This document shows positions 1 through 64,000 of a stretch of DNA of 64,000 bases, piece after piece. The first letter of the stretch is position 1; every line of letters begins with the position of its first letter. Under the pieces are notes generated by a model. The model worked only from the letters and a program-made list of their open reading frames with translations, did no database searches and was not told the origin of the DNA. The position numbers and the translations under genes were made by a program. Where the stretch lies: NCBI RefSeq assembly GCF_008298035.1, contig NZ_CP042910.1, forward strand, positions 1,508,001 through 1,572,000. The letters run 5' to 3'. The stretch comes from Gimesia maris. GTDB taxonomy: Bacteria > Planctomycetota > Planctomycetia > Planctomycetales > Planctomycetaceae.

Positions 1-608
1 CTGATCAGGTTGATCCCATTGTGAGGTCGCTGTTTGCCGGCGATGAGATTACCGCCGACGAGTCAAAAATCGTGAGTCAGTTTGTCTTCTGGACTCTGGC
101 AGAATATTGTGCCGAACATCGTCTGCCTTTCGATCTGATGATTGGAGTGAACCGTCGCGTTTACGAAGCAGGCGTGTATCAGGGGCAGGATCTGTATGAC
201 AAGCGGACTTCTCTGATTCTGTATAAGGAACTGTTCAACGCGTTTCCCAAAGTCACATTTCCCGTTTCTGTATTGACAAGTACCAGCAATCAGGAACTGG
301 TCAGCTACAGCTGGATTTTCCCGAATGTGGTCATCAATGGACACTGGTGGTATTCGAATACGCCAGCGTTCATTACTTTTGACTGTAAGAGTCGCCTGGA
401 AGCCGTTCCCAAGACCAAGCAGATCGGTTATTACAGCGATATGTATAAACTGGAGTTCGCACTGCCTAAGTTCCGGATGTATCGTCGTGTGCTGGCAAAT
501 GTACTGGCCAGTGATTTCGTAGTCGGGAGAAACTGGTCGGAACAACGCGCGATCGATCTCGGGAAACTGATACTGCGAGGCAATGTGGAAACCATTTTTG
601 GCAGTTAA
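1..608 (+). CDS. Uronate (glucuronate) isomerase family protein, 3' part only
   Basis: The frame is already open at the left edge (it reads from base 3), so this is the C-terminal ~200 residues of a gene starting outside the window. The GTG at 21 is an internal valine codon, not a start. The segment has the aromatic GHWWYSN stretch near residue 107, followed by a conserved Arg-containing helix (SRLEAVPKTKQIGYYSDMYK), and a YRRVLANVLAS helix near the end. These resemble the C-terminal barrel region of the UxaC-like amidohydrolase-fold uronate isomerases, which interconvert glucuronate and fructuronate in the cytoplasm. The N-terminal metal-binding HxH would lie upstream and cannot be checked. 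Family call moderately sure; substrate not determined. Confidence 0.72.
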   Translation, partial: DQVDPIVRSLFAGDEITADESKIVSQFVFWTLAEYCAEHRLPFDLMIGVNRRVYEAGVYQGQDLYDKRTSLILYKELFNAFPKVTFPVSVLTSTSNQELVSYSWIFPNVVINGHWWYSNTPAFITFDCKSRLEAVPKTKQIGYYSDMYKLEFALPKFRMYRRVLANVLASDFVVGRNWSEQRAIDLGKLILRGNVETIFGS

Positions 609-722
609 TCCGTATCCCGGAAGACATGAAGTGATTGCATCAGAGACAGATGCTACTTAAAATATGATACATATCCCATTTTTATCATATCCATCATAGT
701 TTCATCATTAAGGGTTTCCCAT

Positions 723-2402
723 ATGGCTACTCTGGTCATGCTGCAGGCTGGTCAAGCGGTCTCATACTCACTTACCGGATCCGAGATGGTTCTGGGCCGA
801 CATCCTGACTGTCAGATTCAGCTGGATTCGAATATGGTTTCACGTCGTCATGCCCAGGTCGTGGGAGCAGGGGATGAGTTTTTTGTTGAAGATCTGGGAA
901 GTGGAAACGGAACGTTCGTTAATGGGAAAAAGATTGAAGGTCGAACCCGACTGGCACACGAAGATCGGTTGAAAGTGGGTCCCATTCTGTTTCGGTTTGA
1001 ATCAGATGAGAAACAGGAACCAAAGCGGTCTGGTGTGACGATCGACAGCAGTTTTGATATCGGTTTTTCGAATGATGATGAGGACGGTGATGCCGGCGCT
1101 ACCATCATGGGGGCCGTTTCCGGCGTCGGTGGATTTGGCGGGCTGGATATTCGCCCGGAAGCAAAATTAAAAGCCATGATCGAAATCAGCCGCAGTCTGG
1201 CGGGAACTGTCGATCTGGAAAAGCTGCTGCCGCAGATTCTCACTACTCTGTTTCACATCTTTCCCGCAGCGGACCGCGGTTGTATCTTATTAAGAGACGA
1301 GAACAATGGTGAGATGGTGCCCCGCGCATTCAAGCATCGCCGAGATGGTGAAGATGCCACGGTCAAGTTGAGCCGTACCATTGTGAAAAAAGTACTCGAA
1401 GAGAAAACAGGGATTCTCTCAGCAGATGCGGCCAGTGATGCTCAATTCGATGCGAGTGAGTCCATTTCAAATTTGTCGATCCGTTCCATGATGTGCGTGC
1501 CCATGCTGGGGCTGGCGGAAGAACCAATTGGCGTGATCAATATCGATACGCAGAACCCGGTTCAACAGTTTCAGGAAGAAGATCTGGATCTGTTAATGTC
1601 TGTCGCCGGTCAGGCGGCGCTTTCTTATGAAAGCGCACGGCTGATGTCGTCCTTCATGGAAAAACAGAAGCAGGACAATGAAATGAACATCGCCCGCGGC
1701 GTGCAACAGGGCTTGCTGCCCAGTTCAGTGCCGGATGTCGAGGGTTACGAATTTTTTGCCTCTTATGATTCTGCACAGGCGGTTGGCGGTGATTACTATG
1801 ATATCTTCGAACTGCCTGATGATATGATCGGCCTCTCGTTTGGCGATGTCGCCGGAAAGGGAGTACCCGGGGCCATGATTATGGCCCGCATGTCAAGTTG
1901 TGTGCAGAATACTCTGCGTTTTGTGCATGAAGTCGGACCGGCTGTCGATGCGATTAACGATCATATGTGCGACAGTGCTGTTGAGGGACGATTCGTCACT
2001 TATGTGCTGGTGGTTCTGGATACGAACAAACATCGTCTGTCGCTGGTGAATGCAGGGCATATGTCCCCGATGATCCTTAAGCCGGATGGAACCCTGGATG
2101 AATTTCCAGAAGAGAGTATTGGAGTTCCAATCGGGGTGATGGAAGGTTTCCCGTTCGAAGTAGTAGAGCGAGATCTGGCACCCGGAGAAATCGTGGTTCT
2201 GTTTACCGACGGCGTGGATGAAGCGATGAACCCGGAAGGGGAACTGTATACCCTGGACCGGATGCGGGAGTTCATTAAGAACAATCGTGACAAAAATGCC
2301 GCTGAGTTGGGGCAGGCATTGCTGGCAGATGTCCGACGACATGCCAATGGTCGTCCCCAGAATGATGATATTACGATAATGACTTTCGGGCGTGTTTCCT
2401 GA
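723..2402 (+). CDS. FHA-GAF-SpoIIE (PPM) serine phosphatase, first of a tandem pair
   Basis: A 559-residue cytoplasmic signalling protein. Residues ~1-95 form an FHA phosphothreonine-binding domain ([24 protein letters not shown]). A low-complexity acidic linker follows, then a GAF-like sensory domain at ~150-310. Residues ~345-555 form an RsbU/SpoIIE-type PPM phosphatase with the metal-binding Asp motifs: [27 protein letters not shown] and NDDIT. Such enzymes usually dephosphorylate anti-anti-sigma factors in partner-switching pathways. The ATG at 723 follows AAGGG at a suitable distance. The next gene is a close paralogue 38 bp downstream, so the two probably share a transcript. No RsbV/RsbW-type partner is encoded in the window, so the target is unknown. 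Confidence 0.93.
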
Positions 2403-2440
2403 GGGTGCCTTTTTCTTAATCTAATCCGATCGCCTCTACC

Positions 2441-4132
2441 ATGTCTGCCAGCCTGTTCCTGCAAAATAATGGCGATTCTTCTCGACTGGAAATCAAAGGG
2501 AAGCAGGTGACGCTGGGACGGCATCCCGAATGCGAAGTCTGTCTTAAATCGAATACCGTCTCCCGCTATCATGCACGCATTACCGCTACTGCTGAAGACG
2601 AATATCAAATTGAAGATCTGGGTAGTGGCAACGGGACATTCATCAATGATGTACCGGTAAAAGACCCGGTTGTTCTGCAATCAGGTGATCAGATCTCAAT
2701 TGGCCCGTTTCTGCTGGAATTTTCCAGTGATCAGGAATACGAAAATTCACAGCACGAAGGATTGCTGACTTCTTACGGATTAATCCCGTCGCTGAAAAAT
2801 GTCTCTGTCCGCCCTCCCGCTACTGATAAATCGACCATTCTCCGCGCCTCGGAATCCGGCAGCGGGCTGGCTCGTTTTCAGATCAAACCCGAAATCAAAT
2901 TGAAAGCCATCCTGGAGATCAGTCGTACGATTGCGACAGCCACCGATCTGGACTCTATGGCGGAACGTGTTCTGGAAGGACTGTTTCACATTTTTCCCGC
3001 TGCCGACCGTGGTTGTATTCTATTGCGAGACCATGACAATCAGCGGTTTTTTCCCAAAGCGGTACGCCATCGCCGGGAAGACGACCTGGAAGCATTGCAG
3101 TTGAGCCGGACGGTATTGAAGGCCGTCACCGATAAAAAAACTGGTGTATTGTCTGCCGATGCTGCTAACGATGAACGATTTGAGAAAAGTGAGTCGGTAT
3201 CCACGCTGACGATTCGTTCCATCCTGTGTGCACCAATGCTTGGTCTGGATGGTAGCGTCATCGGAATCATCAATCTGGACACACAACTGGCCGGTCAGAT
3301 GTTTTCTGATGATGACCTTGAGTTGCTGATGGTGATTGCCGGACAGGCGGCACTCTCATATGAGAGCGCCCGACTGATGATCTCGCATGTAGAAAAACAG
3401 CGGTACGATAACGAGATGGAAATTGCGGCCCGCGTTCAGAAAGGGCTGTTGCCGGCCAGGATACCAGAGGTACCGGGTTACGAGTTCTTTGTCTCCTATG
3501 AGGCGGCTCGTGCAGTGGGAGGAGATTACTACGATTTTATTCAGACCTCCGATTCGCTGATCTGGTTTGCATTAGGTGATGTAGCCGGGAAGGGGGTGCC
3601 GGCGTCACTGGTCATGTCTCGCGTCTGCAGTTCTGTTCGCAGCACGGTGGAATTCGTGAATGATGTCGCGGATGCCGTACATCGAGTGAATCATCATATT
3701 GATGAAGCAGCTCATGACGGACGGTTCATCACATTTATTCTGGGACAGATTGAGCTGACAGAGAACCTGGTATCATTCGTCAATGCGGGACATCTGGAGC
3801 CGCTGCTGCTGGAAGCGGATGGTACACTGCGAGAACTGTGTGGCGATCATCCGAGTGTACCACTGGGCGTGATGGATGATTATGAATATCAGTCGCTTCA
3901 ACATCATCTGAAACCAGGTGAGCAGTTGATTCTGTACACAGATGGTGTCACGGAAGCGATGAATGAAGAACGCGAACAGTTTGGAATCGAGCGTTTGAAG
4001 TCAGTGATTCTGGAAACCCCTCAGAGCCCTGCTGAATTAGGTGAGCAGATTTTGAAGGCGGTGAGAACCTTCGCAGGTCAGGCAGAACAATATGATGATT
4101 TGACTTTGGTCATTATCGGTCGGACTCCCTGA
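2441..4132 (+). CDS. FHA-GAF-SpoIIE (PPM) serine phosphatase, second of a tandem pair
   Basis: This 563-residue protein has the same domain order as its upstream neighbour. FHA is at ~1-95 (LGRHPEC, SRYHARI, GSGNGTFIND), GAF at ~155-315, and a SpoIIE/PPM phosphatase at ~345-560 with [28 protein letters not shown] and YDDLT. The GAF and linker segments are strikingly similar between the two (both contain [15 protein letters not shown]), which points to tandem duplication. The linker differs in length and sequence, so the pair may respond to different inputs. The region just before the ATG lacks a strong Shine-Dalgarno sequence, and translation may depend on the upstream gene. An inverted repeat follows the stop codon. 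Confidence 0.93.
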   Translation: MSASLFLQNNGDSSRLEIKGKQVTLGRHPECEVCLKSNTVSRYHARITATAEDEYQIEDLGSGNGTFINDVPVKDPVVLQSGDQISIGPFLLEFSSDQEYENSQHEGLLTSYGLIPSLKNVSVRPPATDKSTILRASESGSGLARFQIKPEIKLKAILEISRTIATATDLDSMAERVLEGLFHIFPAADRGCILLRDHDNQRFFPKAVRHRREDDLEALQLSRTVLKAVTDKKTGVLSADAANDERFEKSESVSTLTIRSILCAPMLGLDGSVIGIINLDTQLAGQMFSDDDLELLMVIAGQAALSYESARLMISHVEKQRYDNEMEIAARVQKGLLPARIPEVPGYEFFVSYEAARAVGGDYYDFIQTSDSLIWFALGDVAGKGVPASLVMSRVCSSVRSTVEFVNDVADAVHRVNHHIDEAAHDGRFITFILGQIELTENLVSFVNAGHLEPLLLEADGTLRELCGDHPSVPLGVMDDYEYQSLQHHLKPGEQLILYTDGVTEAMNEEREQFGIERLKSVILETPQSPAELGEQILKAVRTFAGQAEQYDDLTLVIIGRTP

Positions 4133-4138
4133 AAGAAA

Positions 4139-4173
4139 ACAAGTGAGATGCATTGCCCGCGCATCTCACTTGT
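4139..4173 (-). terminator. Intrinsic terminator for the small minus-strand gene
   Basis: A perfect 13-bp inverted repeat (ACAAGTGAGATGC / GCATCTCACTTGT) with a 9-nt loop lies between two convergent genes. Read on the minus strand the hairpin is followed by TTTTCTTTC, as expected of an intrinsic terminator. On the plus strand no T-run follows, although the hairpin may still help to end the phosphatase transcript. Confidence 0.75.
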
Positions 4174-4210
4174 GAGAGTCCATGATTGCAGTGTCTATTG
4201 ACGGTGTCGC

Positions 4211-4525
4211 TTAGAGCAGGATATCAGTCGGCTCTGCGACTTTGCGATATCCCATGCTGTGCAGTACTTCCAGGACTTCGCTCCAGGTAGGAAACTGCCG
4301 ACCGCTGCGACGTTTGTAGTCGTCCATGGCTTTCATGAAGTCGATTTCCTGATCGCTGTAATCGCGTTCGCAGGTGGTAGGGTCGATCTGACGACGACGC
4401 TCAGTTTTACGCTGGTCGACCACTTCATGCTTCGTGTGAATGGCTTCTTTCTTACCTGAATCTCTGCGGCTGACACGACGACGGTCCACAACCAGTTCGG
4501 ATGGGGGATCAAGTTGATTTACCAT
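4211..4525 (-). CDS. Small charged hypothetical protein
   Basis: A 104-residue protein not recognised. It is rich in Arg, Lys, Asp and Glu, with a run resembling [14 protein letters not shown] and a matching [12 protein letters not shown]-terminal helical part contains [19 protein letters not shown] followed by [19 protein letters not shown]. The latter resembles short planctomycete proteins of unknown function in which a helical tail ends in an LxxLGYRKV-like segment. The start is placed at the ATG at 4525, where [10 protein letters not shown] begins. An in-frame ATG at 4603 would add 26 residues of uncharacteristic sequence. No signal peptide or membrane segment. It converges on the phosphatase pair. 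Confidence 0.6.
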
Positions 4526-4899
4526 GTTATAATAATGCCTTTTTTCGAGGGGAGATAGTTGTCTGAAGTAATTCGAACACAAACGGGAAAGTGTAAAATT
4601 CAACGCAAATCAGACAGTTTGAGACGCTGAAACGTGACGGTTGACTCTGAACCTCAAGTTCCCGGTTCACAAATTTGTGAAAATCGCTCCACGATTCTGA
4701 TTTATTTCTGGCCAGAACAGAAAAGTGGAACTAACTTACTCAATTATTCCCACCAAAATCGGGATTGGGTAGTTTGTTTAAAATAATTAACACTGATAAG
4801 CGTGATCGAGCCTGCCGATTGCGTAGTTATCCCGATCGTGTCAATTATCCGGTTCGATTTCTGCTGGCATGTTCAGAATTGTGTACAGAAGCGGGTAAT
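4526..4899. other. Intergenic spacer with a perfect 16-bp palindrome
   Basis: This 374-bp spacer lies between the start of the small minus-strand gene and the end of the exported-protein gene. The only feature I can support is TTCACAAATTTGTGAA at 4666-4681, listed separately. No credible small gene, tRNA or clear sigma-70 promoter is visible. Confidence 0.5.
4666..4681. promoter_or_regulatory. Perfect palindrome, possible operator
   Basis: TTCACAAATTTGTGAA is a perfect 16-bp dyad about 141 bp upstream of the ATG of the small gene at 4525. Length and symmetry suit a dimeric helix-turn-helix regulator, but the DNA alone does not identify one and chance occurrence in AT-rich spacer is possible. 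Confidence 0.35.
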
Positions 4900-6699
4900 T
4901 CATTCAGCAGAATTATGAGAGCCCAGACCGAAGATAACCCGGACCTGAGTTTTCTGCAGGCCGGCTGCAAAGAACAGCCCGTCAAAAGACTGGAGCAGGC
5001 TTTTCAGTCCGGCAAGCTTCTTTTTGCCTTTCTCCAGATTGCCGCCATGTCCCTTGGAAAGCTGCTCTGCGAGAAAATCGGAGTTCTGTTCGATGAAAGC
5101 TCTGATTGAAGCGATGTTCAGGAAACAGAGTTGCTTTTCTTCCCGGAAGAAGGTCTCTTTCCAGGACTGAAATAATGGTAACGCAGCCAGACTCTCTTCT
5201 GATTTCAGAGTAAAGAATTCTCTGACGAGTTCGGGCGAACTGGCAACGACCAGTTGTCGATCATTGATTCCATAAGCGGGGCGATAAGGGCCAAGGCTTT
5301 CAATCCATCGCATATGGTACTGTTCATGGTCTTCGATTTTTAAAATCGAAGTCTGGTGTCCGGGGGCAGCTTCCGCATTGTGATGACTGAGCATACTGTT
5401 CATCAGGAAATTGGCGACATTTTCCAGGGCAGACTGATATTTGCTTTTGTCTGTTGTACCCGGTTCTGTATCCGCAGTGGTCAGCTGCATCGCCACAAGC
5501 CCATCAAAGGAAATGGCATCAAAAGAGAGCGTTTTGCGAGGCACAGAATAAAACAGGACACTGGGCCCGAGAGCTTTTGACACTTCCGTAACGGGGTCGA
5601 GGCCCCCCAGGAGGCCTGTGCTGACGGCGAGGAATTTCTGCCATTTTTCCGGGTTCTTTTCCGCATAATAACTGACAATTCTATTCGTCAGTAAATTTAC
5701 ATTCAGATGTCCGCTGAGTACTGCCAGTGCTTTTTTAGGAATCAGCGTGTAGGGATCAGGGATTTCAGCAGGGGTCTGGAGGATATTCAACAAAGGTAGA
5801 TCTATGGCTTCCGAATTAAACAGAATCACAGCTTCCACTGCCACTGTGTTTTTCAGATGCAGACCTGCGATCAGCGCCCCTGTTTTCTTCCACCAGTTCA
5901 CAACTCCCTGTTCGATCTCGTTTTTGGGAGGTTTGATATGTTCATCCCAGGCACGCGGATTCAGAAAAACAGAACCGGTGACATCCTCTGCCAATACTCC
6001 CCGTGCGCGACGGTACATTTCCAGGTGGAACAGGCTCTGCTGATTCTCCGACGATTGATTTTGATACAGGCGAATCGTTGATTCCAGGTTCGATCGCCTG
6101 TCTGACACAACCAGGGTCTGATCCAGAAACGCGTAGGTGACAACAGGAGCAGAAGGATCGTCCTGCTGACTGGCTTTATAACAGGTCGTGCCCTGGAATG
6201 TGCTGGAAGTGACTTTGATTCCAGTTTTGGTAAACCAGTCGTCCAGCAGCTTCTGAACAACGGCTGGATCCCGAACCGTCGTTAACAGTAACAGGGAGGG
6301 GTTCTGTTTGGGACCATGATTGAAAATTGCCAGTCCAACCGATTTTCCGAATAAATCATTGAGCAGCGGCAGTAATGGCTGATTAGTAACCGATTCAATA
6401 TCGCGCAAACCCTGTTTCAGGTTGATCACGTCTTGCGACTGCAGCCAGGTTTGAAAAACCTGTGTTTTCCGAAAGCGGTTTACCAGTGGTGAAAGTAGAA
6501 ACTGTTTGACATGCGAGTTCAGGTCAGTGGCTTCCAGATAGACGCCGGCCTTCTCATCAACCAGTTGGCTCAGTGGTTCGGCAGCGCTGACCGGAACCAC
6601 GACTGCCAGGCAGAGGAGTGCCGGAACCACGATGAACGTGCACGCAATCTTTTGTATCAGGATGCGAGATGTTGATTTAAACGGTTTCTTTAACTTCAT
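4900..6699 (-). CDS. Large exported hypothetical protein of the sigma-factor operon
   Basis: A 599-residue protein of unrecognised function. The N-terminus has a basic start, a long hydrophobic stretch (residues ~18-36) and a VSAAEP cleavage-like site near residue 40, so it is probably exported. The mature part is globular, without repeats or recognisable catalytic motifs. It contains segments such as GVYLEATDLNSHV and later GINDRQLVVASSPELVREF. Together these resemble planctomycete exported proteins annotated as DUF3352-like, a weak assignment. It lies 54 bp downstream of the anti-sigma-like gene on the same strand, so it is likely the third gene of that operon and possibly part of the envelope function that the sigma factor controls. 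Confidence 0.72.
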   Translation of the reverse strand: MKLKKPFKSTSRILIQKIACTFIVVPALLCLAVVVPVSAAEPLSQLVDEKAGVYLEATDLNSHVKQFLLSPLVNRFRKTQVFQTWLQSQDVINLKQGLRDIESVTNQPLLPLLNDLFGKSVGLAIFNHGPKQNPSLLLLTTVRDPAVVQKLLDDWFTKTGIKVTSSTFQGTTCYKASQQDDPSAPVVTYAFLDQTLVVSDRRSNLESTIRLYQNQSSENQQSLFHLEMYRRARGVLAEDVTGSVFLNPRAWDEHIKPPKNEIEQGVVNWWKKTGALIAGLHLKNTVAVEAVILFNSEAIDLPLLNILQTPAEIPDPYTLIPKKALAVLSGHLNVNLLTNRIVSYYAEKNPEKWQKFLAVSTGLLGGLDPVTEVSKALGPSVLFYSVPRKTLSFDAISFDGLVAMQLTTADTEPGTTDKSKYQSALENVANFLMNSMLSHHNAEAAPGHQTSILKIEDHEQYHMRWIESLGPYRPAYGINDRQLVVASSPELVREFFTLKSEESLAALPLFQSWKETFFREEKQLCFLNIASIRAFIEQNSDFLAEQLSKGHGGNLEKGKKKLAGLKSLLQSFDGLFFAAGLQKTQVRVIFGLGSHNSAE

Positions 6700-6753
6700 A
6701 TCTTAACAACTCCAGACCGGTCTGATTGTGGAGATTCGGTAAACTCAATTTCA

Positions 6754-7449
6754 TCAAATTTTTGTTGAGTCTTCGGGTACGGAATGAATAATAAAATTCC
6801 AGGCATGGCTGATCTGGTCTTTGATTGGTTGCATTTCCAGATTGATATCATCCACCCAGTTTGATTCCCGGACAAGAGGCTCCGTTGTTTCAGGCAGGGG
6901 GTCAGTGACCGGAACGAGGCTCACTGCTTCCGTCATGGTCCCGGCAGTAGTTTGAGCCAGTCCCCAGGAAGCGGCACCTGCATTTTTCAGAAGTTGGTTA
7001 AAACTCCGATGAGGCTGTGGCTGGAGAACAACAGGCACAGGGGAATCAGAAGCCACTTCTGTGATGACAGGCATGGTGCCGGGGCCCACTTTTTCTATCT
7101 GGTTTCCAGAGAACTTCACGGTGATTGCGATCAGTAACACGGTAACGACAAACAGGCTGGCAGACCATTGTCGAGCCCTTGACCTGGTGCGCGGAATCTC
7201 TTGAACGTGCGATTTTCCCACAGCTGATATCGGAGCTGCTTCTAACTGGGCGAGGACTTCCTCTACCAGGTCGATCTCTGGCAGTTTCTGTTGCCAGGCT
7301 GGTACAGCTGTTTCCAGAATGAGAAAGTCTTCCCAGAGGCGCTGATGCTCTGGCGTAGATGTTGAAAGCTGTTCCAGTCGTGAACGCTGATCGAAATCAC
7401 GTGTTTCGATCATGGTTTCCAGTCTGGTTTGAAAGTCAACGAGATTCAT
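6754..7449 (-). CDS. Single-pass membrane protein, probable anti-sigma factor
   Basis: 231 residues. An N-terminal soluble helical part (~1-95) precedes one hydrophobic segment (ASLFVVTVLLIAITVKFS, ~105-122) and a C-terminal presumably periplasmic region. It overlaps the 3' end of the ECF sigma gene by 14 bp, the translational-coupling arrangement typical of sigma/anti-sigma pairs. I do not see the HxxxCxxC zinc motif of ZAS-type anti-sigma factors, so the role is inferred from topology and context, not from a signature. It is followed after 54 bp by the large exported-protein gene. Confidence 0.68.
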   Translation of the reverse strand: MNLVDFQTRLETMIETRDFDQRSRLEQLSTSTPEHQRLWEDFLILETAVPAWQQKLPEIDLVEEVLAQLEAAPISAVGKSHVQEIPRTRSRARQWSASLFVVTVLLIAITVKFSGNQIEKVGPGTMPVITEVASDSPVPVVLQPQPHRSFNQLLKNAGAASWGLAQTTAGTMTEAVSLVPVTDPLPETTEPLVRESNWVDDINLEMQPIKDQISHAWNFIIHSVPEDSTKI

Positions 7450-7993
7450 GTCGGACCTCTGGTACTATTCCCCGCTGTCGTAAGTTTGCAGCCAGTTCCT
7501 GTCGGGAACGGTGCAACCAGGTTTTAATCGTGCCTTCCGGACGGTCCAGAATATTTCCGATTTCCTGACAGCTCAAATTTTCCTGATGAAATAAAATAAA
7601 GCATGTGCGATGGTCGTCGCGTAACAGACTGATCGCATTCTGTAATTCTTCCCCGAGATCCTGTAACTCTTCAGCCGACTGACAGATGGCCAGATCAGAG
7701 GCAAATTCTGAGGGAACAGGACGCCGGGAACGTTTACTCAGAAAGGTTCTACAGCGGTTGGCGGCGATGGTTAATAACCATGGTTTCAAGGTTCTATTGG
7801 AATCCCACTGGTGCAGACTGCGAAAAGCCCGCACAAAGACCTCCTGGACGATATCTTCGGCGTCCTGTCGATGTCCCAGCATGCGGTAGCAGAGTCCAAA
7901 GATGGAACTTTGAAACCGGGCTACGAACGCGCGCATCGCCTCTGTATTACCATCCAGGCAACTTCGGACTTGCGCCGCATCGTCTTCATTCAC
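7436..7993 (-). CDS. ECF-family RNA polymerase sigma factor
   Basis: A 185-residue sigma-70-family protein. Region 2 covers ~20-90 and contains MLGHRQDAEDIVQEVFVRAF and a following KPWLLTIAANRCRTFL helix. Region 4 covers ~115-175, with LRDDHRTCFILFHQENLSCQ and a helix-turn-helix reading EIGNILDRPEGTIKTWLHRS. Region 3 is absent, as in ECF sigmas. It would direct RNA polymerase to a small regulon, probably held inactive by the downstream membrane protein. The ATG at 7993 is the first in-frame start. The regulon and signal cannot be read from the window. Confidence 0.93.
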   Translation of the reverse strand: MNEDDAAQVRSCLDGNTEAMRAFVARFQSSIFGLCYRMLGHRQDAEDIVQEVFVRAFRSLHQWDSNRTLKPWLLTIAANRCRTFLSKRSRRPVPSEFASDLAICQSAEELQDLGEELQNAISLLRDDHRTCFILFHQENLSCQEIGNILDRPEGTIKTWLHRSRQELAANLRQRGIVPEVRHESR

Positions 7994-8459
7994 TGAGGAA
8001 TCCCGTATTAATGTTCGTATCTATCTAAATCTGAATTCAAACCCCAGGTCACTCACTCAATATACCAGAATCAGGGAGGGGAAGTTTCAGAAAAATGAGA
8101 TCACAGCACTCCCTGTTTCTAGAAGGTAGCACATTTAACCAGAGCGTCTGTCAATCTTTTATACTCGGTCCAAATGGTTCCGGAGACGCTACCGTAAAGC
8201 TGAACAGGCTCTAAGCTGTTGTTACCACGGCTTTAAGAATTCTGCCTGCGATTTGGCCGTGAAATGCGTTTACTCTTTGCATTTGTTTAGCATGTGTTTT
8301 TGTTAAGTTGTTTTATGGTAAATGGTTAAGGATTCTGGTTGACAGCGGAGGCTTCGTGAAAGAAACTTAATAAAGCAAAGGTTATTTTGTGTCTGGTTTT
8401 AATTAAAGTCTATTATTAAATTGCAAGTACTTAGTATTATTTTTGAGAGAAAGTCTGAT
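7994..8459. other. Divergent spacer with an 86-bp hairpin repeat
   Basis: This 466-bp spacer separates the sigma-factor gene (minus) from the DUF1559 gene (plus). It contains repeat copy A (8126-8211, listed separately). From about 8260 it is AT-rich and presumably carries the promoter for the DUF1559 gene. A TTGACA at 8338 has no well-spaced -10 partner. No gene or tRNA seen. Confidence 0.5.
8126..8211 (+). repeat. Dispersed hairpin repeat, copy A
   Basis: First copy of an 86-bp family. The left arm is CATTTAACCAGAGCGTCT and the right arm AGACGCTACCGTAAAGCTG. AGCGTCT and AGACGCT are exact reverse complements, and the flanking TTTA/TAAA also pair. By eye it matches copy B (10081-10166, opposite orientation) at 69 of 86 ungapped positions, with most differences in the loop. 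It contains no ORF. Confidence 0.82.
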
Positions 8460-9407
8460 ATGCAACGCTATAGTCAAACAGGGAAGTCACGTGGATTTAC
8501 TTTAATTGAGTTACTGGTGGTGATTGCGATTATCGCGATTCTGATTGCATTGCTTCTTCCTGCAGTGCAGCAGGCACGGGAAGCAGCACGCCGCAGTACC
8601 TGTAAAAATAACCTGAAACAGATCAGCCTGGCCATGCACAACTATGAGAGTGCGCATCAGGTCTTTCCCTATGCACACCGGGGCGCGAATGGGTGGTATC
8701 CTCAGGCATGTCATCAGCGAGATACCTGGTTCCATCGAATTTTACCGTATGTTGATCAGGCTCCCATGTATAATGCTTACGAGGCAGATTGCGCCAATGT
8801 TTCCGCCAGTACGAGCAATCATGTGCATAATATTTCCAGCAGCCAGAAGTTTGTGAGTACACCGTTACCGGCTTTCATGTGTCCTTCCGATGTTGGGCCT
8901 GCCTTTGCTGAAAATACCGGTGTCCGCTGGGGAGGAAGTTACATGGGCTGTATTGGCTGGGCCAGTAACCGTTCCACCGGTACTGATAATGGAATGTTCG
9001 GTTACGAAACGAAAACCAAAATGCGCGATATCACAGATGGTACGTCCAGTACGATGATGTTAAGCGAAGGCGTACAGCGCGTGGCAGTACCCACCGGGTT
9101 TTCCTGGGGATGTCCCGGCTGCTACTGGATTGGTGGGGCGCATGGGGAAGTGACTTTTACCGCGTATGAAACTCCCAACACGTCAGCGCCAGACCAGAAT
9201 TACCTCTGCAAGAGCACCACGGATGTCAATGCTCCCTGTGTCAATAACACATCCACGCGTTGGAACTATGCCCGCAGTCAGCATGTGGGAGGCGTGCATG
9301 TAGGCATGGCGGACGGTGCCGTTCGCTTTGTTTCAGAGAATATTGACCGTGGTACCTTTCGTGCCTTAGCGACCATTTCCGGTGAAGAAGTAGTCGGCGA
9401 ATTCTAG
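8460..9407 (+). CDS. DUF1559 prepilin-type N-terminal methylation protein
   Basis: A 315-residue pseudopilin-like protein. Residues ~10-35 carry the type IV prepilin signature, [15 protein letters not shown] followed by [21 protein letters not shown]. Cleavage is expected after the Gly of RGF, and the exposed Phe would be methylated. The body is the DUF1559 domain, ending in the [22 protein letters not shown] segment characteristic of this planctomycete-expanded family. An internal [17 protein letters not shown] is also typical. The start is set at the ATG at 8460, preceded by GAGAGAAAG. A TTG 39 bp upstream would place extra residues before the signature. It is paired with the lipoprotein gene downstream. 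The family's role is unknown; surface or pseudopilus structure is presumed. Confidence 0.93.
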
Positions 9408-9416
9408 ATCGCATCA

Positions 9417-9432
9417 CATTTAACCATAGCGT
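9417..9432 (+). repeat. Half copy of the hairpin repeat (left arm), copy D
   Basis: CATTTAACCATAGCGT is identical over 16 bases to the left arm of copy B. The matching right arm and loop are not evident downstream, so this looks like a truncated or eroded copy. It lies 10 bp after the DUF1559 stop codon, between the paired genes. Confidence 0.6.
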
Positions 9433-9572
9433 TTTACAAGCTGATCGACTGGGGAGCACAGCATCAGCTGATGATCAGTAGTATTGGAATCAGCGATACG
9501 GTATAAATTCAGCTGTTCCTTTTACCCTTGGCAGAGATGTCAGGGGGGCACTTATATTTCAGGAGATTTTTA

Positions 9573-9992
9573 ATGAAGTTGGCCTCATGCCTGTTACTGC
9601 TGGTAGGTTTTTCTGTTTCCCTCGTCGGCTGTGGTGGGGCAAGTGATGCACCTGTGACTTATCCCGTTTCTGGAAATGTCACGTTAGATGGAGAACCTTT
9701 AACAGAGGGAGATATTATTTTTCGCGATGCTTCGGGAAAAGCGGCAAGCGCTGCCGGAAAGATTGAAAACGGATCATATTCCCTGACTGCAACCGCTGGT
9801 AAGAAATCGGTTGTGATCACTGCGACGAAAGAGATCCCGGGGAAAACCGTTGTTGGCGGCGCACCCGATGAGCCACCGGTTCCTGCAGTCGAACAGTATC
9901 TTCCTGCGGAGTACAATGAGAAAACCACTCTGGAAGCCGACGTCAGCGATTCCGGTTCAAATGAATTTAGCTTCGAACTGAAGAGTAAATAG
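9573..9992 (+). CDS. Small lipoprotein with carboxypeptidase-regulatory-like domain
   Basis: 139 residues. The signal peptide ends in a lipobox (SLVGCGG), so the protein should be lipidated at the Cys near residue 20. The mature part begins VTYPVSGNVTLDGEPLTEGDI, the beta-sandwich pattern of carboxypeptidase-regulatory-like/transthyretin-like domains common in planctomycete lipoproteins that neighbour DUF1559 genes. The ATG at 9573 is favoured because AGGAG lies 8 bp upstream; an upstream in-frame start would prefix 15 unrelated residues. A strong terminator follows at 10034. Function unknown. Confidence 0.88.
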   Translation: MKLASCLLLLVGFSVSLVGCGGASDAPVTYPVSGNVTLDGEPLTEGDIIFRDASGKAASAAGKIENGSYSLTATAGKKSVVITATKEIPGKTVVGGAPDEPPVPAVEQYLPAEYNEKTTLEADVSDSGSNEFSFELKSK

Positions 9993-10033
9993 CAGAGCTG
10001 ACGAATACCCAAGCTGGGAACAGCATTCAATCA

Positions 10034-10075
10034 AAAAACGGGAGTCGAATTCTTCAGAATCCGACTCCCGTTTTT
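10034..10075 (+). terminator. Strong intrinsic terminator after the lipoprotein gene
   Basis: AAAACGGGAGTCG pairs with CGACTCCCGTTTT, and the inner GAATTC/GAATCC bases extend the stem with one mismatch. The loop is short and a T5 run follows. It ends the DUF1559/lipoprotein unit. A-rich bases on the other side mean it could also work on the minus strand. Confidence 0.88.
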
Positions 10076-10080
10076 GTTTT

Positions 10081-10166
10081 GACCGTGTCCAGTTTTACTG
10101 CAGCGTCTCCGAGACTATTTGGACCATATATCATAGATCGACAGACGCTATGGTTAAATGTGCTGC
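10081..10166 (-). repeat. Dispersed hairpin repeat, copy B (inverted relative to copy A)
   Basis: Read on the minus strand it begins GCAGCACATTTAACCATAGC, runs through a ~35-nt variable loop, and closes with GGAGACGCTGCAGTAAAACT. The length is identical to copy A with no gaps. Together with copy A it brackets the DUF1559/lipoprotein pair in inverted orientation. Confidence 0.82.
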
Positions 10167-10208
10167 GCTCTAGATTGATTCGTTGAGAATTTCACTGCTG
10201 ATTGCCAA

Positions 10209-10430
10209 TTATTGTTTTTGGATACATTCACGCGTCAGGATGCGGGCCTGTTTGAAGGCATGTTTGATCGTGTAGGCCCGGGCTTCAACCTGCTCTTCCG
10301 TATAATATTTGCCATGGTCGCTTGCGGGGAGACCGGCGAGTGATAATGTCAGTGGCAGCAGATCGAGAAACTCACGATATCGTCGTTGAACATCGTTGCT
10401 GGCGTTTGCTGAATCATTCACGGAAAGCAT
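10209..10430 (-). CDS. Small hypothetical protein
   Basis: A 73-residue soluble, helical protein, not recognised (RRYREFLDLLPLTLSLAGLP, then EEQVEARAYTIKHAFKQAR). The composition is that of a real folded protein and the frame is free of the low-complexity pattern of a shadow. The ATG at 10430 has GAGGGAG directly against it, too close for normal initiation; the GTG at 10421 has the same motif 9 bp away and may be the true start. It lies between repeat copy B and the FHA protein gene. No function can be assigned. Confidence 0.55.
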   Translation of the reverse strand: MLSVNDSANASNDVQRRYREFLDLLPLTLSLAGLPASDHGKYYTEEQVEARAYTIKHAFKQARILTRECIQKQ

Positions 10431-10730
10431 CTCCCTCTGTTGACATCATAGATTGTGAATTCACAGTTTCAGAACAGGATTTATTATGGTGAAACCGATG
10501 GTGACGAAGCAACTGTCGCTACAGTACTCGCTGTTCGGTCAATCAACCACACCTTTGATCTTATTCTCTGATTCTGCCAAACACAATTCAGAAAAGCAAT
10601 GGGAAGTCAGGATTATCGCGTATGCAGTTGATTCGGGAACAGGAAATCCAGTTGAGAGCGTATCGCTCCTGCTGACTGCAGTGGCAATACCGGAGAACTG
10701 CCAGGATTGACTGTAATCACGCTCTCTAAG

Positions 10731-11591
10731 CTATTTCTCGGCTTCCTGTTTGTTCTTCAACCCGGTCTGTTCCGGAGGTGGCAGAGTGACAGGAGGTAAC
10801 TCCGGCTTGGCTCGTCCCTGTTCTTCTTCCTGGGGTTGAGGAGGCTGTTGAGGATAACCCTGAGGAGGCATTTGATACTGCTGCGGATATGCTGGCATCG
10901 GTTGTTGCGGATAGCCCTGCTGTGGATAGTATTGTGGTGGCATCTGCTGGTACGGATAGGGTTGCTGTCCAGGATGCATCTGCTGAGGAGGATATCCATA
11001 TTGTGGCTGTGGCGGGTAACCGGCCTGTTGTGCTGCCTGTTCGTATGCCAGTTGCGCCTGACGCTGTTGTTCTGCCGAGAGAATCTGCGTATCCCCTTCA
11101 TAAACTCCCGGACCAGCAGGCGCTTCAGCAGCAGCGGGTGCTGCATCTGTTTGAGCAGGAGCAGTTGAAGAACCTTCTTCTGGTGAGTGTACAGGAATAT
11201 CGAACACCGTGTCAGAACCGGTCAGAATCTCGCTGCCGGGAGTTGGTTGCTCGGCCACTTCGGGTTTATCTGGCGTTGTTGCCGCATCAGCGGTGTGTGA
11301 CATTTGAATGATAAATTCAAGTTTACCGATCTGGATCTGGTCTCCATGAGACAGCTGGACTTCACCCTTGATCCGTTTTCCGTTGACCATCGTACCATTG
11401 GTGCTGCCAAAATCGCGTAAACGGACGCTATATTCATCAACTGTAAATACACAGTGGTGACGACTGACCATGTCGCTGTTAGGTCGCAGATGACAGTCTT
11501 CTTCCCGGCCAATCAAAAACTTTTTGCCATTGATGGGGATTTGTTTTCCATCATGGCGACCGCCAACGACTTTTAACGATAGCTGCAACAT
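10731..11591 (-). CDS. FHA-domain protein with a long Pro/Gln/Tyr-rich tail
   Basis: About 286 residues. The FHA domain occupies ~1-95 (IGREEDCHLRPNSDMVSRHH, FGSTNGTMVNGKRI), which binds phosphothreonine peptides. An Ala/Pro/Glu linker and a repetitive tail (~170-265) follow, built from YPQQ, GYPQQP and PQYGYPPQQ-type units; the tail is probably disordered and adhesive. No catalytic domain, signal peptide or membrane segment is present. The ATG at 11591 is preferred: GGAG lies 9 bp before it, but only 3 bp before the in-frame ATG at 11597. It is likely an adaptor in Ser/Thr-kinase signalling; no kinase is encoded nearby. Confidence 0.85.
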   Translation of the reverse strand: MLQLSLKVVGGRHDGKQIPINGKKFLIGREEDCHLRPNSDMVSRHHCVFTVDEYSVRLRDFGSTNGTMVNGKRIKGEVQLSHGDQIQIGKLEFIIQMSHTADAATTPDKPEVAEQPTPGSEILTGSDTVFDIPVHSPEEGSSTAPAQTDAAPAAAEAPAGPGVYEGDTQILSAEQQRQAQLAYEQAAQQAGYPPQPQYGYPPQQMHPGQQPYPYQQMPPQYYPQQGYPQQPMPAYPQQYQMPPQGYPQQPPQPQEEEQGRAKPELPPVTLPPPEQTGLKNKQEAEK

Positions 11592-11597
11592 AAACAT

Positions 11598-12028
11598 TCA
11601 CTCCATAGGTTTCAAACAGAACACTTCAAAGCTCTGGAAGAGGGACTGGTAATCTGAAATTACCATCCGTTTTCCGATCACCTGGATTTCATTTTTGACT
11701 TTAGTTTGGAAGAAAAATGTGAAATGAACAAGAAACAGAAATGAGTGATTTACCTTATAATCTGAAAATAAAAGGGAGCAAATTACAATGCTCATCTGGC
11801 CCGCATTGTGTGGTTTGACTCACTTTCCGGTAAGTAAAAAAGCCACTACTTTTTCCGTAACACGAAATCTCAATGAAATAAAAGTATGTATTACATACTT
11901 AACGCTATCAGGCATTTGACGAGATGTCAATAACTATAAAACACTCATGCTGCATGTGGATAATTTATTAATAAACAATTAAATATCCTTGATTCTGATA
12001 AGTGTTGATGATAATGCTTTTAAGACTA
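11598..12028. other. Intergenic spacer with a 19-bp palindrome
   Basis: This 431-bp AT-rich spacer lies between the lipoate-transferase stop and the FHA gene start; both genes are on the minus strand. It holds the palindrome at 11882-11900. I see no small gene, tRNA or clear terminator, though the FHA promoter must lie here. Confidence 0.5.
11882..11900. promoter_or_regulatory. Perfect 19-bp palindrome, possible operator
   Basis: AAGTATGTA-T-TACATACTT is a perfect dyad with one central base, about 290 bp upstream of the FHA gene start. Both arms are AT-rich, which fits a regulator site better than a terminator, because no T-run follows on either strand. Confidence 0.35.
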
Positions 12029-12802
12029 TTATTTACGTGCCGTCCAGGCATCTACGGAATATTTATCTTTTTCCAGACTCTCCGACTGAGACAGTTCTTC
12101 GTCAGTCAGGATTTGCGACTCCAGCGGGATGGTCAGGGCCTGCGATATGGCCTGGCAAAAGTCTTCTGTCAGCGTTTTTAGAAATGCCCTCTGGTATCGA
12201 TCAGCCTGATCAGCCAGATTCAGCAAACCGGGAAATTCAGAAGCGTGTTCTGATGTCAGCAGTAACAGGCTGCCGTGCTGCACAATTGCACCGCGTCTTC
12301 TGCGTTGTGCGCTTCCCAGAATTTTTTGTCCCTGATAAACCAGGTCTCTCTCATCGCCACGACCGAAGCAGAGAAAGGGTTCAGATTTCGATCGGAATGA
12401 GACGCCTCGAAACTGAACCTGCAGACCATGCGCCGCCAGAATATCAATAATGGGCTGGTGGATGGCCACATAGAGTTCGGGTGGTGTTTTGGCCAGAGGA
12501 TGGCTGCCGGGGAGTGCGAATGAGTATGTGAGTTCATGGTGATGCAGAATCGCTCCGCCACCAGAGAGTCTGCGCACGCGAGGCAGGTCCTTCCAGATCT
12601 CAGCAGAGTCTTCTGCCTCATTTTTCTGAAAGTATCCCAATGAGATGGTGGGTTGATTCCACTGATACCAGCGTAATGTGCACCGCTGCTGATTTGCTGC
12701 TGATTCCAGTAGTGTTTCATCAATGGCCATATTCCGGCTCCCTGACAGAGGGGCCGGCTCAATCATCAGGCGACAGTGATCCGGTTTTGCAGAGTGGGGC
12801 AT
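12029..12802 (-). CDS. Lipoate-protein ligase / octanoyltransferase (LplA-LipM type)
   Basis: A 257-residue member of the biotin/lipoate A/B ligase family. The RRLSGGGAILHHHELTYS segment forms the substrate pocket. Near residue 140 the CFGRGDERDLVYQGQKILGS motif carries a Cys at the position used as the acyl-accepting residue in LipM-type octanoyltransferases, followed by QHGSLLL. It would attach an octanoyl or lipoyl group to a carrier such as GcvH. It sits 49 bp after gcvPB in the same direction, and GcvH is encoded upstream in the cluster, which supports that role. Ligase versus transferase cannot be decided from sequence alone. Confidence 0.88.
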   Translation of the reverse strand: MPHSAKPDHCRLMIEPAPLSGSRNMAIDETLLESAANQQRCTLRWYQWNQPTISLGYFQKNEAEDSAEIWKDLPRVRRLSGGGAILHHHELTYSFALPGSHPLAKTPPELYVAIHQPIIDILAAHGLQVQFRGVSFRSKSEPFLCFGRGDERDLVYQGQKILGSAQRRRRGAIVQHGSLLLLTSEHASEFPGLLNLADQADRYQRAFLKTLTEDFCQAISQALTIPLESQILTDEELSQSESLEKDKYSVDAWTARK

Positions 12803-12851
12803 GTCGGAATCAGTCTGTAGAGTGAGTCACGGGAAAACGGACTGGAGCTGT

Positions 12852-14321
12852 TTATTGAGGCTCACAACACTGCAGGATCGGATTGCGGGCGGCAACCACT
12901 TCATCGGGTCTCTGGATCAGCGTGCTGTGTGGTGCCTGATGCAGAAATTCCGGCTCTTCCTGGAGGATTTTAATAATTGTTTCCGCGAAGGCATCAAGGG
13001 TTTCTTTTGATTCGGTTTCCGTGGGTTCCACCATGATGGCCTCAGGGACTACCAGTGGAAAGTAAACCGTGGGAGCGTGGAAGCCGAAATCGAGCAGCCG
13101 CTTGGCAATATCCATAGCAGTAATTCCATTGGCTGCTTTGGATTTGGAAGCGGAGGCTACAAATTCGTGCATACATAAGTCGCCATTGGGAACAGGTAGT
13201 ACGTCTTTGAGAAGCGCTTTCAGGTAATTGGCATTCAGCACGGCGTTTTCAGAAACCGCTTTGAGACCGGCTGCTCCCAGAGTTCTCAAATAGCAGTAGC
13301 CCCGGACGAGGATGCCGATATTTCCGTAAAAAGTCCGCACGCGACCAATCGATTTCGCCGGAGTCTCCAGGGTGTATTGGCTGGCTTCATCGGCTTCGGA
13401 GTGATAGTTAATCACCGGACCTGGCAGGTAGTCTGCGAGGAAATCACGCACGGCAATCGGTCCCGAACCTGGACCGCCGGCACCATGTGGTCCTGTGAAG
13501 GTTTTATGCACGTTGAAGTGCATCATGTCGCCACCAAAATCACCGGGACGGGTATAGCCGAGGATGGCGTTCATGTTGGCACCGTCGATATAGACCAGTC
13601 CACCGGCATCGTGCACCATTTGTGCAATCTGCTTGATGTCTTTTTCAAACAGTCCCAGCGTATTCGGGTTCGTGACCATGAAGACGGCAGTCTGATCATC
13701 CAGGTGTGCTTTGAGGTCTTCGAGATCAACCAGGCCTTCTTTGCTGCTGGCGAGCTGCACACAGTCAAAACCGGCAATCGCGGCACTGGCCGGGTTTGTC
13801 CCGTGTGCACTGTTGGGGAACAGAACTTTAGTCCGCTTTTCGCCCCGATCTTCAAAATAAGCTTTCGCAGTCAACAGGGCTGTGAATTCTCCCTGTGCAC
13901 CGGCGGCGGGTTGTAATGAGACAGCAGGCAGACCTGCAATTTCTGCCAGCATTTCCTGCGTCTCGTAAAGCATGCCCAGCATACCCTGCAGATCAGCCTG
14001 GTTCTGGTAGGGGTGCAGATCCACGATCCCCGGCAGGCTGGCCAGCCGCTCATGGCGTTTCGGATTGTACTTCATCGTGCAACTACCCAGAGGGTAGAAG
14101 TGGGTATCGACGCACATGTTCAACGTCGACAGATTGACAAAGTGACGGATCACATCAGATTCAGTGACTTCCGGGAGGCCGGTAGGTTTCTCTGCCAGTG
14201 CTGAAGTCGGAATCAGTTCACTCAAAGGGCGTTCCGGAACATCGGCCGCCGGGAATTCGGCGCCACGTCTGCCAGGTTGTGAGAGAGCAAATAAAGATTC
14301 AGTGGCCAGTTTATTTCGCAT
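12852..14321 (-). CDS. gcvPB: Glycine dehydrogenase (decarboxylating) subunit 2, P-protein C-terminal half
   Basis: A 489-residue PLP enzyme subunit. PLP would bind Lys273 in the HFNVHKTFTGPHGAGGPGSG motif, which is diagnostic for P-protein. YPLGSCTMKYNPK near residue 77 is also conserved. With subunit 1, encoded 65 bp upstream, it forms the split-type P-protein that decarboxylates glycine and passes the aminomethyl group to the lipoyl arm of GcvH. Length is normal for the subunit. The split form is common outside proteobacteria. Confidence 0.96.
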   Translation of the reverse strand: MRNKLATESLFALSQPGRRGAEFPAADVPERPLSELIPTSALAEKPTGLPEVTESDVIRHFVNLSTLNMCVDTHFYPLGSCTMKYNPKRHERLASLPGIVDLHPYQNQADLQGMLGMLYETQEMLAEIAGLPAVSLQPAAGAQGEFTALLTAKAYFEDRGEKRTKVLFPNSAHGTNPASAAIAGFDCVQLASSKEGLVDLEDLKAHLDDQTAVFMVTNPNTLGLFEKDIKQIAQMVHDAGGLVYIDGANMNAILGYTRPGDFGGDMMHFNVHKTFTGPHGAGGPGSGPIAVRDFLADYLPGPVINYHSEADEASQYTLETPAKSIGRVRTFYGNIGILVRGYCYLRTLGAAGLKAVSENAVLNANYLKALLKDVLPVPNGDLCMHEFVASASKSKAANGITAMDIAKRLLDFGFHAPTVYFPLVVPEAIMVEPTETESKETLDAFAETIIKILQEEPEFLHQAPHSTLIQRPDEVVAARNPILQCCEPQ

Positions 14322-14386
14322 GGTATTGAATGCTGCTTCGAAATATAAAAATGAAACTTGTTAAGCACTTGTGTAGATCAGGACGC

Positions 14387-15742
14387 TTATGCTTTCAAAG
14401 CGTTGACCAGTTGATCGATTTCTGCGCGTGTTCTCTGTTCGGTAATTGCCACCAGCACAGCTGTCTGGAATTTTTCAGGAGACTGCTGAGATTCGAACCG
14501 GGATAATTCGGGGCCCAGGTCAAAGCCGGCCTGACGTGCTTTACGCAGCAGGTAATCGGCCCCTTCGGAGCAACTGACTGCGAACTCCTTGAAGAAAGAA
14601 CGTTCCGGGAACAGAAGCTCGATGCCCTCGACTGACGCCAGTTGTTCGGCGGCATAGTGTGCTTTCTGGCAGGAGAGTTCAGCGACTTCGCGGATCCCCT
14701 GTTTGCCGAGCAGGGCGAGATAGACAGCAGCGCGAATCGCGATCAGTCCCTGGTTACTGCAGATGTTACTGGTGGCTTTGTCACGGCGGATATGTTGTTC
14801 GCGGGCCTGCAGGTTGAGAACGTAGCAGCGTTTGCCGTTGCGGTCTACTGTCTGGCCAATCAGACGACCAGGCATCCTGCGGACAAATTTTTCGCTGCAG
14901 GAGAACAGGCCCAGGTAGGGGCCGCCAAACTGCAGGGGGGTTCCCAGCGACTGACCCTCTGCAATTGCGATATCTGCACCATAGTCACCAGGACGTTTCA
15001 GAATCCCGAGGCTGATCGGATCATAAGACACGACAGACAGGGCACCATATTTGTGTGCGATTTCCGTTAACTGCTCTGCTTCTTCCAGCGTACCAAAGAA
15101 GTTAGGATGCTGGATGACCAGGCAGGCGGTTTCTTCGTTCATGGCCGCATCGACGGCAGCGGGATCAGCGGCTCCATCGATACAGGGAACAATGACGACT
15201 TCGCAGTTCAAATGGGTCAGGTAAGTTTCCACTACCTGTTGGTATTCGGGATGCAGCGAACCGAGCAGGACCACACGTTTGTGTCGATTGGTCACCCGCA
15301 TTGCCATGAATGCAGCTTCGCTGACACAGGTTCCCCCTTCGTACAGGCTGGCATTAGAAACATCCATACCGGTTAACTGGCAGATCAGCGATTGAAATTC
15401 AAAAAAGGTCTGCAGGCTGCCTTGGCTGGCTTCAGCCTGATAGGGTGTGTAAGCAGTGTAGAATTCACCCCGGCGGGCAATTTCATCGACGGCAGCAGGG
15501 ATGAAATGATCGTAGGCTCCGCCCCCCTGCATACAGACACGAGTCGTCGGTCCGACATTCTTTGCCGCAAGACTGGTGACATGCGCCTGCAGTTCCATTT
15601 CTGTCAGCGCGGGCGGGATTTCAAGCGGACGGTCCAGTCGTAATTCAGACGGGATGGTGGCAAATAAAGCTTCCAGCGATTCGACGCCGATGGTTTTCAG
15701 CATTTCCTGCTGCTGTTCTGGTGTGTTGAAGAGGTAGGGCAC
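14387..15742 (-). CDS. gcvPA: Glycine dehydrogenase (decarboxylating) subunit 1, P-protein N-terminal half
   Basis: A 451-residue subunit matching the usual length. The N-terminus PYLFNTPEQQQEMLKTIGVE and the later FIPAAVDEIARRGEFYTAYTP are family features, as is the YTPYQAEASQGSLQTFFEFQ stretch. It is fold-type I PLP-like but lacks the PLP lysine, which is in subunit 2. The start ATG is at 15742, 180 bp after the gcvH stop codon. It forms an obligate heteromer with the gcvPB product. Confidence 0.96.
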   Translation of the reverse strand: MPYLFNTPEQQQEMLKTIGVESLEALFATIPSELRLDRPLEIPPALTEMELQAHVTSLAAKNVGPTTRVCMQGGGAYDHFIPAAVDEIARRGEFYTAYTPYQAEASQGSLQTFFEFQSLICQLTGMDVSNASLYEGGTCVSEAAFMAMRVTNRHKRVVLLGSLHPEYQQVVETYLTHLNCEVVIVPCIDGAADPAAVDAAMNEETACLVIQHPNFFGTLEEAEQLTEIAHKYGALSVVSYDPISLGILKRPGDYGADIAIAEGQSLGTPLQFGGPYLGLFSCSEKFVRRMPGRLIGQTVDRNGKRCYVLNLQAREQHIRRDKATSNICSNQGLIAIRAAVYLALLGKQGIREVAELSCQKAHYAAEQLASVEGIELLFPERSFFKEFAVSCSEGADYLLRKARQAGFDLGPELSRFESQQSPEKFQTAVLVAITEQRTRAEIDQLVNALKA

Positions 15743-15922
15743 AGTTCACTCGATCAATAACGAAAGTTTGGTAAACGCTGTTGGGATTATAGTCGCAGAA
15801 GAAACGTGGGAACTCTGTTTTATCCATTTTCCGAGGGGATTGAATGATTCGTCCCCCCTCAGGTCCGGAAATGCAGTGAACAGCATGTGAAAACCGTTCA
15901 TCACCAGAATTGCCAGTTGGTT

Positions 15923-16309
15923 TCAGTGTGCTTCAGACTCACAAAACTTTTTATAGTCGTCGGCGTTCATGCACTGGTCCAGTTCCGCGGGATTCGACAT
16001 TTTGACTTTTGTGATCCAGCCGCTACCAAAAGGATCATCCGACAGTGGAGACTGATCATCCACGAGGGCTTCGTTTGCCTCCACAATTTCCCCGCTGACA
16101 GGGGCATAGAGGTCACTGACGGCTTTGACACTTTCGACTTCGCCGAACACTTTACCGGCTTCACAGGTCGACCCGATTTTGGGGAGTTCAATATAAACCA
16201 GATCGGTCAATTGATTTACTGCGAAGTCAGATATTCCGACTGTTGCAATATCGCCTTCGACACCGATCCATTCATGCGTTTTAGTAAATTTTAAGCTGGC
16301 CTGATCCAT
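15923..16309 (-). CDS. gcvH: Glycine cleavage system H protein
   Basis: 128 residues. It is the lipoyl carrier of the glycine cleavage system, with the lipoylated Lys62 in GEVESVKAVSDLYAPVSGEI. The start is the ATG at 16309, which has AGAGGG about 11 bp upstream and yields the normal H-protein N-terminus (LKFTKTHEWI). The open frame continues 60 codons further upstream, but that part has no H-protein character. It is the first glycine-cleavage gene of the cluster. I looked for, and did not find, glycine-riboswitch core sequences in the 285-bp spacer upstream. Confidence 0.95.
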   Translation of the reverse strand: MDQASLKFTKTHEWIGVEGDIATVGISDFAVNQLTDLVYIELPKIGSTCEAGKVFGEVESVKAVSDLYAPVSGEIVEANEALVDDQSPLSDDPFGSGWITKVKMSNPAELDQCMNADDYKKFCESEAH

Positions 16310-16594
16310 GATTGCATAACCCTCTGTGTTATTTCTTTTCCCTGGAACTTGAACGGCTGAGACCCTGTAGAAAGAAGTCTTAAATTCCCTGATGACACAT
16401 CGTCGACGATACAGAGATTTGTTCCATTTGAAAAGGAATCGGTAAGGGAAATTCCATGACTCGTGCGGTATATCTGCGAGACTCGTCAATGCCGTCTTCA
16501 GCAGACAGGAACCCCAGGCGCAGCGAAGCTGTTAGAGGTCTGACTGGCTCACGCTGATGGGGAATATTCGTTTAGACATCGGGTGAAAAAAAGC

Positions 16595-17050
16595 TTAATG
16601 CGGGGGCATGTTCTCTTCTTCAACTTTGTGCAGTTTTTCCAGCCGCCGTGCGTGTCTGCCACCTTCGAATTCCTCTTTCAGCCAGATTTCAATCATGCGG
16701 TTGACGAGCCGGTCTCCCAGTAGATCCGCAGACAGACAGAGCACATTGGAGTCATTGTGCAGGCGGCTCATCTGGGCGGTGATATCGTCGTGGCAGGGAG
16801 TCGCACGCACTCCTGGAAATTTATTGGCAACGATGCACATGCCCATGCCAGTACCACAGATCAGGATACCACGATCAATTGCTTTTTCACCGATGGCTTT
16901 CGCGACTTTTACTGCGTAGTCGGGATAGTCGACACTTTCTCCATCCTCGGGACCATAATCAAAGGCCACATGTCCTAACTGGTTGAGAAGTGTGAGGATC
17001 TTGGCCTTTGTAGCAAATCCCCGGTGATCACTGGCAACTGCAATTTTCAT
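16595..17050 (-). CDS. rpiB: Ribose-5-phosphate isomerase B
   Basis: A 151-residue RpiB/LacAB family protein. The N-terminus MKIAVASDHRGFATK and the ILICGTGMGMCIVANK motif contain the catalytic Cys65 and the phosphate-binding loop. It interconverts ribose-5-phosphate and ribulose-5-phosphate in the non-oxidative pentose phosphate pathway. It sits 285 bp before gcvH on the same strand, so it may have its own transcript. Both start and length are typical. Confidence 0.94.
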   Translation of the reverse strand: MKIAVASDHRGFATKAKILTLLNQLGHVAFDYGPEDGESVDYPDYAVKVAKAIGEKAIDRGILICGTGMGMCIVANKFPGVRATPCHDDITAQMSRLHNDSNVLCLSADLLGDRLVNRMIEIWLKEEFEGGRHARRLEKLHKVEEENMPPH

Positions 17051-17238
17051 TGAAACTCTTTTGTATCAAGTGGCAAGAAGCTAATTGTAAATAGTGATAA
17101 AACCCTGATTCAGATGTTCGAAATGAGGTACCCCTGTTGAATGATCTCTGAAGTAGATCAGGGTTTATATCGACCCCGTTGCAGGTGGATTATCTATCGT
17201 AACAACTGAATTTATGACGGGTTAACATTATCTTCATA

Positions 17239-17262
17239 ATGGTAAGGTTAATGGTTTACCAT
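17239..17262. repeat. Short inverted repeat in the rpiB upstream spacer
   Basis: ATGGTAA and TTACCAT form a 7-bp stem with a 10-nt loop in the 300-bp spacer (17051-17350) between rpiB and the Sua5-phosphatase gene. The rest of that spacer is AT-rich and shows nothing else that I can support. It could be a weak transcript end or an operator. Confidence 0.3.
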
Positions 17263-17350
17263 CTATTATAGCAAGTGAGCCCTCGCAGCTCATGTAGAAA
17301 ATTGTGCTGGAAAAAAGATAATCGCAGACGGTGAGAATTCAGGCTGCTTA

Positions 17351-18460
17351 TTAACTTTGTGGGATGTTGATCTGAGCAATAATCTGGGTAAGATGCTTTT
17401 CGATTTCATTTTTACACTCGATATAGCATTGAAAGCCTCCTCCAATGGGATCGGATACATCTTTTCCTTCGGAAGACAGGAGTTTGACAGACTCTTCCAG
17501 ATCGGGACGCTCCGACAGGATGGCTGCACGATGCCCCTGGGTCATGGTAAAAAGGTGATCAGCCTGGTCCAGAAGGCGTTCTGTCAGCGGTTGGCTTTCA
17601 TGTGCCTGGATGTCAATTCCCTGTTCAGCCAGTATGGCAACTCCTTCCGGGCTGGGAGGCGCTCCCATAGCTGCAGCGAGGCCGGCTGACCCGACAATAA
17701 AGCCTCGATCAGACAGCTCATCTTCCTGGCATTTCAGCTTATCTGCCAGCAGTTTGCGAAACAGGCCTTCTGCCATCGGGCTACGGCAGGTGTTGCCTGT
17801 GCAAACAAACATGTAAATCTCACTGGAGAGCCGTTTGAGTGTGGTTTCGGTCACCACTCCGGGTTGGAGTATTTTCCATTGATTATCGACGATGCCGACG
17901 ATGGTAGACTGATCACCAAAACGGGATGGGCCATCATCGATCACCAAAGCGACTTCTTCTCCGAAATCGTCGATGAGCGAATCGGCAGTCTGATATTTGG
18001 AATCTTCGTTCAACAGCACCAGGGGAGACGGGGAGAGACGCATGGCCTGAAAAATAATTTCATGTGCAGGAGCCCGGAGCCTCAGTTGACTGCCAGGACA
18101 GATTTCTGATTGCACTTCGGGGGGCAGTTGTGAAAACAGGCTCCCTGGTTGCGGGCGTTCCAGTTCCAGAACCACTGGACCAGGCCAACAGCGTTTGGCC
18201 AGTTTTCGAGCCAAAGGTGGCATTTCCGGCAGATAATCCTGTGCCTCGTCAAAACCCTTCACACACAGGACCAGCGGCTGGTCGCCCCCAGTCAGGGCGC
18301 GTAGTTTTGTCATCGCGGCGGGACTGAGTGACTGGCCTGCGATCACGTAGGCTGTCGCCGTGGGAAAGGCGACCAGTTCCCCTTTTGCCAGGTACTGGAC
18401 AGCAAGATGGATCACATCGCGGATGTCGTCAGTCTGTTTTAGGTTGATCCGTTCGGTCAT
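17351..18460 (-). CDS. Sua5/YrdC-like domain fused to low-molecular-weight protein tyrosine phosphatase
   Basis: About 369 residues with two domains. Residues ~15-205 are Sua5/YrdC-like: FPTATAYVIAG at the position of the family's PTDTVYG motif, KRCWPGPVVLELE for the conserved WPGP, and GDQSTIVGIV for the STVV motif. This family makes threonylcarbamoyl-AMP for tRNA t6A. From about residue 215 a low-molecular-weight phosphatase begins with the P-loop CTGNTCRSPMAEG (C-x5-R-S). A DPIGG loop near the C-terminus is consistent with the general acid. The first domain deviates from canonical motifs, so its activity is less certain. The ATG at 18460 is chosen; an in-frame ATG 6 bp upstream is equally open. 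Confidence 0.88.
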   Translation of the reverse strand: MTERINLKQTDDIRDVIHLAVQYLAKGELVAFPTATAYVIAGQSLSPAAMTKLRALTGGDQPLVLCVKGFDEAQDYLPEMPPLARKLAKRCWPGPVVLELERPQPGSLFSQLPPEVQSEICPGSQLRLRAPAHEIIFQAMRLSPSPLVLLNEDSKYQTADSLIDDFGEEVALVIDDGPSRFGDQSTIVGIVDNQWKILQPGVVTETTLKRLSSEIYMFVCTGNTCRSPMAEGLFRKLLADKLKCQEDELSDRGFIVGSAGLAAAMGAPPSPEGVAILAEQGIDIQAHESQPLTERLLDQADHLFTMTQGHRAAILSERPDLEESVKLLSSEGKDVSDPIGGGFQCYIECKNEIEKHLTQIIAQINIPQS

Positions 18461-18843
18461 GAACAATTTAAGCCTTCAGTTTGTCGCAGAAATTATTATT
18501 CTGGCGCAATTCAACGGTCAAAAATGTTAAGATTTTCAGGTCCGCAACGAATCACGATCAACGTGTCACTACTGCGTAATATTCGATTGGAGAGAGACTT
18601 CGTTCCCCTGATAATAACGGGCTAAATTCGATTGATCAAGCTGCTGGAAAAATTGATATTCATAAGGTATTATCATTGGACCGTTTATGACGCTTACAGA
18701 AGAAGTCTTCTTTAGAGAATATTAAGAAAACCGGAAATCATAACGATTTCCGGTTTCCGTGGCGTTAAGATGGCTACGATCAGCAGGTCGCGGCTCCCTC
18801 CCGACCTCACACCGTTCTCCTGATTTGATAAGCAATTCGAACT
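18461..18843. other. Divergent spacer with a 12-bp perfect hairpin
   Basis: This 383-bp spacer lies between the fusion gene (minus) and the methyltransferase gene (plus). It contains the hairpin at 18728-18756 and otherwise shows no gene. Confidence 0.5.
18728..18756. repeat. Perfect 12-bp inverted repeat
   Basis: AAACCGGAAATC-ATAAC-GATTTCCGGTTT. On the minus strand the hairpin is followed by TCTTAATATTC and has a U-rich side, so it could terminate leftward transcripts. However, no minus-strand gene lies to its right. A site ahead of the methyltransferase gene is the alternative. Confidence 0.5.
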
Positions 18844-19599
18844 ATGGCTCCTTTAAGTTCTCCCCGTAAAAATACTCCTAAACGACTTCGTTTGAGGAAG
18901 TCTCTACGTTCTTTGATTGAATTTGGCGGTGGCGATCAGATCGATCAGAGTCAGTTTCAGTCGACGACGCGTAAGTTATACGATGGCCCTGCCGGCGCCG
19001 TGCTCTATCTGGCGAGCAAATTATCTCTGCATGATCCGCTGGTGGGTCGCATTATCAAGACGCGACGTTTTGATGTGACTGAATTCCGCAGCATTCTGGA
19101 TATCGGTTCAGGGGCAGGGCAGATTCTGGGACATTTATTACGGGAAACGCATCCCGATGCCCGGCTGGTCGCCTGTGATCTGTCGCATCAGATGCTGAAA
19201 CGGGCACGAGTCCGCATGGACAGCCCCCGCCCGAATTATCTTTCGGCTGATATGACGAATCTGCCTTTTCAGGATGAATCATTCGATTGTGTGACCTGTG
19301 GCTGGGTGTTGGAGTACGTGGCTGATCCCCGGCATGGTCTGACAGAAATTCATCGCGTGCTGCAGCCGGGAGGCAGTCTGTTTCTACTGGCGACGGAGGA
19401 CAAATTCTCCGGCATGCTCAACAGTCGCACCTGGAAATGTCGCACCTACAACCGGATCGAGCTCAAACAGGCTTTTGAAGAATCGGGACTGCCCTGGAAA
19501 GAGCAGCACTGGTTTACTCCGATCCATCAGTTTCTGAAACTGGGTGGCATTATTGTGGAGGCCACTAAGCCTCTGGAACCGACCGACGCTCAGTCCTGA
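18844..19599 (+). CDS. Class I SAM-dependent methyltransferase
   Basis: A 251-residue Rossmann-fold methyltransferase. Motif I is ILDIGSGAGQILG (~83-95), followed by LVACDLSHQMLKRAR (motif II), DMTNLPFQDESFD (motif III/IV) and EIHRVLQPGGSLFLLA. This resembles the UbiE/BioC-like Methyltransf_11 group; the substrate cannot be inferred. The N-terminus is Lys/Arg-rich. Its 3' end overlaps the 3' end of the opposing phosphatase-like gene by 10 bp. Confidence 0.88.
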   Translation: MAPLSSPRKNTPKRLRLRKSLRSLIEFGGGDQIDQSQFQSTTRKLYDGPAGAVLYLASKLSLHDPLVGRIIKTRRFDVTEFRSILDIGSGAGQILGHLLRETHPDARLVACDLSHQMLKRARVRMDSPRPNYLSADMTNLPFQDESFDCVTCGWVLEYVADPRHGLTEIHRVLQPGGSLFLLATEDKFSGMLNSRTWKCRTYNRIELKQAFEESGLPWKEQHWFTPIHQFLKLGGIIVEATKPLEPTDAQS

Positions 19600-20510
19600 T
19601 AGCGAACTTTGCTCCAGTCTTTTGCCAGTTCACAAAGTGTCTTAAGTGTCTCTGGATTGGCACTGCAGGCAGTGATGCCAGGCAGACGCAGCATGTCGGC
19701 CCGCTCATCCATCCAGTGTTCGTGAAAATTAACGGACTCTCCGTTGTGAACCCAGACTGCATCTCCGCCGAGAATCCGGGCGATATGCAGCGAAACCGGG
19801 AAATCATAGACATTCGGAGTATGAATCAGTGACCCCCCGAATGCGCCGGTCGCCAGATGATCATAAATACTGCCCGGCATCTCTTCAGGCGGTACGCCTT
19901 CCAGTCCGGTTGCTGTGACAAGTTCTGCATTAGAGGTGTCTTTATCCTGAAAGCCGATGAGGTAGATTTTCGGGGAATCGGGACGTGTGGCAGGATCGAT
20001 GGCAGGCATGTCATCCAGAACCTCCCGGGCCGGGCGACTCAGATCATCGGGACCACAGACAACACTCTGGTGGACCGCTTCCACCCAGGTTCCCTGTTCG
20101 CCGGTCTCGGGAATATATACCAGGGAATAGTGGACGGTCTCGCTGTCGCGCAGGTGAACCATCACGCAATAGCCGTCAGCTGTTTTATCGCGATACTGTT
20201 TGGTCCCATCAATCGGGTCGATCGATATGACATAAGGTGAGTCCTGTGCAAAACGGTGCAGGTCGCCCGTCTTTTCTTCTGCTTCGATGCGACAGTTGCA
20301 GAATATTGGATCGCGGTCCCGTAATGCTGCGACAATCAGTTCCTGCAGCGTCAGGTCTGCCAGCGTCAATGCGTCGGTCAAGGCGCTGCCTGACGTTTTA
20401 TTTTCGACGGCAATGTTGAAGTGCCTCAAACGCTTTGCGATCGCTCCTGACCAGCGGAGAATTTCAGGCAGGTGGGTTTGCAGGGCGGTCAGTAGTGCGT
20501 TCAATTCCAT
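19590..20510 (-). CDS. Inositol monophosphatase / 3'(2'),5'-bisphosphate nucleotidase family protein
   Basis: A 306-residue Mg-dependent sugar-phosphatase-fold protein. The metal motifs are visible: an acidic EAEEKTGD segment, then ISIDPIDGTKQYRD (the DPIDGT signature). A later YDFPVSLHIARILGGDA segment occupies the place of the usual WDxAAG motif, keeping the Asp but changing Trp to Tyr and Ala to Pro. It could dephosphorylate inositol phosphates or PAP; the variant motif makes the substrate uncertain. It lies 36 bp downstream of the RimK-like ligase and probably shares its transcript. Confidence 0.85.
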   Translation of the reverse strand: MELNALLTALQTHLPEILRWSGAIAKRLRHFNIAVENKTSGSALTDALTLADLTLQELIVAALRDRDPIFCNCRIEAEEKTGDLHRFAQDSPYVISIDPIDGTKQYRDKTADGYCVMVHLRDSETVHYSLVYIPETGEQGTWVEAVHQSVVCGPDDLSRPAREVLDDMPAIDPATRPDSPKIYLIGFQDKDTSNAELVTATGLEGVPPEEMPGSIYDHLATGAFGGSLIHTPNVYDFPVSLHIARILGGDAVWVHNGESVNFHEHWMDERADMLRLPGITACSANPETLKTLCELAKDWSKVRYQD

Positions 20511-20546
20511 TTCAATACTCGTTTCAGAATAATTTTAAGTTAAAAA

Positions 20547-21464
20547 TCAAGCAGATGGCTTATTGTTTCGTTTCTGTTCCAGATATTCAATGACCAGCGT
20601 CGCGACATCAATGTGTGTTGCCGACTGAAAGCCTCTCCAGCCGGGGACGGCATTGACTTCCAGCAGGTAACATTCTTCAGGAGCATCCGCGGGAGAGAGC
20701 AGGTCGACGCCTGCAAATTCGGCATCCGTGAGAGATGCTGCGCGGATCGCCAGTTCGATTTCCCGATCAGTGGGATGGTAGAGTTCAGCCTGCCCCTGGC
20801 GAGATACATTGGTGCGAAAATCATTATTCCCGTGTCGACGGATGGCACCAATCACTTTACCGTTCAGGAGCAGGATTCGCAGGTCATAACCGGGATGGGC
20901 GATATACTGCTGAAGGTAAATTACCGCCTGGGTACGTTCGAGTGTGCGAAACGAACGATAGGCGAGATCGGGATCGCTGATGCGAAAAATGCCTCGTCCT
21001 TCCGAGCCAAACAGCGGCTTGACGACCACATCTCCTCCCAACTGTGAAAAATGCTGCAACGCTGTTTCTGAAGTTTCACAGATCGCAGTCGCAGGGACAG
21101 GCAGGCCGGCGGCTGCGAGTCGGGATGTCGTCAGATATTTATCGACGGCACATTCGATGGCACGCGGAGAATTAAAAACAGTGACTCCTGCCTGTTCCAG
21201 CCTGCCCAGCATGTCCATGCGAAAGACAACCTGTTCCAGTGAACCCGGGGGCATCGTGCGGATGATCAGACAGTCGAAGTGCGGCAGATTAATCTGTGTC
21301 TGTTCTGCATCGTAACTGAAAAACTGTTCGCAGGCAGAGTGATTGACGAAAGCAGCCATATCACGGAATTCAATTTTGGACGCTTCGTGTCCTCGTGCGC
21401 GGGCTGCCTGCTGGAGTTGATCGCAGTACCAGCTGATCTGATTTCCCAGAATGGCAATCTGCAC
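20547..21464 (-). CDS. RimK-family ATP-grasp alpha-L-glutamate ligase
   Basis: A 305-residue ATP-grasp ligase. After an N-terminal pre-ATP domain come VVVKPLFGSEGRGIFRISD (ATP-binding lysine and glycine loop), YLQQYIAHPGYDLRILLLNG and, near the C-terminus, CYLLEVNAVPGWRGFQSATH with the metal-binding Glu-x-Asn. RimK relatives add glutamate to acceptors. Because mch lies 36 bp upstream in the same direction, a tetrahydromethanopterin glutamate ligase (MptN-like) role is the most attractive guess; coenzyme or ribosomal-protein glutamylation are alternatives. Confidence 0.88.
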   Translation of the reverse strand: MQIAILGNQISWYCDQLQQAARARGHEASKIEFRDMAAFVNHSACEQFFSYDAEQTQINLPHFDCLIIRTMPPGSLEQVVFRMDMLGRLEQAGVTVFNSPRAIECAVDKYLTTSRLAAAGLPVPATAICETSETALQHFSQLGGDVVVKPLFGSEGRGIFRISDPDLAYRSFRTLERTQAVIYLQQYIAHPGYDLRILLLNGKVIGAIRRHGNNDFRTNVSRQGQAELYHPTDREIELAIRAASLTDAEFAGVDLLSPADAPEECYLLEVNAVPGWRGFQSATHIDVATLVIEYLEQKRNNKPSA

Positions 21465-21499
21465 GAACGTTATTCCATATTGAGACGGATATCGAAAAG

Positions 21500-22450
21500 T
21501 TAGAATCCAAAACTGTTTTTCAAAAGACCTGTGTTCATCTGGCCGAACTGAAATACGTTTCCGGTATCCAGGTTCTGGAAAATGATGACCGCGGGGCTGA
21601 AGAAACTGGGGTCAATTTCATAGAAGTCATGATCGGCTTCTGCAAAGACGTCCAGGAATGGTTTGCCATAACAGGCAGCGGAACTGGAAGGAATAGAGGG
21701 ACCGATTTCCTGCAGTGATTCATCATCGCCGGTAACCCACAGGGTGACGGAACCGCCGTAAAGGATGGAGTCGTTGGTTCGTCCGATCCCTGTCAGATGG
21801 TCTTGGGCGACCGGTGCCAGGGGAGCCGTCCCGAACCCGGCCTGCACTCGATGCACATCAAACTTACATTCCAGCAGTTTATGCATGGCGGTTTCCACAG
21901 AGCGGGCGATGACCTGCATGTTGCCTGCGATACTGGATGTGGGCGCGACTAATAGCACGATGTCTTTGGGATCGACACCTGTTGCTTTGGAAATTTTCTC
22001 AACTACATCTACGCCGGGTAAGGTGTTGGCTTCCAGCACGCCGACTGTCCGGGCGGGTGATTCACCAAATGCCAGGACTCGATACAGGTCCTCCACTTCA
22101 GCGGCAGCCCGCATCGGGCCAGAGCCCATTGCGAAAAACTTATCGACATCAATTTTCCAACCGGCATACTGACTCAACAGGCAGGCTTCGACGGCGTGGT
22201 CGGTCTGAACCTGCAGGTAAGGCAGCGAGAGTCCTTCCAGTTCTCCCGGAGCCAGTTGTATGCTGCACAGGTCGGCCATGCAGATGCGGGCCAGCAATAA
22301 ACCGGCCTGTAAACCTGCGGGAGTTTCCACTCCACAATCCACAACGATCGCGCCGTTCTGCAGGGCATGCGGTATGACTTTCAGTTCACCCGCTCTGGCA
22401 AGCAGCTGTTCTGTCAACAGGCACGCTCGTTCGTTTAAAACTCCGCTCAT
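21500..22450 (-). CDS. mch: Methenyltetrahydromethanopterin cyclohydrolase
   Basis: 316 residues, normal length. It matches Mch across its length: an N-terminal NGAIVVDCGVETPAGLQAGL, the APTSSIAGNMQVIARSVETA stretch, and a C-terminal half with VQAGFGTAPLAPVAQDHLTG. Mch hydrolyses methenyl-H4MPT to formyl-H4MPT in the cytoplasm, part of the formaldehyde oxidation route known from methylotrophs and planctomycetes. Other pathway genes (fae, fhc, mtd) are not in this window. The downstream RimK-like ligase fits coenzyme maturation. Confidence 0.95.
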   Translation of the reverse strand: MSGVLNERACLLTEQLLARAGELKVIPHALQNGAIVVDCGVETPAGLQAGLLLARICMADLCSIQLAPGELEGLSLPYLQVQTDHAVEACLLSQYAGWKIDVDKFFAMGSGPMRAAAEVEDLYRVLAFGESPARTVGVLEANTLPGVDVVEKISKATGVDPKDIVLLVAPTSSIAGNMQVIARSVETAMHKLLECKFDVHRVQAGFGTAPLAPVAQDHLTGIGRTNDSILYGGSVTLWVTGDDESLQEIGPSIPSSSAACYGKPFLDVFAEADHDFYEIDPSFFSPAVIIFQNLDTGNVFQFGQMNTGLLKNSFGF

Positions 22451-22510
22451 AATGTTTCATTCAATTCGGGGTACGATGCAAGAGAAAAGGAGTGCGTCCG
22501 GGGAAGGTGA

Positions 22511-23431
22511 TTACAGGCAACCTACTTCCGTCATGATCGTGCGGGTACGTTCAATCAGTTCCGGAGTACAGGCCGGGAACGGATGGAACAGGGTGTCGTG
22601 TTCGATCACGCCGCGCAGGCGGAGTGCAGTTTTCATTGAACCAATGATGTAACCGACATTCATCGTGCCATCGGGGCAGACAAACACTTCAAATAACCGG
22701 ACGATGGCTTCCTGGAACCGGACCGCTTCCTGATGGTTGTTGGCCGCGGCTGCTTCGTAGAGTTGGACGAACAACTCCGGTCCGACATTCGCCAGTCCCG
22801 GCACGGTTCCGTCTGCACCGGCCAGCACCACAGCGTGGACCAGCATCTCTGCTCCGGTAAACAGTTTCATGCCAGCAGGTTTGCTGGCCACCAGACGATG
22901 AAAACTGACGGCGTCTCCGCTGGAGTCTTTCACACCAATCACAGTGCCTTCTCTGCCCAGGGTCATCAGCGTATCCATTTCGATTTTGACTTTTGTCATC
23001 ACGGGGATGTCGTAGGCAAAAATGGGGATATCGACGGCTTCCCGAATCGTACGATAATGGACGAGCATGTCCTTCTGGCTGGCAGGGTAATAATACGGAG
23101 GGCAGACGACGATGGCATCGGCGCCCTGTGCTTTTGCGACTTTCGCCTGCTCTATAATCTGTTCGGTGCCGGGAGCAATGACTCCCACCAGCAGGGGAAC
23201 ACTGCCATTCACAACTTTGACTGCGATCTCAGTTGCCTCGTGACGGTCTGCTTCACAGAGCAGAGGTCCTTCACCAGATGTGCCAAACAGAAACAGTCCA
23301 TGAGCCCCTTTGTCGAGCATGAACCGGTAAACGGATTCAGCAGAAGCTGTATCCAGCCTGCGTTCGGGGGTCAGTGGTGTAATGACCGGAGGGAGCACTC
23401 CCTTCAGTTGTTCGGAAAGGTTGATTGCCAT
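22511..23431 (-). CDS. Dihydrodipicolinate synthase / N-acetylneuraminate lyase family protein
   Basis: A 306-residue (beta/alpha)8 class I aldolase. The Schiff-base Lys168 is in GTVIGVKDSSGD, and the proton-relay Tyr140 precedes DIPVMTKVKI. The usual GTTGE motif appears as GTSGEG at ~50. Members act on pyruvate-derived enolates, giving dihydrodipicolinate, KDG or other aldol products. As the DapA sequence motifs are only approximate, I would not name it dapA. It is 60 bp upstream of mch in the same direction, a likely operon. Confidence 0.9.
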   Translation of the reverse strand: MAINLSEQLKGVLPPVITPLTPERRLDTASAESVYRFMLDKGAHGLFLFGTSGEGPLLCEADRHEATEIAVKVVNGSVPLLVGVIAPGTEQIIEQAKVAKAQGADAIVVCPPYYYPASQKDMLVHYRTIREAVDIPIFAYDIPVMTKVKIEMDTLMTLGREGTVIGVKDSSGDAVSFHRLVASKPAGMKLFTGAEMLVHAVVLAGADGTVPGLANVGPELFVQLYEAAAANNHQEAVRFQEAIVRLFEVFVCPDGTMNVGYIIGSMKTALRLRGVIEHDTLFHPFPACTPELIERTRTIMTEVGCL

Positions 23432-23836
23432 AGGATCTCATACCAGAGTCTAAATTCAAAACAAACAGGGATCCATTCTGGAAACTGCGGAGCCAGGCGA
23501 CCGGATCTGCAGGTTCCTTTTTCCCTGAATAATGTATGTGCTGAGCCCGGAATCAGGTTCAGACTGGGATTAATTTATACCAAACTGGATTCCAGGATGC
23601 GATGAATCAAGGGGCTTGAGTGCAGGAATCTGGCAGTCAGAGTGGATTTGACCAGGAATCAGGTGCCTGTATTGCTGCTTGGGCCGGTTCTGAGGAATAC
23701 AGGGGATTTTCTCTTTCCACAGTCTGCACATTCTTCAGAAACAAACAGGTCAACCACTGCGATTCAGAGAATTTTGTATGAGTAATTAAAAAAAGAACTG
23801 GAGTGGTCTGATACCGGTTCGATATAATTGGCTCGT
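23432..23836. other. Divergent spacer
   Basis: This 405-bp spacer separates the dapA-like gene from the small zinc-ribbon-like gene. A TATAAT at 23823-23828, just before the small gene's ATG, is the only promoter-like element I can point to. No small gene or RNA seen. Confidence 0.4.
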
Positions 23837-24124
23837 ATGAGAAATGAACCACAAAAAACAATTTGTCTCAACCATCAATGCGAAGAAGACCAGGCCACAC
23901 CGTTCGGCATGGTCTGTCCGGATTGCAAGCGTCGGCTCTATACCAGTCCCCCTCGCGGTAACCTGATGAGCTTCTGGGAAAGTCAGCCTGTGGCTTTCAG
24001 TCTCGACCGTGAGCCTTGCTTTGCTTACTCACTCATGTGGGAAGATTATCGCATCCGTTCGATTCATCTGCCGGATCAGAATGTGTCTGCTCATGAATCT
24101 TCCGAAGTCGAATCGCATTCCTGA
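23837..24124 (+). CDS. Small Cys-rich protein, zinc-ribbon-like
   Basis: A 95-residue protein of unknown function. CLNHQCEEDQ and MVCPDCKRRL give Cys-x4-Cys and Cys-x2-Cys knuckles ~20 residues apart near the N-terminus, the layout of a zinc ribbon. The rest is unassigned. The start is ATG at 23837. A TATAAT ends 9 bp before it, so the transcript might be nearly leaderless, but a -35 match is lacking. It converges with the DUF1445 gene. Confidence 0.55.
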   Translation: MRNEPQKTICLNHQCEEDQATPFGMVCPDCKRRLYTSPPRGNLMSFWESQPVAFSLDREPCFAYSLMWEDYRIRSIHLPDQNVSAHESSEVESHS

Positions 24125-24150
24125 ATCAAGCGAGCTTCGGGCTGACTTAC

Positions 24151-24951
24151 TTAATCAACTGCCAGGTCGCTGTCTTTCAGATCAGAAACGAACATGCAGC
24201 CCGGGCTGTGCGTGATGGCAAATTCCGGTTTGGCCTGCATCAGTACCGCCTGCGGAGTCACGCCACACGCCCAGAAGACAGGTAGTTCATCCCGTCCCAC
24301 AGTGACGGCATCTCCATAATCGGGTGATGAAAGATCCGTTATACCCAGCTGTTCTGGAAATCCCAGATGCACAGGGGCACCATGGACGGCGGGAAATCGC
24401 CCGGTGATCTGGACGGCCTGAATGGCATCCGCTGGTTTGAAGGGACGCATTGAAACCACCAGCGGGCCGCTGAACATTCCCGCTGATTCACATGGAATCG
24501 TCGTGCGATACATGGGAACGTTCACACCCTGATCAATATGTCGCACGGAAAGCCCGGCTGCGATCAATGCCGCTTCAAAGGTAAAGGAGCAACCGATCAG
24601 GAATGCCACCATGTCACCCTGCCAGAGCGAAGTGATTTCTGTGGGCTCATCCACAAGTTCCCCGCGACGCCAGACACGATAGCGGGGGAGATCGGTCCTC
24701 AAGTCGGCCGCTTCTGCCAGTCGATGCGGGCAGGGATCACCCGGTGCTGTGACTTCCAGCAGAGGACAGGGTTTGGGGTTCTTCTCACAGAACTCCTGAA
24801 ACTGTCGGGCTTCTGCCTGGGGGAGTATGACGAGATTCGCCTGGGCAAACCCGGGGGCGAGCCCCGATGTCTGCCCGGTGAATTCTCCGCTGCGACATGC
24901 CTGTCGCACGAGAGCGCCTGTCTTGAAAGCCGTTCGGTCAACGCTCATCAT
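24151..24951 (-). CDS. DUF1445 / YcsI-family putative hydro-lyase
   Basis: A 266-residue protein of the DUF1445 (UPF0317) family, some members of which act as D-glutamate cyclases or hydro-lyases. Family features visible include [53 protein letters not shown] and the C-terminal [17 protein letters not shown]. Two adjacent ATG codons (24951 and 24948) are candidate starts. A TTG one codon further upstream directly abuts the cyclophilin stop codon (24955). Translational coupling with the cyclophilin gene is likely. The substrate is unknown. Confidence 0.88.
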
Positions 24952-24954
24952 CAA

Positions 24955-25491
24955 CTACTTTGCAGTGGCAATGACTTTTGAGCCAGTGATTTTGACATCT
25001 TCCAGCGGTCGGTCGTTGTGATTCGTTTCGACTTCGCCAATCGACAGAACGACGGCTTCACTTTCAGCATCACTGGTTTTACCGAAGACGGTGTACTGGT
25101 TGTCCAGGTGGGGGACACGTCCCAGGCAGATGAAGAACTGTGAGCCGGCTGAATTGGGATCACTGGTGCGAGCCATGGAGAGGATGCCGGTTTCGTGGGG
25201 CAGATTATTGAACTCTGCGTCGATAGTATAACCGGGTCCACCAGTTCCTGTACCCTGCGGGCAGCCGATCTGGACGACGAAATCGGGAATGACCCGGTGG
25301 AAAATAATACCATCATAAAAGCCGATTTTCGTCAGACCAATGATGTTTTTGCAGTGTCCCGGGGCCACATCGGGATACAGGTCCATTTTGATAGTACCTT
25401 TCGTGGTTTCGAACACGACCTGATAGTTGAATTTTTCAAAATCAACCTCAGCCAATGCGGCATCCACTTCGGCACGACGGTTTTCGGACAC
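24955..25491 (-). CDS. Cyclophilin-type peptidyl-prolyl cis-trans isomerase
   Basis: A 178-residue cyclophilin. The core has KNIIGLTKIGFYDGIIFHRV, QIGCPQGTGTGGPGYTIDAE, MARTSDPNSAGSQFFICLG and LDNQYTVFGKTSD. These include the catalytic Arg in FHRV and the Gln/Phe of SQFFI. An N-terminal helical extension of about 25 residues precedes the barrel. No signal peptide, so it is cytoplasmic and assists protein folding. Confidence 0.93.
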   Translation of the reverse strand: MSENRRAEVDAALAEVDFEKFNYQVVFETTKGTIKMDLYPDVAPGHCKNIIGLTKIGFYDGIIFHRVIPDFVVQIGCPQGTGTGGPGYTIDAEFNNLPHETGILSMARTSDPNSAGSQFFICLGRVPHLDNQYTVFGKTSDAESEAVVLSIGEVETNHNDRPLEDVKITGSKVIATAK

Positions 25492-25683
25492 GATGATTTT
25501 CCTTCTCTTTAAATTGGGGTTGTCTGTAAGAATTTCTGATAAATTGGCCCTACGCTCACCTTACCGCGTGACAAGAAAAATCACAAAGCAGATGGTCGCA
25601 ATTATGCCCAGAACCTGAATTTCCAGGTCGGGGAATACCGGAAACAGTCTGAGTTGGTGAACAGATTGTAGAGCAAAAACTGA

Positions 25684-28600
25684 TTACTCAGGTGTGCCAA
25701 ATCCGCCGCCACCTGGGGTTTTGATCGTCAGTATATCGCCTGCTGCAACGGAGAGAGAGAATTTTCCTCCCAGTGACTCCGTCGTGGATCCGTCCGCTTT
25801 CTGCAGCAGATTTTCCCCAATCTGCCCCGGAGTACCGCCGGCCAGACCGAAGGGCGCGTATTCTCCCCTCCGTTCTGAGATCAGTGAAATCTTTAACGGT
25901 TTCAGGAATTCAATCTGACGAATAATGCCCGCACCGCCGTGGTGTTGGCCCGCGCCTCCGGAGCCCTGGCGGATGGAAAATTCGTGCAATCGCACCGGGT
26001 AGCGGCGTTCGATAATCTCGGCGTCTGTCAGTCGGGTATTTGTCATGTGGGTATGCACGGCGTCAGCGCCATCCTGCGCGGCGGTCGCGCCGCTTCCGCC
26101 ACAAATGGTTTCATAATAGCCGAATGTCTCATCACCGAACGTCAGGTTGTTCATGGTCCCCTGGCTGGCGGCTGCTTTGTTGAGCGCGCCCAGCAGAGTG
26201 TCGACGGTGCGCTGTGAAGTTTCCACGTTGCCCCCCACCATCGCCGCGCATTCTGCGGGCGTCTCCCGTTCGGGGGGATTGAGAAAACATTCCGGAAGAA
26301 CAATGTTGATGGGAGCCAACACGCCACTGTTCAGCGGGATATCTTCCTGAATCAGACAGCGAAAGACATACAGCACGGCGGCATTCACAATGGCCCGATT
26401 GGCATTCAGGTTCGTCTTCAGAACCGGTCCGGTGCCAGTGAAGTCAACCACGGCGCTGGAGCCTTTAATCGTGATTTTGACTGTAAGCGGCACGCCGTTA
26501 TCCAGATGATCTGTGAAGGAGTAAACGCCATCTTCAATCTCAGATAAGGCAAGTTGCATTTTTTCCGTGGCTGCCTGCTGGATATGTTTCATGTAAGCCA
26601 GCACAACACTCAGCGAGTAGCGACGAACCAGGTCGTTCAGCAGACTCACGCCACAATTGTTGGCGGCAACCTGGGCAGAGACGTCTGCCAGATTATCTTC
26701 GACCGAGCGGGAAGGGAACGCGCCCGATTTCAGCAGTTCCCGCAAAGCATCTTCGCGAGATGTTCCCTGGTCGACCAGCTTGAAATTGCGAATCAGCACA
26801 CCTTCATCTGCCAGTGTTTTCGAAAACGGTGGCATGCTGCCGGGTACGATCCCCCCGATCTCTGCATGGTGTGCACGACTGGCGGTGAAGAAGATCAGTT
26901 CGTTTGATTCTGCGTGATGCACGGGAGTGATGACGGTTACATCGGGAAGATGCGAGCCACCTCGATAAGGATCGTTGGTCACGAAGACATCTCCGGGTGC
27001 CAGGTCCGGGTTGTCGGCGATGATGCGTTTGACGGTTTCACTCATGGCGCCCAGATGCACGGGGATATGGGGCGCGTTGACCACCAAATCGCCGGTTGCG
27101 GAAAAGACGGCACAACTGAAATCGAGGCGTTCTTTGACATTGGTTGAGATTGAGGTTCGTTGCAGCGTGATGCCCATCTGTTCGGCAATGGAAGCAAACA
27201 GGTTGTTGAAGATTTCCAGCATGACCGGGTCGGCAGTCGTCGCTATTTTGGCGGGAGGCGTTGTACCGTCAGATGTCTCCTGGATCAGTGTTTCACCGCG
27301 GGAGAGAATGCTGGCTGTGAAGCCGGGGTCAATGATGACAGTGGAAATCGCTTCACAGATAATCGCCGGGCCTGAGATCTGATCACCGGGATGCAAATCT
27401 TCGCGCAGGTAGACTGCCGTGGGCTGGATGGTTCCCTGAAAACAGGTCTGTGTCGTTTCCAATGGTGTGGGGCTGCGATTGATGAGTTCTGATTCCGGGA
27501 GGTTGGGTTCCTCCATGCGTCCGATAATTTCCGTACGCATCGCGGTGACTTCGATGGCCCGACTCTTGTGGGTGTAACCGTAGAGACGCTGATGTTCCTG
27601 TTCAAACCGGGTGAATTCGTCCTGCCCCGACTGACAGTGAACCTGAATCGTCGCATCAGTTCTCAGATAACGCATTTCCAATGAGTGCAGGGGGGCATCA
27701 ATGCGTTCCGGGGGAATGCCTTCGGCGCGAACTTCTTCGTAAACACTCTCATCGAGTTCTGTGAATCGCCGCTGCAGTTCCTGTTTGAGATCGGCGGACC
27801 AGGTCTGCAGGACCGACTGCTGTCCGAACCGTCGCACATCAGCCTGTCCGATGCCAAACGCGCTGAGGATTCCTGAATAGGGATGAATCAGAACTTCATG
27901 AATGCCGAGTGAACGGGCAATGGCACAGGCATGTTGCGAACCTGCGCCCCCGAAACTGACCAGGGCATAATCGGCGGGATCATAGCCCCGGGCCACCGAG
28001 ATATTACGGATGGCGCGAACCATGTTTGCATTTGCAATCTGCAGAAAACCTTCTGCCAGTTCGAGTGGGGTGTAGGTTTTTCCCATGGGAGAAGCAGCAA
28101 TCTCTTCGCAGAGCTGCGTCAGACGCTGCTCAACAGACTGCCTGTCTAAGACGAAGGGAAAGCGACTTGGGATAATTTTGCCCAGGTACAGGTTCAGGTC
28201 GGTGACGGTGAGCGGGCCGCCCCGCCCGTAACAGGCGGGACCAGGATCCGCACCGGCACTGTCAGGACCGACGTGGAGTTTGATGCCATCGAAGCCGCAG
28301 ATACTGCCTCCACCGGCGGCGACTGTTTCAATACTCAGCATAGGGGCCACGATCCGCACACCTGCTTTCGTGGTTTCGAATTCCCGCTCATATTCGCCGT
28401 CGAAGCGGGAGACATCGGTACTCGTGCCTCCCATGTCAAAGCCGATGGATCGGGGGAAACCGGCTGTTTCCGCGACACGCGAATAACCGATCACACCTCC
28501 TGCAGGACCGGAGAGAATACTGTCTTTGCCGACGAAATGATCCGCATCGACAAGACCGCCGGCGGACGTCATGAGTTTCAACTCACTGCTTTTGAGTGGC

Positions 28601-29523
28601 GTGCGGAGTTTGCGAATATAGTCCTTGAGAATTGGATTTAAATAGGCGTCCATGACGGTCGTATCGCCGCGGGAGACGATTTTGATGAGAGGCGACAGGC
28701 GACTGGACACGCTGATTTCGTCAAAGCCGACTTCGGCAGCGAGGCGGGCGACCAGTTCCTCATGCCTGGGGTTGGCAAATGAATGCAGCAGACAGATCGC
28801 CAGCGATTCCACGCCGGTTGCCTTGAGTTGCTCAAGTTGCTGACGGATACGAGCGGGATCGGGGGCGTGGAGTACATTGCCTTCCGCATCGATTCGTTCC
28901 TCGATTTCCAGCGCGGTTTCAAAGAGGGGCTCTGGTTTTTGAATGGCCAGATCGAACAGCCGAGGGCGGTCCTGGTTGCCGATCAGCAGGACATCGGCGA
29001 ATCCTTTGGTAGTGATGAAAGCAGTACGGGCACCGTTACGCGTGAGCAACGCATTGGTGCCACGCGTGGTTCCCAGTTTGACGCTGATATTGGAAATCGG
29101 GTCGGATTTCATCAGGCCCAGAATCCAGCGGATGGCCAGGATGGGGGCTTCTTCACCGGAGGCGAGTTCATAGCTGGTGGAGACCTGTACTGTGGGAGGC
29201 AGGGCGGGGTGGAAGGTGAGGGTTCCGCTCTGGTTGTCAAACCGCGTCACTTGTGCGGTATGCAGGGATTCTCCCTCATTATTCAGAAATTCAATCTGAT
29301 ACTCCTGCCAGAAGTTTGCCGGGTTGCCGACTCGGGATGGGTCGACTATCGTGTCAGGGGTAGTAATTTCCTGTACATGACCTTTGGTGATACCCGAACT
29401 AAGAGTCTTGAACGGGATGAATTCGCTGTCAGGTGAACGGGCGATGCAGTCTGTGAAGGTACCGCCGACATCGATCCAGAATTCCCATTTTTGATTTGTC
29501 TTTTCTGATTTAAATTCAATCAT
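25684..29523 (-). CDS. 5-oxoprolinase / hydantoinase, HyuA-HyuB fusion
   Basis: About 1279 residues, the size of eukaryote-type 5-oxoprolinases in which the A and B subunits are fused. The A half opens with FWIDVGGTFTDCIARSPDS, the ATPase-like phosphate motif. It continues with GPAGGVIGYSRVAETAGFPR, then IGFDMGGTSTDVSRFDG. The B half begins about residue 740 and contains VFVTNDPYRGGSHLPDVTVI, SRAHHAEIGGIVPGSMPP, and a Gly-rich end (GGGGFGTPE). It hydrolyses 5-oxoproline to glutamate with ATP, or related hydantoins. The ATG at 29523 is favoured; an in-frame ATG at 29550 adds nine residues. It stands alone without neighbours on its transcript. Confidence 0.93.
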   Translation of the reverse strand: MIEFKSEKTNQKWEFWIDVGGTFTDCIARSPDSEFIPFKTLSSGITKGHVQEITTPDTIVDPSRVGNPANFWQEYQIEFLNNEGESLHTAQVTRFDNQSGTLTFHPALPPTVQVSTSYELASGEEAPILAIRWILGLMKSDPISNISVKLGTTRGTNALLTRNGARTAFITTKGFADVLLIGNQDRPRLFDLAIQKPEPLFETALEIEERIDAEGNVLHAPDPARIRQQLEQLKATGVESLAICLLHSFANPRHEELVARLAAEVGFDEISVSSRLSPLIKIVSRGDTTVMDAYLNPILKDYIRKLRTPLKSSELKLMTSAGGLVDADHFVGKDSILSGPAGGVIGYSRVAETAGFPRSIGFDMGGTSTDVSRFDGEYEREFETTKAGVRIVAPMLSIETVAAGGGSICGFDGIKLHVGPDSAGADPGPACYGRGGPLTVTDLNLYLGKIIPSRFPFVLDRQSVEQRLTQLCEEIAASPMGKTYTPLELAEGFLQIANANMVRAIRNISVARGYDPADYALVSFGGAGSQHACAIARSLGIHEVLIHPYSGILSAFGIGQADVRRFGQQSVLQTWSADLKQELQRRFTELDESVYEEVRAEGIPPERIDAPLHSLEMRYLRTDATIQVHCQSGQDEFTRFEQEHQRLYGYTHKSRAIEVTAMRTEIIGRMEEPNLPESELINRSPTPLETTQTCFQGTIQPTAVYLREDLHPGDQISGPAIICEAISTVIIDPGFTASILSRGETLIQETSDGTTPPAKIATTADPVMLEIFNNLFASIAEQMGITLQRTSISTNVKERLDFSCAVFSATGDLVVNAPHIPVHLGAMSETVKRIIADNPDLAPGDVFVTNDPYRGGSHLPDVTVITPVHHAESNELIFFTASRAHHAEIGGIVPGSMPPFSKTLADEGVLIRNFKLVDQGTSREDALRELLKSGAFPSRSVEDNLADVSAQVAANNCGVSLLNDLVRRYSLSVVLAYMKHIQQAATEKMQLALSEIEDGVYSFTDHLDNGVPLTVKITIKGSSAVVDFTGTGPVLKTNLNANRAIVNAAVLYVFRCLIQEDIPLNSGVLAPINIVLPECFLNPPERETPAECAAMVGGNVETSQRTVDTLLGALNKAAASQGTMNNLTFGDETFGYYETICGGSGATAAQDGADAVHTHMTNTRLTDAEIIERRYPVRLHEFSIRQGSGGAGQHHGGAGIIRQIEFLKPLKISLISERRGEYAPFGLAGGTPGQIGENLLQKADGSTTESLGGKFSLSVAAGDILTIKTPGGGGFGTPE

Positions 29524-29700
29524 TTCATCAAATATTTCGTAGGCTTTCACAATTATTTTCTAGAATTTTTTGAATTCTCTGATGTAAACTTGCGTATAAA
29601 GTATCAGAACAGATTACCCGCGATAACGAAAGTGCTGCACCCGGTGGTAGAATAAAAGCAGCGTATAAAATACCTGCAGCAAAAGAGTATTTACTTGTAC

Positions 29701-29728
29701 TTGAATTTTGTGCACCGTGATCTATAAT
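29701..29728 (+). promoter_or_regulatory. Sigma-70-like promoter for the Bax-inhibitor gene
   Basis: TTGAAT (29701-29706) and a perfect TATAAT (29723-29728) are separated by 16 bp. Predicted transcription starts ~108 bp before the ATG at 29844. It is in the divergent spacer with the 5-oxoprolinase gene. Confidence 0.6.
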
Positions 29729-29843
29729 TAGCATGCCTGCCAGCCGCGGATGTAAAAGTGGCGAAAGCAGACTGATCGAAACTGATGACCCAAACTGTGT
29801 TCGTCTGGAACATCCCTTCTCACTCACTTGGAGAAAACTGTCA

Positions 29844-30578
29844 ATGAACAACTACACTCCTGATTATTATGACCAGGATACAACGGCGGGTGGCGGTGTC
29901 TTTGCCATTGACGCAATTGCTTCCGAACGCGCCGCGTTTATCCGCAAGACCTACATGCACCTCACCGGTGCAATTTTCGCCTTTATGGGCCTGGAATTCA
30001 TCCTGTTCAGCAACAAAGCTCTCGTGGAAGGCATGATGGGCGCCATTGGTGGGAACTGGTGGCTGGTACTGATCGCTTTCATGGCAGCCAGTTGGGTTGC
30101 CAGCGCCATGGCTTCCAGCGCGAAATCGCTGGCTGTGCAGTATGCAGGCCTGGGATTATACATTGTTGCAGAAGCGTTGATCTTTGTCCCGATTTTGTAT
30201 ATCGCGACTCAGTTTGCTAATCCCACCGTAATTCCCATTGCGGCGATTATTACCCTGTGTATTTTTGGTGGCTTGACCGCCTATGTGTTTGTGACCGGGG
30301 CCGACTTCTCCTTCATGGGAGGTTTCCTGACGATTGCCGGTCTGGCAGCAATCGGAATTGCCATCGGTGCGTCGCTGTTCGGCTTCTCACTGGGAATCTG
30401 GTTTGCAGCTGCGATGGTCATTCTGCTCAGTGGTTACATTCTCTATGATACTTCGAACATTCTGCATCATTACTCGACCGATCAGTATGTGTCTGCTTCA
30501 CTGGCACTGTTTGCCTCTGTTGCCACACTGTTCTGGTACGTGCTGCGAATCGTCATGATGTTTACTTCAGATGACTAA
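29844..30578 (+). CDS. Bax inhibitor-1 / YccA family membrane protein
   Basis: A 244-residue protein with seven predicted hydrophobic segments from ~residue 32 onward. The family pattern is FIRKTYMHLTGAIFAFMGLE at the start, SFMGGFLTIAGLAAIGIAIG in the middle and SGYILYDTSNILHHYSTDQY near the end, the last containing the conserved Asp. These are inner-membrane proteins implicated in calcium leak and protease regulation. The start at 29844 has GGAGAAAAC upstream; the longer frame adds an implausible hydrophilic region. A strong terminator follows. Confidence 0.93.
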   Translation: MNNYTPDYYDQDTTAGGGVFAIDAIASERAAFIRKTYMHLTGAIFAFMGLEFILFSNKALVEGMMGAIGGNWWLVLIAFMAASWVASAMASSAKSLAVQYAGLGLYIVAEALIFVPILYIATQFANPTVIPIAAIITLCIFGGLTAYVFVTGADFSFMGGFLTIAGLAAIGIAIGASLFGFSLGIWFAAAMVILLSGYILYDTSNILHHYSTDQYVSASLALFASVATLFWYVLRIVMMFTSDD

Positions 30579-30611
30579 GTCTGAATGAATGTCTGATTTG
30601 AGATAAAAATG

Positions 30612-30647
30612 AAAAGCCCCGGCAGAGCGATCTGCCGGGGCTTTTTT
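30612..30647 (+). terminator. Intrinsic terminator, probably bidirectional
   Basis: AAAAGCCCCGGCAGA and TCTGCCGGGGCTTTT form a 15-bp stem capped by a GCGA tetraloop, with T6 on the plus side and A-run on the other. It serves both the Bax-inhibitor gene and the convergent MsrP-like gene ending at 30666. Confidence 0.93.
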
Positions 30648-30665
30648 AATTTGAAACTCTGCTTT

Positions 30666-31673
30666 TCAGCCTGTATACAGGCTGGCGACATATTCGCCGT
30701 AACCATTGAAGGGTTTCGTGTCGTAGCGTTTTTCGGTTCCCAGCATCCATTCTGTACGCTGACTCCAGCGGGGATGGGGTACGTCGGGTTCTACGTTCGC
30801 GACAAATCCGTATTCTTCAGGGTTGACGGTATTCCAGAACGTCGCGGGCTGGTCTTTGGTGAGTCTGATTTTTACGATGGATTTACCCGACTTGAATCCA
30901 TACTTCCAAGGGACGACCAGTCGAATGGGGGCGCCGTTCTGTTTGAGTAAGGGGGCTCCATACAGGCCCGTGGCAATGAAGGCCAGATCATTCATTGCTT
31001 CGGGCATCGTCAAGCCTTCCGTGTAAGGCCATGGCCAGGTTCCCGGGCCGCTGGATTCCATATAAGGAGCCTGTTGGGGTTTGTTGAACGTTTCGAAGGC
31101 GACAAATTTCGCAGACGCTTTCGGTTCCACCAGTTTTAACAGACTGGCCAGCGGGAAACCGGTCCAGGGCACACACATGGCCCAGGTTTCAACACAGCGA
31201 TGTCGGTAGGCGCGTTCTTCAAATTTTAACTCTTTAGACAGGTCATCCAGATCGAATGTACGCGGCTTTGCGCATTCCCCTTCCACGGTGACAGACCAGG
31301 GAGCGGTTTGGAAATGCTCCACGTATTTCCAGGCCTGTTTGGAAGTGGGGCCGGTGAACTCGTAGAAGTTGGTGAATTTTTCCGCTTCAATGGGGTCAGT
31401 CTCGGGCCGCCCGTATTTGAATGCAGGATTTCGCTGTGCTGGATAAATCGACCCTGATGCTTGGGGTAGAGGAGTCGTCGCTCCCGCCTGTTCGATTTCT
31501 TCTTTGGTTGCCTGTTCGCAGCTTGCGAGCAAACCAGCAAAGCCGGCGATGCCCAGTCCTGTTCCCATGCGCTGCAGAAATTCCCGGCGGTATAGTTTCC
31601 GGTTTTGAAACACTTCGACAGGGGTGTGCTCGTGTTCTGGAACGTTCCAGATTTTTCGGATGTGGTGATTCAT
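30666..31673 (-). CDS. msrP: Molybdopterin-dependent protein-methionine-sulfoxide reductase catalytic subunit (MsrP-like)
   Basis: A 335-residue sulfite-oxidase-fold molybdoenzyme. The N-terminus has a twin-arginine motif (YRREFLQRMGTG) and a hydrophobic core ending LLASCEQ, which also fits a lipobox at Cys52. Cys160 in AYRHRCVETWAMCVPW is the molybdenum ligand position. The C-terminus carries IRLVVPWKYGFKSGKSIVKI, typical of the family. It would reduce methionine sulfoxide in envelope proteins. The b-type cytochrome partner MsrQ is not next to it. ATG at 31673 has AGGAA ahead; the frame extends 13 codons more. Confidence 0.9.
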   Translation of the reverse strand: MNHHIRKIWNVPEHEHTPVEVFQNRKLYRREFLQRMGTGLGIAGFAGLLASCEQATKEEIEQAGATTPLPQASGSIYPAQRNPAFKYGRPETDPIEAEKFTNFYEFTGPTSKQAWKYVEHFQTAPWSVTVEGECAKPRTFDLDDLSKELKFEERAYRHRCVETWAMCVPWTGFPLASLLKLVEPKASAKFVAFETFNKPQQAPYMESSGPGTWPWPYTEGLTMPEAMNDLAFIATGLYGAPLLKQNGAPIRLVVPWKYGFKSGKSIVKIRLTKDQPATFWNTVNPEEYGFVANVEPDVPHPRWSQRTEWMLGTEKRYDTKPFNGYGEYVASLYTG

Positions 31674-31977
31674 CGAAGTTCCTTGTCGTGAGTCAGCTGA
31701 GTGAAGAACCATCTAAGGCGAGACTGCTGCTTTACTGGTTCTTTCAGGGAGGTATTTCAAATCGAAGTTGCCGGTAATATCAGTATAACCGTCAAGTTAC
31801 ACGCAAAATAGCCTGTTTGGTTGATTGCTTCAATCTTTATATCTTTGTCAGACCGCCAGTATTCCGAAGTTAGAGGTGTTCGTTTACGTAGAAAAGTTCA
31901 GCCAGTCTTCTCATTTTGACATACGGCGTAAGAGTGCCGTTCGTGGGAAGAGAGTCTGACGTATTGAGAGTGGTCCG

Positions 31978-33468
31978 ATGAAATACGACATTGTTATTAT
32001 TGGAAGTGGTCCTGCCGGTCAAAAGGCGGCGATCGCTGCTTCGAAGCTGGGGAAGCGTGTTGCCATTATTGAACGCAACTTTCGTGGCATGGGGGGCGTC
32101 TGCCTGCATAAGGGGACGATTCCGTCTAAGACCATGCGAGAAGCCATTTTGTATCTGACCGGCTATCGTCATCGGGATGTGTACAGCAAATGGTACCGCC
32201 GCAAGCGTCGGATCACGATGCAGGATCTGCGTTTGAAACTGGCCGACGTGGCTGAGCATGAACTGGAAATTATTCATGATCAGCTGGAACGGAACGGCGT
32301 GGAAGTCTATATAGGTGAAGCAAAGTTCGTCAGCCCGCATGAAGTGGAAGTCGACTGCGAAACAGGGCGAAAGCAGTTGTATGGTGACTACATCCTGGTC
32401 GCAACCGGGACCAAGCCTTCACGTCCGCCACACATCCCCTTTGATGGTGAGACGATTTTTGATTCGGATGAAATTATTGATCTGAAAGAGATTCCACGTT
32501 CGATGATCGTTGTGGGTGGTGGTGTGATCGGTATCGAATATGCCATCATGTTCGCGACGCTGGGTGTGGAAGTTACCGTGTTGGATGGTCGAGAGCGACT
32601 GCTGGAATTTTGTGATCGCGAAATTATTGACGCGTTGATTCACCATGCCCGTTCCCTGGGAATGATCTTCCGGATGGGAGAAGAAGTGGTTGGCATCGAG
32701 CGATTTTCTGATTCGATGGCGGCAGTGCAGACCGAGAGTGGCAAACGTCTGGTGGCAGATTCCGTATTGTATACGGTGGGACGCGTGGGTGATGCGGACG
32801 AACTGAATTTTCAGGCAGCCGGCCTGGAACCTGATGAACGCGGTCGACTGTGGTGCAACGAAGAGCATCAGACGTGGGTGCCTCACATCTACGGGGCCGG
32901 TGATATTGTAGGCTTCCCGGCGCTGGCGAGTGTTTCGATGGAGCAGGGGCGTCGCGTGATCTGTAATGCATTCAACGAACCCTTTGAAGCATTCGACCTG
33001 ATGCCTTATGGGTTGTTCACGATCCCGGAAATCTCGATGGTCGGAAAAACCGAACAACAACTGACAGACGCGCATATCCCGTATGAAGTCGGTGCGGCCC
33101 GCTATCGGGAAATCGCCCGCGGACAGATATCGGGTGACCGGGACGGGATGTTGAAAATCCTGTTTCACCGGGAAACGCTTAAGATTCTGGGTATTCATGC
33201 GATTGGTGAAGCCGCGACGGAGATTGTGCACATCGGTCAGACGGTCATGTCTTTTGGCGGCACGATCGAATATTTCCGCAACGCCGTCTTTAACTATCCG
33301 ACGATGGCAGAATGTTACAAAGTGGCCGCCTTCGACGCGTTTGAGAAAATGAGCCTGGATCGACTGTTTGAAGAATCAAAGCTCACCAAAATCAGTGCCG
33401 ATCTCGCGCTGCACAAACTCGAAGAGCAACCAGCCGAACTGGATGAAGAGGAAACCGTGGAAATCTAG
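31978..33468 (+). CDS. sthA: Soluble pyridine nucleotide transhydrogenase (SthA-like flavoprotein)
   Basis: A 496-residue FAD/NAD flavoprotein. FAD-binding IIGSGPAGQKAAIAASKLGK is at the start, the NAD(P) fold near residue 180 has MIVVGGGVIGIEYAIMFATL, and the C-terminus has FNYPTMAECYKVAAFDAF. The site that is a redox disulfide in lipoamide dehydrogenases reads GGVCLHKGTIPSK: Cys42 stays but the second Cys is Thr47. This is the SthA pattern and argues against a dihydrolipoamide dehydrogenase role. It would balance NADH and NADPH. Confidence 0.86.
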   Translation: MKYDIVIIGSGPAGQKAAIAASKLGKRVAIIERNFRGMGGVCLHKGTIPSKTMREAILYLTGYRHRDVYSKWYRRKRRITMQDLRLKLADVAEHELEIIHDQLERNGVEVYIGEAKFVSPHEVEVDCETGRKQLYGDYILVATGTKPSRPPHIPFDGETIFDSDEIIDLKEIPRSMIVVGGGVIGIEYAIMFATLGVEVTVLDGRERLLEFCDREIIDALIHHARSLGMIFRMGEEVVGIERFSDSMAAVQTESGKRLVADSVLYTVGRVGDADELNFQAAGLEPDERGRLWCNEEHQTWVPHIYGAGDIVGFPALASVSMEQGRRVICNAFNEPFEAFDLMPYGLFTIPEISMVGKTEQQLTDAHIPYEVGAARYREIARGQISGDRDGMLKILFHRETLKILGIHAIGEAATEIVHIGQTVMSFGGTIEYFRNAVFNYPTMAECYKVAAFDAFEKMSLDRLFEESKLTKISADLALHKLEEQPAELDEEETVEI

Positions 33469-33470
33469 AC

Positions 33471-33550
33471 TGTATCCGGTTTTACTGTAGCGTCTCCTGG
33501 TCCATTAGGGCTGTGCAGTATGGAGTGAGAGACGCCATGGTGAAATGCGA
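33471..33550 (-). repeat. Dispersed hairpin repeat, copy C
   Basis: Read on the minus strand: GCATTTCACCATGGCGTCT, a ~30-nt loop and GGAGACGCTACAGTAAAACC. The spacing matches copies A and B without gaps over about 77 aligned bases, but the loop differs strongly. It starts three bases after the SthA stop codon. Confidence 0.72.
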
Positions 33551-33620
33551 TGTATTCTGGCTTGCTTAAAGTGAAGTGGATTGAGGATCGTAGTGTGAAG
33601 GTCGCTACGAATAATCGTTG

Positions 33621-34574
33621 TTATACGCTCCAGGCGCTTCGTATCCGCTGGAGTGCCAGTTGGAAATCAGCTGGTACTCCGGCGGAAATATTCATTCGCA
33701 AACTGGTTACAGGGTGTGAGAACTCGATCTGCTCGGCATGCAATGCCTGCCTGGAAATTAACTCGCGGTCATCGAGCAGCCGGGCATCGTTGCCATAAAA
33801 GTCGTCGGCGATGATGGGGAATCCCAGGTCGGCCAGATGCACACGGATCTGGTGCAGACGTCCGGTTTTGGGAAATGCGCGAATCAGTGAGTGGCCCGGC
33901 AAGCGTTCTACGACTTCAAAACGGGTAAACGCCGCTTTGGCTCGCAGCGCCTCCGGGTGGGTGGTCATACAGACGCCTGCCTGTGTCGGGTGTTCGCCTA
34001 TCGCGTCATTGTTTTCGAACAGGTCCTGTTTCGGCTGATCACGGACAATCGCCAGGTAGGATTTGCTGACGCGATTCTGCTGGAACTGGATCGAGAGACT
34101 GCGGTGTCCCAGATGCTCTTTCGCGACGATCAGAATTCCGCTGGTGAACTGATCGAGCCGATGCACAATACCCGGGCGCAACAGGCTGCGTACTCCGGTC
34201 TGCTGATCGAGGTAATACTGCAGGGCATTGGCGACTGTGCCGGAAAGAATATTTCCCGCCGGATGTGCAATCATACCCGGGGGCTTGTTGACGATGATCA
34301 GCCACGCATCTTCATACAGAACCTCCAGTGGCAGTGGTTCCGGATCATACGTTTTATCGGGTGGCTCCGGGAGCCGGATATTGATTTGCTGACCTCGAAA
34401 CACGCGCTGCAACGGATCAGCGGGAATGCCATTCACTTTAGCAAACCCCGCCTGTACGATGCGCTGCAGACGATGCGTCGAATAATTTCTGAAATGACGG
34501 CTGAGAAACCGATCGATGCGGGCTCCGTCCAGGTAATCCTCGACAATCAGATCGGTTTCAAACGCAGTCTTCAT
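33621..34574 (-). CDS. RluA-family 23S/tRNA pseudouridine synthase
   Basis: About 317 residues. An S4 RNA-binding domain at ~10-70 (ARIDRFLSRHFRNYSTHRLQ) is followed by the catalytic domain with PGIVHRLDQFTSGILIVAKE, whose Asp is the nucleophile, and later GRLHQIRVHLADLGFPIIAD. It isomerises uridine in rRNA or tRNA; the target is not predictable. The ATG at 34574 is chosen because it lies four bases after the acnA stop codon, giving a coupled arrangement; the longer frame would run into acnA. Confidence 0.92.
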   Translation of the reverse strand: MKTAFETDLIVEDYLDGARIDRFLSRHFRNYSTHRLQRIVQAGFAKVNGIPADPLQRVFRGQQINIRLPEPPDKTYDPEPLPLEVLYEDAWLIIVNKPPGMIAHPAGNILSGTVANALQYYLDQQTGVRSLLRPGIVHRLDQFTSGILIVAKEHLGHRSLSIQFQQNRVSKSYLAIVRDQPKQDLFENNDAIGEHPTQAGVCMTTHPEALRAKAAFTRFEVVERLPGHSLIRAFPKTGRLHQIRVHLADLGFPIIADDFYGNDARLLDDRELISRQALHAEQIEFSHPVTSLRMNISAGVPADFQLALQRIRSAWSV

Positions 34575-34578
34575 CAAA

Positions 34579-37254
34579 TCAGGATGCAGCCAGGTCGCGA
34601 AGTACTTTGTGCAGAATTCCACCGTTACGGTAGTATTCGACTTCGACGGGAGTATCAATGCGACACTGGGCGGTAAACAGTACCTGGGTTCCGTTCTCCT
34701 TGGTCGCGGTGACGCGAATGGCCTGGCCTGGTTTCAGGTTGTCATCCAGTTCGATGTCAAACGTTTCCGTTCCGTCCAGCCCCAGTTCTTCGCGGCTTTC
34801 TCCATCACGGAACTGCAGAGGCAGCACGCCCATGCCGACCAGGTTGGAACGGTGAATGCGTTCAAACGAGGTCGCGATGACGGCTTTGATGCCCAGCAGG
34901 AATGTTCCTTTCGCAGCCCAGTCACGTGATGAACCCATGCCGTAATCGCCGCCCGCGAGGACGACCAGTGGAGTACCGGCTTCTTTATACTTGAGGGATG
35001 CTTCATAGATTGAAGTCTGTTCGCCGGTCGGGAGGTAGGTGGTGACACCTCCGCTGGTCCCGGGGGCCAGCAGGTTACTGAGACGAATATTCGCGAAGGT
35101 ACCGCGAGTCATCACCCGGTCATTACCGCGGCGGCTGCCGTAGCTGTTGAAGTTTGCGGGAGTGATACCGTTTTCCTGCAGATATTTCCCGGCAGGGGAA
35201 TCTGCTTTGATGGCACCAGCGGGTGAGATGTGGTCGGTGGTGACCGAGTCGCCTACCGAAACCAGAACGCGCGCGTCATTGATGGAACTGATGGGAGCTG
35301 GTGTTACAGGCATATCGACGAAGAACGGCGGCTCCTGAATGTAGGTACTGTGTTCATCCCAGGCGAAGATATCTCCGTCGCCGCCATTGATGGCCTGCCA
35401 TTCCGGAGAACCTTCAGTGGCTTTGCCATACTCATGGCGGAACATTTCCGGATTGATGGATGATTCCATTGTCGCGTTGACTTCTTCCTGTGAAGGCCAG
35501 ACATCTTTCAGGAAGACGTCGTTGCCATCCTGATCCTGTCCCAGCGGTTCTGTGCTGAGATCGATGTCCGTTGTACCGGCAATCGCATAGGCGACTACCA
35601 GTGGTGGACTGGCAAGGTAGTTGGCACGGACATCGGGACTGATACGTCCTTCGAAGTTCCGGTTACCGGACAGGACAGCGGCAGCAACAATATCGTTTTC
35701 ATTGATCGCTTTGGAAATGGGAGCAGGCAGTGGACCACTGTTGCCGATACAGGTGGTGCAGCCGTATCCGACCAGGTTGAAGCCAAGCTGATCCAGGTAA
35801 GGAGTCAGGCCCGCTTTTTCAAGGTAATCCGTCACAACGCGGCTTCCGGGGGCCAGGCTGGTTTTGACCCATGGTTTGCGGGTCAACCCTTTTTCAGCGG
35901 CTTTTTTGGCCAGCAGACCGGCACCCAGCATGACAGAAGGGTTGCTGGTGTTAGTACAGCTGGTGATGGCGGCGATCACAACCGAGCCGTCCTTCAGATT
36001 GAAGTTCTGGTCATTATATTCGACGGCAACGCTGGTGTTGGAAGGATCCTGTTTGCCGAAGGTTTTGCTGAGATCACTGTGCCAGTGTGATTTCATATCG
36101 GTCAAAGCGATGCGGTCCTGGGGACGTTTCGGTCCGGCCAGCGAGACTTCAATTGTCGAAATATCAAGTTCGAGTTTGCTGGTGAAACTGGGTTCGGGAG
36201 AACTGTCGGTGCGGAACATGCCCTGTTCTTTGTAGTATCGTTCGACCAGATCAACTTCCGCGTCAGTACGTCCGGTGCGACGCATGTAGTTCAGTGTTTC
36301 ATCGTCGACGGGGAAGAATCCGATGGTGGCACCGTATTCGGGAGCCATATTTGCAATCGTGGCACGGTCTGCCAGGCTCATGTTGGACAGGCCGGGACCA
36401 TAGAATTCAACGAATTTGCCGACGACACCGTGTTCGCGAAGCATCTGAACGATACGGAGTACCAGGTCAGTTGCCGTCGCAGCGGGGGGAAGTTTGCCGC
36501 TCAATCGGAAGCCGACGACTTCGGGTGTCAGCATGTAAATGGGCTGACCGAGCATGACCGCTTCGGCTTCAATACCACCGACACCCCAGCCTACGACACC
36601 CAGGCCGTTGATCATGGTGGTGTGGCTATCTGTTCCGACCAGGCTGTCTGGATACGCAACGCCATCTTTGGTGAGCACGGCTTTGGCCAGATACTCGAGG
36701 TTGACCTGATGTACGATACCGGTGGCAGGAGGCACGACGCCGAAGTTATTGAGTGCCTGCTGACCCCAACGGAGGAACTGGTAGCGTTCCTGGTTCCGTT
36801 CGAATTCTTTTTCGACATTGTGCTGCAGGGAGAGTCGGGTTGCAAATTCATCGACCTGCACCGAGTGGTCGATCACGAGGTCACAGGGTACCAGAGGATT
36901 GATTTTCTGAGGATCGCCGCCCAGTCGGACCATGGCACTGCGGAGGGCAGCCAGATCGACAACAGCGGGCACACCGGTGAAGTCCTGCAGGACCACGCGG
37001 CCTGGTTTAAAGGGGACTTCGACAGGATTGGGAGATTCCGCACTCCAGTTGGCGAGATTCGTGACATCCGATTCGTTGACCACGAAGCCATCCACATTTC
37101 GCAGGCAGGATTCGAGCAGCACACGAATGGAATAGGGAAGTGATTCGATATTGCCGATGCCATCATCAATCAGTTTCTGCAGGCGGTAATAGGTGAACTC
37201 ACTACCTGCTGCCTTGAATTGACCTTCCGCGCCAAAAGGATTTCCGGAAGCCAT
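34579..37254 (-). CDS. acnA: Aconitate hydratase AcnA
   Basis: An 891-residue enzyme, the normal length. It carries all three [4Fe-4S] cysteines: Cys433 in [13 protein letters not shown] and Cys499 and Cys502 in [15 protein letters not shown]-terminal swivel-domain residues include [17 protein letters not shown]. It isomerises citrate and isocitrate in the TCA cycle. ATG at 37254 follows GAGGAGAG. The RluA-like gene is coupled downstream with a four-base gap. Confidence 0.96.
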
Positions 37255-37480
37255 TACTCTCTCCTCAGTGCTACATAAATAGGGGTGGACAATTGGTTCC
37301 AGGTCGCGACTGCGAACCTGTCTCGTATTAAATATCTAACTGGATCTGAATATGCTGCATTCTAGGGCTTCCGATCCTGCGCGACAAACGGCAGGGGCTT
37401 AAAAACGTAAAACATCCTCAGAAGCCGTCATGCAGCAGGCAAAATCGGGGTCGAAGCTGCCATTTTAACGAAGCAGGTGT

Positions 37481-38905
37481 CTATTTTCCATTTCGGACCT
37501 TTTTGACCTGTCTCCGGGCACTATCGATGATTTTGTCTTCGATTTCATCCGACCAGCGGTTGGCGGGTAGTCCATAGACCATCATCGATGTGTTCCCTTC
37601 ATAGCCCCAGCGGGATGATTTACGCGGGGGAACGTCTTCTTCCAGAACCCGCAGTGACGGGGTGTAGGCCATCACATCATTGCAGTAGCCGGCAACCCAG
37701 GTGTTCGGGCCGAACTCTTTTTTCATTCCCAGAGAATAATCGACGACGACTTCGCCGCCAATGGTGATCCAGAGCTGAGTTTTTCCCAACTGCCAGACCT
37801 GGACCGGGAATGGGTAAGAGGTGATAAAGGTTTCGCCGGCATTCAGTTCCTTCAACAGTCGAGTTCCCCAGCGGGTCACGTAGGATTTGGGATTACCGGC
37901 TGCGATTTTTTCGAGTTCCGCTTTCGTGGGTGCATCAGCGAGCTTGATGTCAGTAATCTCGATTTCGGTTTTGAGTTCGGGATCGAGTTCCACCATGGGG
38001 AGTCGCACTGTGTCAGCCACCGCATGTGCCAGCCGTGAACCATACGATTCAGCCAGTTCCTGTGTGCGACGGGGAAGTGGATTCTGGTCGGCTCCGCAGC
38101 CCATATAGAACATGGCGGTCACGCCGGGAAACATGGCTTCGAGATCGTATTGGGCGAAACCGGCATAATCTCCACACCACTTCTGGATGCCCAGAGTGGT
38201 ATTGTGACAGGCATAACCGAAGACGAGCGTTTTGAGTTGACCATCTTTGTCTTTGACGGCGAGAACCGGGACGCTGTGGTCCACGGGCCCTTTGAGATCA
38301 TGAGCTTTTCTGAGACCGGGGACTTCCGATTCGATATTATTGCGACGGTTGACGGCGAAACTGGTGAAGCCGGTTCCAGCCCAGAGAGTCGCGGGTTCGA
38401 GTTCTTTGATTGCTTTTCCGACGGCATCAACCAGTTGCTGTTCCAGCTTTTCTGAATATGCATTGATCTTTTTAATATGCTCGGGAGTCAGGGGATAGAT
38501 ATCGTTCAGGGCACGTCTCAATACAGGACCACAGTGGGTGTGAGAGCTGTTCAACATGATCTGGCTGCGTTCCAGTTTGTATTTTTTCTTGAGAGCCGCG
38601 CAGACATTGTTGTAGATTGACTGGGGAATACCCAGGGTATCAGTTGAGACAATCACGCCCCGATGTCCGTCACGGGCTTCTATCACCAGCACTTTCATCC
38701 AGAGATCGTGGATTTTGCCGTCGGCGGGAGCCGTGCGTCCGCCGTAACCTGCCATCCAGAGGTTTTCTTCCGGCGTAATCACGACGCTGACCGAAGCGGC
38801 TTTCCAAAGCGCTTCAGATGCTGAACTTCGGACGGGGTTTACCAGAAAGAGGCTGCAGAGCAGTAGTGGTAGAAATCCGAGGCGAATCTGCGTTAGATAT
38901 TTCAT
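37481..38905 (-). CDS. Exported neutral/alkaline ceramidase-like protein
   Basis: A 474-residue protein with a signal peptide (hydrophobic ~9-24, SSASEA near 27-32). The mature N-terminus has VSVVITPEENLWMAGYGGRT. It then has LNSSHTHCGPVLRR (the HTHCGP-type zinc-binding region) and FVFGYACHNTTLGIQKWCGD, both typical of neutral ceramidase N-terminal-domain proteins, which are abundant in planctomycetes. Enzymatic substrate is unproven, as the family covers other amidohydrolases. It is monocistronic with >220 bp on each side. Confidence 0.87.
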   Translation of the reverse strand: MKYLTQIRLGFLPLLLCSLFLVNPVRSSASEALWKAASVSVVITPEENLWMAGYGGRTAPADGKIHDLWMKVLVIEARDGHRGVIVSTDTLGIPQSIYNNVCAALKKKYKLERSQIMLNSSHTHCGPVLRRALNDIYPLTPEHIKKINAYSEKLEQQLVDAVGKAIKELEPATLWAGTGFTSFAVNRRNNIESEVPGLRKAHDLKGPVDHSVPVLAVKDKDGQLKTLVFGYACHNTTLGIQKWCGDYAGFAQYDLEAMFPGVTAMFYMGCGADQNPLPRRTQELAESYGSRLAHAVADTVRLPMVELDPELKTEIEITDIKLADAPTKAELEKIAAGNPKSYVTRWGTRLLKELNAGETFITSYPFPVQVWQLGKTQLWITIGGEVVVDYSLGMKKEFGPNTWVAGYCNDVMAYTPSLRVLEEDVPPRKSSRWGYEGNTSMMVYGLPANRWSDEIEDKIIDSARRQVKKVRNGK

Positions 38906-39043
38906 GGAGAAGACCTCTCACTTAATGAGTGCAAATGACGAATAAACTAAACATTCTTTAAAAACGTTCATTCAGGGTAAAGTGGGAGCGGAAACATATC
39001 AAGCGTGTGGGATATGGGCTTACCTGTTTCGACCAGTAAAAAT

Positions 39044-39071
39044 TTGTCACTGGTTTGAATCGTGTTACAAT
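39044..39071 (+). promoter_or_regulatory. Sigma-70-like promoter for the metalloprotease-like gene
   Basis: TTGTCA (39044-39049) and TACAAT (39066-39071) are separated by 16 bp, about 85 bp ahead of the GTG at 39157. It is the best match in the divergent spacer with the ceramidase-like gene. Confidence 0.55.
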
Positions 39072-39156
39072 AAATGCTCACATATCTTCTTATCTTCTGG
39101 TATCAACATTTCTGTAAATCCAATGCCGGGCTGAATCAACGAGGAGGAAACTGTCT

Positions 39157-40434
39157 GTGGAGTCAGCAGCAAGAATCATCAAACCCGCTTTTTTTCGTTC
39201 ATTTCTGGTGTTGGCGCTTCTGGTGACCGTTTCTGTCACCAGTCTCAATGCCCAGGGAAATCGGCGCACCGTGAACCAGCGGCCTGCTTCTCCCGCTGCG
39301 CCTGCCGATTACCGTTCTAAAAATTTTCTGATCCACACCGATTTGCCGGCTGAAGAGGCGCGGGATTTACTGGAACGCCTGGAAAAAATGCTGGTCATTA
39401 TTTCGACTTACTGGGCGAGTCCGAATCGGTCTGTGATCGAATGCTACGTGGTCAAGGATCTGGCAAACTGGCCTGCGGGAAGTCTTCATCCAGCGGGAAT
39501 GCAGTCGGTAGAGGGGGGAGGTGGTGTGACGATGAGCCGCACAACCTATCGCGGCGGACAGATTATCGCTGCCAAATCAATTGTATATGCAACCGCGAAC
39601 AAGGGAACTCCTCAGCATGAAGCTGTACACGCCTATTGCGCCCAGAATTTCGGTCGTACGGGGCCAGTGTGGTACAGCGAAGGCATGGCCGAGATGGGCA
39701 ATAACTGGAAAGTCGTCCCTCGCAAAGGCCAGCCCCTGGCTGTTACCTGCGAGCGGTATGTGATTGATTATATCAGGCAGAGCGAGCCCAAAAGCCTGAA
39801 CGAGATTGTGAATTCCAGAGACACAACGGGCGATTCCTGGCAGAATTACTGCTGGCGGTGGGCGTTGTGCCATCTGCTGGCGACGAATCCGAATTACTCC
39901 GCGCGGTTTCGGCCACTGGGGCTGGCTCTGTTGACGAACAAGCCGGTCTCCTTCGATCAGACGTATGGATCGATGGACAAGGAGATTTCGTTTGAATACC
40001 TGTTCTTTCTGAGGCACTTCGACCAGGGGTATCGCTGTGATCTGTGCCAGTGGGACTGGAAAACCAAGTTTCGCAAACCGAATTCCGTGCGTCCCCTTTC
40101 TTCAAAAATTGAGGCCAACCAGGGTTGGCAGGCATCCCGGGTGCTGGTGGAAGAGGGGCAGGAATATCAGATCTCAACTTTTGGAGAGTGGAACACTGCC
40201 ACGGAAAGTAAAGATGTGACAGCCAGTGGTGATGATTCCGGGCGGGGTACTTTAATGGGAGTCGTCCTGTATGAGAACGAGGCAGGGGATTACGAACTGA
40301 GTGAAGCATTCGAACTGGGTAATGCAGACCGATTTGAGGCGCCTGCGAGCGGAAAGCTGTTTCTGCGGTGTCGAGACAACTGGCATGAACTGGCTGACAA
40401 CAGTGGGAAAATTACGGTCAAAATCGGCGAGTAG
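39157..40434 (+). CDS. Secreted gluzincin-like metalloprotease with a possible LecA-like C-terminal domain
   Basis: A 425-residue protein starting at GTG, with GAGGAGG 10 bp upstream. A signal peptide covers ~11-33 (LNAQG). Residues 154-158 are HEAVH, and the VWYSEGMAEMG stretch supplies a Glu about 20 residues later, matching the HExxH + GxAE pattern of gluzincins. Cys161 follows directly in a HAYC. The C-terminal ~100 residues read like a PA-IL/LecA galactose-binding sandwich: GVVLYENEAGDYELSEAFEL, then LFLRCRDNWHELADNSGKIT. That would make an exported protease with a carbohydrate-binding domain. The lectin match is from memory of the fold and needs checking. Confidence 0.75.
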   Translation: MESAARIIKPAFFRSFLVLALLVTVSVTSLNAQGNRRTVNQRPASPAAPADYRSKNFLIHTDLPAEEARDLLERLEKMLVIISTYWASPNRSVIECYVVKDLANWPAGSLHPAGMQSVEGGGGVTMSRTTYRGGQIIAAKSIVYATANKGTPQHEAVHAYCAQNFGRTGPVWYSEGMAEMGNNWKVVPRKGQPLAVTCERYVIDYIRQSEPKSLNEIVNSRDTTGDSWQNYCWRWALCHLLATNPNYSARFRPLGLALLTNKPVSFDQTYGSMDKEISFEYLFFLRHFDQGYRCDLCQWDWKTKFRKPNSVRPLSSKIEANQGWQASRVLVEEGQEYQISTFGEWNTATESKDVTASGDDSGRGTLMGVVLYENEAGDYELSEAFELGNADRFEAPASGKLFLRCRDNWHELADNSGKITVKIGE

Positions 40435-40488
40435 GCCCCCCTCACACTGAAATAATACAGTTTCTGAGGTGGCAATGGTTATTCCCTT

Positions 40489-41841
40489 TCAGGAAGCAGT
40501 CAGGGGTGCCGTGGAATCTTGCGCATGTTGACGGGACGGATACGTCCCGGGCCAGAGCAATGCCATCATGAAGAGCAGGGCAAAGCATTGATAGGAAAGC
40601 GCCGTCAGCGACTGCCAGGGGGCGGCGACCATGCCTCCCTGCTGCCAGGGAGCGGAAGCCGTTGCAGGAGTAATGGTTTTCTGTGAGGGAATCAGCAGAG
40701 CCCAGGCGAGTCGCGGGCTGATTGCCAGCGCGATGAGTGTCAGATTTACCAGCCAGCGTTTTCCCGAGTAGGGAGGAAATGCTTCCAGTAAAATTCCCGC
40801 AGGAACCAGCAGGATGATGAAATAATGATGCCAGGTAGTGGGGGTCATCAGTAACATGGCGACAATTGTAATGGCAAAGCTTTGATCGCTGAATTTTGCA
40901 TGGCGGGTTTTCCAGATGGCGCCTGCCACCAGGGCTGTCAGTGCCAGCCAGGAGGTCCAGACCGTCACCAGCAGAAGCAGTGGGGAATCAACGACCGGGC
41001 TGATCGTGTCTGTAGGCTGATCAAACAGGCGTTCCCAGAAGGCGAGCAGCGATGCGTTGCCCCAGTTGTTGGTAATGTCAGCCAGGGAAGGCAGGACCAC
41101 TGTCAGATAATCATGATATGAATCGCTGCCCAGAAGCGCGATTGTAATCAGGGTAATACTGCCAAAAGCCAATGCCCCTCCCGCCAGCGCTCGAACGTCG
41201 CGCCGGATCAGAAAGTAAAGGAACAGATAAGCAGGATAAATTTTGACTGCCGTGGCTAGTCCCAGGCAGACTCCTGACACCAGAGGATTTCCGGAGCGTC
41301 CTGCTTTCCAGGCAGCAACAATCAGCAGTGCGAGCAGCAAATTGGGTTGTCCCTGAATCAGTGACTGTTGCAGCGGATCGCAGGCCAGTAATAACGTTAT
41401 CAACGCTAGCGTGCTCCAGAATGTCATCTGGATTTTGAGTTCCTGTACAATCCAGAAGATCGCCATCGCAAGCATTGCCAGTGAGGCCAGGCTCCACGCG
41501 AATTGCGCATTCTGATACGAGAGCCAGGCAAAAGGGACTGCGATCAGATTAGCCGACGGAGGATGCGTATTATAGCGATCGAAAAATCCGTCCGAGTTAG
41601 TCAGCTTCAGATTCAGATGTTTCAGGAGCGCAACTTCCTGATCCGCATAAACAGGCATGCCAGTCAGGCGATTCTGGACGGCCGCCCATTCTTTAAAAAA
41701 GTCGAACACCTGGCCCTCCGCCGGGCGGAGAGCGGCGCTGTAACCGGGGGCAAATATTGCCAGTGCGATCAGGAACAGAATCACCCACAGGATTTTGCGT
41801 GCCATCGGCCAGTTAGTCTGCTGTTGAGGTGAGACGGTCAC
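40489..41841 (-). CDS. Multi-pass glycosyltransferase, GT87/DUF2029-like
   Basis: A 450-residue integral membrane protein with about ten hydrophobic segments. The N-terminal periplasmic loop reads EGQVFDFFKEWAAVQNRLTG, the usual beginning of polyprenol-phosphate mannosyltransferase-like GT87 proteins. The middle has QQSLIQGQPNLLLALLIVAA and GLATAVKIYPAYLFLYFLIR, both strongly family-like. It probably transfers a sugar from a polyprenyl donor to a cell-surface acceptor. No neighbours suggest the product. Confidence 0.84.
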   Translation of the reverse strand: MTVSPQQQTNWPMARKILWVILFLIALAIFAPGYSAALRPAEGQVFDFFKEWAAVQNRLTGMPVYADQEVALLKHLNLKLTNSDGFFDRYNTHPPSANLIAVPFAWLSYQNAQFAWSLASLAMLAMAIFWIVQELKIQMTFWSTLALITLLLACDPLQQSLIQGQPNLLLALLIVAAWKAGRSGNPLVSGVCLGLATAVKIYPAYLFLYFLIRRDVRALAGGALAFGSITLITIALLGSDSYHDYLTVVLPSLADITNNWGNASLLAFWERLFDQPTDTISPVVDSPLLLLVTVWTSWLALTALVAGAIWKTRHAKFSDQSFAITIVAMLLMTPTTWHHYFIILLVPAGILLEAFPPYSGKRWLVNLTLIALAISPRLAWALLIPSQKTITPATASAPWQQGGMVAAPWQSLTALSYQCFALLFMMALLWPGTYPSRQHAQDSTAPLTAS

Positions 41842-42576
41842 GCTTGACTCCGGGATTTCATTTAAGACATCAGGCGCAGTGGTTCCCTGCAGCCAGTGTG
41901 GTGGCGGGTGTTTTATTTTGACAGGTGTTGAATATTAGACTCGGGCCACCGAGTTGTGTCCAGTGGGGATTCTCGATTCAGCGTTTACTCTGTCGATACC
42001 GACTTCGTAATAGGTATCGAATATCCTCGGGGAATTTCAGTTCTGCCCACTTACCGGCTACGGATGAGTAAGCATAAATAGACTGATCCAGCAGACACGC
42101 AGCCATGCTCGACGAGACTGTTGGGATTATCTTGTGATCTGCTTTGACAGAAATCGGGATCTTACTCCAGGTGTTAGTAGTCATGCTGTAAGCCATCAAC
42201 TGATCACGCGACTCCGGGACAACAACCAGTTTTTTGTGAGTGAATTAAGGCTGGTTGTCTGGCAGCCGATTAAGATTGTTTCTGAGCCAGTATCAATCTG
42301 ACATTGATTGTCAGAAGCGTGGTGGTTGTTAAGTTCATATCTGATACGGGATGGAGTCGTAAAATGGCCGAAAAGTAAATATTTTTCTTGCTTTTCCGGC
42401 CTGTATCGATGATAGTAGAAATGTAAGTTGATCAAATCATAACAACCGTCTATCGCACTCAGACGACTGGTGATTTCCAGAATTTCATATCTCAAATTCG
42501 TCGAGTATAAGTTTTTCCTCAACTCAATTCTAAAGAGGAAGCATGCTTATGCCTTTCGTGAAAAAGGACAGTCACT
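41842..42576. other. Long spacer holding a probable gene remnant
   Basis: This 735-bp stretch separates the GT87-like gene (minus) from the lipoprotein gene (plus). Beyond the fragment at 41978-42240 I find no intact gene. The 108-codon minus-strand frame at 42196-42522 has unnatural composition and overlaps the fragment. No tRNA. Confidence 0.5.
41978..42240 (-). pseudogene. Remnant of a planctomycete kelch/WD-like secreted protein C-terminus
   Basis: In one minus-strand frame, bounded upstream by a TAA, the sequence reads KLVVVPESRDQLMAYSMTTN then TWSKIPISVKADHKIIPT and later DQSIYAYSSVAGKWAELKFP. The alternating Tyr-Ser/Lys-Trp pattern resembles the C-terminus of planctomycete exported proteins with beta-propeller-like repeats. 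Only the last ~85 codons remain, the upstream part has no in-frame start or signal, and no domain is complete. It is probably a decayed gene, but a short intact gene starting at TTG or ATG (42199/42196) is the alternative. Confidence 0.45.
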
Positions 42577-42960
42577 TTGCGCAGAAGATTTATACTGACA
42601 ACTCTGTTCATAATCAGCATGCATTCCGGTTGCAGCGATCAGGCTCCTGACATGCCCGAATTAGGTCAGGTACATGGAACCATCACCTTGGATGGTGAAC
42701 CACTTGAAGGAGTCAGTGTACTGTTCGAGCCAGAAAGTGGCCGCCCTTCAACAGGGATCACTGATGCAACTGGAAATTACGAAGCGCAATACCTGATCGA
42801 TGAACCTGGTGTCAAGCTGGGGCCCGGTACGGTACGGGTTGAGTGGGGCATTGATGCCACCGGTCCCCAAATCCCCAAACAATATGGTTCCAAAAGTGAA
42901 TTGAAGCTGGAAGTGCAGCCGGGTGAGAATGAGTTCAATATTGATATGCAATCCAAATAA
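42577..42960 (+). CDS. Small lipoprotein with carboxypeptidase-regulatory-like domain
   Basis: 127 residues. The signal peptide ends in HSGCSDQ, a lipobox-like site. The mature part, GQVHGTITLDGEPLEGVSVL and then GRPSTGITDATGNYEAQYL, is the same beta-sandwich type as the lipoprotein at 9573. It starts at TTG (42577), because an in-frame TGA lies six codons upstream and AAGGACA gives a Shine-Dalgarno at a good distance. It precedes the second DUF1559 gene by 91 bp, the reverse order of the first pair. Confidence 0.88.
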   Translation: MRRRFILTTLFIISMHSGCSDQAPDMPELGQVHGTITLDGEPLEGVSVLFEPESGRPSTGITDATGNYEAQYLIDEPGVKLGPGTVRVEWGIDATGPQIPKQYGSKSELKLEVQPGENEFNIDMQSK

Positions 42961-43051
42961 AAATCGATCACGATAAATGGTGAAAAGTTCAATCAAATAA
43001 TGAAGAAAGCGTTTCATTGATTTAATAGTTTGATTTATCAGGGATGCCGAT

Positions 43052-44095
43052 ATGAAAACGAGTCAGACCTACAGGAAACAGGGTTTTACACTGATTGAAT
43101 TGCTGGTAGTGATTGCGATCATCGCCATTCTGATAGCGTTGCTGTTGCCGGCCGTGCAGCAGGCCCGCGAAGCAGCCCGGCGATCGCAGTGTAAAAACAA
43201 TATGAAACAGTTCGGGCTGGCGATGCACAACTACAACGATGCGCATGGTACGTTTCCACCCGGTTATATAACCAAAACACCCTGCACTTCTTCAGCGGTG
43301 TGGTCAGCCTGTAATCAGGGGGAACTGGGAATCTATGGCTGGGGTACGTTCGTGCTGCCTTATATTGATCAGGCTCCCTTATATAATCTGCTCAATGCCG
43401 GGAGTGCGACGTTGGATCAAAATCTGGCGAATGCCACAGTTCGACAAGCGCTGCAGCAACCAATGGCGGTGTTTCTCTGTCCGTCCGACCCTGGACCTAA
43501 TCTGAATGATTATGTTTCTTCATCCAATAATTATAATTTTACCGTGACCGATGGAACGACGTCTTACCAGATTGCCCGTTCGGATTATGTGATGGTTGCG
43601 AACGCCTGGGACAGTACGACCCCACCCGTCTATGCGACGCAATACGGACCTGCGCATGGAATCGGATTTGCCAATTCCAGCATCCGTTTTCGTGATATTA
43701 CTGATGGGAGCAGTAACACTATTCTGGTGGGTGAGCGTGCGTATGTTTACAAAAGTAACAACAAAGTGGGAGGAGCGAATGCCATCGGTTTTTCTGCTTC
43801 GAATAATACGCAAAGTAGCAGCTATGCCCGTAAAGGGAATGGAATAGCTGTGATTGGTCTGACCTATAACGGTATTAATGCAATTGCAGGTGCCGAGCAT
43901 GACGTACGTGGCTTCAGCAGTAACCATGTGGGTGGTGCGCATTTTGTCTTCTGTGATGGGTCAGTTCATTTTCTAAGTGAAAATATCGACTATAAGAAAG
44001 GAAGCGTTTCCAGCGCGACTCATCTGCAGGATATCAATTCGACCTTTCAGCGTCTGGCGGTACGCGATGACGGACAGGTTGTGGGGGAATACTGA
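43052..44095 (+). CDS. DUF1559 prepilin-type N-terminal methylation protein
   Basis: A 347-residue pseudopilin-like protein, paralogue of the one at 8460. The N-terminus [20 protein letters not shown] carries the type IV prepilin motif, and the C-terminal segment [20 protein letters not shown] matches the DUF1559 end. An [20 protein letters not shown] motif sits mid-protein. It follows its partner lipoprotein by 91 bp and both probably form one transcript. No hairpin repeats flank this pair, unlike the first. Confidence 0.93.
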
Positions 44096-44659
44096 ATTTT
44101 GAAGTGCTGAATAAAAGCAGTTCGTTCCCGGTAGGGATTATTTTCCGGAAGGCGATCTCCCGATTAGGTCTTTCTGTTTTCTATCCTGATTGAAAACGCT
44201 GGGTAAAATGAAATCTGGCAAATCTCCGCTCAGATCATCCCCCGAGAGCATGGAGTTTTGATTCGGAGAAAACGGTGCGAGAATTCTGGTAAAATCGCTT
44301 GATTCAATTGGCTGATCAGATCGTGAGTTGTTGCCCATAACTATGTGAAACGTGTTCGAAACGCATTATTACGCATAACTAAAACTGTGTCGGGGTTTGG
44401 CTAAGTTGTTTCTGTGATTTGAGATACGGATATAGAGTCTTGTCGAGACAGATTTTAAAGAATTGAAGTGGTGAAGCTGTAAGGTTCGATGGGCAAGCAG
44501 TTTATGTGGTGTTTATTAGTGTTGGGGGATTTTTTTATTTTTGGTCGCGGCGAATCAGTGGCTTAAGGGGGTAGATAAGAACAGCTCTGATTTTTTTGTG
44601 GTGGTTGTGATGCCATTTGCCTATGCTGATGTGTCACTTTGCTTGTCGGCAGGAGATAA
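44096..44659. other. Intergenic spacer
   Basis: This 564-bp AT-rich spacer lies between the DUF1559 gene and the cytochrome/cyclase-like gene. I see no tRNA, convincing terminator or promoter. A 66-codon minus-strand frame at 44138-44338 lacks a credible start context and is not called. Confidence 0.45.
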
Positions 44660-45868
44660 GTGAAAGCACGGTTTGATCAAGGGGCCAAAGTGATAAACAC
44701 GACCAATGTAAACAGTTTTATCTTAGTGATTGGTTTCTGGAGTCTGCAGGTGACTGCACAGACTTCGAATTCTGAGACCACTCCTGAAAGAGCAAAAAAG
44801 TTCCAGTATCAGACGGATGTAATCCATGTTCCTGGAGCCTATGTCGACGAACCCATCCGTAAAGAATTCTCACTGCAACAGGGAGAACAATATCTGGAGC
44901 AGGGCAGCGATGCCTGGACGACCCAGCGGAAGTGTGTGAGCTGTCACACGAACGGGATGTATCTTTTGTCGCGGCCCGAGCTGACGCCGGAACTGGGAGT
45001 TCCCGCGCGAGAGAAACGCGACTTCTTTATCAAAGAGCTGCGTAAGCTGGAAGCCATGGATCGCGAGAAACAGTTGAGTGGGATTCTGCCGACTCAGATT
45101 GCCTATGTGGCTGCCGGCCTGGCGGAATGGGATCAGCATGTCAGCAGGAAACTGTCGCCTGAAACGGATGAAGCGTTGCGGTTCATGTTGAGCGTGCAGT
45201 CGAAAGACGGCAGCTGGGGGAATGCCGACTGCTGGCCGCCCTTCGAGTCGAGTAATTATCATGGGGCAACGATTGCGGCACAGGCCATTGCGGCTGCGCC
45301 CGGGTGGCGCGAAAATCTGCAGGATCCAAAACTCCAGGCGTCTGTAGCGCGTTTACATTCATTTCTAAAGCAGACTGAGCCTGCACATGATTATGGTAAA
45401 GTGCTTTTGTTATGGACAGCTGCTTCCTCTCCGGATCTGATCAGTGCAGAGCAAAAACAGGCTCTGATTCAAATGATTCGCGAGCATCAGCTGCCTGACG
45501 GAGGCTGGTCGATACGGTCTTTTGCGACACCTGAAGCCTGGGGACGAGGGAATCGGGCGGAAAAACTGCGTGCCGAGCCGGAATACGATCAAAAGGCAGG
45601 TCGCTGGAAAAAACTGTCGAGTGATGGCCATCAGACGGGGCTGGCGATACTTGTCCTGCGGGAAAGTGGCGTGCCTGCCAATGATCCCCAGATTCAAAAA
45701 GGAGTACAGTGGCTCCTGACTCATCAGCGTGAATCGGGTCGCTGGTGGACTCGTTCACTGAATACAGATCGCTGGCATTTTATTACCTATAGCGGGACTT
45801 TTTACCCATTACTGGCATTGAAACACTGCGATGTTTTACCTGCGTTGAAACAGACCACCGCCCGCTGA
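44660..45868 (+). CDS. Secreted CxxCH protein with squalene-cyclase/prenyltransferase-like repeats
   Basis: A 402-residue protein, GTG start at 44660 with AGGAG 5 bp ahead. A weak signal-peptide-like stretch occupies ~19-34 (ending VTAQT). Residues 92-96 are CVSCH, a single c-type heme binding motif, after a Trp-Thr-Thr. The C-terminal two-thirds repeat hydrophobic alpha-alpha units with Gly-rich turns such as SKDGSWGNADCWPP, LPDGGWSIRSFATPEAWGRG and DGHQTGLAILVLRESGVP, the toroid style of squalene-hopene cyclases. The cyclase DxDD motif is not visible, so enzymatic cyclisation is unlikely. Probably a periplasmic redox or scaffold protein. Confidence 0.72.
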   Translation: MKARFDQGAKVINTTNVNSFILVIGFWSLQVTAQTSNSETTPERAKKFQYQTDVIHVPGAYVDEPIRKEFSLQQGEQYLEQGSDAWTTQRKCVSCHTNGMYLLSRPELTPELGVPAREKRDFFIKELRKLEAMDREKQLSGILPTQIAYVAAGLAEWDQHVSRKLSPETDEALRFMLSVQSKDGSWGNADCWPPFESSNYHGATIAAQAIAAAPGWRENLQDPKLQASVARLHSFLKQTEPAHDYGKVLLLWTAASSPDLISAEQKQALIQMIREHQLPDGGWSIRSFATPEAWGRGNRAEKLRAEPEYDQKAGRWKKLSSDGHQTGLAILVLRESGVPANDPQIQKGVQWLLTHQRESGRWWTRSLNTDRWHFITYSGTFYPLLALKHCDVLPALKQTTAR

Positions 45869-45877
45869 GCCTGCGTG

Positions 45878-47110
45878 CTATTCTGCTTTGGGAGGCAGCT
45901 TTTCTGACTGCCATTTTTTGAACTGGGGGGAAGCCGTGAATTTTTCGATGTTTTCGAGTTCACTGAGGTCCAGGTCTTCATAGGCAAAACCAAATTTGGA
46001 TTTGAGAGTTTCCAGGTGTTTAATGGTTTCGTCGAAATTGCCCTGGAGTACGGAGATGTTGAGCAGGTGCAGGTAAGGTTGCAGAAGATCCGGTTCAATT
46101 TCCGATGCTTTACCGGCGTATTTCGCAGCGAGGCTGATGTCGCCCATTTCAATCAGGATGCCAGCCCGCAGGGAGTACAGATAAGGGTCCACTGTTTTCA
46201 GTGAAGCGGACAGACGCTCCAGGCAGTCGATGGCCTGAGGATATTGTTTTTCCATGCTGAAATAATCAACACTCAACATCTCTGCAGCGGGATCCTGAGG
46301 ATGGTACTTGCGAAAAACGTTTAACACCTGCTGGTATTTTTTGCTGTCTTCTTTGGCAATTGAGTCTTGCGCCAGAAAGAGCAGGACCGTTTTATCGCTT
46401 TTGTATTGAGAAGGAAGTTGTGAGTACGCCTGGAATGGATCAGCCTTTTCGTCGGTGACTGTAAGGAAGTCATAACGTTTTTTCTGGTCGAGGATCCGAG
46501 TTTTCTGTTCGGGAGTCAGTTTATCCTGATTGGCTCCATGGGCCTTGTACAATTCGGGTAAATAGACCCGCTGCAGAGATTGAGAAATCAGCTCTCCGGT
46601 AGAGAAACTGTCGATGTCGATGATTTTCAGTTCGCCGGAATCCTGTTTTTCGATAATCAGCGCCTGGTAGTTGAGAGTCCAGTCGGGGCGGAGGAAGCGG
46701 AAAATGACCTTGAATTGGTCGTCTTCTTTTCGCATGGCAAGGAAGCGATAGTCCGCTCCGTTAGCAACTTCTGCGAGAATCTCAGAGTCGATCCCCTGAT
46801 TTTCGCCCGTGTAGGCGGCTTCAAGTTGCTGGCGGACCGGTTGAATTGCCTGTTTAACGGCGGAATTCTGTTCGTATTCTGCCAGGACTCGATTAATGAA
46901 GGTTTTCCAGTCAAACAGGGCCCGGAATTTAGCCGGATCCTGAGCAGCGGCGGTTTCCTGAATCTGCTTACCAAATGCCTGAAGTTCTTGTGGAGTCATC
47001 TGTTGTGACGCAGCCAGGACATAGTTCTGCAGAAGAAGAAGCAGTGTCATAACTGTGAGGATGACCTGAAGCGTTCGTGAGGCAGGTGATTTGAGGCGAT
47101 GATCCGTCAT
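45878..47110 (-). CDS. Exported tetratricopeptide-repeat protein
   Basis: About 410 residues. The N-terminus has a signal-like hydrophobic region, LQVILTVMTLLLLLQNYVLA, and the start ATG at 47110 has AGGAAGAAGAG upstream; the frame is open 23 codons further back. The C-terminal half holds TPR-type helices (CLERLSASLKTVDPYLYSLR, GKASEIEPDLLQPYLHLLNI). The N-terminal part is unassigned, with a short QALIIEKQDSGELKIIDIDS section reminiscent of an unknown beta domain. It converges with the previous gene with only 9 bp between the stop codons. Confidence 0.8.
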   Translation of the reverse strand: MTDHRLKSPASRTLQVILTVMTLLLLLQNYVLAASQQMTPQELQAFGKQIQETAAAQDPAKFRALFDWKTFINRVLAEYEQNSAVKQAIQPVRQQLEAAYTGENQGIDSEILAEVANGADYRFLAMRKEDDQFKVIFRFLRPDWTLNYQALIIEKQDSGELKIIDIDSFSTGELISQSLQRVYLPELYKAHGANQDKLTPEQKTRILDQKKRYDFLTVTDEKADPFQAYSQLPSQYKSDKTVLLFLAQDSIAKEDSKKYQQVLNVFRKYHPQDPAAEMLSVDYFSMEKQYPQAIDCLERLSASLKTVDPYLYSLRAGILIEMGDISLAAKYAGKASEIEPDLLQPYLHLLNISVLQGNFDETIKHLETLKSKFGFAYEDLDLSELENIEKFTASPQFKKWQSEKLPPKAE

Positions 47111-47224
47111 TGCTTTACTCTTCTTCCTGGGGTCCCGGCGGGATAATGTGTGTACTGATGTTTTGATTACGCGAATCAATACGAAAATATCATTTTTGAT
47201 ATCGACTGATGTGGGCCCTGTAGC

Positions 47225-47254
47225 TTGACAGTTGTTTTGAAAATTGCATAGTAT
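47225..47254 (+). promoter_or_regulatory. Sigma-70-like promoter for rpmF-plsX-fabD
   Basis: A perfect TTGACA (47225-47230) and TAGTAT (47249-47254) are separated by 18 bp, about 125 bp before the rpmF ATG. This is the best promoter match in the window. Confidence 0.72.
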
Positions 47255-47379
47255 GTTCGATTCCTGTCAGAAAAGCTGGTATGAGAGATCTCCGTGCGCT
47301 TACAGGGTCTAAAAATTAGGTTAAGTTACGTATTACGTTTAGTTTAAGTTAAGTCAGGTGTTTTAAGGCGGTCTTTTTC

Positions 47380-47559
47380 ATGGCAGTTCCTAAAAGACGG
47401 ATGTCAAAATCCAATTCTCGTAAGAGACGCAGTCATAATAGTGTGAAGGCAAGTAAGCCCACCTATTGCCCACAATGTGGTACCGCGTCCCCTTCTCATG
47501 CCATTTGCCCTCATTGTGGTTTCTATCAGGGGCGAACCATCGTTGATACTGAGGACTAG
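47380..47559 (+). CDS. rpmF: 50S ribosomal protein L32
   Basis: A 59-residue protein. The N-terminus MAVPKRRMSKSNSRKRRSHN is the L32 signature, followed by YCPQCG and ICPHCG, which form the zinc-binding knuckles (Cys30, 33, 43, 46). Because all four Cys are present this is the zinc-binding C+ form. AAGGCGG lies ahead of the ATG. Six bases separate its stop codon from the plsX ATG, so the two are coupled, as in many bacteria where L32 synthesis is tied to phospholipid and fatty-acid genes. Confidence 0.96.
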   Translation: MAVPKRRMSKSNSRKRRSHNSVKASKPTYCPQCGTASPSHAICPHCGFYQGRTIVDTED

Positions 47560-47565
47560 TGGTCA

Positions 47566-48567
47566 ATGCGGATTGCACTGGATGCAATGGGGGGAGATTA
47601 TGCCCCTGAACCGAACATAACAGGAGCAATCGTTGCATTGCAGGCGGATCCTGCACTCAATGTCGTTCTGGTAGGTCCACAGGACCTGCTGGAAGCTCAG
47701 GTTGCAGCATCGGGCTATAATGGTGATCGTCTTTCGATTGTCCATGCCAGCCAGGTTGTAGGGATGGAGGAAAAACCGACTGACGCCATGCGTCAGAAAC
47801 CGGACAGCTCTATCTCCGTCTGCTGGAAGCTGATGGCGGCCCGTGAAGTCGATGCGGTTGTCAGCGCGGGAAATACCGGTGCGGTTGTCGCTTCTGGTTT
47901 GAAAACCCGACTGTTCCTGAAAAGTGTCAAACGCCCCGGGATTGCAGTGACTTTACCCACCAGTGCCGGCCATGCCGTGCTGATGGATGTCGGTGCGAAT
48001 CCTTCGGCCCGACCTTCTCATCTCTACCAGTATGCTGTGATGGGTGAGATTTATGCCCGCGAAGTATTGCGGATCGAGTCACCCAAGATTGGCCTGATCA
48101 ATATCGGCAGTGAAGACGTGAAGGGGAATGATCTCTATCGTGACACATATCGCCTGCTGAATGAGGGGCCGCTGAAAGACAGCTTTGTAGGTAATGTCGA
48201 AGGGCGCGGTCTGTATCAGGGGGAAGCTGACGTATTAATCTGTGAAGGTTTCGTCGGCAATGTGGTGTTGAAGGTGAGTGAGGGGATGGCTGATTTTCTG
48301 ATGAAAGAAGCTTCCCGGCAGATCATCGGCAGTCTTGATGTCGAGCGAGATAAGGCCAAGCTGGCCTTTCAGGAGATGGGTAAGCGGTTCCGCTACCATG
48401 AAACCGGCGGGGCGCCATTACTCGGTATTGACGGGATTTGTATCATCTGTCACGGTTCCAGTGATGCCCACTCGATCACAAATGCATTGAGGGGGAGTGC
48501 CATGTTCAAGGATCGTGGCATCAATTCGCAGATCGCCGATCATCTGGTGCAGAAGCCTGTTGCCTGA
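47566..48567 (+). CDS. plsX: Phosphate acyltransferase PlsX
   Basis: 333 residues, normal length. The N-terminus is MRIALDAMGGDYAPEPNITG, and conserved SAGNTGAVVASGLKTRLFLK and DVGANPSARPSHLYQYAVMG stretches follow. It makes acyl-phosphate from acyl-ACP for phospholipid synthesis at the membrane face. It directly follows rpmF and precedes fabD by 50 bp, the standard rpmF-plsX-fab order. Confidence 0.96.
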   Translation: MRIALDAMGGDYAPEPNITGAIVALQADPALNVVLVGPQDLLEAQVAASGYNGDRLSIVHASQVVGMEEKPTDAMRQKPDSSISVCWKLMAAREVDAVVSAGNTGAVVASGLKTRLFLKSVKRPGIAVTLPTSAGHAVLMDVGANPSARPSHLYQYAVMGEIYAREVLRIESPKIGLINIGSEDVKGNDLYRDTYRLLNEGPLKDSFVGNVEGRGLYQGEADVLICEGFVGNVVLKVSEGMADFLMKEASRQIIGSLDVERDKAKLAFQEMGKRFRYHETGGAPLLGIDGICIICHGSSDAHSITNALRGSAMFKDRGINSQIADHLVQKPVA

Positions 48568-48617
48568 GTCGGCATCTTAAACTAGCAGCGCAATTCCAAA
48601 ATTAGAGGGATCGACTC

Positions 48618-49526
48618 GTGAGCAGAATCGCTTTTTTATTTCCCGGACAGGGTGCTCAGCATGTCGGGATGGGTAAAACGATTGCCGAAAATTATCCGGC
48701 TGCCCGGGAGCTGTATCATCGTGCTTCCGAAATTCTGGAATACGATCTGGCAAAACTCTGTTTTGAAGGTCCCAGTGCAGAACTGGACTCAACGGTCATC
48801 AGTCAACCTGCTTTGTTTGTGACCAGCCTGGCCGCTCTGGAAATGTTGCGTGCAGATTCTCCTGATAAAGTTCTGGCTTGCGAGATGGCAGCTGGATTGA
48901 GCCTGGGAGAATATACTGCCCTGGTTTTTGCGGGAGCCATGAGTTTTGAAGACGGGCTGCGTGTTGTGCAGCGCCGTGGCGAAGCGATGCAGGCAGCCGC
49001 AGATGCGAATCCGTCCGGGATGGTCAGTATCCTGTTGCTGGATCGGGAGAAGGTGGCCGAGATCTGTCAGTCCGCATCATCTGCGGGTAAGATCTGGATT
49101 GCCAATTATCTCTGCCCTGGAAATATTGTTCTGTCTGGGGAAAACAGTGCCTGCGAACTGGCAGCGGAGCTGGCCGAGCAGGAGGGGGGCCGGGCGATTC
49201 CTTTGGCGGTGGCAGGGGCATTCCATACGGAAATCATGAAGCCGGCGGACAGTCGCCTGTCAGAAGCGCTGGCAGGAGTCGGTCTGAAGAAACCGGAAAT
49301 TCCCGTGATTTCCAACGTAGACGCAGAAATTCACGAAGAACCGGATGAAATTCGCGAATTGCTGGTACGACAGGTGATCAGCCCGGTGCTCTGGGAGGAT
49401 TCCCTGCGGACGATGCTGGCGGCCGGGTTTGATGAGTTTTATGAAATTGGTCCTGGTAAGGTTCTGAAGGGATTGATGAAACGCGTGGATCGAAAAATTT
49501 CCTGTGAAACGGTCAACGATTCATAG
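48618..49526 (+). CDS. fabD: Malonyl-CoA:ACP transacylase
   Basis: 302 residues. Starts at GTG with GAGGGA upstream. FPGQGAQHVGMG opens the protein and the nucleophile Ser95 is in AAGLSLGEYTAL (GxSxG). AGAFHTEIMKPA carries the catalytic His region. It loads malonyl onto ACP for chain extension. It lies 50 bp after plsX and nearly 400 bp before acpP. Confidence 0.95.
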   Translation: MSRIAFLFPGQGAQHVGMGKTIAENYPAARELYHRASEILEYDLAKLCFEGPSAELDSTVISQPALFVTSLAALEMLRADSPDKVLACEMAAGLSLGEYTALVFAGAMSFEDGLRVVQRRGEAMQAAADANPSGMVSILLLDREKVAEICQSASSAGKIWIANYLCPGNIVLSGENSACELAAELAEQEGGRAIPLAVAGAFHTEIMKPADSRLSEALAGVGLKKPEIPVISNVDAEIHEEPDEIRELLVRQVISPVLWEDSLRTMLAAGFDEFYEIGPGKVLKGLMKRVDRKISCETVNDS

Positions 49527-49752
49527 GGGTTTTAAGAGTGAGGTTCTGTGTGCGTTTCAATAAAGCGTGCAAAAGGACAGTGGTGTTGCGGAGTACATTT
49601 TCGCAGACAATTCAGAGCTTGATCTGGTCTATCAATTTGTGCTACAACAACTTACGTGGGAACTCTGAAGAAAATTCTGTAGAACCTGAAATCGTGGGTT
49701 CTCAGACTGGTAAAGTGAGCCCGATCAAATTATGAGAGAACTTTGGCGAAGT

Positions 49753-49776
49753 AGACAAGACTCATAATTCTTGTCT
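49753..49776 (+). terminator. Weak terminator-like hairpin after fabD
   Basis: AGACAAG pairs perfectly with CTTGTCT (7 bp, loop 10), followed by CATTTTAAGG. It is the only hairpin in this spacer, 227 bp after the fabD stop codon. The short stem and interrupted T-run leave it uncertain. Confidence 0.4.
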
Positions 49777-49786
49777 CATTTTAAGG

Positions 49787-49815
49787 TTTACATAATTCGG
49801 GAAAGTGGATATATC
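49787..49815 (+). promoter_or_regulatory. Sigma-70-like promoter for acpP
   Basis: TTTACA (49787-49792) and TATATC (49810-49815) are separated by 17 bp, about 104 bp ahead of the acpP GTG. Separate control of acpP, a very abundant protein, is usual in bacteria. Confidence 0.6.
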
Positions 49816-49918
49816 ATCGCTACATCTGTAGGCGAATGCATCCAAGTTGGTCTGGGAATGATGTTTCCAGCCATCCTGAAGTTAAAAAAAATCACTAAGA
49901 CGGTGAAGGAGAAGAAGA

Positions 49919-50152
49919 GTGTCAATTGAAGAAAAAGTGGTTGGTATCGTTAGCGAGCAATTAGGCCATCCCAAAGAAGATATTACGCTGGACAGCAAGT
50001 TTATCGACGACCTCAAGGCCGATTCTCTGGACATTGTAGAACTCGTTATGGAATTCGAAGACGAGTTTGATGTGACCATTCCTGATGACGACTATGACAA
50101 AATCAAAACCGTCGGCGATGTAGTTGGCTACATCACTGAAAAGGCGAGCTGA
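49919..50152 (+). CDS. acpP: Acyl carrier protein
   Basis: 77 residues, typical ACP size and very acidic. The phosphopantetheine attachment Ser36 sits in [20 protein letters not shown]. Starts at GTG (49919), with AAGGAGAAGAA immediately upstream. It carries growing acyl chains for the neighbouring fatty-acid enzymes. The fabF gene follows in 85 bp and probably shares the transcript. Confidence 0.96.
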
Positions 50153-50237
50153 ATTCGGATCTGTAACCATCCAGCTGAACTGTCCTTTGTTTTGAAACTA
50201 TCTGGTCCTGTCTTTTCATTGTAGGAAGTGTTCACGA

Positions 50238-51482
50238 ATGCGCAGGAGAGTTGTCGTTACCGGAGTATCTGTTGTAACGGCTCTGGGTTTAGATGTCTCA
50301 GAGTTCTGGGACAAGTTATGCGCTGGTAAAAGTGGTATTGGTCCGCTGGAACGCTTTGACTGCTCAGACTACAAAGTTCGTTTTGGCGGCGAGATCAAGG
50401 ATTTCAATGCCAGCGAATATACGAATATCTCAGCGAAAGATCTGAAGCGTGTTGACCGGTTTGTGCAGTTCGCTCTGGTAGGCGCTCATATTGCTTATCG
50501 TCAGGCTCAACTCGAAGAGTTTGAAGGTGATCCTTATCGCAGAGGAGTTCTGGTCGGCAGTGGTATTGGCGGTCTGAATGAAATCGAAAGTCAGCATGAT
50601 CGTCTATACAACCAGGGACCGGCACGTGTTTCTCCCTTTATGATTCCGAAGCTGATGGTCAATGCCGCCAGCGGGAATATTTCGGTGACTTACGAGTTAA
50701 AGGGACCGAACAGCGCTGTGGCAACGGCCTGTGCTTCCGCGACCAATGCGATCGGGGATGCATTCAAGCTGATCCAGCATGACGTTGCCGACATCATGAT
50801 TACAGGCGGCAGTGAAGCCGCGGTGACCCCGATGGGGTTATCTGGTTTTGCCCGTATGAATGCCCTGTCGACACGTAACGATGATCCGCAGTCAGCCAGT
50901 CGTCCCTTCGATCGTGATCGAGATGGGTTTGTCATGGCTGAAGGGGCCGGCATCATCGTGCTCGAAGAGTACGAACATGCAAAAAAACGGGGAGTTCCCA
51001 TTCTCGCAGAAGTCATCGGTTATGGCATGTCTGCAGATGGGACTCACATGACAGCGCCTGATCCGGAAGGACGGGGGGCTGCCCGTGCCATGCTGCATGC
51101 GATTAAAGATGCCGGTGTCAATCCAGAGGATATTGACTATATCAATACGCATGGGACGAGTACTCCGCTCGGCGATGTGGCAGAAACAGCTGCGATCAAT
51201 ACCGTTTTCAATTCACATGTGAAACAGATGCCAGTGTCGAGTACAAAGGGGCATCTGGGTCATCTGCTGGGGGCATCAGGGGGTGTTGAGTTTGTTGTGG
51301 GGGTGAAAGCATTGCAGGAGCAGGTAGCACCTCCGACGATCAATCTCGATAATCCGGACGAGCAGTGTAATCTGGATTACATTCCCAATGAGCCCCGTGA
51401 AATGAAGCTGAACAGGGTAATGAAGAACAGTTTCGGGTTCGGCGGGCATAACGCCTGTCTGATTCTGCAGAAGGCGCCTTAG
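50238..51482 (+). CDS. fabF: 3-oxoacyl-ACP synthase II
   Basis: A 414-residue condensing enzyme with an intact catalytic triad: Cys165 in SAVATACASATNAIGDAF, His305 in YINTHGTSTPLGD and His342 in KGHLGHLLGASG. It elongates acyl-ACP. It starts at ATG with AGGAAG upstream and lies 85 bp after acpP. The last codons overlap a GGCGCC-rich hairpin. It is the functional partner for comparison with the degenerate paralogue downstream. Confidence 0.96.
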   Translation: MRRRVVVTGVSVVTALGLDVSEFWDKLCAGKSGIGPLERFDCSDYKVRFGGEIKDFNASEYTNISAKDLKRVDRFVQFALVGAHIAYRQAQLEEFEGDPYRRGVLVGSGIGGLNEIESQHDRLYNQGPARVSPFMIPKLMVNAASGNISVTYELKGPNSAVATACASATNAIGDAFKLIQHDVADIMITGGSEAAVTPMGLSGFARMNALSTRNDDPQSASRPFDRDRDGFVMAEGAGIIVLEEYEHAKKRGVPILAEVIGYGMSADGTHMTAPDPEGRGAARAMLHAIKDAGVNPEDIDYINTHGTSTPLGDVAETAAINTVFNSHVKQMPVSSTKGHLGHLLGASGGVEFVVGVKALQEQVAPPTINLDNPDEQCNLDYIPNEPREMKLNRVMKNSFGFGGHNACLILQKAP

Positions 51483-51489
51483 GGCGCCT
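51472..51489 (+). terminator. Hairpin across the fabF stop codon
   Basis: AGGCGCC and GGCGCCT form a 7-bp GC-rich stem with a TTAG loop that contains part of the stop codon. No T-run follows directly, so it may be an mRNA-stability or pausing hairpin and not a true terminator. Confidence 0.4.
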
Positions 51490-51881
51490 GCCGCTGTCTT
51501 CTGGCTTTCTGCAATCATTCTCTCTCTTTTCGGGTTTACCTGTAAGGGGTTAGAGTTTTCCCGAATAATTCCTGATCTGAATGTCGCTTCAGGGTTGAAA
51601 ATCGGCGCATGATTGTCTTAGCTATCCCTTGTTACAGCTGCTTTACTGGGTCAGAGTGGTGTATGTATGTCTTGCTGTTGCTTTGGGTTCAGGCAGCAGG
51701 CAGAGCGAAGGGCACGATCTCTCAGCTTCTTCTTTACCAGACACGGTTAACTGCGTCAGTGGTTTTTCCGATTGAAGCAGGCAAAGCTCTTGTCTGTGGA
51801 GAATTTTGTTCTACGATGAAGATACATTATTTCGAGTGCAGCTGGCGTAGTTGATTAGCGGGACTTTCTTAAGAGATTCAA
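51483..51881. other. Spacer between fabF and the ketosynthase-like gene
   Basis: This 399-bp spacer holds no supported gene. An 81-codon plus-strand frame at 51609-51854 begins at an ATG without a Shine-Dalgarno sequence and has no domain, so I do not call it. The downstream gene may have a promoter here, but none is convincing. Confidence 0.45.
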
Positions 51882-53183
51882 ATGAATACAGAATCAAAGC
51901 GGCGAATTCTGATAACGGGTATGGGGATTCTCAGCCCGATCGGAATCGGAGTGCAAGCATTTCAAGACAGCCTGATGACCGGAAAGTCAGGAGTCAAAAA
52001 ATCCGAACTCTATTCTCATCTGGCAGCTCCTGATGTCTGCGTTGCGGAAGTATCCGATTTCAATGCGACCACGATTAAAAAAGAGTATTTGAAACAGCAG
52101 CGAAAGAGTCTCAAGGTCATGTGCCGCGAGATTCAACTGGGGGTTGCTTCTGCTAACCTGGCGATGGATGATTCCGCGCTGGATCTTTCAGCGGTCGACA
52201 GCGAACGTTTTGGGATCGAGTTCGGTGCCAATCTGATGCTCAGTCCTCCTGAAGTTCTGGTAGGAGCCTGTATGGCTGCTTCCGAGGGGCACGAATTCCA
52301 GTATCAACGCTGGGGTGGAGAAGGCCTGGCCAAAATGGAACCATTGTGGCTGCTGAAATATCTGCCGAACATGCCTGCCTGTCATATTGGAATCATTATT
52401 GACGCCCGGGGCCCTAACAACTCGATAACGCATGCAGAAGCATCTGGAAATCTTGTGCTGGGTGAAGCTCAACGCGTGATTGAACGGGGCTGGGCAGATG
52501 TTATGGTTGCTGGTGTGACCGGAACCCGGGTCCACGAAGTGAAATCCATTCACGCAAAGTTCTGGGATCAGCTGGCAGATTCCCCTGCGGAATTTGAGAA
52601 GCGTTCGCGTCCATTTGACAAGGCGCGAAGCGGGCAGGTCCTGGGTGAAGCAGCCTGTTCTCTCTTGCTGGAAGAAAAATCACACGCAGAGCAGCGGGGG
52701 GCAAAGGTCTGGGGTGAAGTTCTGGGTACAGGGGCTTCGTGCGTAGTAAAACGGGATGGCTCGGTAGATACCAAAACAGCGATCGCCAATGCCATCAGAT
52801 TGGCATTGAAAAGAGCTGATGTGGAAGTGGGTGATATCGGACATATCAACGCCCATGGCCTGGGTGAGCAGGTAATTGACGTCCAGGAATATCTTGCCAT
52901 TCAGGATATTTTTGGTGACAAGGCCACTCAAATTCCCGTGACTGCCCTGAAGAGTTACTTTGGTAATTCTGGTTCTGCCTGCGGTATTGTGGAAGCCAGC
53001 GGATCTCTGGTTGGCTTGAAGCAGGGCGTGATTCCCGCGACCTTGAACTATGAAACACCCGATCCCGACTGCCCGTTAAACGTGGTTCGGAATGAGCCCC
53101 TGCCTACAGATAACAAACTGTTTCTAAAGATCAGTACCACCACCTTTGGTCAGGCCAGTGCTTCTGTCATTTGTGGTGTCTGA
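51882..53183 (+). CDS. Degenerate beta-ketoacyl synthase-like protein (chain-length-factor-like)
   Basis: A 433-residue protein with the thiolase-fold condensing-enzyme scaffold: RRILITGMGILSPIGIG at the start, RPFDKARSGQVLGEAACSLL in the middle. The active-site Cys position reads HAEASGNLVLGEA, so Glu186 replaces the Cys. His325 in HINAHGLGEQ remains but the second His is Asn362 in ALKSYFGNSGSACG. It therefore cannot condense like its FabF neighbour. Analogues are KS-beta (chain-length factor) and KSQ proteins, which carry Gln at this Cys; a Glu is less usual. It may partner FabF, modify chain length, or have a different acyl-binding role. ATG at 51882 has AAGAGA ahead. Confidence 0.85.
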   Translation: MNTESKRRILITGMGILSPIGIGVQAFQDSLMTGKSGVKKSELYSHLAAPDVCVAEVSDFNATTIKKEYLKQQRKSLKVMCREIQLGVASANLAMDDSALDLSAVDSERFGIEFGANLMLSPPEVLVGACMAASEGHEFQYQRWGGEGLAKMEPLWLLKYLPNMPACHIGIIIDARGPNNSITHAEASGNLVLGEAQRVIERGWADVMVAGVTGTRVHEVKSIHAKFWDQLADSPAEFEKRSRPFDKARSGQVLGEAACSLLLEEKSHAEQRGAKVWGEVLGTGASCVVKRDGSVDTKTAIANAIRLALKRADVEVGDIGHINAHGLGEQVIDVQEYLAIQDIFGDKATQIPVTALKSYFGNSGSACGIVEASGSLVGLKQGVIPATLNYETPDPDCPLNVVRNEPLPTDNKLFLKISTTTFGQASASVICGV

Positions 53184-53208
53184 GATTGTTGAATTACTGC
53201 ATAAATAA

Positions 53209-53247
53209 AAAAGCCTCGTAAGGAATGTCAATCCTTACGAGGCTTTT
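53209..53247 (+). terminator. Intrinsic terminator, bidirectional
   Basis: AAAAGCCTCGTAAGGA pairs with TCCTTACGAGGCTTTT (16-bp stem, 7-nt loop) between the ketosynthase-like gene and the convergent TPR gene. A- and T-runs on either side allow both directions. Confidence 0.93.
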
Positions 53248-53269
53248 GTTGTTTCCCGATGATTCAATA

Positions 53270-54691
53270 TTAAAATTTCTTCAGGGCATACTGGGCACCA
53301 CGATAAGCGGAGAGGCCCTTCATGTTTGTATTCAGTGAGGCCTGGAAATTCTGGGAAGCGGTTGCCGAGTCGCCAGCCAGAAGTGCTTTCTGTCCAATGA
53401 AAAAGTAGGCTTCACAGATTTGTGCTTTCGCCCGTTCTACATCTTTCTGATCGATGGAGTCGAGCAGTTCCGTGTTCGAAATAGCCCCCATCAAAAACAA
53501 AAGCAGGTTGTCAACGGAGTCGCGATCGTCCGGTTTTTTGGCGATAGCCGACTGGAACCGGGCATCGGCGGCAGATTTCTGATTGCTCTGGACCATCGCC
53601 AGGTAAACCCAGGGATCGAGGACTTTCATCTGTTCCGGAGCCAGCTGTGCAGCCAGTTTGAATTCGGATAAAGCAGAGGGGTATTCTTTGTTAAAGAAAT
53701 AGGAGAACCCCAGGTCGGAGTGTAGGGCAGGGTTTTGCGGGTCCATCTGAACTGCTTTTTTCTGGTCCGCAATCGCTTCGGTGATTTTCCCCTGCAGGAG
53801 TCGTGCCTCACCGCGCATGCCCAGAACAAATGGCTGATTGGGTTCAATGGACAAAGATTGTGTCAGGTCAGCTTCTGCAGTGTCCGGTTTTCCTCCTTCG
53901 AGATAGGCAAACCCCCGGTTCGTAATTGCATGATGGTACTTCGGTTCGATCTGGATCGCCCGGGAGAAGTCATTGATGGCTTCCTGGAGCTTTCCCTGCT
54001 GCTGGTAAAACATGGCCCGGTTGTTATAGACGACCGGAGAATTGGGTTGTTTCTGAATGACCTGATTGAAGCTCGCCAGGGCCATCTCGTTATTCCCGGC
54101 GAGAGCATAGGCGTCAGGCAAAGCAAGAAGTGCTGCAAAGTGGTCAGGTGACAGTTTGATGGTTTCTGTAAAATCCTGTGCTGCTTCCTGCGGTTTGTTT
54201 AATGGCAGGTAGATCATGCCGCGCTGGTAGTGGAAGTTGGCTTTTTCTTCCGGAGTGAGTTCCGGACGGGCCAGGACCTGGTTTGCGACGGTCAATGCCG
54301 TCTCTGCATGGCTTTTCTTGTTTTCCATGACGGCCAGGTTCATCATCCCGTACAGGTAAGGCAGGTAGTAATTTATGTTCTGGTTTCGACTGTGCCGGAT
54401 TGCCTCACGTGCGTCGGCTACTCCTTCGCGAATGGACTGGACGTTGCCCTGTGCGCGGCCTGCTTCGACACGGGCGCTGGCTCGCAGGTAATAGGCAACA
54501 TGGTCATCGGGTTTCTGCTGCAGGATTTGCGAAGTGAGTGCGATCGATTTTGCGTAGTCCCCTTGCTGCTGTGCCTGGTCGGCCTGGATTTTCTGTTGAG
54601 CATAAGGGTCGTTTGTAGCAGCGGGGGGTTGAGCAGATGCAGGGAGCGGGATTCCAGCGCAAAGAATCAGCAAAAGTAAAAGGCGAGACAT
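53270..54691 (-). CDS. Exported tetratricopeptide-repeat protein
   Basis: A 473-residue protein. A signal peptide covers ~1-21 (MSRLLLLLILCAGIPLPASA). About eight TPR units follow, for example AQQQGDYAKSIALTSQILQQ, FNQVIQKQPNSPVVYNNRAM, INDFSRAIQIEPKYHHAITN and RLLQGKITEAIADQKKAVQM. TPR solenoids mediate protein-protein contacts; no enzyme domain is present. The ATG at 54691 follows AAGGACA; a TTG six codons upstream is the alternative. It is independent of nusA, which is divergent. Confidence 0.85.
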   Translation of the reverse strand: MSRLLLLLILCAGIPLPASAQPPAATNDPYAQQKIQADQAQQQGDYAKSIALTSQILQQKPDDHVAYYLRASARVEAGRAQGNVQSIREGVADAREAIRHSRNQNINYYLPYLYGMMNLAVMENKKSHAETALTVANQVLARPELTPEEKANFHYQRGMIYLPLNKPQEAAQDFTETIKLSPDHFAALLALPDAYALAGNNEMALASFNQVIQKQPNSPVVYNNRAMFYQQQGKLQEAINDFSRAIQIEPKYHHAITNRGFAYLEGGKPDTAEADLTQSLSIEPNQPFVLGMRGEARLLQGKITEAIADQKKAVQMDPQNPALHSDLGFSYFFNKEYPSALSEFKLAAQLAPEQMKVLDPWVYLAMVQSNQKSAADARFQSAIAKKPDDRDSVDNLLLFLMGAISNTELLDSIDQKDVERAKAQICEAYFFIGQKALLAGDSATASQNFQASLNTNMKGLSAYRGAQYALKKF

Positions 54692-55077
54692 TTCAGGGTT
54701 GTCCTTCAAAATTTGAGGGTAGAAGAATATGTGATTCTTTCGAGCAGATTCAACATGAAACAGGTAGCTTCAGTTGCCGTTATCCGGGATTAATCCTTCA
54801 GAAAGTTACAGTAGGTGAACTCAGAAGCAGCACGGCCATCGTTAAAAAAGTGGTCGTCCTTTTCGGGGCTCTGCGTATGATAGTATAGAAGTTTCGCGTT
54901 TCTATGGAGATCAATCTGCACTCGTCGTAAAGAAAGTCCTGAATTTGATATACCGGGAATTTTGAGGTAATAACTGAAATGTTGCCGGATAACTGTACAG
55001 GTTTTCCGTGTCTGCTGCTGTTTTGGTAAATCAATTTCGGTGAAGTTAAGTCGTTATGAAATAGTTGCCTGCGGTGC

Positions 55078-55106
55078 TTGACATCTGAACGCGCGAAGAT
55101 TAATTT
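55078..55106 (+). promoter_or_regulatory. Sigma-70-like promoter, start of the nusA leader
   Basis: A perfect TTGACA (55078-55083) is 17 bp before TAATTT (55101-55106). It lies ~440 bp before the nusA ATG and ~285 bp before the terminator-like hairpin, so a leader RNA or a short transcript would begin near 55113. Confidence 0.5.
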
Positions 55107-55415
55107 CTGTTGATAGTGAAGCATTCATTGTAGTGGTGCTTTATGCGCAATTGTTTTGCATACTGGTGTTCAGTACGCATTGTGCTTGCAAGGGGTGACA
55201 TGCCACTGGGGCTGTTTGTTTCTTTGTGATGATATCGGCATTCGTAAACTCGAATGGAGTCCTCAAATATGTAGGCTGGTTGGAACACGAGCATTGGCTC
55301 ACCAATCCGATTGTCGCGTTTGTTTGTATTGTAAAATACCAATCGCGGCTACGCCTGACGACCGTTTTGCGGTGGTGCGGGTAGTCATAAAGTGGGCATG
55401 TTCCCGCTTTTTTTT
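55107..55415 (+). ncRNA. Possible structured leader RNA of the nusA operon
   Basis: A ~300-nt candidate transcript with no coding frame of merit. It is bracketed by the promoter at 55078 and the terminator-like hairpin at 55389. Inside, 55315-55347 folds as CGCG / CGCG enclosing an UUGUAUU stem capped by a GUAA tetraloop and AAUACCAA. Leaders with attenuation-type terminators precede rimP-nusA operons in other bacteria, so I read this as a regulatory leader and not an unrelated RNA. Covariation data are needed. Confidence 0.4.
55389..55415 (+). terminator. Terminator-like hairpin upstream of nusA
   Basis: AAAGTGGG and CCCGCTTT pair over eight bases (one G-U) with a CATGTT loop and T5 after the stem, giving an eight-T run from 55108. 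It is 128 bp before nusA and resembles the attenuator at rimP-nusA operons. Confidence 0.75.
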
Positions 55416-55543
55416 GTTAATAGCGGTATCGCTGGGGCTTAAGTTCCCGCGGTATATAAATAGATTTGACCAGTTTCAGATCTTGTTTGAGTAGTTTTCG
55501 AGTCAGTTGAAGATCTCAACTGTCGAATGAAGGAAACACAATT

Positions 55544-57028
55544 ATGGACGGTAAGGAAGTTCTCCGGATTGTTGATGCCATTCAACGCGATAAAAGTATC
55601 GATAAAGAGATCGTGTTTGGTGGAATTGAACAGGCCATCCTGTCGGCTGCGCGTCGTCACTTTGGAGATGACCATGAGCTTTCTGTAGACATTGACCGAG
55701 ATACAGGCGAACCAACCGTTCTTTGTGATGGCGACAAACTGGGTAAGGACATTCTGGGCGAAATTCTGGGGCGAGTCGCGGCACAGACAGCTAAGCAGGT
55801 CATGATTCAGAAAATTCGTGAAGCAGAACGCGATACGGTTTTTGATGAATACATGGAGATGCAGTACCAGTCGGTTTCGGGGACCGTTTCCCGTGTCGAA
55901 GGTGGTGCGGTGCTGGTCAACCTGGGTAAAATTGAAGGAATTCTGCCGCGAGGCGAACAGATCCCTGGCGAGTCTTTCCGTGTGAATGACCGTGTACGTG
56001 CAGTTGTTTTGGATGTTCGTAAAGCGGGTAGTCGCGTCAAGGTGATTCTTTCACGAACTCACCCTGATATGGTACGCCGGTTATTTGAACTCGAAATCCC
56101 GGAAGTGGCCGATCGGATTATTGATGTGCGTTCGCTGGCGCGGGAAGCCGGATATCGCTCTAAAGTCGCTGTGTCCTGTATTGACAGCAGTATCGACTGT
56201 GTTGGTGCCTGTGTCGGCATGCGGGGAGCCCGGATTAAAAATATTGTTGACGAGTTGGCTGGCGAGCGGATCGACATCGTTCGCTGGAACGACTCGTTGC
56301 AGGTGCTGGTGCCGAATTCACTCCAGCCTGCGGAAGTGGAAGATGTCATTTTGTGCCCGATGCTGGGCCGCGTGATCGTATTGGTTCGAGACGATCAGTT
56401 GCCTCTGGCGATTGGCCGTAAAGGTCAGAACGTGCGTCTGGCCTCCAAACTGGTCGGTTGGGACATTGAAGTCATGACGCAAACGGAGCTGGACGAGCAA
56501 CTGGATAAAACAGTGGAAGCGTTCTCTTCAATCCCGGGCGTGTCTGAAGAACTGGCGGAGAGCCTGGTTTCACAGGGTTTCTTCAGTTACTACGATCTGT
56601 CTGTGATTGAGCCGGACCAACTGGCAGAACTGGGTGGCCTGACAGCCGAGCAGTGTGAACAGATTGTCGAAGTGGCGGACCGGGAAAGTGAACGTGTCGA
56701 AGCAGAAGAAGAAGCAATGCGAATTGCTCAGAAGAATCCGGCTGCCGCAGTTGCTAAGGAGTCGGATACGCCTGAATCCGAAGAAGAGAAGCAGTCAGAA
56801 CCGGTTGTTGCAGAACCAGAACCGGCAGTTGCAGAACCAGAACCGGCAGTTGCAGAACCAGAACCGGTTGTTGCAGAAAATGAGGCGGTTGAAGAAACCG
56901 CTGTTGATGTAAATGATACAGAGAATGCCGAAGAGGCAGACGAAACGACTGTTCCTGATGAAGTACCAGTTGAGGAACCGGTGAATGTAGAAAATTCTCC
57001 GGAAGAATCGACCGAGAAGCAGGAATAG
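55544..57028 (+). CDS. nusA: Transcription termination/antitermination factor NusA
   Basis: A 494-residue NusA. N-terminal domain, then S1 (~130-195: [20 protein letters not shown]), KH1 and KH2 regions ([20 protein letters not shown]; then [20 protein letters not shown]), and a helix-hairpin-helix-like C-terminal part with [20 protein letters not shown]. The tail (~415-494) is acidic and contains four 7-residue EPxVAEP units. ATG at 55544 follows AAGGAAA. It modulates pausing and termination on RNA polymerase. infB follows 110 bp downstream. Confidence 0.95.
56798..56881 (+). repeat. Tandem 21-bp repeat in the nusA tail
   Basis: Four in-frame 21-bp units based on GAACCGGCAGTTGCAGAACC, units 2 and 3 identical. 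They encode EPx[11 protein letters not shown] heptads in the acidic C-terminal tail, a likely copy-number variable site. Confidence 0.88.
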
Positions 57029-57052
57029 TTCATTCGATTACGAGTAAGTGTT

Positions 57053-57070
57053 ATGAGGTTGTTGCCTCAT
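57053..57070 (+). repeat. Short hairpin between nusA and infB
   Basis: ATGAGG and CCTCAT form a 6-bp stem with a TTGTTG loop, 25 bp after the nusA stop codon. No T-run follows, so read-through to infB is expected. Confidence 0.4.
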
Positions 57071-57138
57071 CAGGCAAATCGTTTCAGTCTGACAGGATTT
57101 GAAAACGTATTGCAGATTTGTTCACGGGAGAAGGGCTG

Positions 57139-59934
57139 TTGAAGATTCGTATTTTTGCTCTTGCAAAAGAGTTGGGCATGGACAGCAAAGTGCTGATCGA
57201 TGAATGTAACAAAGCCGGGGTGAAGTTGAAAAACTCCGCTTTGGCCAGCATTACGCCCGACGAACGTGACATTGTTATTGCATATCTGGAACAGAAGGGG
57301 AAACCTGCCGTCAGTTCCGAGGAGTCCTCCGCCCAGGAGACTCTGACGCCTCAACGGGAACAACCGAAGATGCGTAATATCAAGACGATGACATCCCGTC
57401 CGCAGCCGTCCCGTTCCTCGACCCAGAAGTCATCCGGTACTTCTGATGAAGACTCCTATTCCGAAGAAGGTGCATCTGGGGTAGTGGTTGAACAAGAGGA
57501 AGCGGAGACTGTTTCAGAAGACGAGGTCACCACCAGTCAGGATGATGAGTCGATTGAAGAAACAGAAGAAGTTGCTGAAGGACGCTCCGCGGCACTCAAG
57601 CGTCGGTCAGAGGAATCAATTGAGGAAACTGCCGCCAAGCCAGAATCTGATCAGGCGATGACCCGCGATGATTATGTTCCCGCTGGTGGCGCCTCCGGTT
57701 CCAATATTCGAGAAATGAAACCAATTGGATCAACCCGCTCAAGCAAGCCTCAACCGAAAGCGAAGCCGAAGTCTGCATTGCCGAACGTAGCAGCGCCTCC
57801 TGCCTATAAGCAGCCGGTGATTCCAAAGCCCAAGAAAAAAGAAGAGAAGGCACAAAAGCCGGAAGTGCGTTTGACTGCTGATATTCTGGAGCAGAAAAGC
57901 CCCTTGGCTGCTCATCTGGCACAACATACAGAGCAGAAAAAGAAAGAAAAAGACCGGGATCCCCAGGATGACGATTTGAAGACCCGTCGTGGCAGCCTGA
58001 GTCTGGTCGAAGCGCGTAAGCAGCGTCGCGAACAGCGTAAGGAAGGTCGCCGGGGATTCTCAGGCGAAGGGTCGGAGCAGCAGGATGTCGTTGGCCGCCG
58101 CCCCCGCCGTTCCAAGCGGAAGCATGATACAGGTAATGTCGTCCACAAGACCGAGGCGGAAGTGGAAGTGCCGATGACGGTGCGGAGTCTGTCCGAAGCA
58201 ATGGGGCGTCCTGCCAAAGCGATTATGTCCATCATGTTCAAGGAATTTGGTGAGATGGTCACCATTAACCAGATCATCGAAGAAGATGTCGCCCTGGCAG
58301 TCGCGATGGAACTGGGAGTTGATTTAACCTTTAAACGGCAACGAGGCGCATTGGAATCAGTCACCGAAATTATCGAACAGGAAGACGCTCCAGAAGATCT
58401 GGTAACCCGTCCGCCAATTATTACAGTTCTCGGGCATGTCGATCACGGTAAAACGACCCTGGTCGATACCCTGAGGAAGTCCAATGTCAAAGTCGTTGAA
58501 GGTGAAGCAGGCGGCATTACACAGCATATTGCCGCCTATCAGATCGAATATAACGGTCATAAACTGACTTTTGTAGACACACCCGGTCACGCCGCATTCA
58601 GTGAAATGCGGTCTCGGGGAGCGAATGTAACTGACATGGTGGTACTGGTCGTTGCCGCTGACGACGGAGTGATGCCTCAGACGGCTGAAAGTATCAGTCA
58701 TGTGAAGGCATCCGGTGTTCCGATGGTCGTGGCACTGAATAAGATAGATTTGCCGGACATCAATGAACAGAAAGTAATGCAGGAGCTGGCTTCGCAAAAC
58801 GTTCTGCCCTCGGAATGGGGGGGAGAAACGGATGTGGTCCGCGTTTCAGCCTTAAAGGAAATGGGGCTGGATAACCTGCTGGAAACCCTGTTGCTGACAG
58901 CCGAACTGCATGAGCTTAAAGCAAATCCAAATCGGCCTGCCGTGGGAGCCTGCCTGGAAGGTTTCCGCGATGAAGGTCGTGGTTCGGTCGCCTGGCTGAT
59001 TGTTCAGAAAGGGACCTTGCGGATTGGTGATGCCGTTATTTGTGGTAAATCATACGGTTATATTCGTGCCATGTACGATGATACGGATCAGCAGATTGAG
59101 GAAGCACCTCCTTCTACGCCAGTCAAGGTTACCGGTCTGGATTCCGTTCCTGGTGCAGGCGATCATTTTGTGGTTGTGGAAACCATCGATCAGGCCAGGG
59201 AACTGGCAGAAGAGCGACGGCATGAAGGTCGTGCCGACACGCTGGCCCGGCACAGTGGCGGGCCACGAACCCTGGAAGATATCCTGGGGTCAGCGATCGA
59301 AGGGGCGATTCAGGATCTGCCTTTGATTCTCAAGGCAGATACTCCCGGCTCTCTTGAAGCCATTCGCAGTGAAATCAATAAATTTGAACACCCGGAAGTC
59401 CGCGTCAAAATTCTGCACGAAGGGATTGGCGGGGTCAATGAAAGCGACGTGTATCTGGCAAGCGCCTCGAATGCGATTATCATCGCGTTCCATGTGGTTG
59501 CAGAAGATCGTGCCTTGAACCTGGCGACACAGGAAGACGTTGAGATTCGACGTTACAGTATTATCTACGAAGTAGTAGATGATATTCGGGCGTCACTGGA
59601 AGGCATGCTACGTCCTGAACTGGTTCAGGAACAGACCGGGCGTGCTCTGGTTCTACAGACGTTCTCCATCAGCCGTTATGGAAAAATTGCCGGTTGTCGC
59701 GTGCTGAACGGTACGATCAATCGAAATGACCGCGTGCATCTGATTCGAGATCAGAAAATATTGAATCAGTATCCGATCGCTTCCCTGAAACGTGAAAAAG
59801 ATGATGTCAAGGAAGTACGCGAAGGCATGGAGTGCGGTATTCTGCTCTCTGGATTCAATGATATTAAAGAAGGAGACCTGCTGGAGGCATTCCGGATTAA
59901 TGAGGTGAAACGAACTCTCGATTCCAGTTCATAA
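57139..59934 (+). CDS. infB: Translation initiation factor IF-2
   Basis: About 931 residues. The start is TTG at 57139, preceded by GGGAGAAGG, giving the IF-2 N-terminus (KIRIFALAKELGMDSKVLID). An alternative TTG at 57118 lies before the Shine-Dalgarno and is rejected. A long Ala/Glu/Lys/Pro-rich linker follows. The GTPase domain begins with GHVDHGKTTL at ~432 (G1), then DTPGHAAF (G3) and NKIDLP (G4). The C-terminal domain has RVHLIRDQKILNQYPIASLK. It brings initiator tRNA to the ribosome. The linker is much longer than in E. coli, as often in planctomycetes. Confidence 0.96.
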   Translation: MKIRIFALAKELGMDSKVLIDECNKAGVKLKNSALASITPDERDIVIAYLEQKGKPAVSSEESSAQETLTPQREQPKMRNIKTMTSRPQPSRSSTQKSSGTSDEDSYSEEGASGVVVEQEEAETVSEDEVTTSQDDESIEETEEVAEGRSAALKRRSEESIEETAAKPESDQAMTRDDYVPAGGASGSNIREMKPIGSTRSSKPQPKAKPKSALPNVAAPPAYKQPVIPKPKKKEEKAQKPEVRLTADILEQKSPLAAHLAQHTEQKKKEKDRDPQDDDLKTRRGSLSLVEARKQRREQRKEGRRGFSGEGSEQQDVVGRRPRRSKRKHDTGNVVHKTEAEVEVPMTVRSLSEAMGRPAKAIMSIMFKEFGEMVTINQIIEEDVALAVAMELGVDLTFKRQRGALESVTEIIEQEDAPEDLVTRPPIITVLGHVDHGKTTLVDTLRKSNVKVVEGEAGGITQHIAAYQIEYNGHKLTFVDTPGHAAFSEMRSRGANVTDMVVLVVAADDGVMPQTAESISHVKASGVPMVVALNKIDLPDINEQKVMQELASQNVLPSEWGGETDVVRVSALKEMGLDNLLETLLLTAELHELKANPNRPAVGACLEGFRDEGRGSVAWLIVQKGTLRIGDAVICGKSYGYIRAMYDDTDQQIEEAPPSTPVKVTGLDSVPGAGDHFVVVETIDQARELAEERRHEGRADTLARHSGGPRTLEDILGSAIEGAIQDLPLILKADTPGSLEAIRSEINKFEHPEVRVKILHEGIGGVNESDVYLASASNAIIIAFHVVAEDRALNLATQEDVEIRRYSIIYEVVDDIRASLEGMLRPELVQEQTGRALVLQTFSISRYGKIAGCRVLNGTINRNDRVHLIRDQKILNQYPIASLKREKDDVKEVREGMECGILLSGFNDIKEGDLLEAFRINEVKRTLDSSS

Positions 59935-59972
59935 GCTGGATCGATTCAAACAGGAATGCTGGTGGAAACTGA

Positions 59973-60392
59973 ATGACATCACGTCGATTAGAAAAAATCG
60001 CACAGGCGATATTAGAAACAGTAAGTACAACGATTCTGCTGCATTTGCGCGATCCCCGGATCCGGAATGTGACAGTCCTGCATGTTGATGTTGCACCTGA
60101 TGTGCAGTCAGCCAAGATTTATATTTCGATCATGGGGGATGAAAAGGAAAAGGCGCTTTGTATGCACGGGCTGCAATCTGCGAAAGGGTTTCTCCAATCC
60201 AAAATCGCAGATCGGATTCAAACCAAATATACTCCCGTGATCAAATTTGTGCTGGACACTGCCGTGAAAGATTCACTGGATACGATTCGTATTCTGGATG
60301 AGTTACAGGTCGAGAGAGAAGCGGAAGAGTTAGCAGAAAATTCTTCTTCGGAAGAAGTACGGGGCACTGACGAAGAGAATCCTCAGGAATAG
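59973..60392 (+). CDS. rbfA: Ribosome-binding factor A
   Basis: 139 residues. The N-terminus SRRLEKIAQAILETVSTTIL and RDPRIRNVTVLHVDVAPDVQ are RbfA features (KH-like fold). It has a highly acidic C-terminal extension of ~30 residues (SSSEEVRGTDEENPQE). It aids 16S rRNA 5'-end maturation of the 30S subunit. It follows infB by 38 bp, with GGTGGAAACTGA ahead of its ATG. Confidence 0.93.
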   Translation: MTSRRLEKIAQAILETVSTTILLHLRDPRIRNVTVLHVDVAPDVQSAKIYISIMGDEKEKALCMHGLQSAKGFLQSKIADRIQTKYTPVIKFVLDTAVKDSLDTIRILDELQVEREAEELAENSSSEEVRGTDEENPQE

Positions 60393-60470
60393 CAGGCAGT
60401 GCTTCCATCCATGAAAAGAACTGTATTCTTACTTTCCAATTGATACATCTCAAATATTGTACAGACAGAT

Positions 60471-61400
60471 ATGGTTACTAAAAAAATTTCCACATCAGAT
60501 AAACAGGCTGTTTGCAAGAAGCTGATTGCGTCGCTTAAGAAACGCTATTCAGCCACTTTACCGAAGTACGATCGCCCCGTGCTCGAGACCATTCTGCATG
60601 CGATCTGCCTGGAGAATACGACAAACGAAAAAGCAGACGTCGTTTTCGACGCTTTGCTGGATGGTTTTCATGATCTGAATGAGATTCGTGTCAGTACGAT
60701 ATCGGAGCTGGAACTGGTGTTTGCAGACGTGGGTGATGCTGAATGGCGTGCGTACCGCATCCGGACTGTATTGCAGTATGTGTTTGATAAAGAGTTCTGT
60801 TTCGATCTGGAGATGATGCGCAAGAAGACTCTGGAGCAGGCTCAGAAGCAGCTGGCCCGCATGAAAACCTTAACACCTTTTGTGCTGAATCATACGCTGC
60901 AGGTTGTGCTGGGGAGCCACCTTGTACCGGCCGATGAAAAAATTCTGAATGCCAGTAAATGGCTGGGACTGCTGCCCGAAGAAGAGTCCATTGAAACAGC
61001 AAGTGACACTTTGAAGTCCACCGTGCGGAAAACAGATGCGCCCTTGTTCAGCCATCTGCTGCGTTGCCTGGCAACGGATGAAGAACTGGCTGCCGACTTC
61101 AACCTGGTAAAAAATCCGCTGCCCGAAGAGGGCGTCAATCTGATGGATGCTCCCAGTCGAATGGAAGCCATGTTTGCTAATCCGCTTTCGAAGCAGAAGA
61201 AAAAAGTAGTAAAAAAGAAGAAGGCGAAAGCTTCTTCGAAAACAAAAACAGCGGCGACCAAAGTCAAAAAGAAAGTCCCCGCGAAAACAAAGGCAGCCAA
61301 AAAAACGGTCAAAAAAACGACCGGCAAAGCACCTGCTGCCAAACGCACTACGACTACAAAAAAAGTGCCGAAAAAGAAATCCTCTTCTACCAAAAAATAA
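60471..61400 (+). CDS. Endonuclease-III-like (HhH-GPD) protein with histone-H1-like tail
   Basis: 309 residues in two parts. Residues ~1-230 follow the helical fold of endonuclease III-like glycosylases (YDRPVLETILHAICLENTTN; TPFVLNHTLQVVLGSHLVPA). The usual catalytic Lys in the helix-hairpin-helix is not visible, while a VPADEK segment sits where the catalytic Asp (VDTH in Nth) is expected. The [4Fe-4S] Cys cluster is missing. From ~235 a Lys/Ala/Thr/Pro-rich tail of ~75 residues (KKKVPAKTKAAKKTVKKTTG) resembles histone H1 and bacterial H1-like DNA-binding tails. It may be a DNA-structural or repair protein with altered catalysis. Confidence 0.6.
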   Translation: MVTKKISTSDKQAVCKKLIASLKKRYSATLPKYDRPVLETILHAICLENTTNEKADVVFDALLDGFHDLNEIRVSTISELELVFADVGDAEWRAYRIRTVLQYVFDKEFCFDLEMMRKKTLEQAQKQLARMKTLTPFVLNHTLQVVLGSHLVPADEKILNASKWLGLLPEEESIETASDTLKSTVRKTDAPLFSHLLRCLATDEELAADFNLVKNPLPEEGVNLMDAPSRMEAMFANPLSKQKKKVVKKKKAKASSKTKTAATKVKKKVPAKTKAAKKTVKKTTGKAPAAKRTTTTKKVPKKKSSSTKK

Positions 61401-61646
61401 GCTGGCAACGCTGTCCTCAGTCGATTCATGCTGACTGATCTGACTGAGAGAGAAGTCTTCTCCCCTGTAATTTTGCCAGATCTTCTGTATCCCAAGGCGA
61501 AAATAACGGATTCCTGCAAAACCAGCCTTGGAGAAGATAGTGAAGACGCGTTACAATGAACGTGCCCGGCAGGTTGTTGCGCACTTGCAGCTGCCGGTTT
61601 CCGATTGAGTATAGAGATTCTCTATTTCTGATAATGGAGTTGAACG

Positions 61647-63920
61647 ATGAGTCAATTTTCCCGGACGCCAATCTTAAGGGCCTGTCTGATACTGTTGTTG
61701 GCAGCATATGTGATGACAACCGGACAGGGTGTTCTGTCTGCGAAAATGCCGGGGAAGAAGGGGGGCGAGAAAGATGCTCAAAAGCAGAAAGCTCCCAGGG
61801 TATTCTCTCTGGAAGAAGGGATTGCCGACGATGTGGTGTTGCCTTTTGTACCTGCAACACCCCGCACGCCTGTGGATCAGAAAGAAATCGATTCTGCAGC
61901 CTGGTATATGACCGGGCGAATGCGTGAGGCACGTAATGATTTCATCGGCGCCTACGATGCCTATAAAAAGGCGATGGAATATAACCCAAATTCAATCGAG
62001 ATTTACCGTGTGCTGATCAGACTGGCTTCCGGTCTGGATAAAACCGAGGAAGCCATTGAATATGCTCAGAAGGCGGTTGAGCTGGATCCCGAAGACTATG
62101 AGCTGATGCGGAAACTGGGTCTGCATATGGCAGGACAGGGACGTTTTGAAGAGGCGGTCACTTTTCTGAAAAAGGCTTCGGATTCTCCTTCGATTGATAA
62201 GAAGTCGGGTGTCTATGTGATTATCCAGCACGATCAGGCAAATCTGTACGAGCGGCTGGGGAAAAAAGAGGAAGCCGCCCAGTGCTGGGAAGTCGTATTT
62301 CGCGCCCTTACGAAACCGGAAGAATTTACATTCGAGTACAATACACGTTCACAACTGGAAGCCAAGCAGGGCAAACTGTATGAGCGAATTGGCCAGTCCT
62401 TTCTGGAAACAGACCGCCTCAAACTGGCTGTAGACGCTTTTAATAAAGCGGCTGATTCTCAGAAGGGGCGTCCCGGAATTCTGAAATATCACCTGGCACA
62501 GGTTTATTTTCAGTCCAAACAGTATCAACAGGCTCTGGATTCCCTGCAGTCTTATTTCGATGAACAACTGCAGTCCAAGGGACGCAGAGCTTATGAATTT
62601 TTAACGGAAATCTTAACAGCATTGAATCGCCAGGCCGACGTGATTCCCCAGCTGGAAAAACTCGCAGAAAAAGATCGCTTCAACCGGACTCTGCATTATT
62701 ATCTGGCCGAACAGTACGGTGAAAATGATCGTTTTGATGATGCAGAGAAAACCTATCTTGAATCCATTGGAGAGTCTTCAGATACAGAAGGCCTGGCAGG
62801 CCTGTTATCGCTGTATCAGAAAAATCAAAAGTATGCCAAGTTAATCGAGACACTTTCTAAGATTGTACAGACCGGAGATGGCGTTCAGCGAATCCAGTCT
62901 AATCTGGAAAGGATGTCGAAAGATCCGGAGCTGGTGAAAGGTCTGATTGCGGAAGCGGAGAAGTTGAAGAAACAGGATCCACCCGGAGTAGACGTGTTTT
63001 CTGCCTTCATGATTGCGAAACTCGCTTCCGAAGCCGATCGGAAGGCTGCTGCCTCCGAGTTTTATCAGTTTGCCATGGATGCCGCTGCTAAACACGAAAA
63101 ACCACAGATTCGCGGTAACTGGACGCTGTTGATTCTTCAAGAGTACAGTCAGCTGCTACGTGAAGAAGACAAGTATGGGGAACTGGCTGTCCTGCTACAG
63201 AAAGCGGTTGAGAACCCATTGCTGGCACCGCAGCGAATCAACCTGTTGTATTTCCTGGCGGATGCACGTGAGCGAAATGGAGAGACAGAAGCAGCGATCA
63301 AAGTGAATGAAGAAGCGCGGCAGGCAGCACCCAAATTCCCTCTGCTGGATTACCAGCACGCCTGGATTTACTATCACAGCCACGACTGGGAAAAAGCCAT
63401 TGTGCAGATGCAGAAATTCATCAAAAAATATCCCGAACAGAAAGAGCGGGTCTACCAGGTGAAGATGATGCTCTCAAATACCTATGTACAACAGGGGGAG
63501 ATTGGCAAAGGGGAAGCCGTCCTGGAGGAGATGCTGGCGGACGATCCTGAGAATCCTTCGATCAATAATGACCTGGGTTATCTGTATGCAGACCAGGGGA
63601 AAAACCTTGAAAAAGCGGAAAAGATGATTCGGATCGCTTTGAAATCCGAACCGGACAATATGGCTTACCTTGACAGTATGGGGTGGGTTTTATTCAAGCT
63701 GGAACGTTACCAGGAAGCGGCTGAATATCTTGAGAAAGCCAGCAAGTTGCCGGGCGGTGGGGACAGTACGATCCTGGATCATCTGGCAGACTGCTATCAC
63801 AAGCTTAATAAAACCAAAGAAGCGAATGAGCTCTGGAAGAAAGCGCTGGAAGAAGCACAACAGTCCTCTCCTGCAGACCCGAAATTGATTGATCAGCTTC
63901 AGAAAAAACTGAACCAGTAA
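61647..63920 (+). CDS. Large exported tetratricopeptide-repeat protein
   Basis: A 757-residue protein. A signal peptide or N-terminal hydrophobic segment covers ~8-35 (ACLILLLAAYVMTTGQGVLS). From about residue 90 to the end it is built from TPR units, among them YKKAMEYNPNSIEIYRVLIR, AIEYAQKAVELDPEDYELMR and RIALKSEPDNMAYLDSMGWV. Near the C-terminus NNDLGYLYADQGKNLEKAEK is a clear TPR motif. No catalytic domain. The ATG at 61647 lies 245 bp after the previous stop codon; no strong Shine-Dalgarno sequence is seen. It is likely a scaffold in the cell envelope or an intracellular membrane. Confidence 0.85.
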   Translation: MSQFSRTPILRACLILLLAAYVMTTGQGVLSAKMPGKKGGEKDAQKQKAPRVFSLEEGIADDVVLPFVPATPRTPVDQKEIDSAAWYMTGRMREARNDFIGAYDAYKKAMEYNPNSIEIYRVLIRLASGLDKTEEAIEYAQKAVELDPEDYELMRKLGLHMAGQGRFEEAVTFLKKASDSPSIDKKSGVYVIIQHDQANLYERLGKKEEAAQCWEVVFRALTKPEEFTFEYNTRSQLEAKQGKLYERIGQSFLETDRLKLAVDAFNKAADSQKGRPGILKYHLAQVYFQSKQYQQALDSLQSYFDEQLQSKGRRAYEFLTEILTALNRQADVIPQLEKLAEKDRFNRTLHYYLAEQYGENDRFDDAEKTYLESIGESSDTEGLAGLLSLYQKNQKYAKLIETLSKIVQTGDGVQRIQSNLERMSKDPELVKGLIAEAEKLKKQDPPGVDVFSAFMIAKLASEADRKAAASEFYQFAMDAAAKHEKPQIRGNWTLLILQEYSQLLREEDKYGELAVLLQKAVENPLLAPQRINLLYFLADARERNGETEAAIKVNEEARQAAPKFPLLDYQHAWIYYHSHDWEKAIVQMQKFIKKYPEQKERVYQVKMMLSNTYVQQGEIGKGEAVLEEMLADDPENPSINNDLGYLYADQGKNLEKAEKMIRIALKSEPDNMAYLDSMGWVLFKLERYQEAAEYLEKASKLPGGGDSTILDHLADCYHKLNKTKEANELWKKALEEAQQSSPADPKLIDQLQKKLNQ

Positions 63921-64000
63921 TCGATTTCTTTCCCTGTCCGTTTATTGTAATATAAGGCCCGGTATTTATTCTTTTCTGCGTCCTTCGTTCGCAGTGAATT

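Follow-up and report, generated by a model that had tools for sequence, protein, structure and literature searches.

The stretch of 64,000 nucleotides analysed here, referred to as the window, lies at positions 1,508,001–1,572,000 of the 7.82 Mb Gimesia maris genome (G000) and carries several copies of a short repeat with complementary arms, which raises the question of what these repeats are and how they came to be dispersed. A sequence-only reading had described an 86-bp unit at three sites, with conserved arms at constant spacing around a drifting loop, and its left arm at a fourth, and had interpreted it as either a REP/MITE-like mobile element or an RNA hairpin belonging to no described family. 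It proposed a genome-wide copy count, a search of related genomes with a covariance model, and a search for target-site duplications and for a transposase with common terminal sequences, for example of the IS200/TnpA-REP type. We conclude, with a probability of about 0.9, that these repeats represent a non-autonomous MITE of 96 bp that is mobilised in trans by a DDE transposase of the IS630/Tc1 type, and that the element inserts at TA and duplicates it, appears to carry the C outside its left TA with it, has ends that re-create stop codons, and persists in G000 as what look like drifting relics.

Anatomy, copy number and distribution of the repeat

All four sites are present in the window (Table 1), and they exceed chance expectation: two arm patterns, searched with up to three mismatches allowed, match three and four times, against 0.08 and 0.07 expected. 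The length of 86 bp needed correction to 96 bp, as the ends extend to CTAG/CTAR, and the fourth site, thought to hold the left arm only, is indeed a truncated left half. The gene that terminates in copy C is predicted to have 497 codons.

Table 1. Copies of the 96-bp repeat in the window, with bordering reading frames
Feature	Position	Strand	Remarks
ORF 7436-7993	7436-7993	-	Sigma-factor-like by eye; borders copy A
MITE copy A	8119-8214	+	96 bp; ORF 7436-7993 and ORF 8421-9407 on either side
ORF 8421-9407	8421-9407	+	DUF1559/pilin-like by eye; borders copy A
MITE copy D	9404-9453	+	Truncated, left half only; TAG at 9405-9407 serves as stop codon for ORF 8421-9407
MITE copy B	10078-10173	-	96 bp; intergenic
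MITE copy C	33465-33560	-	96 bp; terminal TAG at 33466-33468 is the in-frame stop of the upstream gene

The G000 consensus in the plus orientation consists of CTAGAGCGCATCACATTTAACCATAGCGTCT, a 34-bp middle CTCAATCTATTATACTCGGTCCAAATGGCCCTGG, and AGACGCTACAGTAAAACTGGACACAGTCTAR; the element is non-coding, multicopy and bounded by TA, with imperfect terminal inverted repeats (TIRs) of 31 bp. Constant arm spacing holds for most copies, with the 34-bp middle found in 135 of 179 raw arm pairs when the two strands are counted together. The arms are conserved as described, but the loop does not drift, the 34-bp middle also being conserved genome-wide; the contrary impression arose because three fairly old copies were compared.

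The 16-mer half-site AGACGCTAYRGTWAAA occurs 94 times in G000, and its reversed control pattern not at all. Copies were counted in a 1.28 Mb sample composed of the window and 64 stretches chosen for carrying half-sites. An ungapped profile over the 96 bp finds 96 copies in this sample and nhmmer recovers 114 distinct elements, of which 107 are near-full and 7 partial, with none in the reversed sequence by either method; 80 of the 114 contain the exact half-site and 34 lack it. Extrapolation, corrected for the seeded sampling, gives roughly 290 copies in the whole genome, and a whole-genome model search yields at least 150 matches, with 150 of 1,431 candidates scored.

The two ends of the element are not equivalent, since the bases just outside them are differently distributed. 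Among G000 copies with both TAs intact (n = 31), 27 have C outside the left end and 27 have A or G outside the right end (Fisher p 0.002, the four right bases that are T or C omitted); the same counts in G002 are 59/62 and 57/62.

Element matches are present in all 17 Gimesia genomes examined, ranging from 1 to at least 150 per genome. Single matches are found in G005, G006 and G014, two in G007, and 21–86 in ten genomes; the counts for G000, G002 and G010, each at least 150, are the highest and are lower bounds, since no more than 150 candidates were scored in any genome, and two genomes are 74–76% complete. Under stricter filters 21 of 170 genomes across the order have a match, and outside Gimesia these include G081, a member of another genus with strong matches, and three more genomes with one weak hit each. 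With an E-value limit of 0.05, G081 gives 106 matches, of which many are partial or represent one place on both strands. The consensus of 22 of its best copies, which are nearly uniform, equals that of G000 in length and is identical to it at 67/96 positions; the G081 version of the element is young. Copies thus extend throughout Gimesia and into G081, and a pattern scan of named genomes recovered 11 stretches, every one in a Gimesia assembly. Weak model matches were also observed in three further genera of the family (L130, L133 and L136 in G066; L129, L134 and L137 in G080; L131 in G048), and these may be distant relatives with shared ends. We considered whether the low-copy genomes hold a source gene and rejected this, as the copies at L084, L088, L089 and L093 adjoin different ordinary genes, L089 and L093 being one site in two close genomes. 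A spread from 1 to at least 150 copies among species of one genus makes MITE bursts and extinction traceable.

Insertion sites and an IS630 partner

Genomes G001 and G008 are close relatives (85–95% identical where compared), and nine G001 copies were compared with G008 (L099 by search, eight by G008 windows), of which three have usable flanks. In two of these three comparisons, with G008 empty and G001 filled, one TA becomes two, so that target-site duplication is observed. L099 is absent from G008, where the flanks meet at a single TA, the right flank being diverged. L178 reads GAT-T-TA-G-CC when empty and GAT-C-TA...TA-G-CC when filled, and the flanks at L178/L186 are clean on both sides. 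The empty site at L179 is ACAA where NTAA is expected, and thus demonstrates absence of the element but not the TA. IS630 elements prefer CTAG/TA.

The left outer base is C in the filled sites and T or A in the empty ones at L178 and L179; for L099 it is T when empty, dependent on the alignment of the diverged flank. As this C is nearly fixed in filled sites and differs in empty ones, simple TA duplication is insufficient to explain it, and at these three sites the C outside the left TA seems to travel with the element. In G002, tandem copies arranged head to tail repeat every 92 bp and have one CTAG in common, as would be expected if an element had inserted into the end of an existing copy.

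DDE_3 (IS630) matches number 31 and are distributed among 9 of the 17 Gimesia genomes, with none in G000 at E 0.001. Twenty of the 31 loci (L108–L127, including two of the five in G010) were scanned for the arms. In two of them, L108 in G008 and L109 in G005, the left-arm sequence (25–26 of 28 bases) bounds a 1,027-bp element on either side, and this element runs from CTAG to CTAG; the two are 98% identical over 999–2026, and the alignment breaks at CTAG on both sides, with divergence outside. Each codes for an HTH ORF of 111 aa and an overlapping DDE ORF of 213 aa, arranged around an A-run in a manner that suggests frameshifting. Pfam identifies HTH_Tnp_IS630 and DDE_3 in the element, and the DDE ORF matches NCBIfam transpos_IS630 (IS630 family transposase) with an E-value of 1.2e-41. 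L118 and L119 have one arm-like end each, with a score of 20.8 where the background reaches at most 19.0.

A transposase element with common terminal sequences therefore exists, although the likeness is strong for the left arm only. The MITE right arm matches the IS ends at 17–19 of 28 bases, near the 15–18 seen at unrelated IS630 loci, and the sole aligned parts are the CTAGA start and the TAGCG end. The 34-bp middle has no match in the IS interior (by eye, 60 bases per IS end), and therefore the MITE is not a simple deletion of the L108/L109 element. MITE-like ends are absent at both DDE_3 loci of G002, and G005 carries the IS630 element yet a single MITE. G081 has the MITE together with an IS630 element of the same type, which lies at the edge of a contig and whose right end, CTAGAGCGTATTGCG...TAGCG, is related. 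Flanks of L108 were searched for in G001, G005 and G007 for an empty site of the IS itself, and no orthologous flanks were found. The G005 element (L109:23-1003) sits at the TAG end of another ORF, transposase-like by eye, so that insertion at a stop codon may apply to the IS630 element as well.

In the mechanism that we propose, the IS630 transposase would recognise terminal inverted repeats of about 28 bp, CTAGAGCGCATCAC...TAGCG, and would insert the MITE in trans at TA with duplication of the TA. The partner would since have been lost from G000, whose copies are probably drifting relics, as no IS630 transposase is detected there. The repeat is short, non-coding and multicopy with terminal inverted repeats, has a left TIR in common with an autonomous IS630 element, and is flanked by a duplicated TA in two comparisons of three; its best classification is as an IS630-superfamily MITE, from which the weak right arm and the one non-TA empty site detract. 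This assignment accounts for a repeat that is conspicuous in Gimesia genomes by its high copy number, and ties it to one IS630 type.

The high copy number and mostly constant 34-bp spacing of the arms would also be expected of a dispersed protein-binding site serving chromosome organisation. This is most improbable, being disfavoured already by the range of copy number within a single genus. Moreover, the three examined sites are empty in the sister genome, though other sites are common to close sisters (L082/L083 and L089/L093), and the left end of the repeat coincides with that of a transposon.

Stop codons at the ends of the element

Gene positions were predicted with a home-made ORF/hexamer caller (960 genes, coding fraction 0.81). 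Most copies lie in spacers: 95 of the 96 in G000 extend no further than 20 bp into any predicted gene, though genes cover 81% of the sequence. By type of gap 23 are convergent, 11 divergent and 61 tandem, and the corresponding numbers for 3,366 random intergenic points are 334, 1,064 and 1,968.

A neighbouring gene ends within the first 2–6 bp of the element in 30 of the 96 G000 copies, with an exact CTAG register in 25 of these, compared with 4.5% expected if each intergenic TA and each TAA/TAG stop is equally likely (p 1.5e-17). For G002, where the best-scoring copies rather than a random set were used, the figures are 14/77 against 4.0% expected (p 2e-6), with 2/77 copies inside predicted genes. 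A caller-free test agrees with this result. It takes ORFs of at least 100 codons that reach the element and compares those stopping at the terminal TA with those running in through the two other frames: the numbers are 24 versus 7 and 6 in G000 (96 copies), 14 versus 3 and 5 in G002 (72 copies), 12 versus 0 and 1 at chosen loci of other Gimesia (30 copies), and 8 versus 1 and 2 in G081 (22 copies). Three additional ORFs run in through the first frame. Among random TA sites, viewed from one side only, 70 of 3,900 are stop codons of such ORFs. Among the copies examined, roughly one fifth to two fifths are stop-codon insertions.

A reading frame entering the element from either side would meet the terminal TA followed by G, so that insertion into a TAA or TAG stop would re-create the stop, leave the protein intact and presumably be neutral. 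L178 is an example: an ORF of 345 open codons, common to G008 and G001 and ending NRRNLI-stop, reads ATT TAG in the empty site and ATC TAG in the filled one, with an identical C-terminus. L099 has no long ORF at its end (14 codons). The family is thus a countable case of how a small mobile element can persist in a gene-dense genome, by inserting at stop codons and restoring them.

The excess at stop codons reflects either targeting or selective removal of other insertions. The young copies of G081 lie at stops too, which leans slightly towards targeting, although 22 copies are few. A stronger and rather doubtful version is that the IS630 transposase or the MITE actively favours in-frame stops (a T-N-TA-R-like target), with ends shaped to rebuild TAG from either side in a self-healing manner; the left C would then take the place of the last codon's third base, which is often silent. 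If true, this would be a mobile element specialised for stop codons.

Proximity to gene ends bears also on the proposal of a structured RNA or 3'-end hairpin under selection, read from the minus orientation, in which the arm mismatches become G-U. The consensus does fold better in that orientation (-36 kcal/mol, z -4.57) than in the plus orientation (-23.7, z -2.77), because the arm differences give G-U there; on the plus strand, A-C arm mismatches outnumber G-T ones in 92 of 96 copies, and the better-folding strand is in the mRNA for 28 of 44 stop-codon copies (G000 and G002 together). This last lean, 28 versus 16, has a p of 0.096 and becomes 31 versus 27 when four sets are tested without the caller; copies beside gene 3' ends show no preferred orientation overall (54 versus 53). 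RNAalifold on 76 copies finds no consensus pair, so that a covariance model built from these copies is sequence-only, and substitutions mostly break pairs singly. The window has no Rfam match at the gathering threshold, and the G081 consensus lacks the one-sided G-U pattern. We treat the better minus-strand fold as a property of one ancestor sequence. The RNA-hairpin half of the original interpretation, with neither covariation support nor overall strand bias, is thus very unlikely.

Relationship to known repeat families

No published description of this exact 96-bp Gimesia family was found in the literature listings searched, in keeping with the earlier statement that no described family was known; the kind of element, on the other hand, is well described. 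In the available excerpts of the sources, the nearest relative in kind of the Gimesia MITE is RUP, the repeat unit of pneumococcus, with IS630-Spn1. RUP is about 107 bp, has 108 intergenic copies, IS630-like TIRs and a TA target, and is proposed to be moved by IS630-Spn1 (excerpts of PMC2229807 and PMC3049150). It differs in host, the likeness is one of description rather than of aligned sequences, and a stop-codon preference is not reported in the RUP text available. MITEPsy1 of Pseudomonas syringae is similar in having 100 bp and 18-bp TIRs and in inserting after CTAG or YTAA (excerpt of PMC3189936), but there the link is to ISPsy2 (listed as IS5?) and the duplication measures 4 bp, whereas the Gimesia MITE is associated with IS630 and TA.

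GTAG/CGTC REPs with RAYTs are likewise high-copy palindromes, but are 20–40 bp long and Y1-linked, in contrast to a 96-bp, IS630-linked element with TA duplication. The termini of REPs, another class, often provide TAG stop codons (excerpt of PMC3733652), and this prior report lowers the novelty of the Gimesia stop-codon observation. It also lends some appeal to a REP/BIME-type palindrome moved by a RAYT (an IS200/IS605-like Y1 transposase), as does the presence in G000 of five Y1_Tnp loci, with a half copy about 370 bp past one gene. That Y1 gene sits in its own, unrelated repeat array, and the other four loci have no copy within about 1.5 kb; none of the five, all scanned with about 1.5 kb of flank, is flanked by copies on both sides, and the suggested IS200/TnpA-REP link was rejected. 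The unit length of 96 bp, the imperfect TIRs of 31 bp, the TA duplication and the IS630 end also speak against a REP, and the RAYT explanation, largely contradicted by the IS630 ends, is highly improbable. The REP/MITE-like mobile family of the sequence-only reading accordingly survives as a MITE, given its spacer copies, transposon-shared end and TA duplication at two sites, and not as a REP. At L075:500-2150 (G000:C1, about 1,682,800–1,684,460) a Y1/RAYT-like gene lies within an array of GGTGGCCCCGGATGTAATCCGGGG-type repeats, apparently a separate REP family in G000.
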